Below, piece by piece: positions 1-64,000 of a DNA stretch of 64,000 nt. The first letter of the stretch is position 1. Every line of letters starts with the position of its first letter. The notes below the pieces were generated by a model. The model ran no database searches and was not told where the DNA came from. It saw nothing but the letters and a program-made list of their open reading frames with translations. This stretch comes from Sphaerolaimus hirsutus (lineage: Eukaryota; Nematoda; Chromadorea; Monhysterida; Sphaerolaimidae): contig OZ038451.1 of NCBI GenBank assembly GCA_964036195.1, forward strand, positions 20,162,318-20,226,317, given 5' to 3'. The position numbers were made by a program, and so were the translations under genes.

Positions 1-491
1 GGAGCCATGGGATAGCATTATAAGTGGTGATTTGTGTCAAAAATATCCATTTTTCGTCGACATATTGTTCGTATATCGCCTTATAGTCGAATGTTTGTGA
101 CTTCAGGTAAAGTTTGGCACGGAATGGTGAGCAAACAAGGTTATAAAAGGAGGTTGTTACTTTGGGAGTGAAGTTACACACTATGGAGGTACATGGAAGC
201 ACATTACCTCAATATTATATATTACAGCAACATATGTCGGCTTATTCACCCATGGTAGCACATAGAAATGGATGTTTTGATACTAAAAATGCAACAAAAC
301 CAATGAAAACAAACACCAATGTCAATTTGTGTGTGAAATTGCGCGCTTGCGCGCAAAAATTTTGCAAAATACCTAGTGCTTAGTACTAAAAATTTCAGCC
401 GATGTTTTTAAAAAAAAAAAACATTTCAGACGTCATAAAAAACGTTGTTTTTTTAAAAAAAACGTTTTAAAAAAAACATCGGCCAACCCTA
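1..491 (-). mobile_element. hAT-like element, right end only (cut by window start)
   Basis: This is the same core as 4283-4966 (for example catgggatagcattataag and the CGCGCTTGCGCGC palindrome), ending in AAACG/TTTTTAAAA arms and the terminus CCAACCCTA at 483-491. The left terminus lies outside the window, so no target-site duplication can be tested. Confidence 0.8.
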
Positions 492-529
492 GTTACAACC
501 AACAATTTGTACTGGGATTACCAAAAAAT

Positions 530-608
530 CTGGCGAAATAATAACCACCCTCGAAATTCTCACTCCGGAAAAATAAACCCCCCTGGGGGTATTTCGAGGT
601 AATACGGT
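530..608. repeat. Fragment of ACCGTATTACCTCGAA-type inverted-repeat element
   Basis: This stretch contains CCCTCGAAATT, a CCCCCCTGGGGG centre and the terminus GAGGTAATACGGT, as in the complete copies at 30842-31283 and 23991-24831. Only the right end is well preserved. Confidence 0.55.
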
Positions 609-634
609 AACTTTTTGTATAAAGAGATGTGAAT

Positions 635-1043
635 CAGGGGTCTCCTAGGGGGGGGCTGGGGGGCCAAATCCGCCAGCTATCATCTATCCCCGAGGCAAAA
701 TGTTTGCCTATCTATCCCCAAAATGGGCCAGCAAACTACCTATCCAGGGCGATTTTTGAGAAATTTTGCCCTAATTTTCGCTCAAAATCATTAGTTCTCA
801 TACATTTTATAGTTTTTCACCTTCAAAATCGCGGCTTTCGCCTATACACATGTTTATATACCTATTTTTAGCTACTTGTTTTTAGCGATTTTTTCCCGTT
901 TCTGCCTTCTATGCACTGAAAAGCCTATATATTTTGCCCCCGCGAGCCCCCCCCCCAGAAAAATGTTCAGCTATCTATCCCTCCGGAGGAGCGATTTGCT
1001 TTCTATCCAGCCCCCCGCGAGGGCCAAAATCTTGGGACCACTG
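635..1043. mobile_element. hAT-like MITE with CTATCTATCC arms, TSD ATGTGAAT
   Basis: Termini CAGGGGTCTCC and GGACCACTG are flanked by exact 8-bp copies of ATGTGAAT (627-634 and 1044-1051). Arms are G-rich/C-rich with repeated CTATCTATCC words. Related partial sequences occur at 35625-36003 in the CD2BP2-like gene and at 5815-5885 in the IWS1-like gene. Confidence 0.85.
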
Positions 1044-1307
1044 ATGTGAATGGAAACGTCCAGCGTGCATTTTATGCCACCTCTATGACATGTGTTTTTA
1101 TCCAAGTATGTGCTGTTCTTTTAAAGTAGATTTTCTCTCACTACACTTTTCGAATCATCTTCACTACTTATCAATACATTTGCAGTCTATATAAAACGCA
1201 AAAAAATTATTCCACTAATTTAGACCTTTTTGTAGAAAATAGAGTAAACCCCTGAATCCTTAAGTCCTACGAAAACCATAAAAATCCTCCCCAGCTAAAA
1301 TACCCAC

Positions 1308-4300
1308 CTAACTCTCTGCCGCTTGGCGGGCAAATATTTCTGGTCCCTTTCTTCCCTGTCCTCCCGGCTTAATTGCTCATCCAGATTGAATATTGGCCGC
1401 GCCCACTCGCCTTAGAATGGTGGGATTTATTTTATCATTTTCAATACTTGGGTTCAATAATTCAAGAATTTTAAAAACCGATAATTTTTAACTCGCTTAA
1501 AAAATACAGAGTACAAAGTACAAAGAATGAAAACTATTCCAATCAAACTATCATCACAATCGTCTACAAATTGGGTCGTAATAGCAGTAAATACCGTTCA
1601 AACCACACAGTCACTTCAATAATCACCCAAAACCCACCAATAATCCGCTTAGCCCTGAGTCTATTCTGACTGTCCTCCCTGGGATGTTTGCTCAACAGCA
1701 TCACCGCCTTGCCGATGCCGGAGTTCTTGATCATGCCAGACTCCACGCGCGGCATGGTTTCTAACAATTTGAGCAATTCTACCCGGATTTCCAAGGCGGG
1801 CAGACCCTTGTCGGGTAGGGGCGCAAGCCATTCCTGGGGTGTGGCGAATTTTTCTTTTTTTTGACATGTTTGAGATTGGTCGATATTTCACTATTTATCG
1901 AAGTGATTGCATTTATGATTTATCCGACTTTATAGAGACACTCGGCGGAACGCAAAGTACGCGTAGAATTTTACCATTTTTAATGAATAAACTCTTTGAT
2001 AAACTCTCGTGATAAATTTCGTAATAAATTATTACATAGTAAATATTCAATATGTTGATGGAAAAAAGTATGGTTCATTATTCAGATGGGTTATGGTAGG
2101 TTTCCAACCTAAGTCTGACGTCCGCCGAGTAGGGTTGGCAAGCGATTTTTTTTATAAAAAATCCGATTTTTGTTAAAAAATCGCAGCCCCTGCACCGATT
2201 TTTTTTTAATCGCTGGGGAAAAAATTTGGTACTCATGCACTAGGTAAAATGCAAAAAAATTGCACGCGTGCGTGCAGTTTCTTGTAAGCAATCCACCATT
2301 TTCTTTTTTCATGGTTTTTACAAGCAATTTGGTGGTGTGGCACCCATTTCTGTGTGCTTTTAAGCATGTAAGGTTGGCTGTGAATCATTGGGGGAAGTAT
2401 ACATTGTTTTGCTATGTGTTTTCATTTCAAATATGAATGGAAATGCATCCATGTTCACTTCAAAAATGATTTTTGTTGTGTTTTCAGCAAAAACATGCAA
2501 TTTCTGCAAACAAAATTGCAAATGGTCGATGAAATTTTATTCACGCAGCAAATACAACAATTTTATTACTTTTAAACTTCAAAATAACTGACTTTGAAGC
2601 TTTTCCACAGCTCTACAGTACTTATATTACCACAGAAAGAATAACTGTGCACTGCCTATCAATTTACATGTCTTTTATCATTTCAGAGGCGATTTTCGAG
2701 AGAAATGGGACTAATTTTGACCCCAGCTATTTTTTTAAAATCGATTTTTATCGATCGGGGTCGTTAAAAAATCGATTTTTTTCAACCCTACCGCCGAGTA
2801 TACTCATCTTGCTTAAAAATCGCTTGCTTTCGGCGGTAAATGGTTTTAATTAGACCCCTTTCACACCTTTCTTTTCTGTGACGACTCCGACAACATGAAA
2901 AAGTTCAGTAATTCAAGTAAAAAGATCCATATTCATCACATAAAATGGCCAAGTATGCTCCAGTCACTTTACAGCCTGCACGTGTGGTTCCCGCTGGAAG
3001 AGTGCCAACGAGTTTTTTACGCATGCAATTTTCATAAAAAGTTGGAAAAAGTTATCTTTGTTATAACGCTATACATTAACTTTTCACAACAATAATTTTT
3101 CTCATCTTTTTATAGAAAAATTTCATGTTTTATCATCATTGGCACGCTTCCAACGCGAGAAATAAATGAGTGCGAAGGCAGAGTATCATGTACGCCGAGT
3201 ATATACATACCACCTAAGCGTATATGTATGTCAAATTGCAGATGAATCGTGCTCGTCGTTTAAGAGTTACAGATGTTTGAAAAAAATTGCTCTGTCGGAG
3301 CCCGACAGATGGTGACAATGGCAAAAATTTTCAAACGTCTATAACTCTTGAACGTCACAGAAAAAAAGTGTGAAAGGGACCTTACAGAGTCAATTCAAAG
3401 GCAATGAATCAAAAATACCACTAACGCTGAATGAACTCAGTAACCCGTTGTCCAGGAGAATTTCTCCGAGATCAGCTCTGGAAATTTGAAGACCAACTTA
3501 ACTCAAGAAATCAAATTTTAACCGGGTCAAAAAATAACGCACTTTTTACACGTGGCCACAACTACTGGCAACATTTTCCTTTTGTTAAGCGCTGGTCTAC
3601 GCTCTTCATTGCACCTTCGATCCTCCTGGAAATGTGCCAAATTACAAAATTTGGTATAAAAATCAAATTCAACTAATAAAAAATTTACTTGAGCTGAGTT
3701 ATGTTTTTGAAGAAAAAAATAGGAATTTGCAAGTCCATTAGAAGTCACTATTCACATCAGGGGTCTTGTACATTTGGACCCGTGCGGGGGTTCAACACAT
3801 TTTGGCTAAAAAAATATAACTGTAATCAAAAAGATCTCACGCACATTAAAAATCACTTCATCCGACAATGAAATCTCAAAAAAAAATCCACACAAAAATC
3901 CAAACAGAGCAAACTTGCGCGGCAGCTCTCATTTTACTAATAAATTCTTGCACAAGCCCATCAGAGTCATTTATCAAATCGACCGTTCCCCCTCCGGTGC
4001 GTTTGCGTCTTTTGGCACCGCGTTTTCGTTCTTCAGCTTTTTCCCGCATTATCACATCGAAATCATACTCGCTGAAAAATGGACGGGAAAAGCAATGGGG
4101 TTGGTATATTGAAGAGTTTCATCCCAAAAGTGCACAAGTCCACGATTTTACGGGGTAACATGTTTAATGTCTAGGCGAAAAAATTTTGACAAAAATACAA
4201 TACGTACATGGGTGCTCGATCCATCAAGGGGCTGGTCTCTCGCTCAGATGAATCCTGTAAAAGAAAAATAGGCTAATATGGTTAGGGTTGGAAAAAAAAC

Positions 4301-7300
4301 GTTTTTTTTTAACTCGATGTTTTTGTTTTTTTAAAAACGTTTTTTTTTAATAAAAAACGTTTTTTTTTAAAAGCTCCCAGATATGACCTTGTGTCAACAT
4401 ATATAGGTATATCAGACAGTGGCAATACTCTGTGATGTTATATATGACCATATAATGTCTGTGGAGCCATGGGATAGCATTATAAGTGGTGATTTGTGTC
4501 AAAAATATCCATTTTTCGTCGACATATCGTTCGTATATCGCCTTATAGTCGAATGTTCGTGACTTCAGGTAAAGTTTGGCACGGAATAGTGATCAAACAA
4601 GGTTATAAAACGAGGTTGTTACTTTGGGAGTGAAATTACACACTGTGGAGGTACATGGAAGCACATTACCTCAATATTATATACTACAGCAACATACGAC
4701 GGCTTATTAACCCATGGTAGCACATAGAAATGGATACTTTGATACTAAAAATGCCACAAAACCAATCAAAACAACCACCAATGTCAATTTGTGTGTGAAA
4801 TTGCGCGCTTGCACGCAAAAATTTTGCAAAATACCCAGTGCTTAGTACTAAAAATTTCAGTCGATGTTTTTTTTTAAAAAAAAACATTTCGGACGTCATG
4901 TTTTTTAAAAAAAAAAACGTTTTTTTTAAATAAAAAACGTTTTAAAAAAAACATCGGCCAACCCTAAATATGGTACTAAACACTAGCGATGAAAAAACGT
5001 GCTTAACGACCCCGTTTAAAAAAAAATACTTCACACTTTTTTATAGATAAAACGGGTTTTTTAAAAAGCTCCCATATATCGTCAACATAAATATTGGTGT
5101 AAAAATCAGACAGTCAGTAGTATTTATTTTGCGATGTTACATATATTTAGGAGGTCCGGAGTTCCGCGATTGGACAAGTGACAAGAAAATTGGTAAGTGA
5201 CAAGTATATAAATTACTGAATGAAAATACTCGTCATTTAATGTCTACTTGTCATTTGACCCTGGCTTTATTTGACTTGCGTATTTGGCACCTGAATTCAC
5301 TTACAATAATTCATGCTGTTACTACAAAAAAAACATTATGAATAGAAAAGTGTTCAAAAGGTGAATGGAGCCAGAATGCGCCTACACAGTAGTTTTCAAA
5401 TGGAATTTTTAAAACTCATAAATAAGCCTTCAACGCGTTTCAGTTTACTATAATGAGTTAAATTTATATTCGTCAACTGTATTTGACAGGCACCTCATTC
5501 AGGTAACCCGAATGCGTTCAAAACTATATTATGAGTTTCAAAATTTCTATTGAAAACTAGTGAGTGTGGGCCCAATGGCAAATAAACCAACTCGTTTTGG
5601 CTCACTGCCAGCAGCCCCCTCATTCCCCTCCTTATCTTCATTCTCGTTATCAGACTCTCCAAAAATGTCCGCAATCAAATTATCGACATCTTCCGGTGGT
5701 GCAGTTGCTTCAGTTTCTTCAGTTGCTTTTTCTGCGGCGTTTTCTGGCGCATTTTCAGCGTCCGAATCTGAAATTTAATGGGTGGTGACAAAAGATGGTC
5801 ATTTTGAGGCACGGGTCTCTAGGATTTTTGACACTCGCGGAGGCTGGATATAAAGCGAATCGCCTCCGGAAGGATAGATAGTTTATAAATAGATAATAAT
5901 TTATTATAGATAATAATTTATTTTGGGGGGGGGGTTGGGGGCTGATGGGGGACCTAGTGCCAGTTCCGCAATGAGAAGTGAAATGATAAAGGCGAAGTAA
6001 AAGCGCAAAGGCGAAGTGAAATGGCGAAAGCGAAGAGAAATTACTGTTTCTTTTTATTCTTTTATATCGCTTTTGCCAATAAACATGCCGTTTCACTTCG
6101 CCTTTGCGCTTTTACTTCGCCTTTGCCATTTCACTTCTCATTGCGGAACTGGCACTAGGTCCCCCATCAGCCCCCAACCCCTCCCCCCAATCATAAATTT
6201 TGCCCCTGGTTCCGCAAATTGAGAAGTGATAAGTAAAATGGCAAATGCGAAGTGAATTGCAAAGAAAATTGGCAAAAGCGAAGTGAAAAGGCAAGTCGCA
6301 AACCCAACTCTTTGACAGAAGCAAAGAGGAGAAAACCGAGAAAACCAACAAAACCCACCATCTTCATTGAGCATCGATTCCACAGCTTCCGGTGGCAAGG
6401 CGTCATCGCTATCGCTGCCACTTTTTTCATCCCCACTTCCCCCTTTTTCGGGATCTGGCGAATCGGGTTGTTCCAAATCCGGTTCCGGTGATTTTGGAGC
6501 GTCCAAATTGTTTTTCCGATGTGACTGTTCCGTCTCCGATTCCGGTTCTGGTGACTGTGGCTGTCCCGAATCCGGTTCCGGTGATCCTGGCTGTCCCGAT
6601 ACCGGTTCCGGTGATCTTGGATGCCCCGATTCCGGTTCCGGTGACTGCGGCTGTTCCGATACCGGTTCTGGTGACTGCGGCTGTTCGGATTCCGGTTCCG
6701 GTGATCTCGGTTGCGCTGATTCTGGTCCCGGTGTCTAGGGATGGAAAAAATTCAATTTTTTGCTTTATTTGTAAACATGCCTACCGTGGAAAATCGGATA
6801 CCATAACAAGTGGTGATCAGAAATTGGTGCCAAAAATGTCAACTATTCACGTTCGCATAAATCGAAACTAGCACACAATATTAGTATATATGTGAAATAG
6901 AGCTTGCGCAAGAAAATTGAATTTATTTATTTATTATTTATTTATTTTTTATACCTCATTGTTTAAAAAAAGTACCGGTGATTGCGGTTGCGCAGACTCC
7001 GGTTCCGGTGATTGTGGCAGTCCCGATTCCGGTTCCGGTGACTGCGGCTGCCCCAATCCAGCGTCGGGGGATTGGGGTTCGCTGATTTCCGTAGGATTGT
7101 CGAACGATAAGTCTGCCCCAGCGCTGAAAGTGTCGATAGGGGAAGTTATATAAGAACAGGGGGTTTGGTATGTGGGTGGGGGTTACCATCCCCAAACGAT
7201 CCAGCTATTTAGATATCTATCACTGTGCCGCTCAGCTAGATATCTATCACAGGTGCCGCTCAGCTACCTATATATCCCAATGCGAAAAAATTTTCCTGCC

Positions 7301-8816
7301 AATTGCAACATGTAATTCTCCGAACCCCCCCCCCCAAAAAAAAAAAAAATCGGACACCATCAACTCATGCTATGCTCGACAACAACCCCCCCCTCAAAAA
7401 CACTTAAAACAAACTCAGGGGACTGCGGCTGTTGCGCGGGACTAGCGGGACAATCCGCCAACTCCCCACCATTCTGCAGATTTACTCCCTCTGGTAAACC
7501 GCTTCCAAACGCCTGGGTGGCGTGGTCAAAATTCTGCGTTGCATCGATGTTCGGCTCATTGAAAGCTGACTGGTCGATTTGCGGCGATTTTGGTTCAGGC
7601 TCCTGGGGCAGTCCCAGACACTGTAACAGATAAATGTAAAATGTCAGATGCCACGCAAACGCAAAGTGTCTAAAGTCATGTACAATGCCCTGGAAAATGG
7701 CAAACAAGTGTTTTTGCATGACATAGACATTTTACAAGCCATTTACAGTGTTTGGGAGTGGCACCTGGTCGATTGAGTGGGACTGGTCGCTGGCGCTGGG
7801 GCCGGGCGCGCAGCCGAAAGCCTGAAATGGAGCCGTGTGCAATTATTTGAGTTTTTTCAGATTGTCTAGTATTGGATGAATATGTATGTTAACACCAATG
7901 TAAAAAACCGCAGCAAACACTTTTGTAATCAAACTTTTCACATACCCACTCAGCTCATCTGAATTTTTCCAGAAAAAAATCAACATAAAATAGTCCAATG
8001 GGCCCAACTAGATACACAATGGTATGAAAAAACACCTGCGTTCCAGTGACATCACCATCGCACAAATTCCCGCCGCTAGAATTTAACTCGTCCGCCGACG
8101 AAGCCACAGCTTCCGGGCTGCGCGGCTCATCGAAATACTGCGTGGCGCCAGCGGCGAAATCTCCGGACGTGTTTACATCTTCGCGCGGGGAACTGGAATT
8201 TTTTGTAGATTAACAATAATGATTGACGCACAGCTTTCAACCCAGTAGTTGACAAGGACATCACATGTCAACTGGTTCCGATCCAATTCAAAGCTTGGTG
8301 ACGATGTTCAATGAAAGAGTGGAAATTCATGTTGCGAATGAAGCTGTAGTGTTGGGAAAAGATATTGCCGTATGTGCAATTTACAAGGTCGGCATGAAGT
8401 AAATGTGTATACAAAAATGTGGACGGTTACCGGTCCGCAACCCTTGAATTGGGACCGGAACCAGTTGACATTTGATGTCGTTGTCAACTAGTGTGGGAAA
8501 CAAAATGTCATTGAAGCAGAAAAAAGGTAAAATTCAGTGAAATATACAAACCGCGGTGAATCAGCTGGATTGAAATTTTGAGTCGAAAATGCCGCCGCCG
8601 CTACGAGTTCACCAGCACCGGGGGCTATTAAATGAGTGTTTAATTGTTATTCAGCTATAAATTGCAACCGATTGGCACTGTGCCAAAACACGTTTACGCA
8701 TAAAAATAGACAAAATAGAAAGACTAACACCCCTGCGCTTGATGTAATCCTTCGGTGTCATCCAATGGGGCGAAAAATTGTGTTGAATTGGGTTCTACGT
8801 TATTGCTGTCCGCCAT
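1308..8816 (-). CDS. IWS1: IWS1-like transcription elongation/mRNA processing factor, 3' end outside window
   Basis: IWS1 binds SPT6 and elongating RNA polymerase II in the nucleus and couples elongation to splicing and export. Fourteen exons are read on the minus strand: 8816-8729, 8624-8552, 8192-8036, 7821-7765, 7620-7415, 7123-6976, 6734-6359, 5767-5592, 4254-4208, 4071-3915, 3625-3543, 3477-3426, 1833-1638 and 1410-1308. All phases agree and give about 639 residues before the window ends. The start codon at 8816 opens MADSNNVEPNSTQFF. The N-terminal half is acidic with ten-residue SPEPESGQPQ-type repeats, followed by LIADIFGES. The C-terminal half is the conserved TFIIS N-terminal-like helical domain: MLPVVVATCKKADLGEILL, EWLAPLPDKGLPALEIR, IKNSGIGKAVMLLSKHP and EWARPIFNL. 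The last ~100 residues expected of the family should lie left of base 1308. The donors at 5592 and 6359 were chosen by phase. Family assignment is strong; exact exon ends are inferred. Confidence 0.9.
1939..2802. mobile_element. Short MITE (ACTCGGCGG termini) split by a hAT insertion
   Basis: The outer sequence 1939-2129 plus 2791-2802 has ends ACTCGGCGG and CCGCCGAGT and a TACCAT..ATGGTA core. It resembles the uninterrupted copy at 59228-59412 and diverged copies near 37147-37335. The element 2130-2790 is inserted in it. Confidence 0.6.
2130..2790. mobile_element. hAT-like MITE with AAATCGATTTT arms, TSD CCGCCGAG
   Basis: Ends TAGGGTTGGCAAG and TTTTTCAACCCTA are flanked by exact CCGCCGAG at 2122-2129 and 2791-2798. 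The arms repeat an AAAATCGATTTTT word. The core carries the ATGCACTAGGTA and TTGCACGCGTGCGTGCA motifs also seen, with different arms, at 37628-38337. Confidence 0.88.
4283..4966. mobile_element. hAT-like MITE with AAACGTTTTTTT arms, TSD AATATGGT
   Basis: Ends TAGGGTTGGAAAA and CGGCCAACCCTA lie between exact AATATGGT copies (4275-4282, 4967-4974). Arms are runs of AAACGTTTTTTT in inverted orientation. The core matches 1-491 and 63445-64000. It lies in the IWS1-like intron between exons 5592 and 4254. Confidence 0.9.
5928..6190. repeat. Palindromic MITE with AAGTGAAATGGC arms
   Basis: This is a long inverted repeat in an IWS1-like intron. It starts at GGGGCTGATGGGGGACCTAGT and contains CCAGTTCCGCAATGAGAAG with repeated GGCGAAG/AAGTGAA words, then mirrors back to GGAACTGGCACTAGG. 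A second half copy starts at 6206. Relatives are at 20638-20812 and 33268-33514. Confidence 0.7.
7603..7767 (-). mobile_element. MITE (CTGGGGCAGTCCC / GGGAGTGGCACCTG ends) that constitutes an IWS1 intron
   Basis: The intron 7621-7764 plus a few exon bases has inverted ends: plus-left CTGGGGCAGTCCCAGACACT and, reversed from the right, CAGGTGCCACTCCCAAACAC, each followed by GTAA and TAAAATGTC. The same family is intact-looking at 56709-56865 (CAGGGGCCACTCCCAGAC). The donor GT lies in the terminus at CAG|GTGCC. The acceptor is internal, so codons for the CLGLPQ segment derive from the right terminus. No clear target duplication remains. Confidence 0.6.
8249..8505. repeat. Inverted-repeat MITE, AGTTGACA...TGTCAACT family
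   Basis: It begins AGTTGACAAGGACATCACAT and ends GATGTCGTTGTCAACTAGTG, with TGTCAACTGGTTCCGAT mirrored by ACCGGAACCAGTTGACA. Relatives at 57905-58058, 39860-40050 and 42586-42755 share the CACAC-CTAGTTGACA ends. It lies in the IWS1-like intron 2. Confidence 0.6.
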
Positions 8817-9004
8817 TCAGGCTTTATATCGCGTTCGGAACGCGATTTTATTCTTCTAAATTTATTTAGTTTTTGAAAGCGGTTTTTCAGTGGTGCTGAA
8901 ATTTCCGGCAAAAGTACCTTTTGTCATTTAGCGTTTTCGTCTCGACTACGTCCGAACAAGTAATATTTTACTTGTCACCTCGCTGTTTACAAATAAATAT
9001 CTTT

Positions 9005-9290
9005 TTATACTCGTAACGGATGTCGCCAAACGTCGTCTCTCGATTTTATGAACGCCATCAAATACTCAGATCGAAAGATTATCCGTATGGGAACTTGGCA
9101 GCTTGTCAAAGTAGCTGTTTGGATACACACCGCTTTGTAAAGTCGGCAGACGTATCGCCCTACAAACATTTGCGTCAGTCTCTCCAGTGGAGAGTGCATG
9201 TCGTCATTATTGTGACGCAATATTTGAATGATTGGAATGGATCGGGTCATGTATGAAAGCTTGGCTTTTATCCCAGTTTCCAATTGAGGC
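9005..9290. repeat. Dispersed repeat with TTTGTAGGGCGATA motif
   Basis: The segment with CGCCCTACAAACATTTGCGT and CTCTCCAGTGGAGAG recurs in inverted form at 14630-14760, and the CGTCTGCCGACTTTA end recurs near 18145 and 60768. It appears to be an arm of the large inverted block centred near 13.5 kb. Confidence 0.55.
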
Positions 9291-9709
9291 ATCTAGTTCC
9301 GAATGTCGTTAAGTCCATCATTTTGGGTTTTTTCAAAAATGCATTTGAAATTTCAAAGTTGGCCCGAGCAGGCAACTTTAAAGTGACAAGTCTTGCCCAA
9401 AACTTTTTTAAAAGCTTATGAATTTGTCTACATTTTCCATATTTTAAACCCTCTGGCCGGAATATATACTCATAGTTATGATGAGTTTTTTAACATCACC
9501 TCAGCAGATTCAGTGGAGATAACGAGTTTCGGGTGAAATTTCACTCGAATGTCGGTATCTCCATTCCCTATTTATTACCTGTTCCACCTCATCATACCAT
9601 ATCTATAAGGTGTTAAAATTCATATATTGATGCTGGCATACTACACAAAGGACTTGCTATGTATAGCATTAATGGTGGGGAAATTATGCCTCTTTCATGT
9701 AGTGGCTCC

Positions 9710-11075
9710 AAACGGCGCCATTTTTATGGAGTGGCGCCATGGACTCGGAAACGGCGCCATTTTTATGGAGAGGCGCCATGGACTTGGAAATGGCGCCATT
9801 TTTATGGAGTGGCGCCGTGGACTCGGAAATGGCGCCATTTTTATGGAGTGGCGCCGTGGACTCGGAAACGGCGCCATTTTTATGGAGTGGCGCCATGGAC
9901 TCGGAAACGGCGCCATTTTTATGGAGTGGCGCCATGGACTCGAAAATGGCGCCATTTTTATGGAGTGGCGCCATGGACTCGGAAATGGCGCCATTTTTAT
10001 GGAGTGGCGCCGTGGACTCGAAAATGGCGCCATTTTTATGGAGTGGCGCCGTGGACTCGGAAACGGCGCCATTATTATGGAGTGGCGCCATGGACTTGGA
10101 AACGGCACCATTTTTATGGAGTGGCGCCATGGACTCGGAAACGGCGCCATATTTATGGAGTGGAGCCATGGACTCAGAAATGGCGCCATTTTTATGGAGT
10201 GGCGCCGTGGACTCGGAAACGGCGCCATTATTATGGAGTGGCGCCATGGACTCGGAAACGGCGCCATTTTTATGGAGTGGCGCCATGGACTCAGAAACGG
10301 CGCCAATTTTATGGAGTGGCGCCATGGACTCGGAAATGGCGCCATTTTTATGGAGTGGCGCCATGGACTCGGAAATGGCGCCATTTTTATGGAGTGGCGC
10401 CATGGACTTGGAAACGGCGCCATTTTTATGGAGTGGCGCCATGGACTCGGAAACGGCGCCATTTTTATGGAGTGGCGCCATGGACTCGGAAACGGCGCCA
10501 TTTTTATGGAGAGGCGCCATGGACTCGGAAATGGCGCCATTTTTATGGAGTGGCGCCATGGACTCTGAAACGGCGCCATTTTTATGGAGTGGCGCCATGG
10601 ACTCGGAAACGGCGCCAATTTTATGGAGTGGCGCCATGGACTCGGAAACGGCGCCATTTTTATGGAGTGGCGCCGTGGACTCGAAAATGGCGCCATTTTT
10701 ATGGAGTGGCGCCGTGGACTCGGAAACTGCGCCATTTTTATGGAATGGCACCATGGACTTGGAAACTGCACCATTTTTATGGAGTGGCGCCATGGACTCG
10801 GAAATGGCGCCATTTTTATGGAGTGGCGCCATGGACTCCAAAATGGCACCATTTTTATGGAGTGGCGCCATGGACTCGGAAATGGCGCCATTTTTATGGA
10901 GTGGCGCCATGGACTCGGAAATGGCGCCATTTTTAAGGAATGGCACCATGGACTTGGAAACTGCACCATTTTTATGGAGTGGCACCATGGACTCCAACAT
11001 GGCACCATTTTTATGGAATGGCGCCATGGACTCCAAAATGGCACCATTTTTATGGAGTGGTGCCATAGACTTTTT
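9710..11075 (+). repeat. 39-bp tandem array, block 1 (~35 units)
   Basis: The unit is two half-repeats, GGCGCCATTTTTATGGAGT (19) and GGCGCCATGGACTCGGAAAY (20). The 39-bp period is a multiple of three and mostly lacks stops, so long open frames exist on both strands. These are consequences of the repeat, not genes. Confidence 0.97.
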
Positions 11076-11590
11076 TCAAATTTTTTAAAGTTTTTTTCAA
11101 TATTTGTTTCAAAAAAATAATAAATATTTTTTCAAATTTTTTTCAAATTTTTTTTAAAAGTTTTTTTTTCAAATTTTTTTCATCTTTTTTTCTATTTTTT
11201 TTTCTAAATTTTTATAACACATTGTTTTCAAATTTTTTCCCGCCATGGACTCCAAAATGGCGCCATTTTTAAGCAGTGGCGCCACAAACTCCAAAATGGT
11301 GCCATTTTTATGGAATGGCACCATGGACTTGAAAATGACACCATTTTTATGGAATGGTGCCATTGACTTGAAAACTGCACCATTTTTAGGGGGGGGCACC
11401 AGACTCCAAAATAGCACCATTTTTATGGAGTGGTGCCAGACTTTTTCAATTTTTTTCAAATTTTTTTACATTTTTAAAAAAATTTTTTTACCATTTTTTC
11501 AAATTTTTTTTAAATTTTTTTTCCAGACTTTTTTCAAATTTTTTTTCTCTATTTTTTTTCTCTATTTTTTCCAAAAAATTTTCTACCATG
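11076..11590. repeat. AT-rich spacer, copy 1, with a few degenerate array units
   Basis: Runs of TTTTTTCAAATTTTTT surround a short set of GGCGCC/GGTGCC units (11243-11440). The segment is nearly identical to 13153-13670, so array plus spacer was duplicated as a unit. Confidence 0.85.
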
Positions 11591-13152
11591 GACTCCAAAA
11601 TGGCGCCATTTTTATGCAGTGGCGCCATGGACTCCAAAATGGCACCTTGGACTCCAAAATGGCCCCATGGACTCCAAAATGGCGCCATTTTTATGGAATG
11701 GCGCTATGGACTTGGAAACGGCGCCATTTTTATGGAGTGGCGCCATGGACTCGGAAACGGCACCATTTTTATGGAGTGGCGCCATGGACTCGGAAACGGC
11801 GCCATTTTTATGGAGAGGCGCCATGGACTTGGAAATGGCGCCATTTTTATGGAGTGGCGCCATGGACTCTGAAACGGCGCCATTTTTATGGAGTGGCGCC
11901 ATGGACTCGGAAACGGCGCCAATTTTATGGAGTGGCGCCATGGACTCGGAAATGGCGCCATTTTTATGGAGTGGCGCCATGAACTCGGAAATGGCGCCAT
12001 TTTTATGGAGTGGCGCCATGGACTCGAAAATGGCGCCATTTTTATGGAGTGGTGCCATGGACTCGGAAATGGCGCCATTTTTATGGAGTGGTGCCGTGGA
12101 CTCGAAAATGGCGCCATTTTTATGGAGTGGCGCCGTGGACTCGGAAACGGCGCCATTATTATGGAGTGGCGCCATGGACTCGGAAACGGCGCCATTTTTA
12201 TGGAGTGGCGCCATGGAGTCGGAAACGGCACCAATTTTATGGAGTGGCGCCATGGACTCGGAAATGGCGCCATTTTTATGGAGTGGCGCCATGGACTCGG
12301 AAATGGCGCCATTTTTATGGAATGGCGCCATGGACTCGGAAACGGCGCCATTTTTATGGAATGGCGCCATGGACTCGGAAACGGCGCCATTTTTATGGAG
12401 TGGCGCCATGGACTCGGAAACGGCGCCATTTTTATGGAGTGGCGCCATGGACTTGGAAACGGCGCCATTTTTATGGAGTGGCGCCATGGACTCGAAAATG
12501 GCGCCATTTTTATGGAGTGGTGCCATGGACTCGGAAATGGCGCCATTTTTATGGAGTGGCGCCATGGACTCGAAAATGGCGCCATTTTTATGGAGTGGCG
12601 CCGTGGACTCGGAAACGGCGCCATTATTATGGAGTGACGCCATGGACTCGGAAACGGCGCCATTTTTATGGAGTGGCGCCATGGAGTCAAAAACGGCGCC
12701 ATTTTTATGCAGTGGCGCCATGGACTCGGAAACGGCGCCATTTTTATGCAGTGGCGCCATGGACTCGGAAACGGCGCCATTTTTATGGAATGGCGCCATG
12801 GACTCGGAAACGGCGCCATTTTTATGGAATGGCACCATGGACTCGGAAACGGCGCCATTTTTATGGAGTGGCGCCATGGACTCGGAAACGGCGCCATTTT
12901 TATGGAGTGGCGCCATGGACTTGGAAACGGCGCCATTTTTATGGAGTGGCGCCATGGACTCGGAAACGGCGCCATTTTTATGGAGTGGCGCCATGGACTC
13001 GGAAACGGCGCCATTTTTATGGAGAGGCGCCATGGACTTGGAAATGGCGCCATTTTTATGGAGTGGCGCCATGGACTCTGAAACGGCGCCATTTTTATGG
13101 AGTGGCGCCATGGACTCGGAAACGGCGCCAATTTTATGGAGTGGTGCCATAG
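11588..13152 (+). repeat. 39-bp tandem array, block 2 (~40 units)
   Basis: This is the same 39-bp unit as block 1. It begins with degenerate ATGGACTCCAAAATGGC units and then homogeneous GGCGCC units. It ends in the GGTGCCATAGACTTTTTTCA junction also seen at the end of block 1. Confidence 0.97.
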
Positions 13153-13830
13153 ACTTTTTTCAAATTTTTTAAAGTTTTTTTCAATATTTGTTTCAAAAAA
13201 ATAATAAATATTTTTTCAAATTTTTTTCAAATTTTTTTTAAAAGTTTTTTTTTCAAATTTTTTTCATCTTTTTTTCTATTTTTTTTTCTAAATTTTTATA
13301 ACACATTGTTTTCAAATTTTTTCCCGCCATGGACTCCAAAATGGCGCCATTTTTAAGCAGTGGCGCCACAAACTCCAAAATGGTGCCATTTTTATGGAAT
13401 GGCACCATGGACTTGAAAATGACACCATTTTTATGGAATGGTGCCATTGACTTGAAAACTGCGCCATTTTTAGGGGGGGCACCAGACTCCAAAATAGCAC
13501 CATTTTTATGGAGTGGTGCCAGACTTTTTCAATTTTTTTCAAATTTTTTTACATTTTTTTTAAAAATTTTTTTACCATTTTTTCAAATTTTTTTTAAATT
13601 TTTTTTCCAGACTTTTTTCAAATTTTTTTTCTCTATTTTTTTTCTCTATTTTTTCCAAAAAAATTTCTACCATGGACTCCAAAATGGCGCCATTTTTATG
13701 CAGTGGCGCCATGGACTCCAAAATGGCACCTTGGACACCAAAATGGCCCCATGGACTCCAAAATGGCGCCATTTTTATGGAATGGCGCTATGGCCTTGAA
13801 AATGGTGCCACTTTTATGGAGATTTACATG
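13153..13830. repeat. AT-rich spacer, copy 2
   Basis: This near-identical copy of 11076-11590 differs by small indels in T and G runs and carries the same short degenerate GGCGCC units. It ends in a few array units before unique-looking sequence begins. Confidence 0.85.
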
Positions 13831-15240
13831 ACAACTGTGCCTACATGATGGCTGGGTTTACATTACCAATAGGCCTGCGTCATTCACACTGATTTTTGGG
13901 AACAATGAAGTTATTGGTTAGTACTTCCGCCATGAGAGCTGTATCATACACTACTGTGTAATAATTTTTTCAGTGCAGTGAAATTTTACATGACACAGCA
14001 TTTTATGTAAAGCTGTACCACCTTCATGGTTCAAATAACATAACTTTTCTAACAGTTCATAATGATAATTCAACATTAAATGAACATGTTTTTTTGTTCA
14101 CCTTTTTGTGTAGGTAAGTATTAGAACATCTATGCATTGTTTTTCGAAGTGAAGCTTTATCTCGTGTAATGTCTGCATCATAGTAATGAAAGGATGAAAA
14201 TGCAACAAAAACATAAGTCGAATCAAAACGGCATTTCAAATCATATAAAAAGAAAAATGGACGTTTCGCTGCGTCCTTGCGTGCCACACCCTAGTTATCT
14301 ACATTTTCAATGTTGCTCGTAAAGAATTTAACCGTTCAAACTACCGTTTTATCGTTCAAACTACCGTTTTTGTTTTTATTTTATTGTTCATTCGTTGGCT
14401 CCATTCCAACAGAAGAGAACTTGGCAGCCGGCCAAAATTTCGAAATCTGCTATTAATATGAATAAAATAGGCTCACAACAGCTATATAACCATGTATATA
14501 AATAAAAATAGCGATTATGAAGGTGGAAATAGGCAAAGTGAGACAAATTCTAACGATTTTTAGATAACTTTCAGTTTTCACTCTCATGTGTATAATATAA
14601 TATGTAACTGGGATAAGCGCCAAGTTTTCATACGTGACCCAATCTATTCCAATCGTTAAAATATTGCGTCACAATACCCAATGCTGTCATGCACTCTCCA
14701 CTGGAGAGATTGACGCAAATGTTTGTAGGGCGATATGTCTGCTGACTTTATGCAACAATTAATTTCAAAATAATTCACAAAATTGTATTCATTCAATAAG
14801 GTAGGATTCTGTTCATACTTTCCAGTCCGCTAAGTATACTGCTGTTTTGGCATCAATGCCAACGCCAGTGCCGCCTACAAATGGCGCCTGCGCCATGGCG
14901 CCATTCCCTTTCTACAGAGGTAAAAAAATTTTTTTTTGGGGGGCCCCCCGTTCGCCAGGCTCCGTATACAATCCGCCCCCACTCAAAAATCCTGGCTACG
15001 TCCCTGAATTCCCTGTAAAATGTTGAAAGTCATCTAAAAGACCATGCAAAATGTCATGTAAAAGACCCTGAAAAAACTCATAAGTCATGCAAAACATTGA
15101 AAACTGTAACAAATATAAAATAAAATAAGTGAAAGGATAAAATATGATGGAGATGGAGTCGGATAATTGCACTCGCACCCATGATACGCTGGAAGATGAT
15201 TCTAATGATACATCAATGTGAGTATTTAAATTCAGTCTTT
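13831..15240. other. Central non-array segment of the large inverted block
   Basis: I see no gene here. The stretch includes copies of dispersed repeats (14400-14480 resembles the complement of 17800-17950; 14630-14760 resembles 9130-9270) and, near 14930-15006, a fragment of the GGGACGTAGCCAGGATTTTTGAG-type hAT element. Confidence 0.5.
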
Positions 15241-15263
15241 ATATGAGAATCAAAATGAACTCC

Positions 15264-15500
15264 CTAAAAATGGCGCCATTTTCAAGTTCATGGCACCATT
15301 CCATAAAAATGGTGCAGTTTCCAAGTCCATGGCGCCACTCTATGAAAATGGCACAGTTTCCAAATCCATGGCATTATTCCATCAAAATGGCGCCAGTTTG
15401 GAGTCCATGGCGCCACTCCAGAAAAATGGCACCACTTTCAAGTCCATGGTGCCATTCCATAAAAATGGCACAATTTTGGAGTCCATGGCAGAAAAAAACT
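15264..15500 (-). repeat. Degenerate 39-bp units, reverse orientation (~6 units)
   Basis: Units read ATGGCGCCACTCCATAAAAAT on the plus strand, the reverse complement of blocks 1 and 2, with many substitutions. An A-rich spacer (15500-15870) follows and mirrors the T-rich spacer on the left. Confidence 0.85.
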
Positions 15501-15869
15501 TAAAATCTGAAGAAAAAAATTATTTTTTTTTAAATCTGAAAAAATTTGAAAAAAATTTGAAAAAATTTGTAAAAAATTAAAAAAATATGTAATAAAATTT
15601 AGAAAAATTGAGGAATAAAAAAATAAATTTTTTTATAAAATGTAAAAAAAAATTGTAAAAAATTTTAAAAAAAATAGATTAAAAAAATATAAAAAAGTAA
15701 TAATAAAAATGTAAAAAAAATGAAAAAATTTTTTTTTAAAAATTGTAACTAAAAATTTGAAGAAAAAAAAAAAATAATAATAAAAATTATAAAAAAATTT
15801 TAAAAAATTTGTTTTAAAAATTTTTAAAAAATTTTTTTTAGAAATTGAAAAAAAACTTTTAAAAAGACT

Positions 15870-17175
15870 ATGGCGCCGCTTTCATAAAAATCGTACAGTT
15901 TCCAAGTCCATGGCGCCACTCCATAAAAATGGCATCATTTTGGAGTCCATGGTGCCACTCCATAAAAATGGCGCCATTTTCGAGTCCATGGCGCCACTCC
16001 ATAAAAATGGCGCCATTTTTGAGTTCATGGTGCCACTCCATAAAAATGGCGCAGTTTCCAAGGCCATGGCACCACTCCATAAAAATGGTGCAGTTTCCAA
16101 GTCCATGGCACCACTCCATAAAAATGGCGCAGTTTCCAAGTCCATGGCGCCACTCCAAAAAATGGCGCAATTTTCGAGTTCATGGCGCCACTCCATAAAA
16201 ATGGCGCAGTTTCCAAGTCCATGACGCCACTCCATAAAAATGGCGCCATTTTGGAGTCCATGGCGCCACTCCATAAAAATGGCGCCATTTTCGAGTCCAT
16301 GGCGCCACTCCATAAAAATGGCGCCGTTTCCTAGTCCGTGGCGCCACTCCATAAAAATGGCACCGTTTCCTAGTCCGTGGCGCCACTCCATAAAAATGGC
16401 GCCATTTCCTAGTCCATGGCGCCACTCCATAAAAATGGCGCCATTTCCTAGTCCATGGCACCACTCCATAAAAATGGCGCCATTTCCTAGTCCATGGCGC
16501 CACTCCATAAAAATGGCGCCATTTCCTAGTCCATGGCGCCACTCCATAAAAATGGCGCCATTTCCTAGTCCGTGGCGCCACTCCATAAAAATGGCGCCAT
16601 TTCCTAGTCCATGGCGCCACTCCATAAAAATGGCGCCGTTTCCTAGTCCATGGCGCCACTCCATAAAAATGGCACCGTTTCCTAGTCCGTGGCGCCACTC
16701 CATAAAAATGGCGCCGTTTCCTAGTCCATGGCGCCACTTTATAAAAATGGCGCCGTTTCCTAGTCTGTGGCGCCACTCCATAAAAATGGCGCCGTTTCCT
16801 AGTCCATGGCGCCACTCCATAAAAATGGCGCCATTTTCGAGTCCATGGCGCCACTCCATAAAAATGGCGCCGTTTCCTAGTCCATGGCGCCACTCCATAA
16901 AAATGGCGCCGTTTCCTAGTCCGTGGCGCCACTCCATAAAAATGGCACCGTTTCCTAGTCCATGGCGCCACTCCATAAAAATGGCGCCATTTCCGAATCC
17001 ATGGCGCCACTCCATAAAAATGGCGCCATTTCCTAGTCCGTGGCGCCACTCCATAAAAATGGCGCCATTTCCTAGTCCATGGCGCCACTCCATAAAAATG
17101 GCGCCGTTTCCTAGTCCATGGCGCCACTCCATAAAAATGGCGCCATTTCCTAGTCCGTGGCGCCACTCCATAAGA
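15870..17175 (-). repeat. 39-bp tandem array, block 3, reverse orientation (~33 units)
   Basis: The most common unit is GGCGCCATTTCCTAGTCCAT followed by GGCGCCACTCCATAAAAAT. It is inverted relative to blocks 1 and 2 and differs from them by a CTAG in place of CGAG, which marks separate homogenisation of the two arms. Confidence 0.96.
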
Positions 17176-17219
17176 AGCCACCCTATAAAAATGGTGTCAT
17201 TTGAGAGTAAATCTATGAG

Positions 17220-17600
17220 TGGACATACCGACATTCGGACAACGATTTTTTGGAGATACCGACATTCGGAAAAAGTTTTTTTGGAGATAACGAGTTTCGA
17301 GTGATTTTTTCAAAAAACAGGTTCAGATTTCTATACCGTAATTCGGATGATTTTTCCAATTTTGTATGGGGGTTTATACAAATCAGTGCAATTCTATACC
17401 GTAATTCGGAAATAGATTTCTGGCAGTGGAGATACCGAGTTTCGAGTGAAATAAATGTTGGCTTTTTGTGGACATACCGAGATTCGAGTGAAATTTCATC
17501 AATTTCAGGGTGGACATACCGACATTCGGATGATTTTTTTTGTTTTTTTCAAGAATCGGTGTCTCTGTATCTCGGGAATGGAGTGAGATATTGAGAGAAA
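17220..17600. repeat. Array of GAGATACCGACATTCGG words
   Basis: Repeated GGACATACCGACATTCGGA and GATACCGAGTTTCGAGTGA words occur on the right arm of the large block. The mirrored words CACTCGAATGTCGGTATCTCC occur at 9540-9585 on the left. Confidence 0.7.
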
Positions 17601-17739
17601 AAAAATTCTATAATGAACAAATATATATGCATATATCAGATCTGCACCTAACTCATTTTTTGTCATTTTGGTCCTTACCGACATACGGAACTAGATGCCT
17701 CAATTGCGTATTATACAAAAGCGAGTGAAAAGTCAAAGT

Positions 17740-19375
17740 TAGCTAAAAATCGTTACAAGTTGCTCCACTTTGCCAATTTCCACCTTTATAATAGCTATTT
17801 TTGTTTGTATACATGGTTATATAGTTAGTGTTAGCCTTTTTATTCACATTTATAGCGGATTTCGCAATTTTGGCTGGCTGCCAAGTTCTCATATGGGAAC
17901 TCTTCCATTGGAACGGAGCCAACGAATGAAAAATTAACAGAAACGGTAAAAGGGTCATTAAAACTGTCAAATTTTTTCGCTTCGTTACGTTTCGTTTCGG
18001 AACGAAACGTTGAAACGGGCGGCGTGCACGCACGGACACGGCGAAGCGTCCATTTCTCTTTTAATATTTTTTTCTCTTTCAATTCCGAGCGTGACCCAAG
18101 TTTTGTGTTCGCTCTATTCACGAGCGAATTCTAACTCTCCGATTTTGTAGGGTGAAATGTCCGCCGACTTTACACATACATGTGTCAACTACAGTGCGCG
18201 CAGAAATTCCTGTGCGTATTGGCACCGACCCAAGTGCCACTGTTACTCCGCGCACTCGCGCAGCCTACATCTTAAAACTGCACGTGAATTTTGGCCCGGC
18301 CGCGCGCCCCGTTTTCCCCATACAAACTTGTGATTTTTACGAACCTTTCGAGGCCCACCACGCGCTTGAAAATGGGAATTGCGGGTCAAGTGTACGCACA
18401 GAGGGCTAAAATTATGTGCGTTCTCCATCAAATGTAAGAAATTGTGGAAATTTAACTGTCGTTATTGAGCTCACACACAAAAAAGGCGAGCCTGACGGAA
18501 CGTTATTGACTTTTGGGTTAGCGCTAGTGGGCATTTACACGAAAATGGGCGGAGCTTACGCTGACCGCCGCATGCAAAGCAAAATATCTGCGCGCACTGT
18601 GCTGTGTGGGCCGCCATGAGCGACCATCTTCCGGTCATATTCCGACCATATTCCGCGGCCATTATCAGTGACGCGGACAGAAATCCTGCCTCTTTTACTC
18701 TCGTTTGTACAAAATCCAATTGTATCTAACGGTATCCAATACAAACTTGGAGTTGGGTCAAGTTCCCATACCCGTAACCCGATCCGTTCAGATGTTTGTG
18801 AATTACATCATCTATTTTAGTTCCCAAATCTCGTTTTTAACCAATGTGGCAGTATAAAGGGTTTTCGTCTAAAAGTGCAACAAAAAAGGGATCTTAAGGT
18901 AATCATAGTTAAACGTTTGGAGTATGCAATACCGGGAATACCTCGTATCTAAGCTTGGCAGGGGGCCAAAAACAGCCAGACAAAAATTATTTCAAAATAG
19001 CTATTGATAAAATAGGCTTATATGGAAACCCACCATCACCGATCTGAATAATGAACCAACAATAATACAGTTTATTTCATCAAAGATTCATTTAGATTTT
19101 ACAATGGAATAATGACGAAATTTACAATAAGATTTTATTCACCAAATTATGGTAGGATTCTACGCAAATCACGCGCTCCACTCGATATACCTCCATTCAT
19201 GCATCGATATTGGCTAGACATGTCGGGAAACAGTACCCTAATTACCAGTAAATTTCTGTGAATTTATTCACCGCGGGGGCAACCCCACAATTGTATGCTC
19301 CCAATTTTCTGAAAATTCTGACCAATCAGCAAAATTAAAAAACTTGAAAAAAATGACCAGGGGCCAGATTTAATT
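17740..19375. other. Gene-free stretch between the array block and HtrA2
   Basis: I see dispersed repeat fragments (GGCTGCCAAGTTCTCATATG near 17880; GTAGGGTGAAATGTCCGCC near 18147; a CGCGC-rich stretch at 18180-18420) and no convincing exon on either strand. Frames of 60-90 codons here show no protein-like pattern. Confidence 0.4.
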
Positions 19376-20636
19376 CTCCCTACAGATTTGTAGGGTAGGG
19401 CGTACACCCGATAGATTTTTTAAAGTTCAACCGCATCGACGCACATGCACCAGAGCAAGGTGGTTTGTAAAATATACGAAACCATCCCTTAAGGTCGCCG
19501 ATATTGCAATATGATGTATATCGCTTCAATTTTGGCCTGGAAATCACTATTGTCATTTCTTGGCCGTCTGCCAATTCGCTTTTTATTTTATTTTATCGGG
19601 CGGGTTTATCGCATAAGTTGCGCTTTTGTGTAGTCAGGTGGTCACTTTTTTAGTGTTCACTGTCTGCAACCGAAACCATGAGGGCAGCGACAAGAAAGAA
19701 ATGCATGCACGAGCGTACAAAAGCGCGACTTATGCGAGTAACCTGCCCGACAAAATAAAATAAAAATTTAATTGGCAGACGGCCAAGAAATGACGATATA
19801 GTGATTTCCAGGCCAAAATTGAAGCGATATACGTCATATTCCAATATCAGCGACCTTAAGGGATGGTTTCGTATATTTTACAAACCGCCTTGCTTTCGGT
19901 GCATGTGCGTCAATGCAGCTGAACTTTAAAAAATCTATCAGGCATAGGGTGTCAAATTTCCATTTTCCGTTTCCGCAGGCAAATTTTTTCCGTTTTCCGT
20001 TCCGTTTTCCGGCTGCTGAAATTATTTTTCCGTTTTCCGTTCCGTTTTCCAGCCATTTTTTTTACCATTTCCGTTTTTCCGGCTCATTTTCCGTTTTCCG
20101 GCTAAATTTTCAGTTTTTCCGCCTTTTTTCCGTTTTCTGTCTCAATTTCTAGTTTTTCCACCTTTTTTCCATTTTCCACCTCAGTTTTCCATTTTTCCAC
20201 CTCATTTTACCTTTTTGTGGCTCAACTTTCTGTTTTCTGATCAGCCAAACTGGTAAAAATTCATGCAGATTGTCAATGATGTAAAAATTTTTCCGTTTCC
20301 AGCAAAATTACTGCAAATTTTTCCCACTTCCAGCAAAATTTCTGCAAATTTTATCCATTTTCTGGCAAAATTTCAGCAAGTTTTTCTATTTCCGAGCAAA
20401 TTTGATTTTTCCGTTTCCGTTTTTCCGGCCTCTTTTTCCGTTTTCCGGCCGCTGAAATTTTTTTTTCCGTTTCCGTTTCCGTTTTCCGCCAAGTGCAAAT
20501 TTTTTTCCGTTTTCCGTTCCGTTTTCCGGCCTCTGAAAAAAATTTTCCAATTCCGTTTTCCGTAAAAAAAATTTTTTGACACCCTAATCGGGCATATGCC
20601 CTACAAATCTGTAGGGAGAATTAAATCTGGCCCCAG
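19365..20636. repeat. Palindromic element with CCCTACAGATTTGTAGGG ends, host of a nested hAT
   Basis: The left end ATTTAATTCTCCCTACAGAT is mirrored by ATCTGTAGGGAGAATTAAAT at the right. Internal segments 19480-19620 and 19740-19880 are also mutually inverted. The element 19945-20586 is inserted near the right end. Confidence 0.7.
19945..20586. mobile_element. hAT-like MITE with TTTTCCGTTTCCG arms, TSD ATCRGGCA
   Basis: Termini TAGGGTGTCAAATTT and TTTTTTGACACCCTA are flanked by ATCAGGCA (19937-19944) and ATCGGGCA (20587-20594), one mismatch. Nearly the whole element is TTTTCCG words; at the right end they are not clearly inverted. Confidence 0.8.
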
Positions 20637-20637
20637 G

Positions 20638-20812
20638 GGCCAGTTCCGCAAAATGAGAAATGAAATGGCAAAGGTGAAGTAAAAGGGCAAAGGCGAAGTG
20701 AAACTGCAAGTGAATTGGCGAAAGCAAAGTAAAAAAATAAAAATAAAATCTAATTTCTCTTCGCCTTTGCCATTTCACTTCTCACTTCTCATTTGCGGAA
20801 CTGGCACCAGAA
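20638..20812. repeat. Short MITE with CCAGTTCCGCAAAATGAGAA ends
   Basis: Left CAGTTCCGCAAAATGAGAAA and right TTCTCATTTGCGGAACTG are inverted, with AAAGGCGAAGTGAAA words between. It lies about 50 bp downstream of the HtrA2 stop codon. Confidence 0.75.
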
Positions 20813-20863
20813 GGCATTTTTTCCTACATCGCGCTGAAAAATCATTAATATCTAAAATCATCA

Positions 20864-23800
20864 TTAGCCAAAATCAAATTCCATATGAATCACGCTGCCG
20901 CGCCTGTCCACTTGCAACTGAACGACAGCCGATTTCTCTGAGAAAAAAAACAGCAAAAAAGTAAAACATGCAAAAATAATTGTTTAAAAGAAAAACGAGT
21001 AACTCACGTAAAATACCCAATATATCAGTGTTTTCGTTTATTTTTTCGCCATTTATATGTGTTATGATGTCGCCTGGCCGAATGCCAACCCTGGAATTGA
21101 AAATCAGTTGCCATTTGTAACAAATTATTTTATGTTTTTATTGGAGAACGATTTTTGACAAAGAACTATTTTGTGTACGATTTAATATTTCTTGACAAAA
21201 ACTACGATTGACCCGTGATTGAAAATCAGAAGAAAAAAAAAAGTTTAAAAAATGAAGTGCCATCCCCAGTCCCTGTCAAACTAACAAATGCGCCGGACTG
21301 CCAATAGTGACGCTGTGAACCACGGCGCCAAACTCTGGTGCCTTGGCGCCGTGTGGCGCCATCTGGCGCCAGTGGGACAGTGCGCGCTCGTCCAGCCTGT
21401 AATAGCTTATGCCAAAGTACCGCTGACGCCCGCTGGTGGCGCCCGAATCGTCTGCAAAAGTGGGCGGAGCTTGGCGCTCGGCTGGCGCTTTTTCCGGCGT
21501 TTTTGATGTGGACCAGGAAGCTGAAAATAAGTTATTCATGCTAAAGGATGAAATGCAGATAGGAATATAGACAGAATCTATATTTTTGACGTCTATTGTA
21601 CACCAAATATAGATTTGGTACGCATAGAAACATAAATACCGTATTTCTTCTAATAGAACAGCATACCTCCAAGCGAATGGCACCTCCAATAGAACGGCAG
21701 GTTTTGGCACGTTTTTGCACTCACGAAAACAATAGAACGGCAGCCTCCAATTGAGCGGCACCTAGGGTTCAAACGGGATTGACTTTTCGGGATCGGGATC
21801 GGGATCGGGATTCACTTTTTGAGATTTCGGGATCGGGATCGGGATCGGGATTGGGGTTTCGGGATCGGGATCGGGATTGGTTTTTTGAGATTTCGGGATC
21901 GGGATCGGGATCGGGATTGGCCGGGATTGGGGTCACGGGATCGGGATCGGGATTGGGATAGGCATTTTTCCGGGATCGGGATTGGGTTCTAGGGAAAGAG
22001 ATTTTGGCCATTTTTCTGGCATTCACAGTTGTTCATAAAGGTCTCAAAACACTGTTGGATGCCAGAAAAGTGGCATAAAATTGACGCTGGGGGTTTGCAT
22101 CCACTTTTTTGCATGCAAAAACATCATTATTTCACTTTTTATAATTTCCACTAATTTTTCCGGGATCGGGATCCCGGACTTGGGAGTTTCTCGGGATCGG
22201 GATCGGGATTTGAAAACTTTCGGGATCGGGCTCGGGATCGGGATTGGTATTTTTGAGATTTCGGGATCGGGATCGGGATCGGGATTGGGGTTTCGGGATC
22301 GGGATCGGGATCGGGACTGGTAAATCCCGGAATTTCACGGGATCCGGGATCGGGATCCCGTTTGAACCCTAGCGGCACCTCCAATAGAACGGCAGGTATA
22401 AGTTATGTTGGGAGTGTGCCATAACAAAAAACTGGATGGTGAGAACGTTCATAGCATTCAAAACGTTGTTAAATTTCAAATTAATGCGCTTACATTAAAA
22501 TATTGCTCAAGCTTCATTAAAGACAAAGCTATGTTCAAAGGTTGAATGTGTGAAAAATTTGGTGAGAAAAATATAACGGCAGCCTCCAATATAACGGCAC
22601 CTCTAATACAACGGCAGGTAAAAAGTTGACGAAAAAAATAGAACGGCGCTCTTCTGTTAGAAGAAATACGGTAAATTGCATATTCTCCAAAATCTATTGC
22701 ACCTAATTTAAAAGCAATCCTTTCCAACGTAATTTTCAAAAAAAACTCAAAAATCTAAAAACATCTATGATCTAACATTGTGTCTCTTTCTTTTCATGTT
22801 TTTCAACTTGTTCAAGAAACTGTTGCACATATTGAGCTGGAATCGCAAAGCTGACTCCCTCGCCCTGGGCCAATTTCATCGTTGTAATGCCGATCACATT
22901 CCCATCCTGAATTGTTTTTAAAAACGATTAAAGATGTGTCAAACTTATCCGCTTATTGGGTTTCGAGGAAAACTGAAGAAATTGGACCACTCTTTGGACC
23001 AAAAGCGCTTTCTAGTACCATTTTCTCAACTGACACGGATTTAGCAGATTTTTACGCAATATCTAAAGTAGGCTTGACACGGGATCCTGATTAGGGTTCA
23101 AACGGGATCCCGATCCCGATCCCGGATCCCGTGAAATTCTGGGATTTACCAGTCCCGATCCCGATCCCGAAACCCCAATCCCGATCCCGATCCCGATCCC
23201 GAAATCTCAAAAATACCAATCCCGATCCCGATCCCGAAAATTTTCAAATCCCGATCCCGATCCCGAGAAACTCCCAAGTCCGGGATCCCGATCCCGGAAA
23301 AATTAGTGGAAATTATAAAAAGTGAAATAATGACGTTTTTGCATGCAAAAAAGTGGATGCAAACCCCCAGCGTCAATTTTATGCCACTTTTCTGGCATCC
23401 AACAGTGTTTTGAGACCTTTATGAACAACTGTGAATGCCAGAAAAATGGCCGAAATCTCTATCCCTAGAACCCAATCCCGATCCCGGAAAAATGCCTATC
23501 CCAATCCCGATCCCGATCCCGTGACCCCAATCCCGGCCAATCCCGATCCCGATCCCGAAATCTCAAAAAACCAATCCCGATCCCGATCCCGAAACCCCAA
23601 TCCCGATCCCGATCCCGATCCCGAAATCTCAAAAAGTGAATCCCGATCCCGATCCCGATCCCGAAAAGTCAATCCCGTTTGAACCCTAATCCTGATTCAG
23701 AAAAAATACCTACCCCGAATCTAGGGTTCAAACGAAACAAGCATTTCGAGACATGAGAATCTAAAAAGCATCAAAAACCGACCAAATCCACAAGTGGACC

Positions 23801-26800
23801 GCCACTATTCCCCTCATTTATGGCCGCGTCGGTTTGCAAGTACTCAACTTGATTTTCCAACCCTAGTTCACTCAGCCTTCGACTAGTGTTGGACAGTACA
23901 TGTCAATCTTGCATCTTGCGTGTATCAACCATGGTAAAATATAGGTTTGTGAATATTTGGTGTTCGGCACATAAATACATACCGTATTAACTCGAAATAC
24001 CTCCAGGGAGTTTATTATTTCCCCAGCAAATTTTCAGAGGGGGGTAATCCGAGGGGGGGGCTTATTCGAGGGGGTCTATTATTTCGCCAGAAATTTTGTG
24101 AAATACCACATATGTATTCAGACGTAGGAAAATCAAACAATTACATAGATGTTTATGTGTTTATAGACGTATATAACTGTATATACGCATAAACCCTGCC
24201 CTAACGTCACTCAGTCATTGGTTTTAACGGCGAGAACTCGGCCATAAAGTAAACCCGACCGTAAAGTTAATCCGGCGGTAAGGCATAGTTGTACAAACGT
24301 ATTTACATTTACTCGATAAATACGTATACTCGAGTGCTGCGTAAATACGTTTACGTTTCCTCCCGAAAAAATACCGATACTCAGTTACTCGCGTACTTTT
24401 TGAAAGTATGCGAGTACAGAAAACGAGTATTTACAGATATTTACGTTTACTCACCTTTTACACAGCGTAAAACTAGAAAAATTTTACTTTACGTTTTCTG
24501 TATTCAGGTGTGACTAAAAATAAAATACTTAACGTTTACGTTTACTTTGAAAAAAGTTCAGTACAACTATGCCGTAATGATGCCCGGCCTAAAGTAGCAC
24601 CCACTACTTTACGGCCGGGTTTACTTTACGGCCGGACCATCCCCGGTTTCAACGTGTTTTCTGCATCGCACAGATCATAAACCGCAGTATTTGTAGTGTA
24701 CATTCTCTTTACACTCAATATGGGGGTATTTCGAGGGGGGGTTATTATTTCCTCAGCCAAATTTTAGGGGGGATTTCGAGGGGGGATTAATTCAAGGGGG
24801 GTTAATTCGAGGTAATACGGTATATTGACTGATCGCATTCAATGCTATTTATATATAGTTTAGGACTGTTACGGATTTTGATTGAAACAGTCAGGTGAAA
24901 AATTACAGAAGAGCCAAATTCATCCATAGTGAGAGCAATGTAATGCGACGAAAATAAATTCTATTTTTCACTAAAAACACAATATATATATATATATATA
25001 TTTAGAGTGGGTGTACTTATACGCTACAGCAATAGCGACGCTTTCGAGTGGCTTGGGTGACTCTTTTGCCACTCTGATCTTCGCCACCGTGCAAATGGGC
25101 GATGAGTATATAATTATATTGTGTTATATCTATTTATTTATTTTATAAATATCGCAACAAAGCACTTCCCAAAAATTCCTGCGATAACCCTTAAACGGCG
25201 TCAAGTGTCAACCGCAGCACCAAAATCGAATTGACATTTCAAAACTGTACAAAACGCCAAATGTAACAGAATTGGCCAGTACCAAAAATGGAGACCCAAT
25301 GGCAAGACAAAATTCTCCAGCTCGCGGTTTGGAGCGCAATTGCAAATGGGGTAAATTTGACTGAAAATTTTGGGATGGAAAGGTGTTTAAATGTAGTTTT
25401 CGAAATAACAAAAATACTCTTAAAAATGATAACTATCAGTGAACAATACTCAAAAATGTTCCAGCTTTCGCAATCCGTTACTTAGCCGTATCATCGAAAA
25501 ATTACCACCAAAAATTGCCATAACCAGAATTATACGAAGTGTTTCCAGGTGAAATGGCATCTCGTAATTTTAAAAACAAAAACTGACAGCGTTTTCCAAA
25601 CGAATTGCAGCCAAATCGCTAGCCCGATCAACTGCAAGAACGCGGCCGAAAAATTCTCGCCCATCAGAAGTGTGTACCTAAAAATGGAATTTTTAAGTGA
25701 ATCAACCGCTATCTAGGTATTCATCTCGAGGCGAAAATTATTGGCTACTACTCAGTGACCCCACCTCCAAATCCAAGGTATTATATATTCCCATCTGTTG
25801 CACATTTTTGTCGATTTTGTCACAATTTTCATTCAAAATCGCTGATTTTTGCACCTTTTCGTCCAATTTCACCTTACACGTGCTTACATTTCAAACTAGG
25901 TATTTTTACTTTCTTTAATGACTTTTCGCTCTGTTCAGAATTTACACTTTGATAACTCACGTGAACAATCCCGCAACAAATTTTTTCGCTTATCTATCCC
26001 TTTTTTCAAAAATCTACCCACCTTGACTCTGAGGGTTTTCAAATCGACACCTTTTCTTCTATTTCTTCCAATATGCGGCGTTGCCGCGCCAACCACGTGA
26101 GCATTTGTCACAACTAAGCCGTCAGGCCCGATTATAACGCCACTTCCCCCATTGCGCGCTTCCATTGTACCCAGAAACGTGTGAACGCTGAAAACGGATG
26201 AGGGAATTTTTAGGTCGATTTTGGTCGATTTTATGTCGAATGTCCTTTGCGGTCGAATATTATGACTGTGAAGTAATGGGATAGCATTATAAGCAGTGAT
26301 TCCTTTCAAAAGTATCCATTTTTATAGCGCTTAAATAAGGTTGCAAAGGGAGGCTGATACATTGACACTGATGTTTCCCACTGTAGAAGTATGTGGGGGC
26401 ACATTGGCAGGATATTATATATAGGGTTCAAACGATATATTGTATCGAATATCGGATATCGACCATTTTTTAAATATCGAATATCGATATCAAAAATTTT
26501 GAAAAAATATCGAATATCGATATCAAAAATTTTGAAAAAATATTGAATATCAACCATTTTTTCGATATATCGAACTTGTATTGTGTCCCTCAAGTAAGTT
26601 ATTATTTTCATTTTGAGATATTTATGATTGATCTTGCTATATTTATGATGAGATATTTATGATTGATGTGCTTATAGTATTGTATTTGATGAGTAAAAGT
26701 ACAGTATTTATAATGCAATCTTTATTGGAGTGCTAAATTTGAAGCCAGATAATACTGATATGCTATTTTTTGCAACATGCCCTTAAGCAATTAGTTTATA

Positions 26801-28079
26801 AGTATGAACTGTAATATCTACCAATTGTTATTTGTCTGATACACTTTGATTCATCATGTTTTTCTTCCATTTTCTACTTTTGAGTGATGTAATCCTTGTT
26901 CAAATTACTTGTACCATTCACATTTCAGTAAAGAGATGATTTACCATCTGTGCAACCACATGAAAATACAATATGCAACTTGAAATATGGCTTGCTATAC
27001 CACAAGCAAATCACAATATCGAATATAGAAATATCGAATATCGACCATTTTTTAATATCGAATATCGATATCGAGGTTCCATATCGTATAGATATCGAAT
27101 ATCGAGTGTAAGAAAAAAATATCGAATATCGATATCGAAAAGTCATATCGTTCGAACCCTAATTATATACTACACTAGCATATCATGGCTTACTAGTACA
27201 CAATAGCATGAACAAATTGAAGCCTTTACAATAAAAATGCCTCAAAACGAATGAAAACACCACCAACGGTAATGTGAATCTGAAATTGCACGCTTGTGTG
27301 CAAAAAATTGCGAAATACCTGGTGCATGTCTTCAGAAATTTTGCCTTTTGATTTATTTTTATTTTAAAAAACAATTTCCACCCTGTGATTTATTTTAAAT
27401 CAAATTTTTTAATCAGTTGTCAAAAATCAAGGGCCATCACTAAACCAACGTGTCAGTAAATGTGATATGTACCACAGCCGGTGCAGCCCGTTCAACGGCG
27501 TCCGCTACAAAATTAAATTTCGAAACGTGTGAATTCGTCACATTTTCTACGTCATTCTTTGTCTGAAAAATAAAGTTTCAGATTTTGTACTGGGATTTTT
27601 CATTTTTGAATGATGCAATTTGCTCCACATTAATTTACTCTTTTTGACTAGACTTTTTTGACTAGACTAGAAAATCCAGACTATTTTTTGTTAATCCAAA
27701 TTTCCAAAAACCAGACCTTGCACAAAGCGCGTCTGCCTAGAGATATCGATAAATTAGAATCGGCCCAATGTTCATTTTCGGCATGACGCCACAAAAATGG
27801 CGCTAAAACTAGCGCTCCACCAGCGAACAGCTTCGCACGGGCATAGCGGGAACTTCTATCATGATTATTGTCAGTTTGGCTGGAGAATGTCCGAAATCCA
27901 GAGTGCAAAACGGATACCCGCTGGGTAAAACGACCGCTGCAAGCTGCGTGTATTTAAAATATGTAAATAAATAAATGTTTTTCTACTTTAAAATTATTTA
28001 TTTTTTAAATTCATATACCTAAATATGTATTTTATTCAAAGCGCGCACCTGGACAACGGGAAAATGCTCGAAAAAACAT
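20864..28079 (-). CDS. HTRA2: HtrA2/Omi-like mitochondrial serine protease with C-terminal PDZ domain
   Basis: HtrA2/Omi is a trimeric trypsin-fold protease of the mitochondrial intermembrane space acting in protein quality control and apoptosis. Eleven exons on the minus strand: 28079-28049, 27943-27717, 27562-27450, 26187-26022, 25677-25588, 25360-25251, 23882-23783, 22906-22777, 21520-21286, 21090-21008 and 20937-20864. They sum to 1359 nt, or 452 residues (human HTRA2 has 458). The N-terminus is basic and free of acidic residues up to about residue 34 ([19 protein letters not shown]), like a mitochondrial presequence, then a hydrophobic segment near residues 49-62. Triad: His154 (TNAHVV), Asp200 (ASDLAAIRL), Ser272 (GNSGGPL). 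PDZ region about 355-452 ([12 protein letters not shown]). At the junction of the 25251 and 23882 exons the product seems to lack the few residues seen between FG(V/I)V and ELGL in relatives, so a micro-exon may be missed. Introns hold many transposons. Confidence 0.9.
21638..22673. mobile_element. ACCGTATTTCTTCTAATAGA element with AATAGAACGGCA words, split by a hAT copy
   Basis: Ends ACCGTATTTCTTCTAATAGA and CTGTTAGAAGAAATACGGT are inverted. The direct flanks AAAT (21634-21637 and 22674-22677) are a possible 4-bp duplication. Arms repeat CCTCCAATAGAACGGCA. The element 21763-22371 is inserted inside. It lies in an HtrA2 intron; a partial relative is at 40291-40380. Confidence 0.75.
21763..22371. 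mobile_element. hAT-like MITE with GGGATC arms, TSD GCGGCACC
   Basis: Termini TAGGGTTCAAACGGGAT and ATCCCGTTTGAACCCTA are flanked by exact GCGGCACC (21755-21762, 22372-22379). Arms are GGGATC tandem words. The core around 22000-22130 (TTTTCTGGCATTCACAGTTG) is shared with 23092-23688 and 40750-41183. Confidence 0.93.
23092..23688. mobile_element. hAT-like MITE with GGGATC arms, TSD ATCCTGAT, inverse orientation
   Basis: This is the same element as 21763-22371 in the opposite orientation, flanked by exact ATCCTGAT (23084-23091, 23689-23696). The two copies sit in neighbouring HtrA2 introns and could pair as a ~600-bp hairpin in the pre-mRNA. Confidence 0.93.
23991..24831. mobile_element. ACCGTATTAACTCGAA element split by a hAT-like insert
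   Basis: Ends ACCGTATTAACTCGAAATAC and AATTCGAGGTAATACGGT are inverted, with G-rich GGGGGGTTAATTCGA words. The core includes a taaACCCGACCGTAAAG palindromic part. The element 24284-24571 lies inside. It sits in an HtrA2 intron. Confidence 0.75.
24284..24571. mobile_element. Short hAT-like MITE with GTTTACG arms
   Basis: Ends CATAGTTGTACAAACG and TCAGTACAACTATG are flanked by CGGTAAGG and CCGTAATG (6 of 8 match). Arms are TTTACG words. It belongs with 45754-46615 and 37340-38730 by its GTTGT terminus. Confidence 0.65.
24983..25002. repeat. TA microsatellite
   Basis: About ten AT dinucleotides in tandem lie in an HtrA2 intron. Confidence 0.9.
26240..27400. mobile_element. Old copy of the catgggatagcattataag-core element, interrupted by 26422-27161
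   Basis: The left part (AATGGGATAGCATTATAAGC) and right part (CTACACTAGCATATCATGGC, then CACGCTTGTGTGCA) match the core of 4283-4966 and 37628-38337 when the insert is removed. Its outer termini are eroded. It lies in an HtrA2 intron. Confidence 0.65.
26422..27161. mobile_element. hAT-like MITE with ATATCG arms, TSD ATTATATA
   Basis: Ends TAGGGTTCAAACGATAT and ATATCGTTCGAACCCTA are flanked by exact ATTATATA (26414-26421, 27162-27169). Removing the insert and one flank restores the host element sequence seen at 4674-4685. Arms are AATATCGATATCG words. Confidence 0.93.
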
Positions 28080-29083
28080 CGAAAACACGGTATCGTAAGC
28101 GAAATGACCGATTTCGCAATCGAGTTTTTTTTCTTTTTGTATGAAATCTGAAAAAGATACGATATTTTCTGTTATTTTTCAGTTATTCGGTAAATATTAA
28201 ATATATTTTTTTACAGGACGAGTGCGTATTCTGGGAGACTATTATTGTCGGGATCATTGACTGAGGTGAGAGTGAAGTCCAATGCACTTATTTATGCTGC
28301 TGTTTCCTTGAACAATCAGAAGCCCAGTGCCAGAAGCCGGTGAAGCCCTGACACAAACATATGATGAAAATAGCTTTGAGGGATACTGAGATAATATGGT
28401 TGGCAAGTTCATTCACATATTATAAAGCAATATCCACAAAACAGTAGCATTTTTTACAATAAATAAACACACAAAACATGCACAACAAAACGTTGGCAAA
28501 ATCTGCAGAAACAGAGTGACAATAATTGTGACGAAACTTTTGTCACAAAAGTACACAAATCTAATCAAGTGAAAAAGTAGCTTCACACTCCCTGTTTCAA
28601 TCAACCAGCAAATCGCTTAGTAATCCCTCCTCAGCTTTCATTGTCTCATTATTTTTTGGTATTTAGCACATTGTACTTGAAGGCATGTAAGGCGGTAGGT
28701 CAGATTTCTGAGTAAGGGGCTTTGCTGCTTTTGAGTTTAGATGGTTAACTGGTAAAAATACCTGATGTCTCTATACTCTGCATTGGCAGTTAACATTGGC
28801 AGCATGCCAACAGTAACTCACAAGTGACTGTTGTAGAATAGTGGGAAAACATCATTGTTTGTTGTTAAAATGTAAATGTAACTAGTACTAACTGTAGGTA
28901 GTTTGATTTGATAGTACTGCATTTTTTGCCACTACCATTACAATTTACTACAATTTACTACTGCCACTACAATTTAAAGGAGGTCAATGTATTTATGAGT
29001 AACAGTTGGCATGCTGCCAATGAAGCCAATGATTAATAACTGTGCATGCACAGTATCAAGTCATTACAATTGAATTGAGTACA
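28080..29083. other. Intergenic region upstream of HtrA2
   Basis: The HtrA2 start and the stop of the Ig-domain gene are about 1 kb apart. I see no further gene or complete transposon. The sequence is AT-rich and single-copy looking. Promoter elements for HtrA2 would be expected just above 28080, but no clear motif can be named. Confidence 0.4.
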
Positions 29084-32012
29084 CTATGGTGAACTAACTG
29101 GCTCTGCTCCACCTAAATTTGACAGCTCATAAGAAGCTTTTGGACCTTTGTTGGCATTCGGATTAAATGCTGGCTGTCTTTGGCGTTCATTTGAAATCTT
29201 TGAGGGTGTGGTGGACTGTTATTTAAAAAAGTGAGGTTGCTCAAATTTTAAGAAAAGAATGATTAAAAGACAGTAACAATACAGATCAAAATGTATGTGG
29301 TCTGTTGTGAAACACTGCAGAATGTATGGGTATGCACACTCCAAGCAATTTGGAAGATATCGTATTTGCTTGAATAATTATCACCTTGAATGATTCCCCC
29401 CTCAAACAATTCTTCCCTGTTAGACGAGTGAGAGGAAAATAATTCTCCCCTTGAAAAATACCTCATTAAGGCATATGATCAGGTTGTTTTGTGCAATTTG
29501 AACAAAAATGGCATGTTATTTTGTGAATAAAAGATATTTAGTGAAATGACTTGACAGAAATACCCTTAAAATTTTTGAAATAATAATTTCTCCCCTTGAA
29601 TAATTCCCCTCCCCTCGAATAGTCTTCCCTTCATTCTCCAAAAAAATTATTCGAGAAAATACAGTATCTATGTGAATGGTGAAACCAGATGAAGTGCTAC
29701 AAAAGCACTACCCCTGAATTTAGGTGAAGTGATGTGGAGTTCGATACTTGCCCCCACTAACAGTTCATATGACAGCTCAATATTCATGACTTCAAAGCAA
29801 GTCACACACCCATATCTTCCCATGAAAGTGTCAATTGAAGGTGAAAAACATGATCACTCACATCAAACACAGTGACTTCATTTGTGTCATTTCCAAGTTC
29901 ATCTTTGTTTTGGTGGCTGAAATAAGACACAATAGCCAACAGTGCACAGACTGCTATGAATGCTGCAGTGATCAAGAATGCTATCCACATTGCTTGTATG
30001 TAGTTTTTTGGTGTAATAGCATATGGAATTCTGTAATTTGGGATTGGATTATTATTTGACAACTGTATTCAGCAACTATAAGATACTTCATGGTTCCAAT
30101 TCAAGGGGTGGAGAAGTTACAAGAAAAGTGTAAAGTGGTAAGTTATAACTGACAAATTTACTTGATGCTTGTAATTTTTCATCTCACTTGACTTGACACT
30201 TTTAACTTTAATGATCAGTAGATTCCAGTCTACTTCATTAGCTTGAACTGGCAAAAATACAATAGCTCAGTTACCTGTATGCATTCCCTTGAACATGTGG
30301 TTTTACCACTCCATTATCCAGCTGTGTGCATTTGTATGTACCAATTTGTTTGCTGGTGATTTCTATGATTGTCAAGGATCTGAAGAATGTGATGTTATTG
30401 ATGTCTGTGATAAACAGCAATAGCAAGATGGCAGCAAATAAAATTCCAAAAATTCTTTTGTAGAATTTCTGATTTTACAATTCCATCTTGATCAAGTTCA
30501 ATGCACATTTCTATTCAAGCGGAATCGTGGATCAGACTAAATACAAATAAAATTCTGACAACATTTTGCAAAAGATTTCACAATGATGCAAAAGATGTAA
30601 CCTGTTAACATCTATCAGATACTTGTTCCCATTGAGTGTGAAGTTCCCAGGCTTGTTTGCACTCAAAATGCCTCCATCGTCACCAGGTATTTGCCAGATG
30701 TAATAATTCAAATCACTCGACAAGGTGTCTGGAACAGTGCCAAAGACATGATTAGGCAATTTTATACTTATTGGTCATGCAAAGCCTATTGACTGCACAG
30801 TTTACAATGAAATCTACCACATTTCATGTGAATAAAAAACTACCGTATTACCTCGAATTATCCCCCCCCTTGAATCAACCCCCCCCTCGAATTAACCCCC
30901 CCTCAAAATGGGCTGGGGAAATAATAAACCCCCCCCTCGAAATACCCCCCCCCCTTCGGAATGATGTACGTCATGTACATAATAAATACGTCATGTACGC
31001 AATGTACATGATGTATATTACGGTTAATTTGCATTGTAGCAACACATAGAGTAGTTTGTGTAGCTATCTACGTTTTTATGTCCAAACATATCCTGTTTGG
31101 ACACATTTGTTACCTATTTTGGGTACGCAAATGCCTACTATTTACTACGATCCTTACGAAAATTTCTGACGAAATAATAAACCCCCCCCCCTCGAATAAA
31201 CCCCCCCCCCTCGAATTAACCCCCCCTCAAATTTTGCTGGCGAAATAATAAACCCCCATGGGGGTATTTCGAGGTAATACGGTATACTTTTATTGTATCA
31301 TCATAAACTAACTGGTGACTTTGATCACAATTTTTACTGTAACTTAATTCATCAAAACATGGTAACATTCATCTACAGCATACAGTCTGATCAGTATACT
31401 ACCGTCTTTCCTCGAAATACCACCCGGGGGTGATAGTTTCAGAGTGAGAATTTTGAGGGGGGGACGAGGGAGGGGTATTTCGAAGGGGGGCTTATTATTT
31501 CGCCAGAAATTTTTTGAACTTCCAGTACTAATTTGTTGTTTGTAACGTACGCAGACGTCGAAAAACACAACAGTAAGCACCATGTATAAGAGTCTATAGA
31601 CTTACATAAGTATGTAGGTGGTATAAATCAGGTTCTAACGTAACACAGTCATTGTTATCACGTCTGTTCTGCATTCCTTGGATCACAAACTGTAGGTTTT
31701 GTGGTTTACGTACCGTTTACACTCAATTTGGGGGAGGGGGTATTTCGAGGGGGGCTTATAAATTAATAGTGGCCATTTTGAGGGGGGTATATCGAGACAG
31801 GGGGGGGGGGTATTTCGAGGAAATACGGTAGATTGAAACAAAAGAAAATAGCACAAACCGTCTGTTCCATTACAATGCAATGTGACGTTTTTGCCAGCTA
31901 AAGTAGGCTTGTAAACCACCTTGAGTTTTTCAGGTGGATCAGAGCCAAGCGCTCTTGCCAAAATTGTGATAAAGGTTATTGTGAATGTTGTGAACATTAT
32001 TTTTGACAGCAT
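29084..32012 (-). CDS. Single-Ig-domain type I membrane protein, family not recognised
   Basis: I assembled this gene from five minus-strand exons: 32012-31859, 30728-30602, 30379-30275, 30030-29862 and 29215-29084. They sum to 687 nt (228 residues) with consistent phases. Residues 1-23 form a hydrophobic signal peptide (MLSKIMFTTFTITFITILA). Residues 25-128 form one Ig fold: Cys47 (VTLHC), Trp63 (YYIWQ) and Cys111 in GTYKC, preceded by SLTIIEITSKQIG, the usual strand-F approach. NVT, NGT and NFT sequons are present. Residues 142-163 are a transmembrane helix (AMWIAFLITAAFIAVCALLA). The cytoplasmic tail of about 60 residues has a Tyr in KASYELSNLG but no canonical ITIM. Such proteins are usually cell-surface adhesion molecules or receptors; ligand and family are unknown. 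The gene is divergent from the CD2BP2-like gene, with 931 bp between start codons. Intron 1 holds two ACCGTATT elements. Confidence 0.75.
29359..29665. repeat. CGTATTTGCTTGAATAAT element
   Basis: The left end CGTATTTGCTTGAATAATTA is mirrored by ATTATTCGAGAAAATACAG. Internal words are TTGAATAATTCCCC. It lies in the last intron of the Ig-domain gene. Relatives: 50895-51211, 56006-56279, 51647-51830 and 46890-47180. Confidence 0.7.
30842..31283. repeat. ACCGTATTACCTCGAATTA element
   Basis: ACCGTATTACCTCGAATTA is mirrored by TTTCGAGGTAATACGGT, with CCCCCCCTCGAATTAACC words and C/G runs. It lies in intron 1 of the Ig-domain gene, next to a second copy at 31401-31829. Confidence 0.8.
31401..31829. 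repeat. ACCGTCTTTCCTCGAAATAC element
   Basis: Inverted ends ACCGTCTTTCCTCGAAATAC and TTTCGAGGAAATACGGT with G-rich words. This is the second of two adjacent copies in intron 1 of the Ig-domain gene. Confidence 0.8.
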
Positions 32013-32943
32013 ATTTTGGTGATAATTGTTGAATTATTTAGGCTGGTCTGGTCATTATCAACCTGAAATACAAGCCAGCTGAAATTTCTTGCATTGAAAA
32101 AGGCAAAAACACAGTTCGAAAACGGTATAGGCAAATACAGACATAAACAAAACATACAAATTGTTATGGCAAAATATGCTATCGGCAATATTTGAAAACT
32201 ACACATTGGGAAAATTGTTTACACTGATGTATTTAGGTACAGGATGTGAATCTAGACGCTACAAAAATACACACGCTATGTTTTTACAATGTCAGTTCGA
32301 TGAAAAGTGTACAAGGGGAGGTACAAATGAAACTAAAGGGAGATTCTAAATATTTACATGGCACATGCATAAACTATTTACATGTCACACGCAAATGCGA
32401 CAACGTAAACGCATGTGATTCCTGTCGATAGAAATATAAAATTTGTATTATCCAGTTCGATGATTCATATTATACAACAATACCTATCCACATGTCAATG
32501 CGTAAATACCCAGGTACAATCGTAAAAGTATTTAAAATAAAAATCCGTTCATCAATGAATCATTGAAATTTTTAGAAAAATACACATCTTTTAACGATTT
32601 GTTGCCCACAAGTACAATGAGTAACTTTTCGGGCAGTTCAGTAACTGCACACTTTACAGTGAAATCTACCATACCCATTTGAATAGAAAAACAAACATTT
32701 GATTTTCCTCTCCTCGATATGGTTTACTCTCATCATGGATGATTTTAGTACTTAACTTCCCACGTGACCTTTTATTCATGAAAATACGGTAACATTCGTT
32801 CTTCAGCGTGCAGTCGATCCGTTTTAATAAGCGTGGTTTCCGCGATGTCTCTTTCAACTCACAATCTGACAAAAATTTCGGCAATGTATCCAAATAACTA
32901 CCACCACAAAAAAAAGAAAAAAAGTTTTCGAAACATCGCAAAA
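32013..32943. promoter_or_regulatory. Divergent intergenic region, likely bidirectional promoter area
   Basis: The start codons of the minus-strand Ig-domain gene and the plus-strand CD2BP2-like gene face away from each other across 931 bp. I see no transposon ends and no recognisable core promoter motif. Regulation from this segment is inferred from arrangement only. Confidence 0.35.
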
Positions 32944-34697
32944 ATGTCCAAGCGCGTTCGGTTCGCAGAATCCACGGACGATGGCACAGTGCCAAAACAG
33001 CCGAAATTACAACAAGAACAGAATGGAAGAGAGGGGGAACAAGTTTATGATTTACCAGAACAGGAAGAGAATGAAGTAGATGATGCTGACCAGTTTGGCG
33101 TGAGTTTGACGGGTTGCCAAGTTTTTCTTATCGGCGTATTCTGAAAATGTTTTTTTGTTAGATGTCAATTTGGGATTAAACAAACTTTGTATTCGAGTTT
33201 CGAATGTGTATTACGACTTTTCGGCGAAATGGCATTATGAAGCAGTGCAGCTTTTTCTTCATCTGGGGCCAGTTCCGCAAATTGAGAAGTAAACAGCGTC
33301 GTGAAATGGCAGAAGCGAAGTGAATTGAGAAGTAAAACAGCAAAAGCGAAATGAATTGAAAAGTAAAACGCAAAAGCGAATAAAATTGAGAAGTAAAATG
33401 GCAAAAGCGAAGAGAAATTACTTTTTCTTTTTATATTGTATTCTTCACTTCTGCCATTTTACTTCGCTTTTGCAATTTTACTTCTCACTTCTTAATTTGC
33501 GGAACTGGCACCAGGTCATGGTTTTTGGCTCTGTCTGCATGCTAAATTGCGTGCTTTATTGTCAATTCACTTCGCTTTTCACTATGGTTAACAAACGTGT
33601 TGAAATTAAAAGCCCATTTTTAACCATTCAAAATTTCAACCCTACTCTTCTCACACAATTTTTACACCAATTTTTTCTTTTTCACCCAGGAAGAACCAGA
33701 AGAATTGGTGGGCGAACGAAAAGAGTACGCAAGCAAACATACGCTCGATTCTGATGAGGAAATTGATGAGAAACATAAGAAACTCGATGTGAAAAAAGTT
33801 GATTTTGGTTTGTTTTGGGGCAAAGTTTTGTCTGAGATTTACTAAAATAGTAAATGGGCCCGGGAGCATTGGTGGGCGTTTTTTTGTAAAATTGAAACTT
33901 GCAATGGTGGAAGGTGGGATTCGAAGCCGCCTAACAGGAATTGGCTCTGATTTAATTTCTGATTGCAAGCATTGATTTTTTCGAGGTAATTATGTTTATG
34001 TCAATATTTGAAAAAATATTCAGTATTCGATATTCAATATGATATATCGTCCCAACCCTGATTGACTATACATGTGCTTTTTCAACATGTAAAATGCGTG
34101 TTTACTGAACCCCCATCATGTTCGCGTTCACTTTTCACCTCCCAAAAACATTTCCACCCATAACCCCCAATCAACCCCCTTCACCCAGGCCAAGAAAAAC
34201 CGACCATAGAATTCGATGGCGAGACGAAAATTACTCCATTCAACATGGACGATGAGTTAGAAGAGGGTCATTTCGACGCGATGGGCAACTACGTGTACGA
34301 CAAGCCCGACGAGATGTTGAAGGACGCCTGGCTGGATAATATCGATTGGGGCAGGGTGGGTTGGGGGGTTGTTTGAGGGTTGCTCTAGATTTTGTGTCGT
34401 TTTGGGTTCACGTTGGCCCTGCACAGGTTTGAACGTATTTGAGTTTACCAAAATGATGTATGTTAACTACTGTTGGTAGTCATTCCGGTAAACTTGAACT
34501 GATTTAATGAGTTTTCCAAAAAATGTCAAATTTCAGTGGAAAAATGGTGCGTAATGAAAATTAAGATGAAGAATATGACTGTAGAAATATATACACATGT
34601 AATTTAGTTATCATTGCGTCCTGTTATTTTTCCGTGTTTTTTTTCTTCATTTTACATGGTGAAGAGTAACTTTGTTTGTCTTATGCTTGAACTAGAC

Positions 34698-34736
<39 letters not shown>

Positions 34737-37700
34737 GGACGTACGCAGGATTTTTGAGCGGGGGGGGGGCGGATTGTATACGGAGTCGGGCGAACGGGGG
34801 GGGCGGAGCCCCCCCCCCCCTAAAATTTTGTCCTATAGTAAAGGAATAGTGCCATGGCGCTGGCGCCACTTGTAGGCGCCAGCGCCATGGCAGTATTGGC
34901 GTTGGCGTTGGCGCCAACGTCTACCATATAGGTATCTATTTATACCTATATATGGTACTAGGTCCGCTTTTGGCACTGTTGGACACTTTTCTAGTGCAAT
35001 TTGACGCTTGAAAAGACATTAAAGAATGGGGTGGGGATTTGCGCGCAAAAAATGTGCCTACCAGTTCGCCTCAGAAAAGTGCCATTTCTGGCAAATTTTT
35101 CTGTCCGACCCGGGAACGGGGGGGGGCGGCCCCCCCCCCCGCCCCCCCCCCCCCTGCGTACGCCCTTGTATATATATATATATGTAATATTTATCTATTT
35201 ACCCACCATTTCTGAAAAAACTCTCAGATAAAGAAAGACGCTGGCGGCGAGTGGGTAGGCGGAGCCACGGATGAAACAGACCCGGAAAAAGAGAAAAATC
35301 TCGATGAAAATGATGATAACGATGAAAAGCCGCCCCAATCTCAAATGGATACTGCCACAAAATTGGACATTTGCCAAAAATTGCGAAGTTATCTAAAACC
35401 GAAAGAATCTGTTACCGCTGCGCTGAAACGGCTCGGTGGGAATAAAAGCGCCAGTGAATTGAGAAAAATGAGATGGGCGAATAAAAAAGCGAAAGCTGAT
35501 GGGAAGGCGGTTTTGGATGAATCTGATGTGACTAAAGTTACCGGATTGGTTGACAAGGTTCGGGGGGGGGTTCCATTCTTAATCTTGATGTTATCGTGGA
35601 AAGTCAACTGTAGTTGACGCATGAGTTTAGTAGGGGGGTACCCCCCACAAATCCGCCATCTATCTATCCCGGAGGCAATTTTTTTGGCTATATATCCCCC
35701 AAATCGGCCGGCTATCTACCTATCTGGAGCGAGTTTTGAGAAATTGTGCCTCAATTTTCCCTCCAAATTGCTAATTTTCGTACCTTTTTATTGTTTTTCA
35801 CCTTCAAAATAGCTATTTCATGTGTTTCATTGCATATTTTCAGCTATTTGTGTACGGTATATGCTTATATACCTAATTTTCGCCTAGTTCTAGCAATTTT
35901 TTTTCTTTTCTTCCTTCTATACCTTGAAAAAGTCTATATATTCAACCACCGCGAACCCCCCGCAACCCCCCGCAAAATTTTTTTTCCAGCTATCTACACC
36001 GCGTAAAGAAAGAAATCGAAAACCAGTTTCTGAAATGTTAAATTTTGTAAAATTTGCTAGATAAAAAGAAAATCATCACAAAAATGTTTACATGACAATT
36101 TTAACATTAACAAAATCGCAGCTGGTTGCCAATGGAGAGTTCGATGCGTACTCGTACACTGCTGAAAAGTTAGATTTTGAACTGCAGAAGCATCAAAAAA
36201 ATTCTGAATTATCCGACGAAGCTATGGATGATGGTCAAAGTGGTCAGTGTTGTTTTCAGTGTTTTTTTTTTCTTTTAAGTTTTCATATATTTTTTTGCAA
36301 AAAAAATTCCCCCAAATTTCACACAGCTGCATGCAGTAGTTCAACTGCGGTCAGCGATACAAATTCAGATGTGAAACGGAATCCAGAGACGAAAGTCGAC
36401 AAAGGTGCTGATTCCGATGGCGAAAAGGAAGTGAACACTGCCGGTAGGTTTTTTGTTTCTATTTCCGGATGTATTTTGTAAAAAACACGAATATTGACGC
36501 TGAAAACATGCCTAGACAAAAACATAGCTAGATGGGGACAAACTTGGATAGATAGTTCGGCAATTTTAGAAGCTAGAAATCCCATATACAGCTGGGAAAC
36601 ACCCAAAATCATTAGCTATCAAATAAGGTGGAACAAATTCAGATCGATTTTCGCTCAACATTTTTTATTTATTTATTGATCTATTGCCTATTTCTAATTA
36701 TTTGAATACTCGTCGCAAGGACGTATCCAGGGGGGGGGGGCGGGGGGGGGCTGCAGCCCCCCCCCCTTCCCGGGGTGAGACCTAAAACGTCCCGGAAAAT
36801 GCAACTTTTCCTATATATTTTTCAATGTTTCTGAAAAATTTTGCGCGCTAGCGCGCAATTGCTTCTCCGCGCATGGTATTTTCAACGGATCGGTCCATTT
36901 AGACCAAAATCGTTCAAAATCAACACATTTTTTGCGAGTTTCGCTGTATATGTATGCATATTTACATACATATAAAACGGTTCCTGGTGCTGGCGCCAAC
37001 GCCAATGGCGCCATGGCGTGGCGCCGTATGTCGCTAGCGCCAAAACGCCTTTCCGTCCCTATATAGGGAAAAAATTTAGGGGGGGGGCTGAGCCCCCCCC
37101 GTTCGCCGGCCCCCGTAAACAAGCAGCCCCCCCCGCTCAAAAATCCTGGATACGTCCCTGACTCGTCGGACAGCACACCTAGTATGAAAACGTACCATAA
37201 TTTGATGAATAAATCCATGTGATCAATTTCGTAATTAATTTTTCCATAGTAAAAACGAAATATAATTATGAAAAAACTGTATAATTTTTGGTTCATTATT
37301 CAGTTGGGTGCTGGTAAGATTCCATACTAAGTGTAATTACCAGAGTTGTTAAAATACTGGTATTTTTGGAAAGTGTAAGTGTAAGTGTAAATACACTTTC
37401 CAAATTTTGAGTATGGATACCAAAAGTGTACGGTATTTTTAAGATACCTAGGAAAGTGTAAAAAAAGTGTAAGTGTAAAAAATTTTTTAGAAGAGCTCTC
37501 ACTGTTGAGCATTAGAAAACACCACCTGTAGTGGTATGCCTAATAATGGCACTTTTTCAGTGTTTATATTTTACTGATTATGCATTGCAATACACACTGT
37601 TTAAATGCAAGAATGGACATGCAGTATTATAGGGATGGCCAGCGCCTTCTTTCAAGCGCTTTTTTTAAAAACCGTCGCTTTTTTTAAAAGAAGCGCAAGG

Positions 37701-39400
37701 GTCCCAGCGCTTTTTTTAAAAAAGAGCGCTGGTAAATGTTTTGTACCTATGCACTAGGTATTTTGTAATTTTTGCGCGTAAGCGCGCAATTTCACATGCG
37801 CATTACCACTGGTGGTTGTTTTCATTGGTTTTGTGTATTTTTAGCGTCATTGGTTCTATTCCTGCATGCTTTCATATAATAAAAAGCCGTGATGAGTAAG
37901 TGTAATATAAAATATCCAGCCAATGTGCTTCCACATACTTCTACAGTGGGAAACACCAGTCTCAATGTATTAGCCTTCTCTTATAACCTTATTTAAGCAT
38001 TATTCCATCCCTAACTTCACTTGAACTCATGACCATTGGACAAATAGCAATTTACATAATGAGTCAACATAAAAAGTGGATTTTTTTGACATAAAACCCC
38101 ACTTAAAATGCTGTCCCATGGCTCCACAGCCATTCTATGGCTATATATCATCACAAGTACTGCCACTTGTAAGATATACCTGTATATTTATATTGACTTA
38201 AAATCATATTTGGGAGCTTTCTGGGAAATGTCTTGACTTTTTTTTAAAGATCCGAAAAAAGCGCGTTTTTTTAAAAAAGCGCTTTTTTTATTAAAAAAAA
38301 GCGGAGCCGTTAAAAAAGCGCTTTTTATTCATCCCTATGCAGTAAATGTCAATGCAAAAGCCAGTTGACTTTGTGTTCAGCTGTGAATTTCCATTGATCT
38401 TGTCCTTTTTACAAAAGTACGATGAAACTGTAGAACGTACTGATCAAAGGTCAGAGATAGTGCTAGTTTGTACATTTGCCTAGTTTGTACATAACTGCAT
38501 GTGTGCACTGTGCAGTTATTTTTTGTACATGACCCTGTTTTATGCTTTCTCAAAAGCATAAAACAGGGCCATCTGAAAGAAAAAAATACACTTTCTGTAC
38601 CCGGGTATTTTGCCCAGGAAAGTGTAAAAAAGTGTACGGGTATTTTATAAAAGTGTAAGTGTAAGGGTAAATATAAATACCCATTTACCCGGGTATTTCG
38701 GGTAAGTGTAAATACACTTTCGCAATTCTGGTAAATACCTATTTATATACCGTACCTATTTTTATCTACCGTATTTTCTCGAAATACCCCCAGGGGGTTT
38801 ATTTTTTCAGAGTGAGAATTTTGAGGGTGGGTCAAACAACGGGGGGGATTATTATTTCGCCAGAAATTTTTTGAAATCCCAGTACTAAATTGTCGTTTGA
38901 AACGTTCGTAGACGTCGAAAAATGTAACAAAAATCGCCATTTATAGGACTCTATAGACTTGTATAAGTATGTAGACGTATAAACACTGTTCTCACATAAC
39001 ACAGTCATTGTTTTTAACGTGTGTTATGCGTTGCCCGGATGACAAATCGCAGCTTTTGTCATTTACGTTCTCTATACACTAAATTGGAGGGGGGTATTTC
39101 GAGGGGGGTTTATAAGTTCAAACTGTCTATTTTGAGGGGTGTATTTCGAGGAAATAAATAACAAAATAATAAATACTTCATTTACAAACCTCACTTTGCA
39201 CAGGTCCCACGTGGGAATTCAAATGGGAAAATTCCCCAGATGCGGAAATACACGGCCCCTGTTCCACTATGCAAATGCTACACTGGAAAACGTCGGGATA
39301 TTTCGGTGAAAACGGAGTCATAGCCCGGAAATGTGGCTCACAGGGGGCGTTTTATTCCACTGAAAGGGTCGATTTTGAACTCTATTTGGAGGATGATTGA
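32944..39400 (+). CDS. CD2BP2: CD2BP2/U5-52K-like GYF-domain protein
   Basis: CD2BP2 (yeast Lin1) is a nuclear component of U5 snRNP that binds proline-rich partners through a C-terminal GYF domain. Seven exons: 32944-33099, 33690-33807, 34189-34355, 35228-35557, 36122-36239, 36327-36443 and 39204-39400, summing to 1203 nt (400 residues; human has 341). Diagnostic blocks in order: KRVRFAE at the N-terminus, KHTLDSDEE, ITPFNMDDELEEGHFDAMGN with KDAWLDNIDW, a helical SVTAALKRLGG region, a low-complexity acidic linker, and the GYF domain at about residues 337-397 (WEFKWENS, HGPC, MQMLHW, SGYF). The canonical GPF is GPC here (Cys355). The in-frame ATG at 32833 would add 37 residues; I chose 32944 because MSKRVRFAE matches the family N-terminus (MPKRKVTF in human). 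The intron before the GYF exon spans 36444-39203 and contains four identifiable transposons. Confidence 0.9.
33268..33514. repeat. MITE with CCAGTTCCGCAAATTGAGAA ends
   Basis: GGGGCCAGTTCCGCAAATTG is mirrored by AATTTGCGGAACTGGCACC. Arms repeat AAAGCGAA and GAAGTAAAA words. It lies in intron 1 of the CD2BP2-like gene. Confidence 0.78.
34734..35168. mobile_element. hAT-like element, CAGGGACGTACGCAGG ends, TSD TATATATA
   Basis: CAGGGACGTACGCAGGATTT and CCTGCGTACGCCCTTG are inverted, inside a TA microsatellite that supplies TATATATA on both sides. Poly-G/poly-C tracts and a GGCGCCAGCGCCATGG cluster lie inside. It sits in CD2BP2 intron 3. Confidence 0.85.
35625..36003. repeat. CTATCTATCC-rich element, relative of 635-1043
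   Basis: The words AAATCCGCCATCTATCTATC, CCGGCTATCTACCTATC and GCGAACCCCCCGC match 660-1015, with termini blurred by G and C runs. It lies in a CD2BP2 intron. Confidence 0.6.
36716..37160. mobile_element. hAT-like element, CAAGGACGTATCCAGG ends, TSD ACTCGTCG
   Basis: Inverted termini CAAGGACGTATCCAGG and CCTGGATACGTCCCTG are flanked by exact ACTCGTCG (36708-36715, 37161-37168). The interior includes GCGCGCTAGCGCGC and GGCGCCATGGCG clusters. Same family as 34734-35168 and 57796-58209. Confidence 0.92.
37340..38730. mobile_element. hAT-like element with AAGTGTA arms, TSD GTAAWTAC, host of a nested hAT
   Basis: Ends CAGAGTTGTTAAAATAC and, reversed, CAGAATTGCGAAAGTG are flanked by GTAATTAC and GTAAATAC. 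Arms are GTAAGTGTAAGTGTA words. The element 37628-38337 is nested in it. It lies in the intron before the GYF exon. Confidence 0.75.
37628..38337. mobile_element. hAT-like MITE with AAGCGC arms, TSD TGCAGTAW
   Basis: Ends TATAGGGATGGCCAGCGC and GCGCTTTTTATTCATCCCTA are flanked by TGCAGTAT and TGCAGTAA. Arms are AAAAAAGCGCTTTTTTT words. The core (CACTAGGTATTTTG, the CGCGTAAGCGCGC palindrome, ACTTCTACAGTGGGAAACAC) equals that of 4283-4966 and 26240-27400 although the arms differ. Confidence 0.8.
38768..39157. repeat. ACCGTATTTTCTCGAAATAC element
   Basis: ACCGTATTTTCTCGAAATAC is mirrored by TATTTCGAGGAAATA. It has the same layout as 31401-31829. It ends about 45 bp before the GYF-domain exon. 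Confidence 0.7.
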
Positions 39401-40147
39401 ATTTTTTTGTATTTATCTTGATTGACAATGCGCTATAGAATGAGTGCTACCGTATTTTGATGAATAATGGTTTGCGAGAAATCCACCCATTTTGAGGGCA
39501 CTGGAATTTTGGAATGTGAATTTTTTGGTGTTTGATTCAAATGCGATTTGATATTGGTGTGTGGTCACTCGAGTGTATCGTTTTTTTCAATGGACATTTT
39601 TATTTTCTTGTCCATGTTGTGAATGATTTCTTCATTTGTCATTGAATTTGGTTCACTGTTTGTCTTAAAAATTATGATTATGTGTAAATGATCTCGTCCC
39701 TTTTCCGTTTTATAAATATTGAAACTTGTTGCAAAGAAAAATCACGGTTACTTTTATGTACCTATCCCAATACTATTCAGTGTATGCAATGAACTTCAAA
39801 AGCTACATGTCACTCACCGTTAACCGGGAACTGGTTTTATTGTTTCTCCCAGAATGTCGCTCCCCACACTACTTGACATACATCGGATGTCAACTGGTAT
39901 CCATCTCAATTTAAATTTTAGTTGACCGGTCGCTAACTGTGTTCAGATCAATACTGAAAAATAAATACTACAATATCTTTTGTGCCATGTGCTTTTAACA
40001 TGATTCTGCGATCGGTCAACCTAAATCACCACCTGTCAACTGGTGTGCGTGTCGACAATACCCTACCTTATTCTCTCTCAATGCTCAATGGCTAATCATT
40101 CGACTCCGCCCCCTTGTAGAGAACTAAAAGGCCATATCTCTGCCAAA
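39401..40147. other. Intergenic region between the CD2BP2-like gene and TOM7
   Basis: It holds a diverged TGTCAACTGGT inverted MITE at about 39860-40050 and otherwise no recognisable feature. Both flanking genes are on the plus strand. Confidence 0.4.
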
Positions 40148-42458
40148 ATGACAGCATTGGTTCCCAGCAAACGGGGCAAGCGGATGGTCTCTCAGTTTGC
40201 AAATATGGCCAGGATTGTTGTTCAGTGGGGATTTGTTCCGATGGTGGTTTATCTTGGTTGGTTGACATTGGCTATACGTGAATACTGTTACCGTATTTCT
40301 TCTAATAGAAGTGCGCTGTTAACTTTTTACCTGACTTTCTTTTGGAGGTGCCGTTCTATTGGAGACTGCCGTTATATGGTTTGCACCGATTTTTTCACAC
40401 ATCTCATTTGAACATAGCCTTATTTTTCAATGAAGCAGAGTTGACGCTGATTTTTCAATGAAGCAGAGTTGACGCTGAGTATAAACTGGTGTCAGATTTT
40501 GGCTTTCTAGTTACAGTCGGATTTTATTCTTGTTGATCCATTCTGATTTTTGTCGACTGGTCGCACATTATTATGTTCAATTATTGCAATTTTTCTCAAT
40601 ATTGCGTCAAATTTGTAGTTAGTTCTGCTAATAAAATCCGTCAAGTAAAATCTGAACCGGGTGAAACCAGATGTCAACTAGCGTGAAGCTTTACCGGAAG
40701 TCCACAAAATACCCAAGAAAGTTTGAAAATAGTATTGGCTGGACAGCTGTAGGGTTCAAACGGGATCCCGATCCCGATCCCGGATCCCGTGAAATTCCGG
40801 GATTTAGCAATTCCGATCCCGAAAATTTTCAAATCCCGATCCCGAGAAACTCCCAAGTCCGGGATCCCGATCCCGGACAAATTAGTGGAAATAATAAAAA
40901 GTGAAAAAATGACATTTTTGCATGCAAAAATGTGAACACAAACCCCCAGCGTCCATTTTATGCCAATTTTCTGGCATCCAACAGTGTTTTGAGATCGTTA
41001 TGAACAACTGTGGATGCCAGAACATTGGCCAAAATCTCTATCCCAAGACCCCAATCCCGATCCCGAAAAAATGCCAATCCGGATCCCGATCCCGTGACCC
41101 CAATCCCGGCCAATCCCGATCCCGATCCCGAAATCTCAAAAAACCAATCCCGATCCCGAAAAGTCAATCCCGTTCTAACCCTAGACAGCTGACACATTTT
41201 ATGAATTACCAAAATAGCCCCCCTCGTTCGAATTTCAAGGGATGCATCTTTTTTGTATTTTGTGCTTTATTGGTTTGTCACTTGTGCATGACACGACTTC
41301 ACACTAGTGATGGAAAAGCGCCAGAAAAAATGGCGCCAGGCGCCAAGGGCGCCATGGCGCCATTCAGAAAGTGGGCGCCAAGCGCCAAGGGCGCCACAGA
41401 AAAAGGGCGTCAGGCGCCAAGGGCGCCATGGCGCCATTCGGAAAGTGGGCGCCACGGATAGAGGGCGCCAAGCGCCAAGGGCGCCATGGCGCCATTAGGA
41501 AAATAGGGCGCCAGGCGCCAAGGGCGCCAGGAAAAATAAGTGCCTACAACACCTGCTTGTGCTAAAAATGTTGCTACAGCACCGTGGTACACGCATTCAC
41601 GTCTTAAATCGCGTTTTTCAGGATGTAATGAACAAAAACACATCTGGCAACAAAATTTTTTTCAATAAAATCCACATGACGAATTCAAACACAATGGAAA
41701 TTGTCATTTGATAACAATCCATTCACTTCAAATAGGCTTTTCCAATCAATATTTCCCTGAAATGGACAAAAACGGAATTGCAACAATTTGAATCCTTTTT
41801 TTATAATTTTGCAAGTTCGACGGTCCATCACTCTTGTCGTCTGATCCGTCAGACACATTTGATGAAACGTTGGACGAAAGATTTCCACCGACTCACACCA
41901 CTTCGTCCATTTTTCTGACGAATTTAGATCATCTACAGATGCATTTTTCATTATTTTTTTCATTTACACAGCACTCACCTTGAAACCCTGCTGGCGCCTT
42001 TTTGGCGCCCTTTTAAAGCAGGGCGCCAGGCGCCAAGGGCGCCACGGAAAAAGGGCGCCAAGCGCCAAGGGCGCAATGGCGCCTTTCAGAATGTGGGCGC
42101 CAGGCGCCAAGGGCGCCACAGAAAAAGGGCGCCAAGCGCCAATGGCGCCATGGCGCGGCGCCCTTTGGCGCCCTCAAATGGCGCCAGCGCCATGGCGCCA
42201 TTCCATCACTACTTCACACCCATGAACACAGAAAGTCACGGTGTTTGTACCAGTCGGACCTATTTATTTAACAGCTATTGATACATTTTTATCTGCAGGT
42301 TTCCGGAAGGGTGCCGATCCAGGGCAACCGGAATTGCACCTAGCCAAGTTTGTTTTCAAACACCATTTTCCTTGGATTTCACAATTTTTTACAGTCTAAA
42401 ATTATCGTCATTACGGCATTATTTCAATTTCAATACTTTCAGCTTGCTATGGGCGTAG
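40148..42458 (+). CDS. TOMM7: TOM7, small subunit of the mitochondrial outer-membrane translocase
   Basis: TOM7 is a tail-anchored subunit that modulates assembly of the TOM complex. Three exons: 40148-40256, 42299-42347 and 42443-42458, total 174 nt, or 57 residues (human 55). Matches to the family in order: an N-terminal basic stretch KRGKRMVSQFANMARIV, the membrane segment VQWGFVPMVVYLG, then FRKGADPGQPE and the C-terminal LLWA followed by TAG. The last exon is only 16 nt and encodes LLWA plus stop; skipping it would give a tail unlike TOM7. Intron 1 (40257-42298) is about 12 times the coding length and carries three transposons, including two hAT-like ones. An upstream in-frame ATG at 40088 would add 20 residues; 40148 gives the family length. 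Confidence 0.9.
40750..41183. mobile_element. hAT-like MITE with GGGATC arms, TSD GACAGCTG
   Basis: Ends TAGGGTTCAAACGGGATC and CCCGTTCTAACCCTA are flanked by exact GACAGCTG (40742-40749, 41184-41191). This is a shorter-armed version of 21763-22371. It lies in TOM7 intron 1. Confidence 0.92.
41305..42211. mobile_element. hAT-like element with GGCGCC arms, TSD CTTCACAC
   Basis: Ends TAGTGATGGAAAAGCGCC and GGCGCCATTCCATCACTA are flanked by exact CTTCACAC (41297-41304, 42212-42219). Arms are GGCGCCAAGGGCGCC words. The core has no long ORF. It lies in TOM7 intron 1. Confidence 0.92.
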
Positions 42459-42948
42459 TCACTGGAGTGAAAACGATTTTTTTATTTTGTTGATTTGGTT
42501 TAGAATTTGATATTGTTTTGATTCTTTTGCAATTGATATATTGGTTCTTTGTAGTACGCTAGTTGCAATTATTCAATGCGGCTATGCACACTAGTTGGCA
42601 GTCGTACAAAAATCCACAGGATCTTGTTAACAGAAACTCAACTCAGCGGTTTTCTTTATCCGCCTGAAGTCAAAAATTGATGCGTCTCTGATAAAAGTGT
42701 TTAAAATAGGATTTTCAGTTGACAACTGATCCACTGTCAACTGGTGTGTGTGTGTCATTGTGTGAGATAAAATTCTATGAATTCTCATGAAATGAACTCT
42801 GTCAAAACTTTGCGCTTTTGGTCTCATGCCATCTCATAATTCTCACAAATGTTTATCAGACTTCACTGTTCCTAAATCACGATTTCCGTTTCCGACATTC
42901 TGACGAAAATCCCCGAAAAATTTGCTTTCCTCTCAGAATTCCCCCAAA

Positions 42949-45392
42949 ATGGACACACTAATTTCAATAATTTTCCTCACAATTTTTATCACTCTGCTCA
43001 CACTTTTAACGTATAAACTACGCAAAAAGTGGAATTTTCAATTTCAACGTAAAAAATGTTACGCCACGCCAGGTGCCAATTCCGCGAGTAGACAAGGGAT
43101 AGGAAAAGAGAAGTGATGCGAGAAGTTATAAGTGGTGGGTAGGTTAAGTGACAAGTAAACTTGTAAATGACACGTATTTGGAAGATGAAACTGTTATAAG
43201 TCATGTTTACCTGACAATTTGTGGCCACACTAATGCCGAAATTTTGGTAACTGGTAAATCTGTTTTGGGCACATTTGAGTTAACCTGAATTATTTATTTT
43301 TGATCTCAGTAAACAGTATTATAGTTGACGGACTTGACATTCCTGCAAACCATAATCCACCCAAAGTTGGTTTATTTTCTGAATTTGCGGCTGTAAACTA
43401 GTGAGCGTTGGGGCTATTATGCTGCGATTACAGCTCGGGCATAAAATTGACCAGCGTAAGATTGATTTTTGGGCGTAAAATTAATTACAGGTGAATGGAT
43501 AAAGATATTGCATTGTAATTTCAGTCAAAGAAAGCACACATGCAGATGTTGCTTGTGTCCAAAGCTCATCAGTTTATTTTAATTGCACTAGAAGTTATGA
43601 ATTTTGGCACAAATTTTTTTCCATTTTACGCCACTTACAGCGCATGATTGAAAAAATTGTGCTAAAATTCATAACTCCCAGTACGATTAAAATAAACTCA
43701 TGAGCTTTGGACACAAGAAACGTCTGCATTCAAGCTTTCTTTGACTGAAATAACAATGTCATATCTTTATCCATTCATCTGTAATTAATTTTACGCCCAA
43801 AATCAATTTTATGCCCGGTCAATTTTACGCCCGAGCTGTAATCGCAGCATAATTGACACATTTATGATACACGATATAACTTACCACTTGACTGACTACG
43901 ATATAACTTACCACCATTTGTGTTAGCCTGAATTATTTATTTTTGATCTCAGTAAACAGTATTATAGTTGATGGACTTGACATTCCTGCAAACCATAATC
44001 CACCCAAAGTTGGTTTATTTTCTGAATTTGCGGCTGTAAACTAGTAAGCGTTGGGGCTATTATGCTGTGATTACAGCTCGGGCGTAAAATTGACCAGCGT
44101 AAAATTGATTTTTGGGCATAAAATTAATTACAGGTGAATGGATAAAAATATTGCATTGTAATTTCAGTCAAAGAAAGCGTACATGCAGATGTTGCTTGTG
44201 TCCAAAGCTCATCAGTTTATTTTAATTGCACTAGAAGTTATGAATTTTGGCGCAAATTTTTTCAATTTTACGCCCTAATTTTACGCCACTTACAGCGCAT
44301 GATTGAAAAAATTGTGCTAAAATTCATAACTCCCAGTACGATTAAAATAAACTCATGAGCTTTGGACACAAGAAATGTCTGCATTTAAGCTTTCTTTGAC
44401 TGAAATAACAATGTCATATCTTTATCCATTCATCTGTAATTAATTTTATGCCCAAAATCAATTTTATGCCCGGTCAATTTTACTCCCGAGCTGTAATCGC
44501 ATCATTATTGACACATTTATGACACACGATATAACTTACCACTTGACTTATCACTTGTATTTTCACTTGTCCACTCGCGGAATTTGCCCCAGTGTGTATT
44601 GTACTTGGATCTGGCGGCCACACTACGGAAATGCTCAGATGTGTGCAAGTTCTGGGTGAACAGTATGAACAAAGGTAAGTTCGAGCACTGGGTGAAATAT
44701 GGACATTTCTTGTTTCTAATTGAGGGTTGTTGTATTTAGAACTTTTAAAATTAGCTGAAAGTTATCACGAAAAATATTTTTCTAAAAAAATATTTTTTTC
44801 GCGCTAGCTGTAACTAGAACTTCAGATATTGTGTTAAATATCACATTACCCATGCATAATCTACATCGAACTATCAAAACTGGCACCGTTCCAACTCTAA
44901 TTAGTAGCCCCCTCATCCAGACACTACATAATCGCCAACACAGACAGCATGAGTGCAAAACGAGTATACGCTATAGAAGCCACTCGCACAGCCGCTCTGA
45001 AAGTTGATGACAAAAACTGCGGCCACTTTAAAGTGCACTTCATACCCCGGAGTCGTGAAGTGCGCCAAAGTTACGCCACATCAATTTACACCACTCTAAG
45101 GTCCATTTTCGCCTGCGCACCGCTAATGTGGAATATTCGGCCCAAATTAGTGTTGTGCAATGGGCCGGGAACTTGTGTTCCGATCGTTTTCGTCGCGAAA
45201 TTGATCGTCGATTTCTTTTCGTTTTGGGGTGACGGTTGTAAAGTTGTATTTATCGAGAGCGTTTGTAGGGTGAAAAGTTTGTCATTGACCGGCAGAATTT
45301 TGTATCATTTGCGTTTGGCTGATACGGTGGTCGTTCAGTGGGCGGAGTTAGGAGAGATTTATACACGCAGCGTTTACTTGGGTAGATTGTAA
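42949..45392 (+). CDS. ALG14: ALG14, membrane anchor subunit of UDP-GlcNAc transferase
   Basis: ALG14 anchors the catalytic subunit ALG13 to the cytosolic face of the ER, where the pair adds the second GlcNAc to dolichol-PP-GlcNAc for N-glycosylation. Three exons: 42949-43072, 44593-44674 and 44921-45392, total 678 nt, or 225 residues (human 216). Residues 4-24 are a hydrophobic anchor (LISIIFLTIFITLLTLLTY). Then come VLGSGGHTTEML, YEQRHYIIANTDSMSA, FHIPRSREV-like FIPRSREVRQSY, LVLCNGPGTCVPI, VVFIESVCRV, VQWAEL and the C-terminal SVYLGRL, all hallmarks of the family. The exon 3 acceptor is CATCCAG at 44920; the alternative AG at 44906 breaks the frame. Intron 1 is almost exactly a transposon (see the repeat entry at 43070-44592). 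Confidence 0.93.
43070..44592 (+). mobile_element. MITE (CAGGTGCCAATTCCGCGAG ends) that forms ALG14 intron 1
   Basis: The element starts CAGGTGCCAATTCCGCGAG and ends CTCGCGGAATTTGCCCCAG, followed inward by GACAAG/CTTGTC words. Intron 1 runs from 43073 to 44592, so the splice donor (CAG|GTGCC) lies in the left terminus and the acceptor (CCCCAG) in the right terminus. Relatives elsewhere have CAGGGGCC, which lacks the GT. The interior holds a 643-bp tandem duplication. Confidence 0.7.
43279..44560. repeat. Tandem duplication (period ~643 bp) of a palindromic unit
   Basis: Copy 1 (from 43279) and copy 2 (from 43922) share CCTGAATTATTTATTTTTGA and all following landmarks. Each copy is itself an inverted repeat: GATTACAGCTCGGGC at 43429 is mirrored by GCCCGAGCTGTAATC at 43829, and likewise in copy 2. 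It lies within ALG14 intron 1. Confidence 0.9.
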
Positions 45393-45753
45393 TTTTATGT
45401 GTTTTCCTTGTGAAGTTCGTTATATCAGTAAATCTTAATATGTCGCAGTTTCATCACAAAAATTTCATCACTAACTATTGGGCCAAACCTGCGCTCTGTA
45501 ATATTTAGCAATTTTTTTAAATGTCTCTTAAAATGTAAAGTGCCCTGTAATATATTTTGCTGCATAACTTAAGATAAAATAACATTTGAAAAACTGTCAG
45601 AAATTTTACGGGGTGCGGTACTGGTTCCGGGGCACCGGGGGCCGAGTTCAAACACTTACCAGGACACGTTTACAAAACAACTTACCTATACATGTAACTT
45701 ATTTGCCTCTCAAACTTTGGTTTTTGAACGCGTTTCCGTGCTAAACTGGAAGC

Positions 45754-46615
45754 CAGAGTTGTTAAAAGGTACGTACGTTTACTCGAAAAATACGCGTACG
45801 CGTGTACGCGGTAAATACATTTACATATACTTTTTTTTTAAATACTGTACGCACTCGTACGCGTACATTTTCAAAGCATACGCATACATAAAATGTATTT
45901 CAGAAAATTCAATGTGGGGGATATTTATAAAGTGACTACAGTGCTATGTATTTACAGACGTGTTTCCGTTGAATATAAAAGATACGCGGGGGCAGCGCGC
46001 TTTAAAAATAAAAAAACGCAACCAAATCAAAATGGCTGCAGAGACAATCGAAGTGGAAACGAGTGGCGAGAGCGACGATGGAATGGATGATTCATCCGGC
46101 ACCGCTGAAATCCCAGCTGGGGATGAACTGGGTTGGATGAAGCTGGGCACTGGTTTGTGTTGGGAAAAGGTTGCACCTCGCTCCCGAAACATTAGAGAAG
46201 GAGCTTTTCATTCGCTTCAATTATAAGTGTTTCTAGTGATTTACCAGATTTGGATGAGTTAGGTTATATTTTTGTTGCCGCTATTCTTGCTATTTTTATC
46301 CCCTACAATAAAGAGACCCTGAAAACTATTTTTTCTATCATTTTCTTAAACAAAAACATATGCTGTGTGGTACACGCATGAAAAAGTGCCCACTTTACAC
46401 CCACTTGAAATAATATTGACGCCTCACGAAAGGTGTAGCGTCAGGAATGACGAAAAGTGGTCGTTTCTACACTCGCAAGAAAAGTACCCAAATTTACGTG
46501 TACGTACGAGTAAAAAAAAGTATTTTACGTTTTCGATACTTTGTGGTGAGTAAAAAAAAAAATACTTACGTTTACATATACTTTTGAAAAAAGTTCAGTA
46601 ATTCTAACAACTCTG
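45754..46615. mobile_element. hAT-like element with GTACGC/TTTACG arms, TSD CTGGAAGY
   Basis: Ends CAGAGTTGTTAAAAGG and CTAACAACTCTG are flanked by CTGGAAGC and CTGGAAGT. Arms are GTACGCGTACGCG and TTACGTTTACG words. It carries the 64-residue ORF and AATAAA described separately. It lies between ALG14 and UPB1. Confidence 0.82.
46032..46226 (+). CDS. Intronless 64-residue acidic ORF carried inside a hAT-like element
   Basis: ATG at 46032 (context caaaATGGCTGC) opens a 64-codon frame reading MAAETIEVETSGESDDGMDD and later DELGWMKLGTGLCW, ending at TAA. A canonical AATAAA lies about 80 bp downstream (46307-46312). The ORF sits between the inverted GTACGC-rich arms of the element at 45754-46615, and the related short element at 24284-24571 has no such insert. 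The Asp/Ser/Glu-rich start followed by a Trp-containing segment suggests a captured piece of a cellular gene or retrocopy. I recognise no family. It may be non-coding by now. Confidence 0.35.
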   Translation: MAAETIEVETSGESDDGMDDSSGTAEIPAGDELGWMKLGTGLCWEKVAPRSRNIREGAFHSLQL

Positions 46616-46773
46616 CTGGAAGTCGACCCCGGTTGAAGTGTGGTATTATTGATTGAAACTGGATTATTTAATTAATCATATTTTTTTGAAGTCTTAACAA
46701 AAAGGCAATGGAAAACGCTAATCATGCTAAAATGATAATAAAAAGGTAAATATCATATTCTTATCGAAGCAGA

Positions 46774-49700
46774 CTAATCACGATCATCCGATGAATATGG
46801 GACAATTTGCGGCTTGAAATTATTTTTTATCACTTCGCCCAGACTTTCGGCGTACGTTTCCAGGCGCGCAGTCATCTAAAATGTGTCAATTGTAGATAGC
46901 GTTTTTACTTGAATAATTCCCCTTTTGATAATTCCCCTGTTAGACGAGGTAGAAAAAATAACCCCCTTGAATAATTCCTGAATGTGAACCCTGAATTTGG
47001 ATATGAGCCGATGCATATGAACTTAGGTGTATGATACATTTGTCGTGTCCAATTTTAACAAAAATGGCACGTTATTTTGCTAATAGAGCATTTTTCGTTG
47101 AATGAGTGGATAGTAACATGTTTGATAATTTCTTATTCCCCTCAAAAGGTGATGAAATAATAAGTTCGCGGAATATAGCAAGACAGCTTTTTTGGAGCAG
47201 AATTTATAAAAAAATATTATAAACAAACACGAAATCCCCAAGAATCCTTTGTTTGGCGGCACAGGTTCAGATCAATTTCCGTCACCAAAAGACCATCTCT
47301 GGTGCGACTCAGACCCTGAATGGGAGACAATTAATCAATTAAGAAAACAATAGGAGTTCGTGACATTTTACGTACTGTATTTCCTCGAAATACCCCCCCC
47401 CCCTTCCTTTTGATGAATTGCACATCCAAAGTCGATGATGGAACACTGGCAGTCGCATTCTGAGGCATGGGGCTTGCGCCAGTTTTTTTAAAAAGCGAAA
47501 AGTGCCCGTGTTCACTAACTTTCCGAAAAAGCGTCAAAAGCATTTTTTAAGCGTTGAATTCTTTTGTAGCTATAGGCGCCAATTATAGTTGTCACATTTT
47601 GAAAAGCGCCATTGGTTCGCTTTTGTCGGTGGCGCACAGCGCCATTTTTTGAATGACGCCTTCGGCGCATTTTCATCAGACCCCGGCACCATTGACGACA
47701 TATTTAATTGCGCTCAAACGCTGCCTTTAAAACTTTTTTAAAAAAGCAACACGGCGCCAGCGACAACTGTCCAGTTTTTTTTGCCCATTTCACCACTGTG
47801 ACAAACCCATCAAACGCACTGGCGTCCTTCTGCCGTCCGGAGCGGCCACATAGCTGGAGCCGTAGAAATGTCCAAAGTTTTTGTGCGCTGGCTGCCCATT
47901 TCCAGATGTGAACTCGTTTGGGAACTCCTCCTTATATTGGATTGGGATGGTACTGGTAATTTGAAAAAACAACTAAATTTGGTTTTTAAAAAGCCATAAT
48001 TTTCAAGGCTTCAAGAGCCATTTTTTCGGTGAGGATATTTTGCATTTTTCGCAAAAAGCTTCTAAAAAGATTGCTATCCACTCAGTTTGAAAACATACCG
48101 TATTTCCTCCAAATACCCCCCCCCCTCAAAATGGGCACTATGAATTTGTGGTCCGGGAAATGCATAACAGACGTTCAAAACACTTACTGTGTAACGTTAG
48201 AACATCGTTTACCATCTACATCCTTATATGAGGCTGTAAAAACTTATAAATGATTGTTATTGTTGCATTTTTCACGTTTTTCTCTCAAAATTTTCACTCT
48301 GAAAAAATAACCCCCCGGGGGGGGGGGGGTAATTCGAGGAAATACAGTAGATTTTGTCATTCTTTACTTCGGTTTAGAAAACTATTATACCTACCTACTT
48401 GGAAAGTACGTATCATCGACGAGTAAATTTCCGAATAAGCCCCCCTCTGAAACGCCGCTGGAAATCAAGAAAATGACTAATTGATATTGACAAGTTCAAA
48501 ATAGGCAATTCTAAAGCGACATACCGTGCCAACTCTGTTTATATTGCAGGTGTATGTGCCATTTGCGATCGCAGCGCACCTGGCCTCGATTGGCCACAGC
48601 GGTTCGCTGAAATTTGGTTGTTGTTATATATTTTTTGACACATTTTTAGTCATTTTTAGGGGCCGCTGAGACCATGTAGGTCCTGTTAAGTTAAAAAATT
48701 TTTTTTCAAAAATGTCAACCAGTAATAACATAATTTTCTTTGGACATTTTACACTTTTGACACAGCACGACATTTGACATTTTACAGGGCGTGAGGTGCC
48801 CCAACTGGTTTTATTGAACGGAAGTGTAATTTCGAGAGAAAAGAATCAAAATATGATGTTTTTGGAGAAAGTGCATATTTCTAAAGTGTGTCACATTCGA
48901 AAGAATATGGTCATTTTTAAAAATTGTACAAATACTCCTTGGTTGGCTAGTCTAGGGCCACGTGCACAAGCGACAAGACAAAAGTGGTTGTCACACAACT
49001 TACAACTTATATTGTCGCTTATCCTTTTGCAGAAATTGCATCTAAATATCCAATGTGAGAAACCCAACACTATAAAAACATACAAAAAAACCCAAAAGTC
49101 ACCTTAATCCGCCCACAGTGGCACTGGGATTGAACACGATTTCAGCCCCATTCAATGCGTACATCGTCCAATTTAGTGGGTGATGGCGCCCATAGCAAAT
49201 GTTCACTGCCAATTTCCCATAGGGTGTTTCGAATACAGGGTGGCCCAATGTGGATTCCATGTAGTAGGTCGACTGGTAATTGGAATGGGGGAATTTTGTA
49301 ATGTGGAGGTAAAGTGACAGACCATTATCATTGCCCTTTTCACCCACAAAATCACTAATAAATGTGAATTACTGCCTGTTTTCAGCCATTTTTGCCTACC
49401 GTATTACCTCGAGTTACCCCCATGGGGGTTTATTATTTCGCCAGCTAATTTTGAGGGGGGTAAGTCGAGGGGGTCTATTACTTCGCCAAAAATTTTATGA
49501 AATTCCACATAGGTACTCAGACGTACGAAAATAAATAATAACAGAGATGTATAAGTGTTTATAGGCAGTAAGGGTATATTCGTATTTATAATTATAAGCC
49601 CTGCGATAATGTAACTTAGTCATTGGTTTTAACGTGTGTTCTGCACAACCCGATCACAAACTGCGGTATTTCTCATGTACCTACATTCTTTTTACACTCT

Positions 49701-52503
49701 ACTTTGGTGGGGGTATTTCGACGGGGGTATTATTTTCCCAACTCGTCCAGACCTGGGGGTATTTCGAGGTATATCGCCAATTTTGATCTAAAATAATAGC
49801 CAACAATGTGCCAATTTTTAGCTGTTTTTCACCCTATTAAAAGCATGTCACCATTTGGCACAATTCCAACACAAGATTATAACCCACCTCATTAAAATCT
49901 CCCACCCTGGGAATGTGATTTTTCCTGCTTTTCCCCACAAATCTGCCGTCGTGACTGATCACCACCGCCGTGTTCCAAATCGTGTCGCCGTGCGTGCAAT
50001 CTCGTTCCAAAATCGGAGATATTATGATCATATTGTACTGTTTTGCCAGCTGGAAATGGATATATTATTATTATTAGCTGATTGCACACTTTGCGCGCAA
50101 CTATACCATACCATACTCAACCTGAATAATGAACCGAAAATTCAGTATTTTCACCATAAGGATATGTTTTCACAATGAAATAAAAAATTGGCCACAGAAT
50201 GCTACATGTGACATTATTCATCAGATTATGGTTAAAAAAATTTGTGCAAATCATGTGCCCGGCCAGGGATCAATTCAGCTAGGGTGTAAACAAAAAGTGG
50301 TAAGACATAAACAGAGGCATAAGTAGTAATTGAAGTGACATGTATATGTTAGGGGCCAGTCCCGCAAGTTGACAAGTACTTTACTCTTGACCCTTCACCT
50401 GACTCTTGACATTGCTCTCGACTTTACTCTTGAATTGCAACCTGTGGAACCAGCTCCAGGGGGCAGTCCCAAGTGTCTATTGTGTATCTTATGTTTGTTT
50501 ATTTCAATCTTATGTCACATCTTGTGTCTACCCACTGGAGCTGGTTCCACAAGTGGCAAAAGCAAGAGTAAAGTTTCTACTTGTACACTTGCGGGACTGG
50601 CCTCAAGTGACAAGTATTTTCAGTAATAAATTTAATTGTCAGATAAAACTTTTCTTATACCCTTGGCTTACCACGCACACCCTTCGTTACCACATATCAC
50701 TTTTCTTGTCACTTGATCACTTAGGGTTACGGAATTGGCACAGGTACAACAATTCAGAAACGGAGCTAGAATGTCCAAACGCAACCTGTTTGCAAAATTC
50801 CGTGGTCGGTCCATTTTCGGCGCTTTGGGCGAATTCTGTCCACGGCAGGCGCTCGCGGGTGCACAGGAAAAATGGCGCGTCTGAAAAGTAATGTACTGTA
50901 TTTGCTTGAATAATCCTCCTGGGGGATTATTATTTCGTCAGACTTTTTGAGGGGGAACTATCCCAGGGGGAATTATTCAAGGGGGGGGGGTTATTATTGC
51001 GACAAAATTTTCAAGCATGTTTCCATCAACTCATTTCACGAAATATGCCTTATAAACACAATAACGTGCCAAATTAGGTATAACAAATTAATCAAATCTT
51101 TAAAGGGGGGATTATTCGAGGGGGCAATTATTATTTCCCCACTCGTCTTACAAGGGGAGGATTATTCGAGGGGGGAAGTATTCAAGGGGGAACTATTCAG
51201 ACAAATACGGTATATTTTGTGCGAAAGGCATGCCGTATTTCCTCGAAATACCCCCTCCCCCTCGAAGCCATTACACCCTCCCCCACCATTAAACCAAAAT
51301 AAAACCGACCCCACAATTCCTGCAGACACAGCACATTAACCCCCATTTCTGCGGCGCTTTTAGCCATTACAGCGACGCGTTTATGCAGCGCGGCAAGGTG
51401 CTCCTTCACTGGGGCAGATGGGGGGAGGGGTAGTTTTGTTTGGATTAGACCCACGCGCACCTGCAGCCGGGGGGGGGGGGCAATTGACGTGTAAAGTGAT
51501 TTGTGGTATCGGTATGATAAATAAGTGCTAAGTTGTAAGAAAAGTGAGAAGTCAACTTTTAAAAGAGAAATGTCATGTATAATATCATGTAACGTGTCAA
51601 AAGTCATGTAAAATTCTAAATGTCATGTAAGCTGTCAAAAGTCATCGACCGTATTTGCTTGAATAAATCCCCCCGGGGAATTACTTTTTCGTTAGACTTT
51701 TGTGAGGGAGAACTATTTAAGGGAAAATTATTCAATGGGGGATTTTTATTTCTCCAAACTTTCCAAGCATGTTTCTATCAACTCATTCCACGAAATATGC
51801 TTAACTAACACAAACAGATGCCCTTTTTCGTTCAAATTTGACACAAAAAATTGATCGTAGCAAAATGCCCCATAAAATGGCAAACTAAGTTTGACATTTT
51901 ACAAATTCTGTGAGCGGCTCCTGAATTCCCACCACCCAAAATAGGAAAACGCGAAATGAACCAGTCTAGGGGAACGCAGTTGTTCCTTGTTTGCGTCAAT
52001 CGCAAAAGCCTCCAATTGGAAGTCGTGCTGCTCGGCGTAGGCGGCCGTGTCGGCGGCGATGTCCACCTTCCTGAAGTGTTTATGCGTGCATTTTTTTGCG
52101 TAGGTTTGCATGTGCAAAAAGGAATTTGCAGAATTTTCAACGTGCAGCGAATGTGGGAATTATAGCCCAGTGACAGCACTTTCCACAGTGAAACATACTA
52201 TTTATATCCCATCTGATGAAAACTAAAAACAACTTACCGCCATTTTTCATGGCTCGCACTAATTAAGAATATGGTGCAAATGTTTTCACACCATCATCAC
52301 CTAAACCACGCTAACTGTGGTAACTTGTACGCACGCCCATAGCAGCAAACAAAATTTCTAAAAATTAAAAAGTTATAAAACCTTGGCAAGTTGCCATACA
52401 AAATGCGCATGACTTCATCCCGATCACTTTCACTCATCGAAGCTCTTCCCAGCGCCGCTTCCAGACTGTCCAATTCGTTGCTTGCATCCAATTTGGACGT
52501 CAT
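46774..52503 (-). CDS. UPB1: Beta-ureidopropionase (nitrilase superfamily)
   Basis: UPB1 hydrolyses N-carbamyl-beta-alanine and N-carbamyl-beta-aminoisobutyrate, the last step of reductive pyrimidine catabolism, in the cytosol. Ten exons: 52503-52382, 52070-51962, 51460-51310, 50880-50786, 50049-49888, 49272-49103, 48606-48525, 47930-47820, 47315-47229 and 46875-46774. They sum to 1191 nt, or 396 residues (human 384). The nitrilase triad is visible: Glu125 (CLQELW), Lys202 ([14 protein letters not shown]) and Cys239 ([13 protein letters not shown]). Other near-invariant blocks are [36 protein letters not shown] and [11 protein letters not shown]; the C-terminus is [14 protein letters not shown]. 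Protein similarity runs through every exon, so the model is secure apart from exact splice positions. Several introns hold ACCGTATT-type elements. Confidence 0.95.
46890..47180. repeat. Degraded TTGAATAATTCCCC element
   Basis: ACTTGAATAATTCCCC words on the left and the core AACAAAAATGGCA match 29359-29665 and 56006-56279. The right terminus is not preserved. It lies in the last UPB1 intron. Confidence 0.5.
48097..48348. repeat. ACCGTATTTCCTCCAAATAC element
   Basis: The sequence is nearly identical to 59442-59691 over its whole ~250 bp, apart from C/G run lengths and a few bases, which suggests recent copying. It lies in a UPB1 intron. Confidence 0.8.
49398..49770. repeat. ACCGTATTACCTCGAGTTAC element
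   Basis: The left end ACCGTATTACCTCGAG, G-rich words and the right end GTATTTCGAGGTATAT mark another member of the family at 30842. It lies in a UPB1 intron. Confidence 0.65.
50350..50754. repeat. MITE with GGGGCCAGTCCCGCAAGTTG ends
   Basis: The left end GGGGCCAGTCCCGCAAGTTG and the right end TACGGAATTGGCACAGG are inverted. Arms have TTGACAAGT and CTCTTGAC words, with an inner palindrome AACCAGCTCCAGG...GGAGCTGGTT. It lies in a UPB1 intron and has the same terminal family as 43070-44592. Confidence 0.7.
50895..51211. repeat. ACTGTATTTGCTTGAATAAT element
   Basis: The left ACTGTATTTGCTTGAATAAT is mirrored by ATTCAGACAAATACGGT, with GGGGGATTATTCGAG words. It lies in a UPB1 intron. Confidence 0.7.
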
Positions 52504-53833
52504 TTTGATAATGATTTTAATTTTTTTCTCTCAAATTTTTAGATTTTTTTTAGATGGGTGCACTGAAAAGGTCAAAGAATGTTATGTGATTGTATGATTT
52601 GAATAAAATATTCAAAAATCAATAGTGATTTTTGGTGAGCTTATAAATAGGTATCTATATTTGCATATGAAAATGAAAAAACGTGTGCCAGTATAACCTG
52701 TCGTACAGATGTGCGAGGGGTTCTATGAAGTCCGGCCAAGCTGGGCCGGACCGTACTAGAGCGTCGGGGTGGTGTCGAGAGTGATCGGCAGAGTTCGCGG
52801 CGAGAATTTATGAAGTTGAGCGTTCGCGGTCGAGTGGACGAGTGCCCCACTCGACCAAAATGTCATCACTAAATAGCACAAAAAACGGAAGTGCAAGAAA
52901 AGTTGACTTCCAGATAAAATCTGGAAGTCATTACAAAAAACACGTATTACACCAAGGCCAACAAAGATATTTAAGGACGCGGATAAATGATTTTACACTA
53001 TGAAATGTGCAAATTGTGTGGAAATGTCTGGTTGGGCATTGTGTTTGTCAATACATAACAGGCGTTTTGCAAAAAAATGTGTAAATATACAGTGTTTACA
53101 TGTTTATGCATCTTTATCATAAAATCCTAATGGCCTACAATATCAATAATCGATTTTACTATCGCAATCAAACCGATAATCTTATCACAGCGCAAATATT
53201 TAAGCAGTGCTGCATACAAAAACTGATAAAAGTCTTAACTTTACACCAAAAATAAATTCAGTGTGACGTGATATCAGCGTCATAAAACGTCAGGAAAATC
53301 CTGAAGCGAGGGTTCAAAAAAACTACAGAAAATTTTTTGCTTGCACACAATTTGAGTAAATAAATGTGGGTCCACCCATTTTGTAAAATGAGAATGCTGA
53401 TAATCTGAAGGAATAGAATGTGATAAGCACACAGAAATGACAATCACTACTGAAAAGTTAGGTAAACTTCACTGGAGCGTGCGTGATGCCCAACAATTAG
53501 ATACAGTGTGTCCCATTTTGTGAAATATTTTGCATAAAAATGTATTCACCGTTTTCTATTCTGAATTTTTCTTAAATTTTTGTCAGTTTATCAAAATGAT
53601 GAGTCATAGTTTTTAATATTGACAGTTGTAGTGACAACAGTAGAAAGTCCATTCAAAAGCATTCTTTATCAATCTACCAAACAAGAAACTGCGAACTGAA
53701 AAAAAGAACCAGCTAATTCTATTTATCGATACATACTTTCGTTGTTTTTCTGCGCTGACAATCCAAATTGACCCTGGATTCACAAAAAACTATTGAAAAT
53801 TCAAATAAAAACCAATATTCATTATCAAACAGC
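52504..53833. other. Divergent intergenic region between UPB1 and the CD36-family gene
   Basis: UPB1 starts at 52503 on the minus strand and the receptor at 53834 on the plus strand. A GC-rich patch at 52700-52855 stands out against AT-rich surroundings and has an open frame of 69 codons on the minus strand, which I do not recognise. It may be a promoter-proximal island or a mobile-element remnant. Confidence 0.4.
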
Positions 53834-56800
53834 ATGAATTCACCAAAAAGTTCCAAGAAAAGAATGCTCACAACCAGAGATATCACATGGGTTTTAGCGG
53901 GTGCTTTGATGTGCATCGGGGGCATTGGGTGCTATTTTGCAATGCCAGAGTTTTTAACTATCGCCATTGAACAGGTATGTACTTATGTCATTTATACTTA
54001 TTGCTATTAAAATCGTAAATCCTCGAATAGCTGCATGTGGAGTTGTTTTAATGGTTTGTTCCTTCACTGGGGAGTTATTCGAGGGGATTATAAACCTGGC
54101 CTGTCACAAAATCACATCACATGACAAAGTATTTTAAACTTACATATCACTTGACGGGGCACCTGCGATTTGAATTTTATCTTGGCTTCAGAAAGACATT
54201 GTATTATCATAGAAAAAGTGCAAAATTTGCACTGCCACAGGCGGGAATAGAACCCACGCTTTTCGTACAGAACACGTGCGCTCAAACCAGTGTGTCAAAA
54301 GTTAGTTTCATGAAAAATGTCGAACGACCAGCAAACAATTAGGTACGGTTATAAAATTTGATTCATTAAAATAAAAATATAAAATTTCCTTTTTTACTGG
54401 CCGTTAAGCACTTACATCATGACTCTTTACATAACTTTTGTTACTTTCCATTACCTTTGGCATTTTACAGGCAGCGGGTGGCACCAAAAGAGTGCCAAAT
54501 TTGTAAATTGTCACTTGTATAAAAATTAGACATTTACAGTTTTTGACATCAAACTAACTACACTAAACATTCCAAGCACAATTATAACATTTTAAAAACC
54601 ACAGCATCTCATATTGGGACGAGACCCAGATGGGAGCTTGAATTGGGCGGCTGGCAATTGGGCCCAACCCCAGTACGACAATGTGATGGATTTCTACTTT
54701 TTCAGTTGGACAAATCCATGGTCAATGATTTTGGGATATGATAAGACGCCAAGTGTACAACAATTTGGACCATATAGTTACCAGTGAGTTTATTTAAAAT
54801 ATTGTTTTACATTTTTTAGGTTCAGGTGTCACTTCCAGACCCTTTAAAATGTCAAATGTCATGCATAAATAGTGTCTAGTTTCATGCATATAGGTATGCC
54901 CTGTAAAATCTCAAACAAATGTGAAGAAAAACATTTTTTACATTTTACAGAGAATTTACATGAAATTTGACATTTGACTAGTATTTTTGTATGCACTAGT
55001 ACAACATTTTGCGAGAAGTTTAAAAAAGGGGATTTGATTTAGGTATGTTATTTTTATTTTGGAAAGTTGTTTTCAAACGTTAGAAAAAGAGCCATAAACG
55101 AGTAAAGAACCCCGCAGGCAATATGACAAGAAACACAACATTTCATTCACTGAAAATTTTCAGTATGTAAACTACAAAAACTACAGAACATGGTATTGGA
55201 AACAAAGCAGCTCATGTCCAACTTGTGATAAGTATGACTATGTTACAATACCAAACTTAGTCTACTTGGTTTGTCACTTTCTATTTAAAAAATTGTCACT
55301 TGTCAAACTGAAATTATAAAACAACTTTTTAAAATTGCAGGGCGCCGCTCCAATTGTGACTTCAATTTTCAACAATTATTCCATCACTGTGAAATTGCCA
55401 ATATCACACAGAGAAGAAAATGTCACTTTGGGCCCACTGGTCAACATAATTCTTTCATTAATTGGTGAATACCCATTCAAAAGAGCCAAAGTGAATGAAA
55501 TACTTTTTGAGGGATATGATGATCCAATACTTTCATTCAATGACAAGCTGCCGAAAAAGTATAAAATGGAGGGACCGGGATACAATCCAAAAATGGCATT
55601 CTTTTATGGTGTGCGTATTTTTATCTTGAACTCCCGTGAATTTAACTGTACATTCGCTTTTTTTGGCAGCGTGAGAACTGTAACTAATGCACGTGATTTT
55701 TGTGAATTTATTTAAAAAAATTTCATTACAAGAGTCATTCATGCGAGTCAGTAGACGTGAATAACTGCGAATGCAAAAATATAATAGTATTATAAAAATT
55801 CCCCGAACTGGTGGGAAGTAAAACAAGTAAAACAAATAGAAGTGAGAAGTAAAAAGTTAAATTTGTTAAATAAGTTAAAGTAAATTTGGGAGAGGGACGA
55901 GAAATGGCAAGTAAAACATGAAACTTTTTAAACATTTTCTTGTCATTAGCCATTTGTCTTTCGACTTTTTACTCGCAATTTCACATATCACATCTAAAGT
56001 TGCTTACCGTATTTACCCAAATAATTCCCCACTGTTAGACAAGTGAGGAAAAATAATTACCCCCTAGAACAATTCCTCCCGTAAGGGCATATTTACGATC
56101 AATTTATTATATCCAATTTGAACAAAAATGGCATGTTTATAAAGCATATTTTCTGTAATAACTTGATAGAAACATGCTTGAAAATTTTGACGAAAAAAAT
56201 AATCCCCCTTGAAAAATCCCCGCTTAAAAAAGTCAGACGCAAAAATAATTCCCGTGGGAATTATTCGAGTAAATACAGTATCTTTAAATGTTTTACTTCC
56301 CCACTTGCGGAATTTACCCCTGGAGCATAACAGCTTCATAAAAAAACATCAACAATTAAACATTTTTTATAAAACTTTTTTTAACCACTCAGCCAAAAAT
56401 TTTTTCAGTACAATCACAGCGACGATGGTTTCTACCAAGTTGATACAGGTATCTCAGACGTGTCAGATATTGGACAGGTGTACAAATGGGAAAACAAAGA
56501 AAGTTTACCGAAAAGTTGGTGGCGCAATGACACGGCCAGAACGTTGACCGGATCTGGTTTGTGGAATTATTTTAAAAATTTTTTTAAATTTTAATTTTTT
56601 AAAAAAGAGCGATTGTGCGCAGATGTGGGCAGTTTCCAACCACCACACGTAAAGAAGAATTCCATTTTGCACGTGTTCCTTTCATACTGGTGCCGGTGAG
56701 TGAGTCATACCAGGGGCCACTCCCAGACCCTGTAAAATGTCAAATGTCATGCAAAGTGTCAACAGTCATGTGACATGCCTTGGAATATGTCAAATGAACA

Positions 56801-59800
56801 TAAAATAAAAATTTCACATTTCACACGACATCTTACATGAATTTTGACTCTTAGCATGACCTCCAATTAGGTATATCCATCAATTCTTTTCAGATCTATA
56901 CCACTCCACTATACCTCCGATGAAACGGTCAACAACATCGAAACGTATCGATTCGCGATTTCGCCGCAAATTTTCAATTGGTCTCTGGCGGAAAATGCCG
57001 CTTTCGCTCCGAAAGTGGATAAAAATCTGCCCAATGGAATGATGTCCCTGCCGTGCATTCCAGGTTGACTTCAATTGAAAATACCATATATCCTCGATTA
57101 GTCCCCCCCGAATGGGGGTGCATCATTTCAAATGCTAGCCATTTCGTGTGTTGTGGAAAAGCTCACTTTGTATGCTGTAGTGCCTGACGATGGCAAAAAA
57201 AAGATTCGAAAATTCGAAAACATCTTCGAATTTTCGAATTTTTTAGGACTTTTCGAATTTTCAATCACGCGGTGAAAAAAATACATAAAAATCGATTTTT
57301 TTTCAAAGGATTCGAAAACGTTTTCGAATTTTCGAATTTTTTATAGTGATTTCTCTTCAAAATGAGTAAAAATGCAAAAACTTAACTAAAAGTATCACAT
57401 TCAGATGGATTTTTTTGTAGCAGCAGAGACAAAATACTTATGCGGTACAGCAGTAAGGCTGTAAAATACAAATATGTATTCACAAGTCAGACCAAAAATT
57501 CGAAAATGCAATAATTTGATGCAAAATTTTTTGAAAAGTATGAAAAATATTCGAAAATTCGAAAAGTAATAAAAAAGATTTAAAAATTCGTAAACTTAAT
57601 CCAAAAATTCGATAACTATTTTCAGAAAAATTCGAAAATTTGAAAAGTTGTTTTGGAAAAAAATACTTAAAAATGTAAATACTTTTTAGACAGGGTTTGC
57701 CATCGTTAGTAGTGCCTCATTTCAAATGCTATTGTGCTACAGTTGATATGCCAGCATGAAATTTTGTTTTGAATACGAGAATGTGCAGTCAGTTGCAGTG
57801 ACGTACGCAGTATTTTTGAGCGGGGGGGGGGGCGGCTTTGTCACTGTTGGACACTTTTCTAATGCAATTTGACACCTGAAAACACATATTAAAGAATGGG
57901 CCCCCACACGCTAGTTGACATCGACACCAAATGTCAACTGGTGCCGATCCCGATTCAAAGCTTGCTGACGAGTGGACGAACAACGTTCAAACGCAATCTT
58001 TGAATTAGGAACGGAACCAGTTGACATTTGGTGTCGATGTCAACTAGCGTGTGTGGGGCCAATGGGGTAGAGATTTGCGCACTCGCGCGCAAATTTTTTT
58101 TTTAAAGTGCCCACAACAAGTTCGCATCAGAAAAGTGCCATTTCTGGCAAATTTTTCTGTCCGGCCCGGGAACGGGGGGGGCGCCCCCCCCCCCCTGCGT
58201 ACGTCCTTGGTCAGTTGAACAATTAGTTGACTTAGGTAGTGAGTCAGTCAAAAATCATGACTGAGAACCGGCCACTGTACGTTTCTATACATGATCTTGT
58301 CATTGAAAAATCGTGAATCTGCTTAAAGCGTAAAGTGTAGTATCCGTGTATCCATTCATTGAAGTGTAGCTAATTGGCACATGAAGTGATGCCTTCCAGC
58401 ATACGAAGTGAGCTTTTTTGCAGTATATGGAACGACTAGCATATGAAACGGTCTGCCCCCCCCCCCGAATAATTGTCAACTGAGTGAAGGAAATTTAATG
58501 CCCGCTAGGAATGGTCAGAGGTTTTTCACCGTTTAAAAAAGTTTTCAACGTCCTTTTCAAAAAAGACAAGCATCGAAACGGTTTTTTGACAATCATTTAT
58601 GTTATTGTTCAGCATTACAATGAACTGTTAGAAATGCGGTAGAAGGTTCTGACAATAATTCTCACAGAAAAAAATGTGATGACGAAATAATCACCCACGG
58701 TAATTATTCAAGAATTTACGGTATCCCAAACTTCAATATTTTCTTGTTATGTCAAACACATCTCACAGGTAAAAGGGTGGTCATGCCTAGGGAAACGGTA
58801 TATTCAGCACCGCATTTTCAAAATTGCGACAGGAAAACGCAATCTACAGTAGCTGGCATGCAGCCAACTGAGGCCGACCGATATATGGGCTATTACGATT
58901 TGGAACCGGTGAGCAATGTGCAAATCCAAAAAATCACGCATTTGCACAGCTATAATTATGCACAATCAATTTGCATGCGCACATTCAAAAGTGGTAGAAA
59001 GAACAAAAAATCACACCAAAAACGGTTTTCGAATGCATCATTACCATGGATCATTGCCATGGATCTCGATCACAAGATTATCATGGGTGGAAAGTGGTGC
59101 CCATTCGACAAGTGGTCAACAAAACTTTCACTTGACATAGATAGATAGCCGGAGCACTTGGAGCGGTGAAGCCGTTTCAGAACCCGAATTAATCCCTCCT
59201 CGAATAAACCCCCGCTGTATATTGTTATACTCGGCCGACCGCAAAGTATGCGCAGAATCCTACCATAATTTAATGAATAAAATAATGTGACAAATTCAGT
59301 AATTATTTATTCTATAGTGAAAACAAAGTATGAAAAACTATAAATTTTAGTCCTTTAATCAGAGGGGTTATGGTAGGTTCCCACACTAAGTGTGATGTCC
59401 ACCGAGTATAACATCATATATAATATAGGTAACATCATCATACCGTATTTCCTCGAAATACCCCCCCCCCCCTCAAAATGGGCACTATGAATTTGTGGTC
59501 CCGGAAATGCATAACAGACGTTCAAAACATTTACTGTGTTACGTTAGAACATCGTTTATACCATCTACATCCTTATATAAGGCTGTAAAAACTTATAAAT
59601 TGTGGTTATTGTTGCATTTTTCACGTTTTTCTCTCAAAATTTTCACTCTGAAAAAATAAACCCCCCGGGGGGTAATTCGAGGAAATACGGTACCTAGTTA
59701 TCTGATCCAAATTATGCACGAAAATGTTTCAAACACATCGCAGACATTGGGCATGCCGTTGAGAGCGAGATATCTCCTACAGGTGAACATACCAATTTGG

Positions 59801-61367
59801 CAGAATGATACCATACTGTGAGGTTAAAGTTGCGTAAAACTCGAGCGAGTTAATGCTATACAAAAATGTCTCAGAAATAAGCTTACCGCGTCAAGTACGG
59901 TTGGGAAGATATGCTTTTTCGATATAGATATTCGATATACTTTTTCGGAACACGATATTTGATATCGATATTGAATAAAATTATATTTAGGACAAAATGG
60001 CCTATACCAATATGAAAAAATATCGTTATTCGACATTTTTTCAAAATTTTCGATATCGACATTCTGTATGAAAAAATAGACAATATTCGATACGATATAT
60101 TGTCTCAACCCTAGGGTCAAGTGCGAAATGGAAACATGGAACTGATCCAAAGAAACGTCCCAGAAAGTAAATAGTTAAGGTCAGTTAGAATGACTGCAAT
60201 GATACATTAACTATGTAATTGATGGAATACGTTCAAAGAAATCCTAATTTTAGAAGTGTGTCAATATCTGACAGGTCTAAAATTGTATAGCCATAAGTCG
60301 CTCCAGTTCAGTTCAGTTCAGTTCCGTTCACCAACAAAACACTATAAATTGCAACAAAAAAAACATATGCAGCATGTTGCAAAGGATAAACAAATCTATT
60401 TTCTACCAGCCGATGCATTATTCGGATTCACATATTGTAATCGACGATAAAACACAACATATTATCAATACCTACCTAATCAACGTAAGTGGTCTGGGGA
60501 AAAATTATTTTAGATTTCAGTGAAACTTGTAGTGAATAAATTAACTAGAGGAAAATTTTGCAATTTTAAAGTGATAATCAAAGCTTAAGTGTGAAAAAAG
60601 TGGTGGGATTTTGCAACAACTTTATTTAGCGCTATTTTCACCATAAAGTACTTTTCTTAGAATTAAGCATCAATACAGAGGGACTTAATTTTGCCTGAAA
60701 CACCCCCCCCCTTCCAATGGCTTTACCCAAATCTGAAGTGTAATCTAAAAAAACTTTCACTTGACGTAGATGTTTGTAGGGTGATACGTCCGCCGACTAT
60801 AGGAGCCTTTGGAGTGGGGGACCCCCTTCCTACACCGGAATAAACCTTCATTAATCATTGCTAGCGAAAAATGTCACACTGGGAGCGGTCCCACACGCTG
60901 TAGGCGCAAAGCCAAACGTAAATTGATAACAAAATAATAACTGAAATTGACACTTTTGTCATGTCAATTGACAAATTTGTACATTTTGCAGAACATTTGA
61001 TATGACTTCACACTCCTCAATTGCACCTAACGGAAAAAAACAAAATTAAAAAACAACCCAACCCACTCAGATCCCGCTGGTGGTGAAAATCATAATGGTC
61101 GGATTTGCGATCATCGGCATTTTCATAGCGCTGAAGCCATTTTTGGGGCCAACAATTCAGGAGATACTGCGCTCGACCGTAATCAACTCAAATTCGGACA
61201 CGGATAGCTCGAATTTATCTGAAAGTCAAGACAATAGCAGTGTTGAAGAGAATGCAATTTACCCCGGATTGAGAGACACACATGAAATGGCTGTGATAAG
61301 GAAAACTTCAGAGTGCCAGGAATGTGAACACGATGGGGATCAAAATTGCAGGGTTCACAGATTTTGA
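53834..61367 (+). CDS. SCARB: CD36/LIMP-2/SR-B family scavenger receptor
   Basis: Members are two-pass membrane glycoproteins that take up lipids or sort lysosomal enzymes. Eleven exons: 53834-53974, 54605-54783, 55118-55268, 55341-55610, 56409-56556, 56623-56695, 56894-57063, 58769-58908, 59744-59817, 60373-60484 and 61071-61367. They sum to 1755 nt, or 584 residues. The first membrane segment is about residues 17-38 (VLAGALMCIGGIGCYFAMP). The ectodomain has the family signatures DFYFFSWTNPW, QFGPYSY, NYRTWYW, EGYDDPILSF, the WENKESLPKSWW region, HVFLSYWCRSIP, PHF and YYDLEPTLGM, with NIS, NYS, NVT, NDT, NWS and NKS sequons. The second membrane segment is about 489-508 (LVVKIIMVGFAIIGIFIALK). 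The cytoplasmic tail is unusually long (about 75 residues), acidic and Ser-rich, and ends in a Cys-rich CQECEHDGDQNC stretch. An upstream ATG at 53768 would add 22 residues. Orthology to CD36, SCARB1 or SCARB2 cannot be decided by eye. Confidence 0.88.
54234..54296 (-). other. tRNA-like sequence, possible SINE or tRNA pseudogene
   Basis: On the minus strand ACTGGTTTGAGCGCA resembles a D-arm, and GTGGGTTCTATTCCCGC forms a 5-bp T-stem with a 7-nt loop (B-box GGTTCTATTCC). The 5' acceptor strand does not pair with CCTGTGGCA, so this is not a functional tRNA. It lies in intron 1 of the CD36-family gene. Confidence 0.35.
56006..56279. repeat. ACCGTATTTACCCAAATAAT element
   Basis: The left ACCGTATTTACCCAAATAAT is mirrored by ATTATTCGAGTAAATACAGT. 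The core AACAAAAATGGCATG is shared with 29359-29665. It lies in an intron of the CD36-family gene. Confidence 0.7.
56709..56865. repeat. MITE with CAGGGGCCACTCCCAGAC end
   Basis: It begins CAGGGGCCACTCCCAGACCC with TGTAAAATGTCAAATGTCATG words. The right part has inverted ACATGAATTTTGAC words but a degraded terminus. It is the best-preserved relative of the IWS1 intron element (7603-7767). Other fragments: 54826-54985, 48700-48810, 15000-15175. Confidence 0.6.
57185..57708. mobile_element. hAT-like MITE with TTCGAA arms, TSD GTAGTGCC
   Basis: Ends TGACGATGGCAAA and TTTGCCATCGTTA are flanked by exact GTAGTGCC (57177-57184, 57709-57716). Arms are AAAATTCGAAAATTCG words. It lies in the intron before exon 8 of the CD36-family gene. 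Confidence 0.9.
57796..58209. mobile_element. hAT-like element, CAGTGACGTACGCAG ends, TSD GTCAGTTG, with nested MITE
   Basis: Ends CAGTGACGTACGCAGTATTT and CCTGCGTACGTCCTTG are flanked by exact GTCAGTTG (57788-57795, 58210-58217). Inside, 57905-58058 is a CACACGCTAGTTGACATCGA / TCGATGTCAACTAGCGTGTG palindrome. Same family as 34734-35168. Confidence 0.92.
59228..59412. repeat. 185-bp MITE with TACTCGG ends
   Basis: TATACTCGGCCGACCGC and GTCCACCGAGTATA form short inverted ends around AATCCTACCATAATTT and ATGGTAGGTTCC. This is the intact form of the host at 1939-2802. Confidence 0.65.
59442..59691. repeat. ACCGTATTTCCTCGAAATAC element
   Basis: Inverted ends ACCGTATTTCCTCGAAATAC and AATTCGAGGAAATACGGT. 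Nearly identical to 48097-48348. It ends about 50 bp before exon 9 of the CD36-family gene. Confidence 0.82.
59896..60113. mobile_element. Short hAT-like MITE with ATATCG arms, TSD GSGTCAAG
   Basis: Ends TACGGTTGGGAAGATAT and ATATTGTCTCAACCCTA are flanked by GCGTCAAG and GGGTCAAG. Arms are ATATCGATATTCG words as in 26422-27161, but the element is only 218 bp. It lies in a CD36-family intron. Confidence 0.8.
60305..60327. repeat. CAGTT microsatellite
   Basis: About four CAGTT units in tandem lie in the intron just before exon 10 of the CD36-family gene. Confidence 0.8.
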
Positions 61368-61809
61368 GATCTCGATAAACTGTGCTTATTGTGCCAGCTT
61401 TTACATTTACATATGCAAAACACGGATTTGCAAAATATAATACAAAAAGCATGTATGGTGCCTTGAGCCTTGGATCCGTACTTTGAAGATGGCAACAAAC
61501 GAAACTTTAGGTCACTGAAAAATTCTTGTGGTTGTGCATTTGCAGGAAATGTTTTACATATGCAAATGAAGCACATGGCTAAGTGAAACGTACACGATAT
61601 TGTGACCAGTAAATAATTTATTACGATGTTGCAGAGTCAGTCCGATTTTTGTACAGTTGTTGTCGGCTTTATTTACAAAAAGATTTACCATAAACGACCT
61701 TCAGCCTTTGACCCTTTCATTCTGTTGAACGTTAACTAAAAATTCAAACGTACACGTTTCAAAAATTTAGTTGATCAAAATCAGATTTGAAAACAAGTAT
61801 GCTCCGGGG

Positions 61810-61938
61810 TAGTGATGTGAAAGCGCCACGGCGCTTTTGGCGCTATGTTTTGCCCAGCGCCAGACACAAAATGTCTGGTGCTGGCGCTAGGCGCAGTTTT
61901 GCTCTGGCGCCAAAGTCGTGGCGCTTTTCACATCACTA
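61810..61938. mobile_element. 129-bp hAT-like MITE made of GGCGCC/AAGCGCC words, TSD CTCCGGGG
   Basis: Ends TAGTGATGTGAAAGCGCC and GGCGCTTTTCACATCACTA are flanked by exact CTCCGGGG (61802-61809, 61939-61946). It has the same termini as 41305-42211 but almost no core. Confidence 0.93.
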
Positions 61939-62309
61939 CTCCGGGGACCGACCGTACCCTATAAATTTGTCTGAAGGAAACACTCCATCATGGCGTCATC
62001 GCTAATAAAATCAAAATCCTTCCAAAAAGAATACTATGTTCAAGGGAAAACATTCGCCGCTTTACGCGACTGTGTTTTTCGTTTAGGAATATTTTCTTTG
62101 TGAAAAACCGCAATGCATAGGTATTCGTTATTGACTACGACATAAGGATTTTAACAATTCTGCTCTGTACCTTATGAATTTTTTGGTAGATTTACATAGA
62201 TTTACATACATTATATCTGCATATCATAAATATATACATATTTATGAAATTGAAAACTCCGCCAGATACATATATTTATAAAATAGGGTGCGGCCTTTGA
62301 TCGTGCCGC

Positions 62310-62385
62310 TGCGCACAGATGCGCTGAAAATTTACATGCGCTGGGAGTTTATATGCGCTGCGAGCTTACATGCGCTGGAGGCACA
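62310..62385. repeat. Short tandem repeat, ATGCGCTGSGAGYTTAC-type unit
   Basis: Four imperfect copies of a ~20-bp unit containing ATGCGCTG and TTACATGCGCTGG occur head to tail. Confidence 0.75.
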
Positions 62386-62879
62386 CCGCCCTCCTGATAG
62401 GCTGTGAAAGCAAAAGCTGGTTTTACAAAAGCAAATGAACCAGCTAACAGATAGCTAAACGAACAGGCACGTTGCACAGACACAAAATTTGTGACCGGTA
62501 AGTAACCTATCACGATATTGCAAAGTTATTCCGATTTTTGCACAGTTGTTGTCGGAGGCTTTTATGTTACAAAAAAATTACCATGAACGCTTCAGCTTTT
62601 GACAGTTTCATTCAGTTCAACGCAAATACACTAAACTCTCACTCGAAAAATTAAATCATAAATATCTTATTTGCAAAACAAAAACTAGTATCGAGTAAAG
62701 CCGTAAGAATAAACTCAAATCAACAATAAACTATCAGAAACTAGACACACAATTTATCTAGAAAAACTATACCTTGAAAGTCCTTAGGCACCCTAAAACA
62801 AAACATTCGCTATGGCAGTGGCACAATGATAAATACGCTTTATATAAGCTATGTGCACTTACAATAATATTTACTGGAA

Positions 62880-63015
62880 CCACGGACCAGTCCCGCACCT
62901 TGTCAATGTCCAGTAGAAAAAAACAGTTCACATAGATTTGGAAAATATCATGTAAATCGAAGTGCACGTAAAATTAGAATTGGGTTTTTAACAGGGGCAC
63001 TTCACGGGACTGGCT
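62880..63015. repeat. Short MITE with CCAGTCCCGC ends
   Basis: GGACCAGTCCCGCACCTTG is loosely mirrored by CACTTCACGGGACTGGCTCC. Terminal words place it with 50350-50754. Confidence 0.5.
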
Positions 63016-63199
63016 CCGGGGTAAACTCTGTCAGTTTCGGTGCATTGAAGTTTGCAACGATGTAGCATATTGATGGATATTAATTGGTAGGATATTTACA
63101 TCGATATCGAAAACCAAAAATTTCAAAACAACATCGTTCCAACTCAAATCTACCTGAATCACCAATCCCAATCGACAATATAATCAAATGGCCACCTAT

Positions 63200-63389
63200 T
63201 CAATCAGACGGGAAATCCGAAGCTCCGCCCACTTTACCCCCGGCCAGTTCATTGTCGCCGCGGTTGTACACAACCACATGAACTCCGTCATTTTTGGTGC
63301 AGAAAATACGCTCTTTGCACTCCATTTCCGCATTTTCGTCCACTTTTGTCGAAACACCCATCGCCTGCCGCACGTTCATCGCACCGTGG
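63200..63389 (-). CDS. Candidate terminal exon of an unidentified gene entering from the right edge
   Basis: The minus strand has an acceptor ending in TTTTGCAG at 63390, followed by 62 open codons and a TGA at 63202-63200. The reading starts HGAMNVRQAMGVSTKVDEN, continues through KERIFCTKNDGVHVVVYN and ends GGASDFPSD. Amino-acid composition and codon use look like a real exon (mixed charged residues, no repeat), but I do not recognise the protein. Upstream exons would lie beyond 64000, because 63445-64000 is transposon. It could also be a decayed coding fragment. Confidence 0.45.
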
Positions 63390-63444
63390 CTGCAAAATGT
63401 ATACCAGATTTTACATTTCAGAAATCCGGGGAGGGGGTTGTGTT

Positions 63445-64000
63445 TAGGGTTGGCCGATGTTTTTTTTAAACGTTTTTTTTTTTAAACGTTTTTTTTTTTT
63501 AAAACATGACGTCCGAAATGTTTTTTTTTTTTAAAAAACATCGGCCAAATTTTTTAGTACTAAGCACTAGGTATTTTGCAAAATTTTTGCGCGCATGCGC
63601 GCAATTTCACACACAAATTGACATTGGTGGTTGTTTTCATTGGTTTTGTTGCATTTTTAGTATCAAAACATCCATTTCTATGTGCTACCATGGGTGAATA
63701 AGCCGACATATGTTGCTGTAATATATACTATTGAGGTAATGTGCTTCCATGTACCTCCACAGTGTGTAACTTCACTCCCAAAGTAACAACCTCCTTTTAT
63801 AACCTTGTTTGATCACCATTCCGTGCCAAACTTTACCTGAAGTCACGAACATTCGACTATAAGGCGATATACGAACGATATGTTGACGAAAAATGGATAT
63901 TTTTGACACAAATCACCACTTATAATGCTATCCCATGGCTCCACAGCCATTATATGGTCATATTTAACATCACAGAGTATTGCCAGTGTCTGATATACCT
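63445..64000. mobile_element. hAT-like element, left end (cut by window end)
   Basis: It starts TAGGGTTGGCCGATG with AAACGTTTTTTTTT arms. The core is the reverse complement of 1-380 and of the 4283-4966 core. The right terminus lies outside the window. Confidence 0.8.

Follow-up and report, generated by a model that had tools for sequence, protein, structure and literature searches.

In a 64,000-nucleotide stretch of the genome of the nematode Sphaerolaimus hirsutus (hereafter, the window), we find non-autonomous, MITE-type hAT elements, with thousands of ends genome-wide for three end patterns, in which one short word recurs along each arm and in which related arms carry different words at the same sites within otherwise alignable sequence. 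We suggest that these words are probably bound by the cognate hAT transposase and were rewritten as the specificity of that enzyme changed. The broader reading, in which the recognition code of a hAT system was rewritten repeatedly in one- or two-letter steps on three and probably four scaffolds within one genome (for example, AACGTA, AGCGTA and AGTGTA, or CGATTT, CGCTTT and CGTTTT), we regard as evenly balanced.

Word-bearing insertions in the window

A mechanical scan for inverted termini of the TAG/CAG type, which demanded a YAG start and left out a 39-bp array at about 9.6–17.3 kb, recovered 11 pairs flanked by an 8-bp duplication with no more than one mismatch, 8 of them exact; exact duplications of other lengths were found once at 4 bp and never at 5, 6, 7, 9, 10, 11 or 12 bp. 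Ten of the 11 pairs were kept as complete insertions (129–907 bp), all ten with short TAG/CAG-type terminal inverted repeats (a uniformity partly built in by the required YAG start), and the pair at 25587–26190, with CAGCGTT ends and no words, was dropped as a chance match. Unpaired ends with words occur at 27442, 34060, 37341 and 60113. The preliminary description had counted at least 18 insertions with hAT-like ends and 8-bp duplications; the ends and duplications are borne out, and the number comes down to 10 complete elements plus partial copies. The features of the window are as follows.

1..491, + strand: right part of a copy of the 4283 family, cut by the window start
2130..2790, unstranded: hAT-type MITE, core family; CGATTT ×9; ATCGAT; duplication CCGCCGAG, exact
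4283..4966, unstranded: hAT-type MITE, core family; CGTTTT ×11; AACGTT; duplication AATATGGT, exact
19945..20586, unstranded: hAT-type element with ends TAGGGTGTCAA; CGGAAA (TTTCCG) ×28; duplication with 1 mismatch
21763..22371, + strand: hAT-type MITE, scaffold TAGGGTTCRAACG..GACTTTTCG; CGGGAT ×43; duplication GCGGCACC, exact
23092..23688, − strand: second member of the CGGGAT family, opposite in orientation to 21763; CGGGAT ×41; duplication ATCCTGAT, exact
26257..26422, + strand: left-hand piece of an older element of the core family, split by 26422–27161
26422..27161, unstranded: hAT-type MITE nested in the older core-family element; CGATAT ×26; scaffold TAGGGTTCRAACG..GACTTTTCG; duplication ATTATATA, exact
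27162..27442, + strand: right-hand piece of that older element, with TGATTT as arm word and TAGTGATGG as right end
37341..37480, + strand: one terminus of an element with the CAGAGTTG scaffold; AGTGTA ×8; no other end found in the window
37630..38337, unstranded: MITE, core family; CGCTTT ×9; AGCGCT; ends clear; duplication imperfect and offset (TGCAGTAT / TGCAGTAA, by eye)
40750..41183, − strand: third member of the CGGGAT family, shortened; CGGGAT ×23; duplication GACAGCTG, exact
41305..42211, unstranded: hAT-type MITE with ends TAGTGATG; word GGCGCC; duplication CTTCACAC, exact
45754..46615, unstranded: CAGAGTTG-ended element with mixed words (GCGTAC/CGTACG/ACGTAA); duplication with 1 mismatch
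61810..61938, unstranded: short hAT-type MITE with ends TAGTGATG; word GCGCC; duplication CTCCGGGG, exact
63445..64000, − strand: copy of the 4283 family, cut by the window end

Counted over the window and the genomic loci together, the latter being enriched for these word families, exact 8-bp duplications flank 73 distinct elements, against 1, 4, 1, 0, 0 and 0 at lengths of 5, 6, 7, 9, 10 and 11 bp. Duplications of 8 bp are also made by Ac/Ds, and fish and other animal hAT MITEs and the sea-urchin TU foldback elements combine them with arms of a short repeated word. A rough look at the 39-bp array (about 9.7–17.2 kb) as a possible giant relative showed no hAT ends among the matches listed, and Rfam gave no match at the gathering threshold.

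Most elements are pure or nearly pure for one word

Foldback elements have long inverted arms composed of tandem repeats; the arms here form inverted repeats rich in the word and in part tandem, with the word present in both arms and both orientations (about 9 to 45 times per element in the window) and, in the aligned scaffolds, mostly set in non-repeated spacers. Words usually contain CpG (CGGGAT, CGATAT, CGATTT, CGCTTT, CGTTTT, CGGAAA, AACGTA, AGCGTA and GCGCC). Counts of CGATTT/CGCTTT/CGTTTT are 9/0/0 in 2130–2790, 0/0/11 in 4283–4966 and 0/9/1 in 37630–38337; the three GGGATC elements hold 43, 41 and 23 CGGGAT and no CGATAT, and 26422–27161 holds 26 CGATAT and no CGGGAT. In a wider table, in which one element occurs in two rows, the 25 CGGGAT-dominant rows contain 787 CGGGAT sites and at most 5 CGATAT (1 shown), and the 27 CGATAT-dominant rows contain 975 CGATAT sites and 20 CGGGAT, all 20 from a single row in which a CGATAT element is nested in a CGGGAT element. 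Among ends of the TAGTGATG type (13 of 25 listed ends used, their likeness seen at the first bases only, without scaffold alignment), nine carry 139 GCGCC against 4 GCACC, and four carry 45 GCACC and no GCGCC. The earlier proposal of a different word for each element is upheld in that individual elements use one word exclusively or almost exclusively, and it gives way at 45754–46615, where CGTACG (4), GCGTAC (6), ACGTAA (3) and CGTAAA (2) are mixed; the end at L030:3035 is likewise of mixed words. An AAGTGTA arm had also been listed, and one such end exists at 37341–37480 (8 copies), with its second end not found in the window; no element with TTCGAA arms, likewise listed, came to light incidentally.

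Words are exchanged on a conserved scaffold

AACGTA, AGCGTA and AGTGTA occupy identical places on the approximately 140-bp CAGAGTTG arm, the other columns of which are 87–95% identical. With one representative per word (L012, L014 and the window end at 37341; that is, three elements in the swap test, with 10 of the 22 listed CAGAGTTG ends used overall), AC is exchanged for GC at 6 of 6 sites on the left and 8 of 8 on the right, GC for GT at 7 of 7, and AC for GT at 5 of 6 (the remaining site being other), and non-word mismatches across the four comparisons number 15/134, 12/141, 6/133 and 17/127 (hypergeometric P from 5.8e-6 to 9.6e-9, in a test that ignores the relatedness of copies). The unused CAGAGTTG and TAGTGATG ends belong to other subfamilies or overlapping loci, or are wordless or unrelated. 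Genome-wide, 3,382 ends fit a three-site CAGAGTTG pattern, the sites of which form a short tandem run, and 2,916 of them are pure (AC 1,077, GC 911, GT 928), where simple arithmetic on independent sites predicts about 11%; the other 466 are mixed or carry AT and may be intermediates or mere decay. Recombination also took place, given that interiors differ among the CAGAGTTG word classes.

Because, where arms can be aligned (at one end only for CGGGAT and CGATAT), spacers and site positions are kept while the letters of the word change, the arm was not re-grown. Earlier suggestions that the arms are replaced by expansion of a new word, or that some process turns the region into a low-complexity palindrome, are therefore not supported, and the aligned arms led us to reject whole-array re-expansion for the CAGAGTTG scaffold. 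We also rejected plain microsatellites, given that the words have fixed places in high-copy families; far from being single-copy insertions, as had been considered, they recur on a fixed scaffold hundreds to thousands of times.

The TAGGGTTCRAACG scaffold behaves similarly at one of its ends. With a five-letter slot it is found at 3,657 ends genome-wide, with GGATT in all but 7 among the matches listed, and with a non-G word at 1,304 ends, with ATAT in all but 5 among the matches listed; 22 bp of scaffold flanking a free word occur thousands of times, against 0 for the control. CGGGAT and CGATAT elements have this scaffold in common at the D end (1 in 1,000 block shuffles), whereas at the P end the likeness outside the terminal 13 bp lacks significance (reached by 141 of 1,000 block shuffles), both tests ignoring the relatedness of copies. 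A search of the genome for one type of CGGGAT–CGATAT hybrid returned none. The elements at 21763, 23092 and 40750, previously described as sharing both core and arms, are indeed three copies of one CGGGAT family.

In the core family, 4283–4966 and 37630–38337 are alignable over the whole element, core and both arms included (519 of 660 aligned columns identical), and 2130–2790 is a weaker member (BLAST matches of 62–64% over 184–246 columns). The family is not confined to the window: 40 genome copies of 4283–4966, scored out of 2,678 first-look candidates, are all at least 95% identical, and 40 scored copies of 37630–38337 are 83–100% identical. At CGNTTT/TGNTTT sites, 84 of 93 in 14 representatives match the majority letter of their own element (20,000 shuffles reach at most 66), as do 33 of 36 in the three complete window elements (shuffles at most 25), with shuffles that ignore the relatedness of copies. 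The table of representatives omits as duplicates the 4283-type copies L002 and L004–L008, L090 and the second half of L091; L007 (384–1299) has one countable site and L066 none. A shared core with unshared arms had been proposed for 4283–4966, 37628–38337 and 26240–27400. The core is common to the first two, but 26240–27400 comprises two elements, and we rejected it as a single ATATCG-armed insertion: 26422–27161 has its own exact duplication (ATTATATA) and is flanked by core-family pieces, and the older, interrupted element uses TGATTT at 4 of 5 counted sites rather than ATATCG.

Transposase traces between matching arms

The hAT dimerisation domain (PF05699) has 28 matches in the genome, and in 12 of these 28 loci it is enclosed by paired ends with matching arms and an 8-bp duplication (exact in 10 loci, one mismatch in 2), the arms being of the TTTCCG class in 9, AACGTA in 2 and CGATAT in 1. 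Word counts alone place arms on both sides of the domain in 11 TTTCCG, 2 AACGTA and 3 CGATAT loci (L016, L018 and L019), and in L017 the CGATAT arms are confined to one side. Relatives of 19945–20586 elsewhere in the genome are thus seen with the domain between their arms, and some relatives of 1–2 kb hold a transposase fragment. Pfam detects the domain in 5 of 6 frames tested, and its identity is 58–100% within word classes and 32–55% between them. A search for an autonomous hAT with matching ends had been suggested; these loci supply the domain between matching arms, but no intact transposase, whether full-length or with a DNA-binding domain, was recovered from the genome. Of 8 genome matches to zf-BED (PF02892), none lies inside the 28 loci, from which divergent or intron-split domains could escape, and 6 form one 22.6-kb cluster (C1:7.466–7.489 Mb). 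Across the 28 loci, no domain was seen between CGGGAT, core-family, AGCGTA or AGTGTA arms, so that for no swapped word pair are both transposases in hand.

A model of word rewriting

Most likely, the DNA-binding domain of the cognate hAT transposase recognises the word as its binding site. The arm consists of a fixed scaffold (end sequence plus spacers) that holds one short word many times. A transposase lineage would have shifted its specificity by one or two letters, copies with sites that fit the new specificity would have been mobilised more, and successive rounds of amplification may have established the new word across almost all sites, while letters of the scaffold unread by the enzyme would have stayed unchanged. 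The direction of each change, as we order the words here, is likewise conjectural. Among the possibilities raised in the preliminary description, that of transposase-binding arrays with a fast-changing code fits best, considering the domain in 12 of 28 loci and the published motif preferences of hAT proteins, with the binding step itself a presumption.

Neutral homogenisation, by which a chance variant of the word passes through the array irrespective of recognition (through unequal exchange, slippage or gene conversion of one inverted arm by the other), is the best surviving rival, although we consider it unlikely. Some sites do lie in short tandem runs (for example, three consecutive AGTGTA), the arms are inverted repeats able to convert each other, and array copy number varies among elements. 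However, the swapped unit is one or two letters within words that occur in both orientations and mostly have different spacers around them. Slippage or conversion would drag spacer letters along, yet the spacers keep their site-specific identity and the left and right ends still differ.

Less probable again are separate old hAT families, that is, independent lineages with ends alike by convergence on the hAT terminus and with no word ever replaced. Such a history would suit the word as a subfamily marker, the absence of the one hybrid type searched, the differing domains of the three classes, the non-significant scaffold likeness at the P end and the TAGTGATG ends, seen to match at the first bases only. 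It is largely refuted for the CAGAGTTG scaffold, where spacers, site orientation and position are common to the word classes over approximately 140 bp, and it sits poorly with the core and both arms common to 4283–4966 and 37630–38337 and with the 22 bp of scaffold found round a free word thousands of times (control 0). The earlier idea that each arm word is an old separate family accordingly survives insofar as the word marks a subfamily, but differently worded subfamilies descend from one scaffold.

Escape from a host repressor that targets the word (small RNAs, or a DNA-binding protein of the host that might be a domesticated hAT domain) seems very improbable as the main cause. Animals do have domesticated BED/hAT DNA-binding proteins with word-like specificity (PMC8097297), and six zf-BED matches cluster at C1:7.466–7.489 Mb; nevertheless, escape accounts for loss of a word and not for one identical new word at nearly all sites, and because the gain is uniform, a reader of the new word is needed. 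Host escape would be compatible with a change in transposase specificity.

CpG decay, by which methylation and deamination would make TG/CA words aged CG words, matches AGCGTA to AGTGTA and CGATTT to TGATTT (CG to TG) and GCGCC to GCACC (CG to CA), and may account for some TG words of the older core-family copies, but it has the slimmest chance of all as a general account, given that decay hits either strand whereas the window AGTGTA arm has 8 AGTGTA and 0 AGCATA, that 928 ends are pure GT at three sites, and that no CpG is lost in the changes from AACGTA to AGCGTA, from CGGGAT to CGATAT and along the series CGATTT, CGCTTT, CGTTTT. As the source of AGTGTA we rejected it on the strand direction in that one arm (a second arm, in L031, has only 2 AGTGTA and 0 AGCATA).

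Relation to known systems and implications

Word-specific subterminal repeats are already known for hAT elements. The BED and Hermes domains of hAT proteins have diverse CGG-, CGC-/GCGC- and AT-rich specificities that are matched in their own subterminal regions (PMC8097297, Yellan et al. 2021), the BED domain of Hermes binds subterminal repeats (PMC10368747), the Herves transposase binds CG/AATTCAT (PMC3143072) and maize Ac has AAACGG subterminal repeats (PMC3260210). Like Ac/Ds as described there, the present elements have hAT ends, a short word near both ends and non-autonomous members with unrelated interiors; in contrast, the accessible part of that account gives Ac/Ds a single word family-wide, with no series of all-site exchanges in related elements (PMC3260210). 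Short repeated motifs inside the ends likewise recall Hermes and Herves, in which they are transposase-bound (the Herves motif containing CG, as do most words here), although in the accessible text those elements have few sites per end, and specificity differs between distant elements rather than letter by letter on one scaffold. CGGBP-like hAT DNA-binding domains (PMC8097297) represent the protein side only, whereas the present elements show the concerted rewriting of sites on the DNA side. Coral CMITEs, with interiors more conserved among families than the terminal repeats, somewhat resemble the core family, but they are piggyBac-like and the accessible text describes neither word arrays nor concerted swaps (PMC2872659). 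The new part appears, on sequence comparison, to be the concerted swapping on a shared scaffold; in the literature searched (titles and abstract openings, with Repbase Reports and most subscription journals outside the search), we found no account of concerted word replacement. Prior annotation of similar families in Repbase is possible.

To our knowledge, there is no settled answer as to how the specificity of a transposase and of its many scattered sites can shift jointly without loss of mobility. The present elements offer a matched series in one genome and on one scaffold, and given that the series differs by one letter per step with approximately 1,000 pure ends each, the path can be read from sequence. 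If the model is true, transposase lineages and the sites of their parasites would become mutually private, as though the lock of every door were changed at once, which would explain the origin of non-cross-reacting MITE families from one ancestor. It would also provide a table of site words for decoding hAT DNA-binding domains, the same domains from which animals have domesticated DNA-binding proteins of their own (PMC8097297).

Insertions and hAT identity

The window elements are hAT-type, given their 8-bp target duplications and the presence, at loci across the genome, of a PF05699 domain enclosed by paired ends with matching arms. In the window (part of an assembly of 348 Mb in 762 contigs, whose exon-like ORFs suggest an animal source), a scan for inverted termini of the TAG/CAG type with flanking duplication returned eight exact 8-bp duplications (11 with at most one mismatch), one pair with an exact 4-bp duplication and none with exact duplications of 5, 6, 7, 9, 10, 11 or 12 bp; ten complete insertions were retained. 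The preliminary description treated 26240–27400 as a single element, which was wrong: 26422–27161 carries an exact duplication of its own and lies inside an older core-family element.

The genome contains 28 matches to PF05699 (Pfam, hAT dimerisation region), and in 12 of these 28 excerpted loci (L numbers), a choice biased toward the families searched for, the domain is enclosed by paired ends, an 8-bp duplication and matching arms.

Arms enclosing PF05699
TTTCCG: L009, L010, L013, L014, L028–L030, L033, L036; paired ends (L013 duplication with one mismatch)
AACGTA: L012, L015; paired ends and 8-bp duplication
CGATAT: L019; paired ends, duplication with one mismatch

By word counts alone, the domain is flanked on both sides by TTTCCG arms in L023 and L027 and by CGATAT arms in L016 and L018, and on a single side by CGATAT arms in L017; L024 has a chance-like end pair without words. 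Translated domains are 58–100% identical within a word class and 32–55% between classes. The recovered hAT coding sequences are fragments: Pfam confirms the domain in five of six open frames tested (none in the L027 frame), no full transposase was found in the PF05699 loci, and none of eight genomic zf-BED matches lies inside them. Six zf-BED matches lie on one strand within 22.6 kb (G000:C1:7466186-7488779) and may be clustered BED genes that were domesticated or arose by duplication. The domain at L011:1501-2134 shares 44 of 67 residues with that of L012 and is related to the AACGTA class. A TAGTGATG end with the word GCGCC lies approximately 430 bp away, and this domain may represent the transposase lineage of the class with that end.

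Word purity within elements

Each element is exclusive or nearly exclusive for one word (a short repeat set many times in both arms), and most words contain CG. Three CGGGAT elements in the window hold 43, 41 and 23 CGGGAT copies with no CGATAT, and the window CGATAT element holds 26 CGATAT copies with no CGGGAT; 45754–46615, with mixed words, is an exception. Among the 53 rows catalogued for the TAGGGTT scaffold, 25 are dominated by CGGGAT, with 787 such sites, and 27 by CGATAT, with 975. The sole notable mixture (20 sites) comes from a single row that holds one CGATAT element inserted inside a CGGGAT one. One locus adds a third word to this scaffold, CGGGAC (L028:2878-3016, eight sites).

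Copies of CGATTT, CGCTTT and CGTTTT, respectively, in core-family elements
2130–2790: 9, 0, 0
37630–38337: 0, 9, 1
4283–4966: 0, 0, 11

Words altered on retained scaffolds

The main finding is a change of word on a scaffold (ends, spacers and site positions) that is retained. On the CAGAGTTG scaffold, AACGTA, AGCGTA and AGTGTA (AC, GC and GT, from their middle letters) occupy identical positions along approximately 140 bp of arm, and interiors past the arm look unrelated across word classes. With a single representative per word, AC and GC were swapped at 6/6 sites at the left end and 8/8 at the right, GC and GT at 7/7, and AC and GT at 5/6 (one other), with non-word mismatches of 15/134, 12/141, 6/133 and 17/127, respectively (P 5.8e-6 to 9.6e-9, taking columns as independent and ignoring the kinship of copies). 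Genome-wide, a three-site pattern with any purine–pyrimidine word occurs at 3,382 places, of which 2,916 (86%) are pure (AC 1,077, GC 911, GT 928) against approximately 11% expected by simple arithmetic were the three sites independent; the remaining 466 are mixed or include AT, and reversed-pattern controls gave zero for every three-site count. One mixed CAGAGTTG end, with one AGTGTA and two AGCGTA (L030:3035-3132), is possibly an intermediate or a decayed copy.

Neutral homogenisation, in which a word variant would spread through an array without recognition, is an unlikely explanation: slippage could aid purity at the three CAGAGTTG sites, which are in tandem, and the argument for word swap rests on dispersed sites, but homogenisation predicts that spacers are dragged along, and the aligned arms show none of that. 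CpG decay yielding TG words is highly improbable, as decay would be expected on both strands, whereas the counted arm has eight AGTGTA and no AGCATA.

Other scaffolds behave like CAGAGTTG, with unequal strength. The arrangement TAGGGTTCRAACG-word-GACTTTTCG with a five-letter slot is found at 3,657 genome ends, with GGATT in all but 7 among the matches listed, and with a non-G word at 1,304 ends, with ATAT in all but 5 among the matches listed; controls for both counts were zero, as was the genome count of a hybrid with GGAT then ATAT, the one order searched. Consensus D ends of CGGGAT and CGATAT elements have co-located word trios and an alignment that beats 999 of 1,000 block shuffles, whereas the likeness of the opposite, P ends is not significant (141 of 1,000 shuffles reach the score). 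CGATAT-word elements or ends at L057:385-1188 and at window positions 34060 and 60113 terminate in TAGGGTTGGGACG or similar rather than TAGGGTTCAAACG, so ends too can change under a constant word.

In the core family, 4283–4966 and 37630–38337 can be aligned from end to end, both arms included, with identity at 519 of 660 columns. Elements differ in which letter, A, C or T, follows [CT]G in their [CT]GNTTT sites. Ignoring kinship, 14 representatives have 93 such sites, of which 84 match their element's majority letter (at most 66 in 20,000 shuffles), as do 33 of 36 in the three complete window elements (at most 25 in shuffles). By eye, the second left-arm site is TTTTTTAACGRCYCCG plus the word in 2130 and 37630 and TTAACGACCCCG plus the word at 4984, with looser variants in other copies. 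The TAGTGATG ends are a weaker, fourth case, because their match was seen for the first bases alone: nine ends hold 139 GCGCC and 4 GCACC, and four hold 45 GCACC and no GCGCC.

Other repeats nearby

Two large tandem arrays of a 39-bp, GGCGCC-rich unit (9710–13155 and 15261–17173) run in opposite directions on either side of a 1.4-kb centre and resemble a foldback structure of 7.5 kb; a cursory inspection revealed no hAT ends on them. A direct duplication of approximately 630 bp (43272–43893 and 43915–44548, 95% identical) consists of two inverted repeats, its four 210-bp arms being 83–85% complementary. An oppositely oriented pair (34734–35168 and 36716–37160) has CAGGGACGTAYSCAGGATTTTTGAG ends and C/G homopolymers. 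A separate family, with CAGGGGTCTC-type ends, is flanked by exact 8-bp duplications, and no such word arrays were seen in it.

Members of the CAGGGGTCTC-type family
L004:544-997
L043:293-1632
L059:703-1832
L086:158-656
L087:115-641

Relation to known systems and proposed mechanism

Both hATs with word-specific subterminal repeats and fish hAT MITEs with word-rich arms are already known. Coral CMITEs are a precedent for MITEs whose interiors are conserved and whose ends differ (PMC2872659). Among titles and abstract openings in the literature searched, Repbase Reports excepted, we found no account of words being replaced in concert while their scaffold is kept.

Hermes transposase binds subterminal repeats through its BED domain (PMC10368747), the Herves transposase binding motif is CG/AATTCAT (PMC3143072), Ac requires three copies of AAACGG hexamers (PMC3260210), and hAT BED and Hermes domains together recognise diverse CGG-, CGC- or AT-rich motifs matched in their own subterminal regions (PMC8097297). 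A putative reader protein, the hAT transposase, that recognises words and leaves spacers unread would explain both the greater variation of word letters than of spacers, whichever the orientation or arm, and the agreement among the sites of an element. We suggest that the words were most likely rewritten through shifts in the specificity of the cognate hAT transposase, with mobilisation presumably selecting the copies whose words it recognised.
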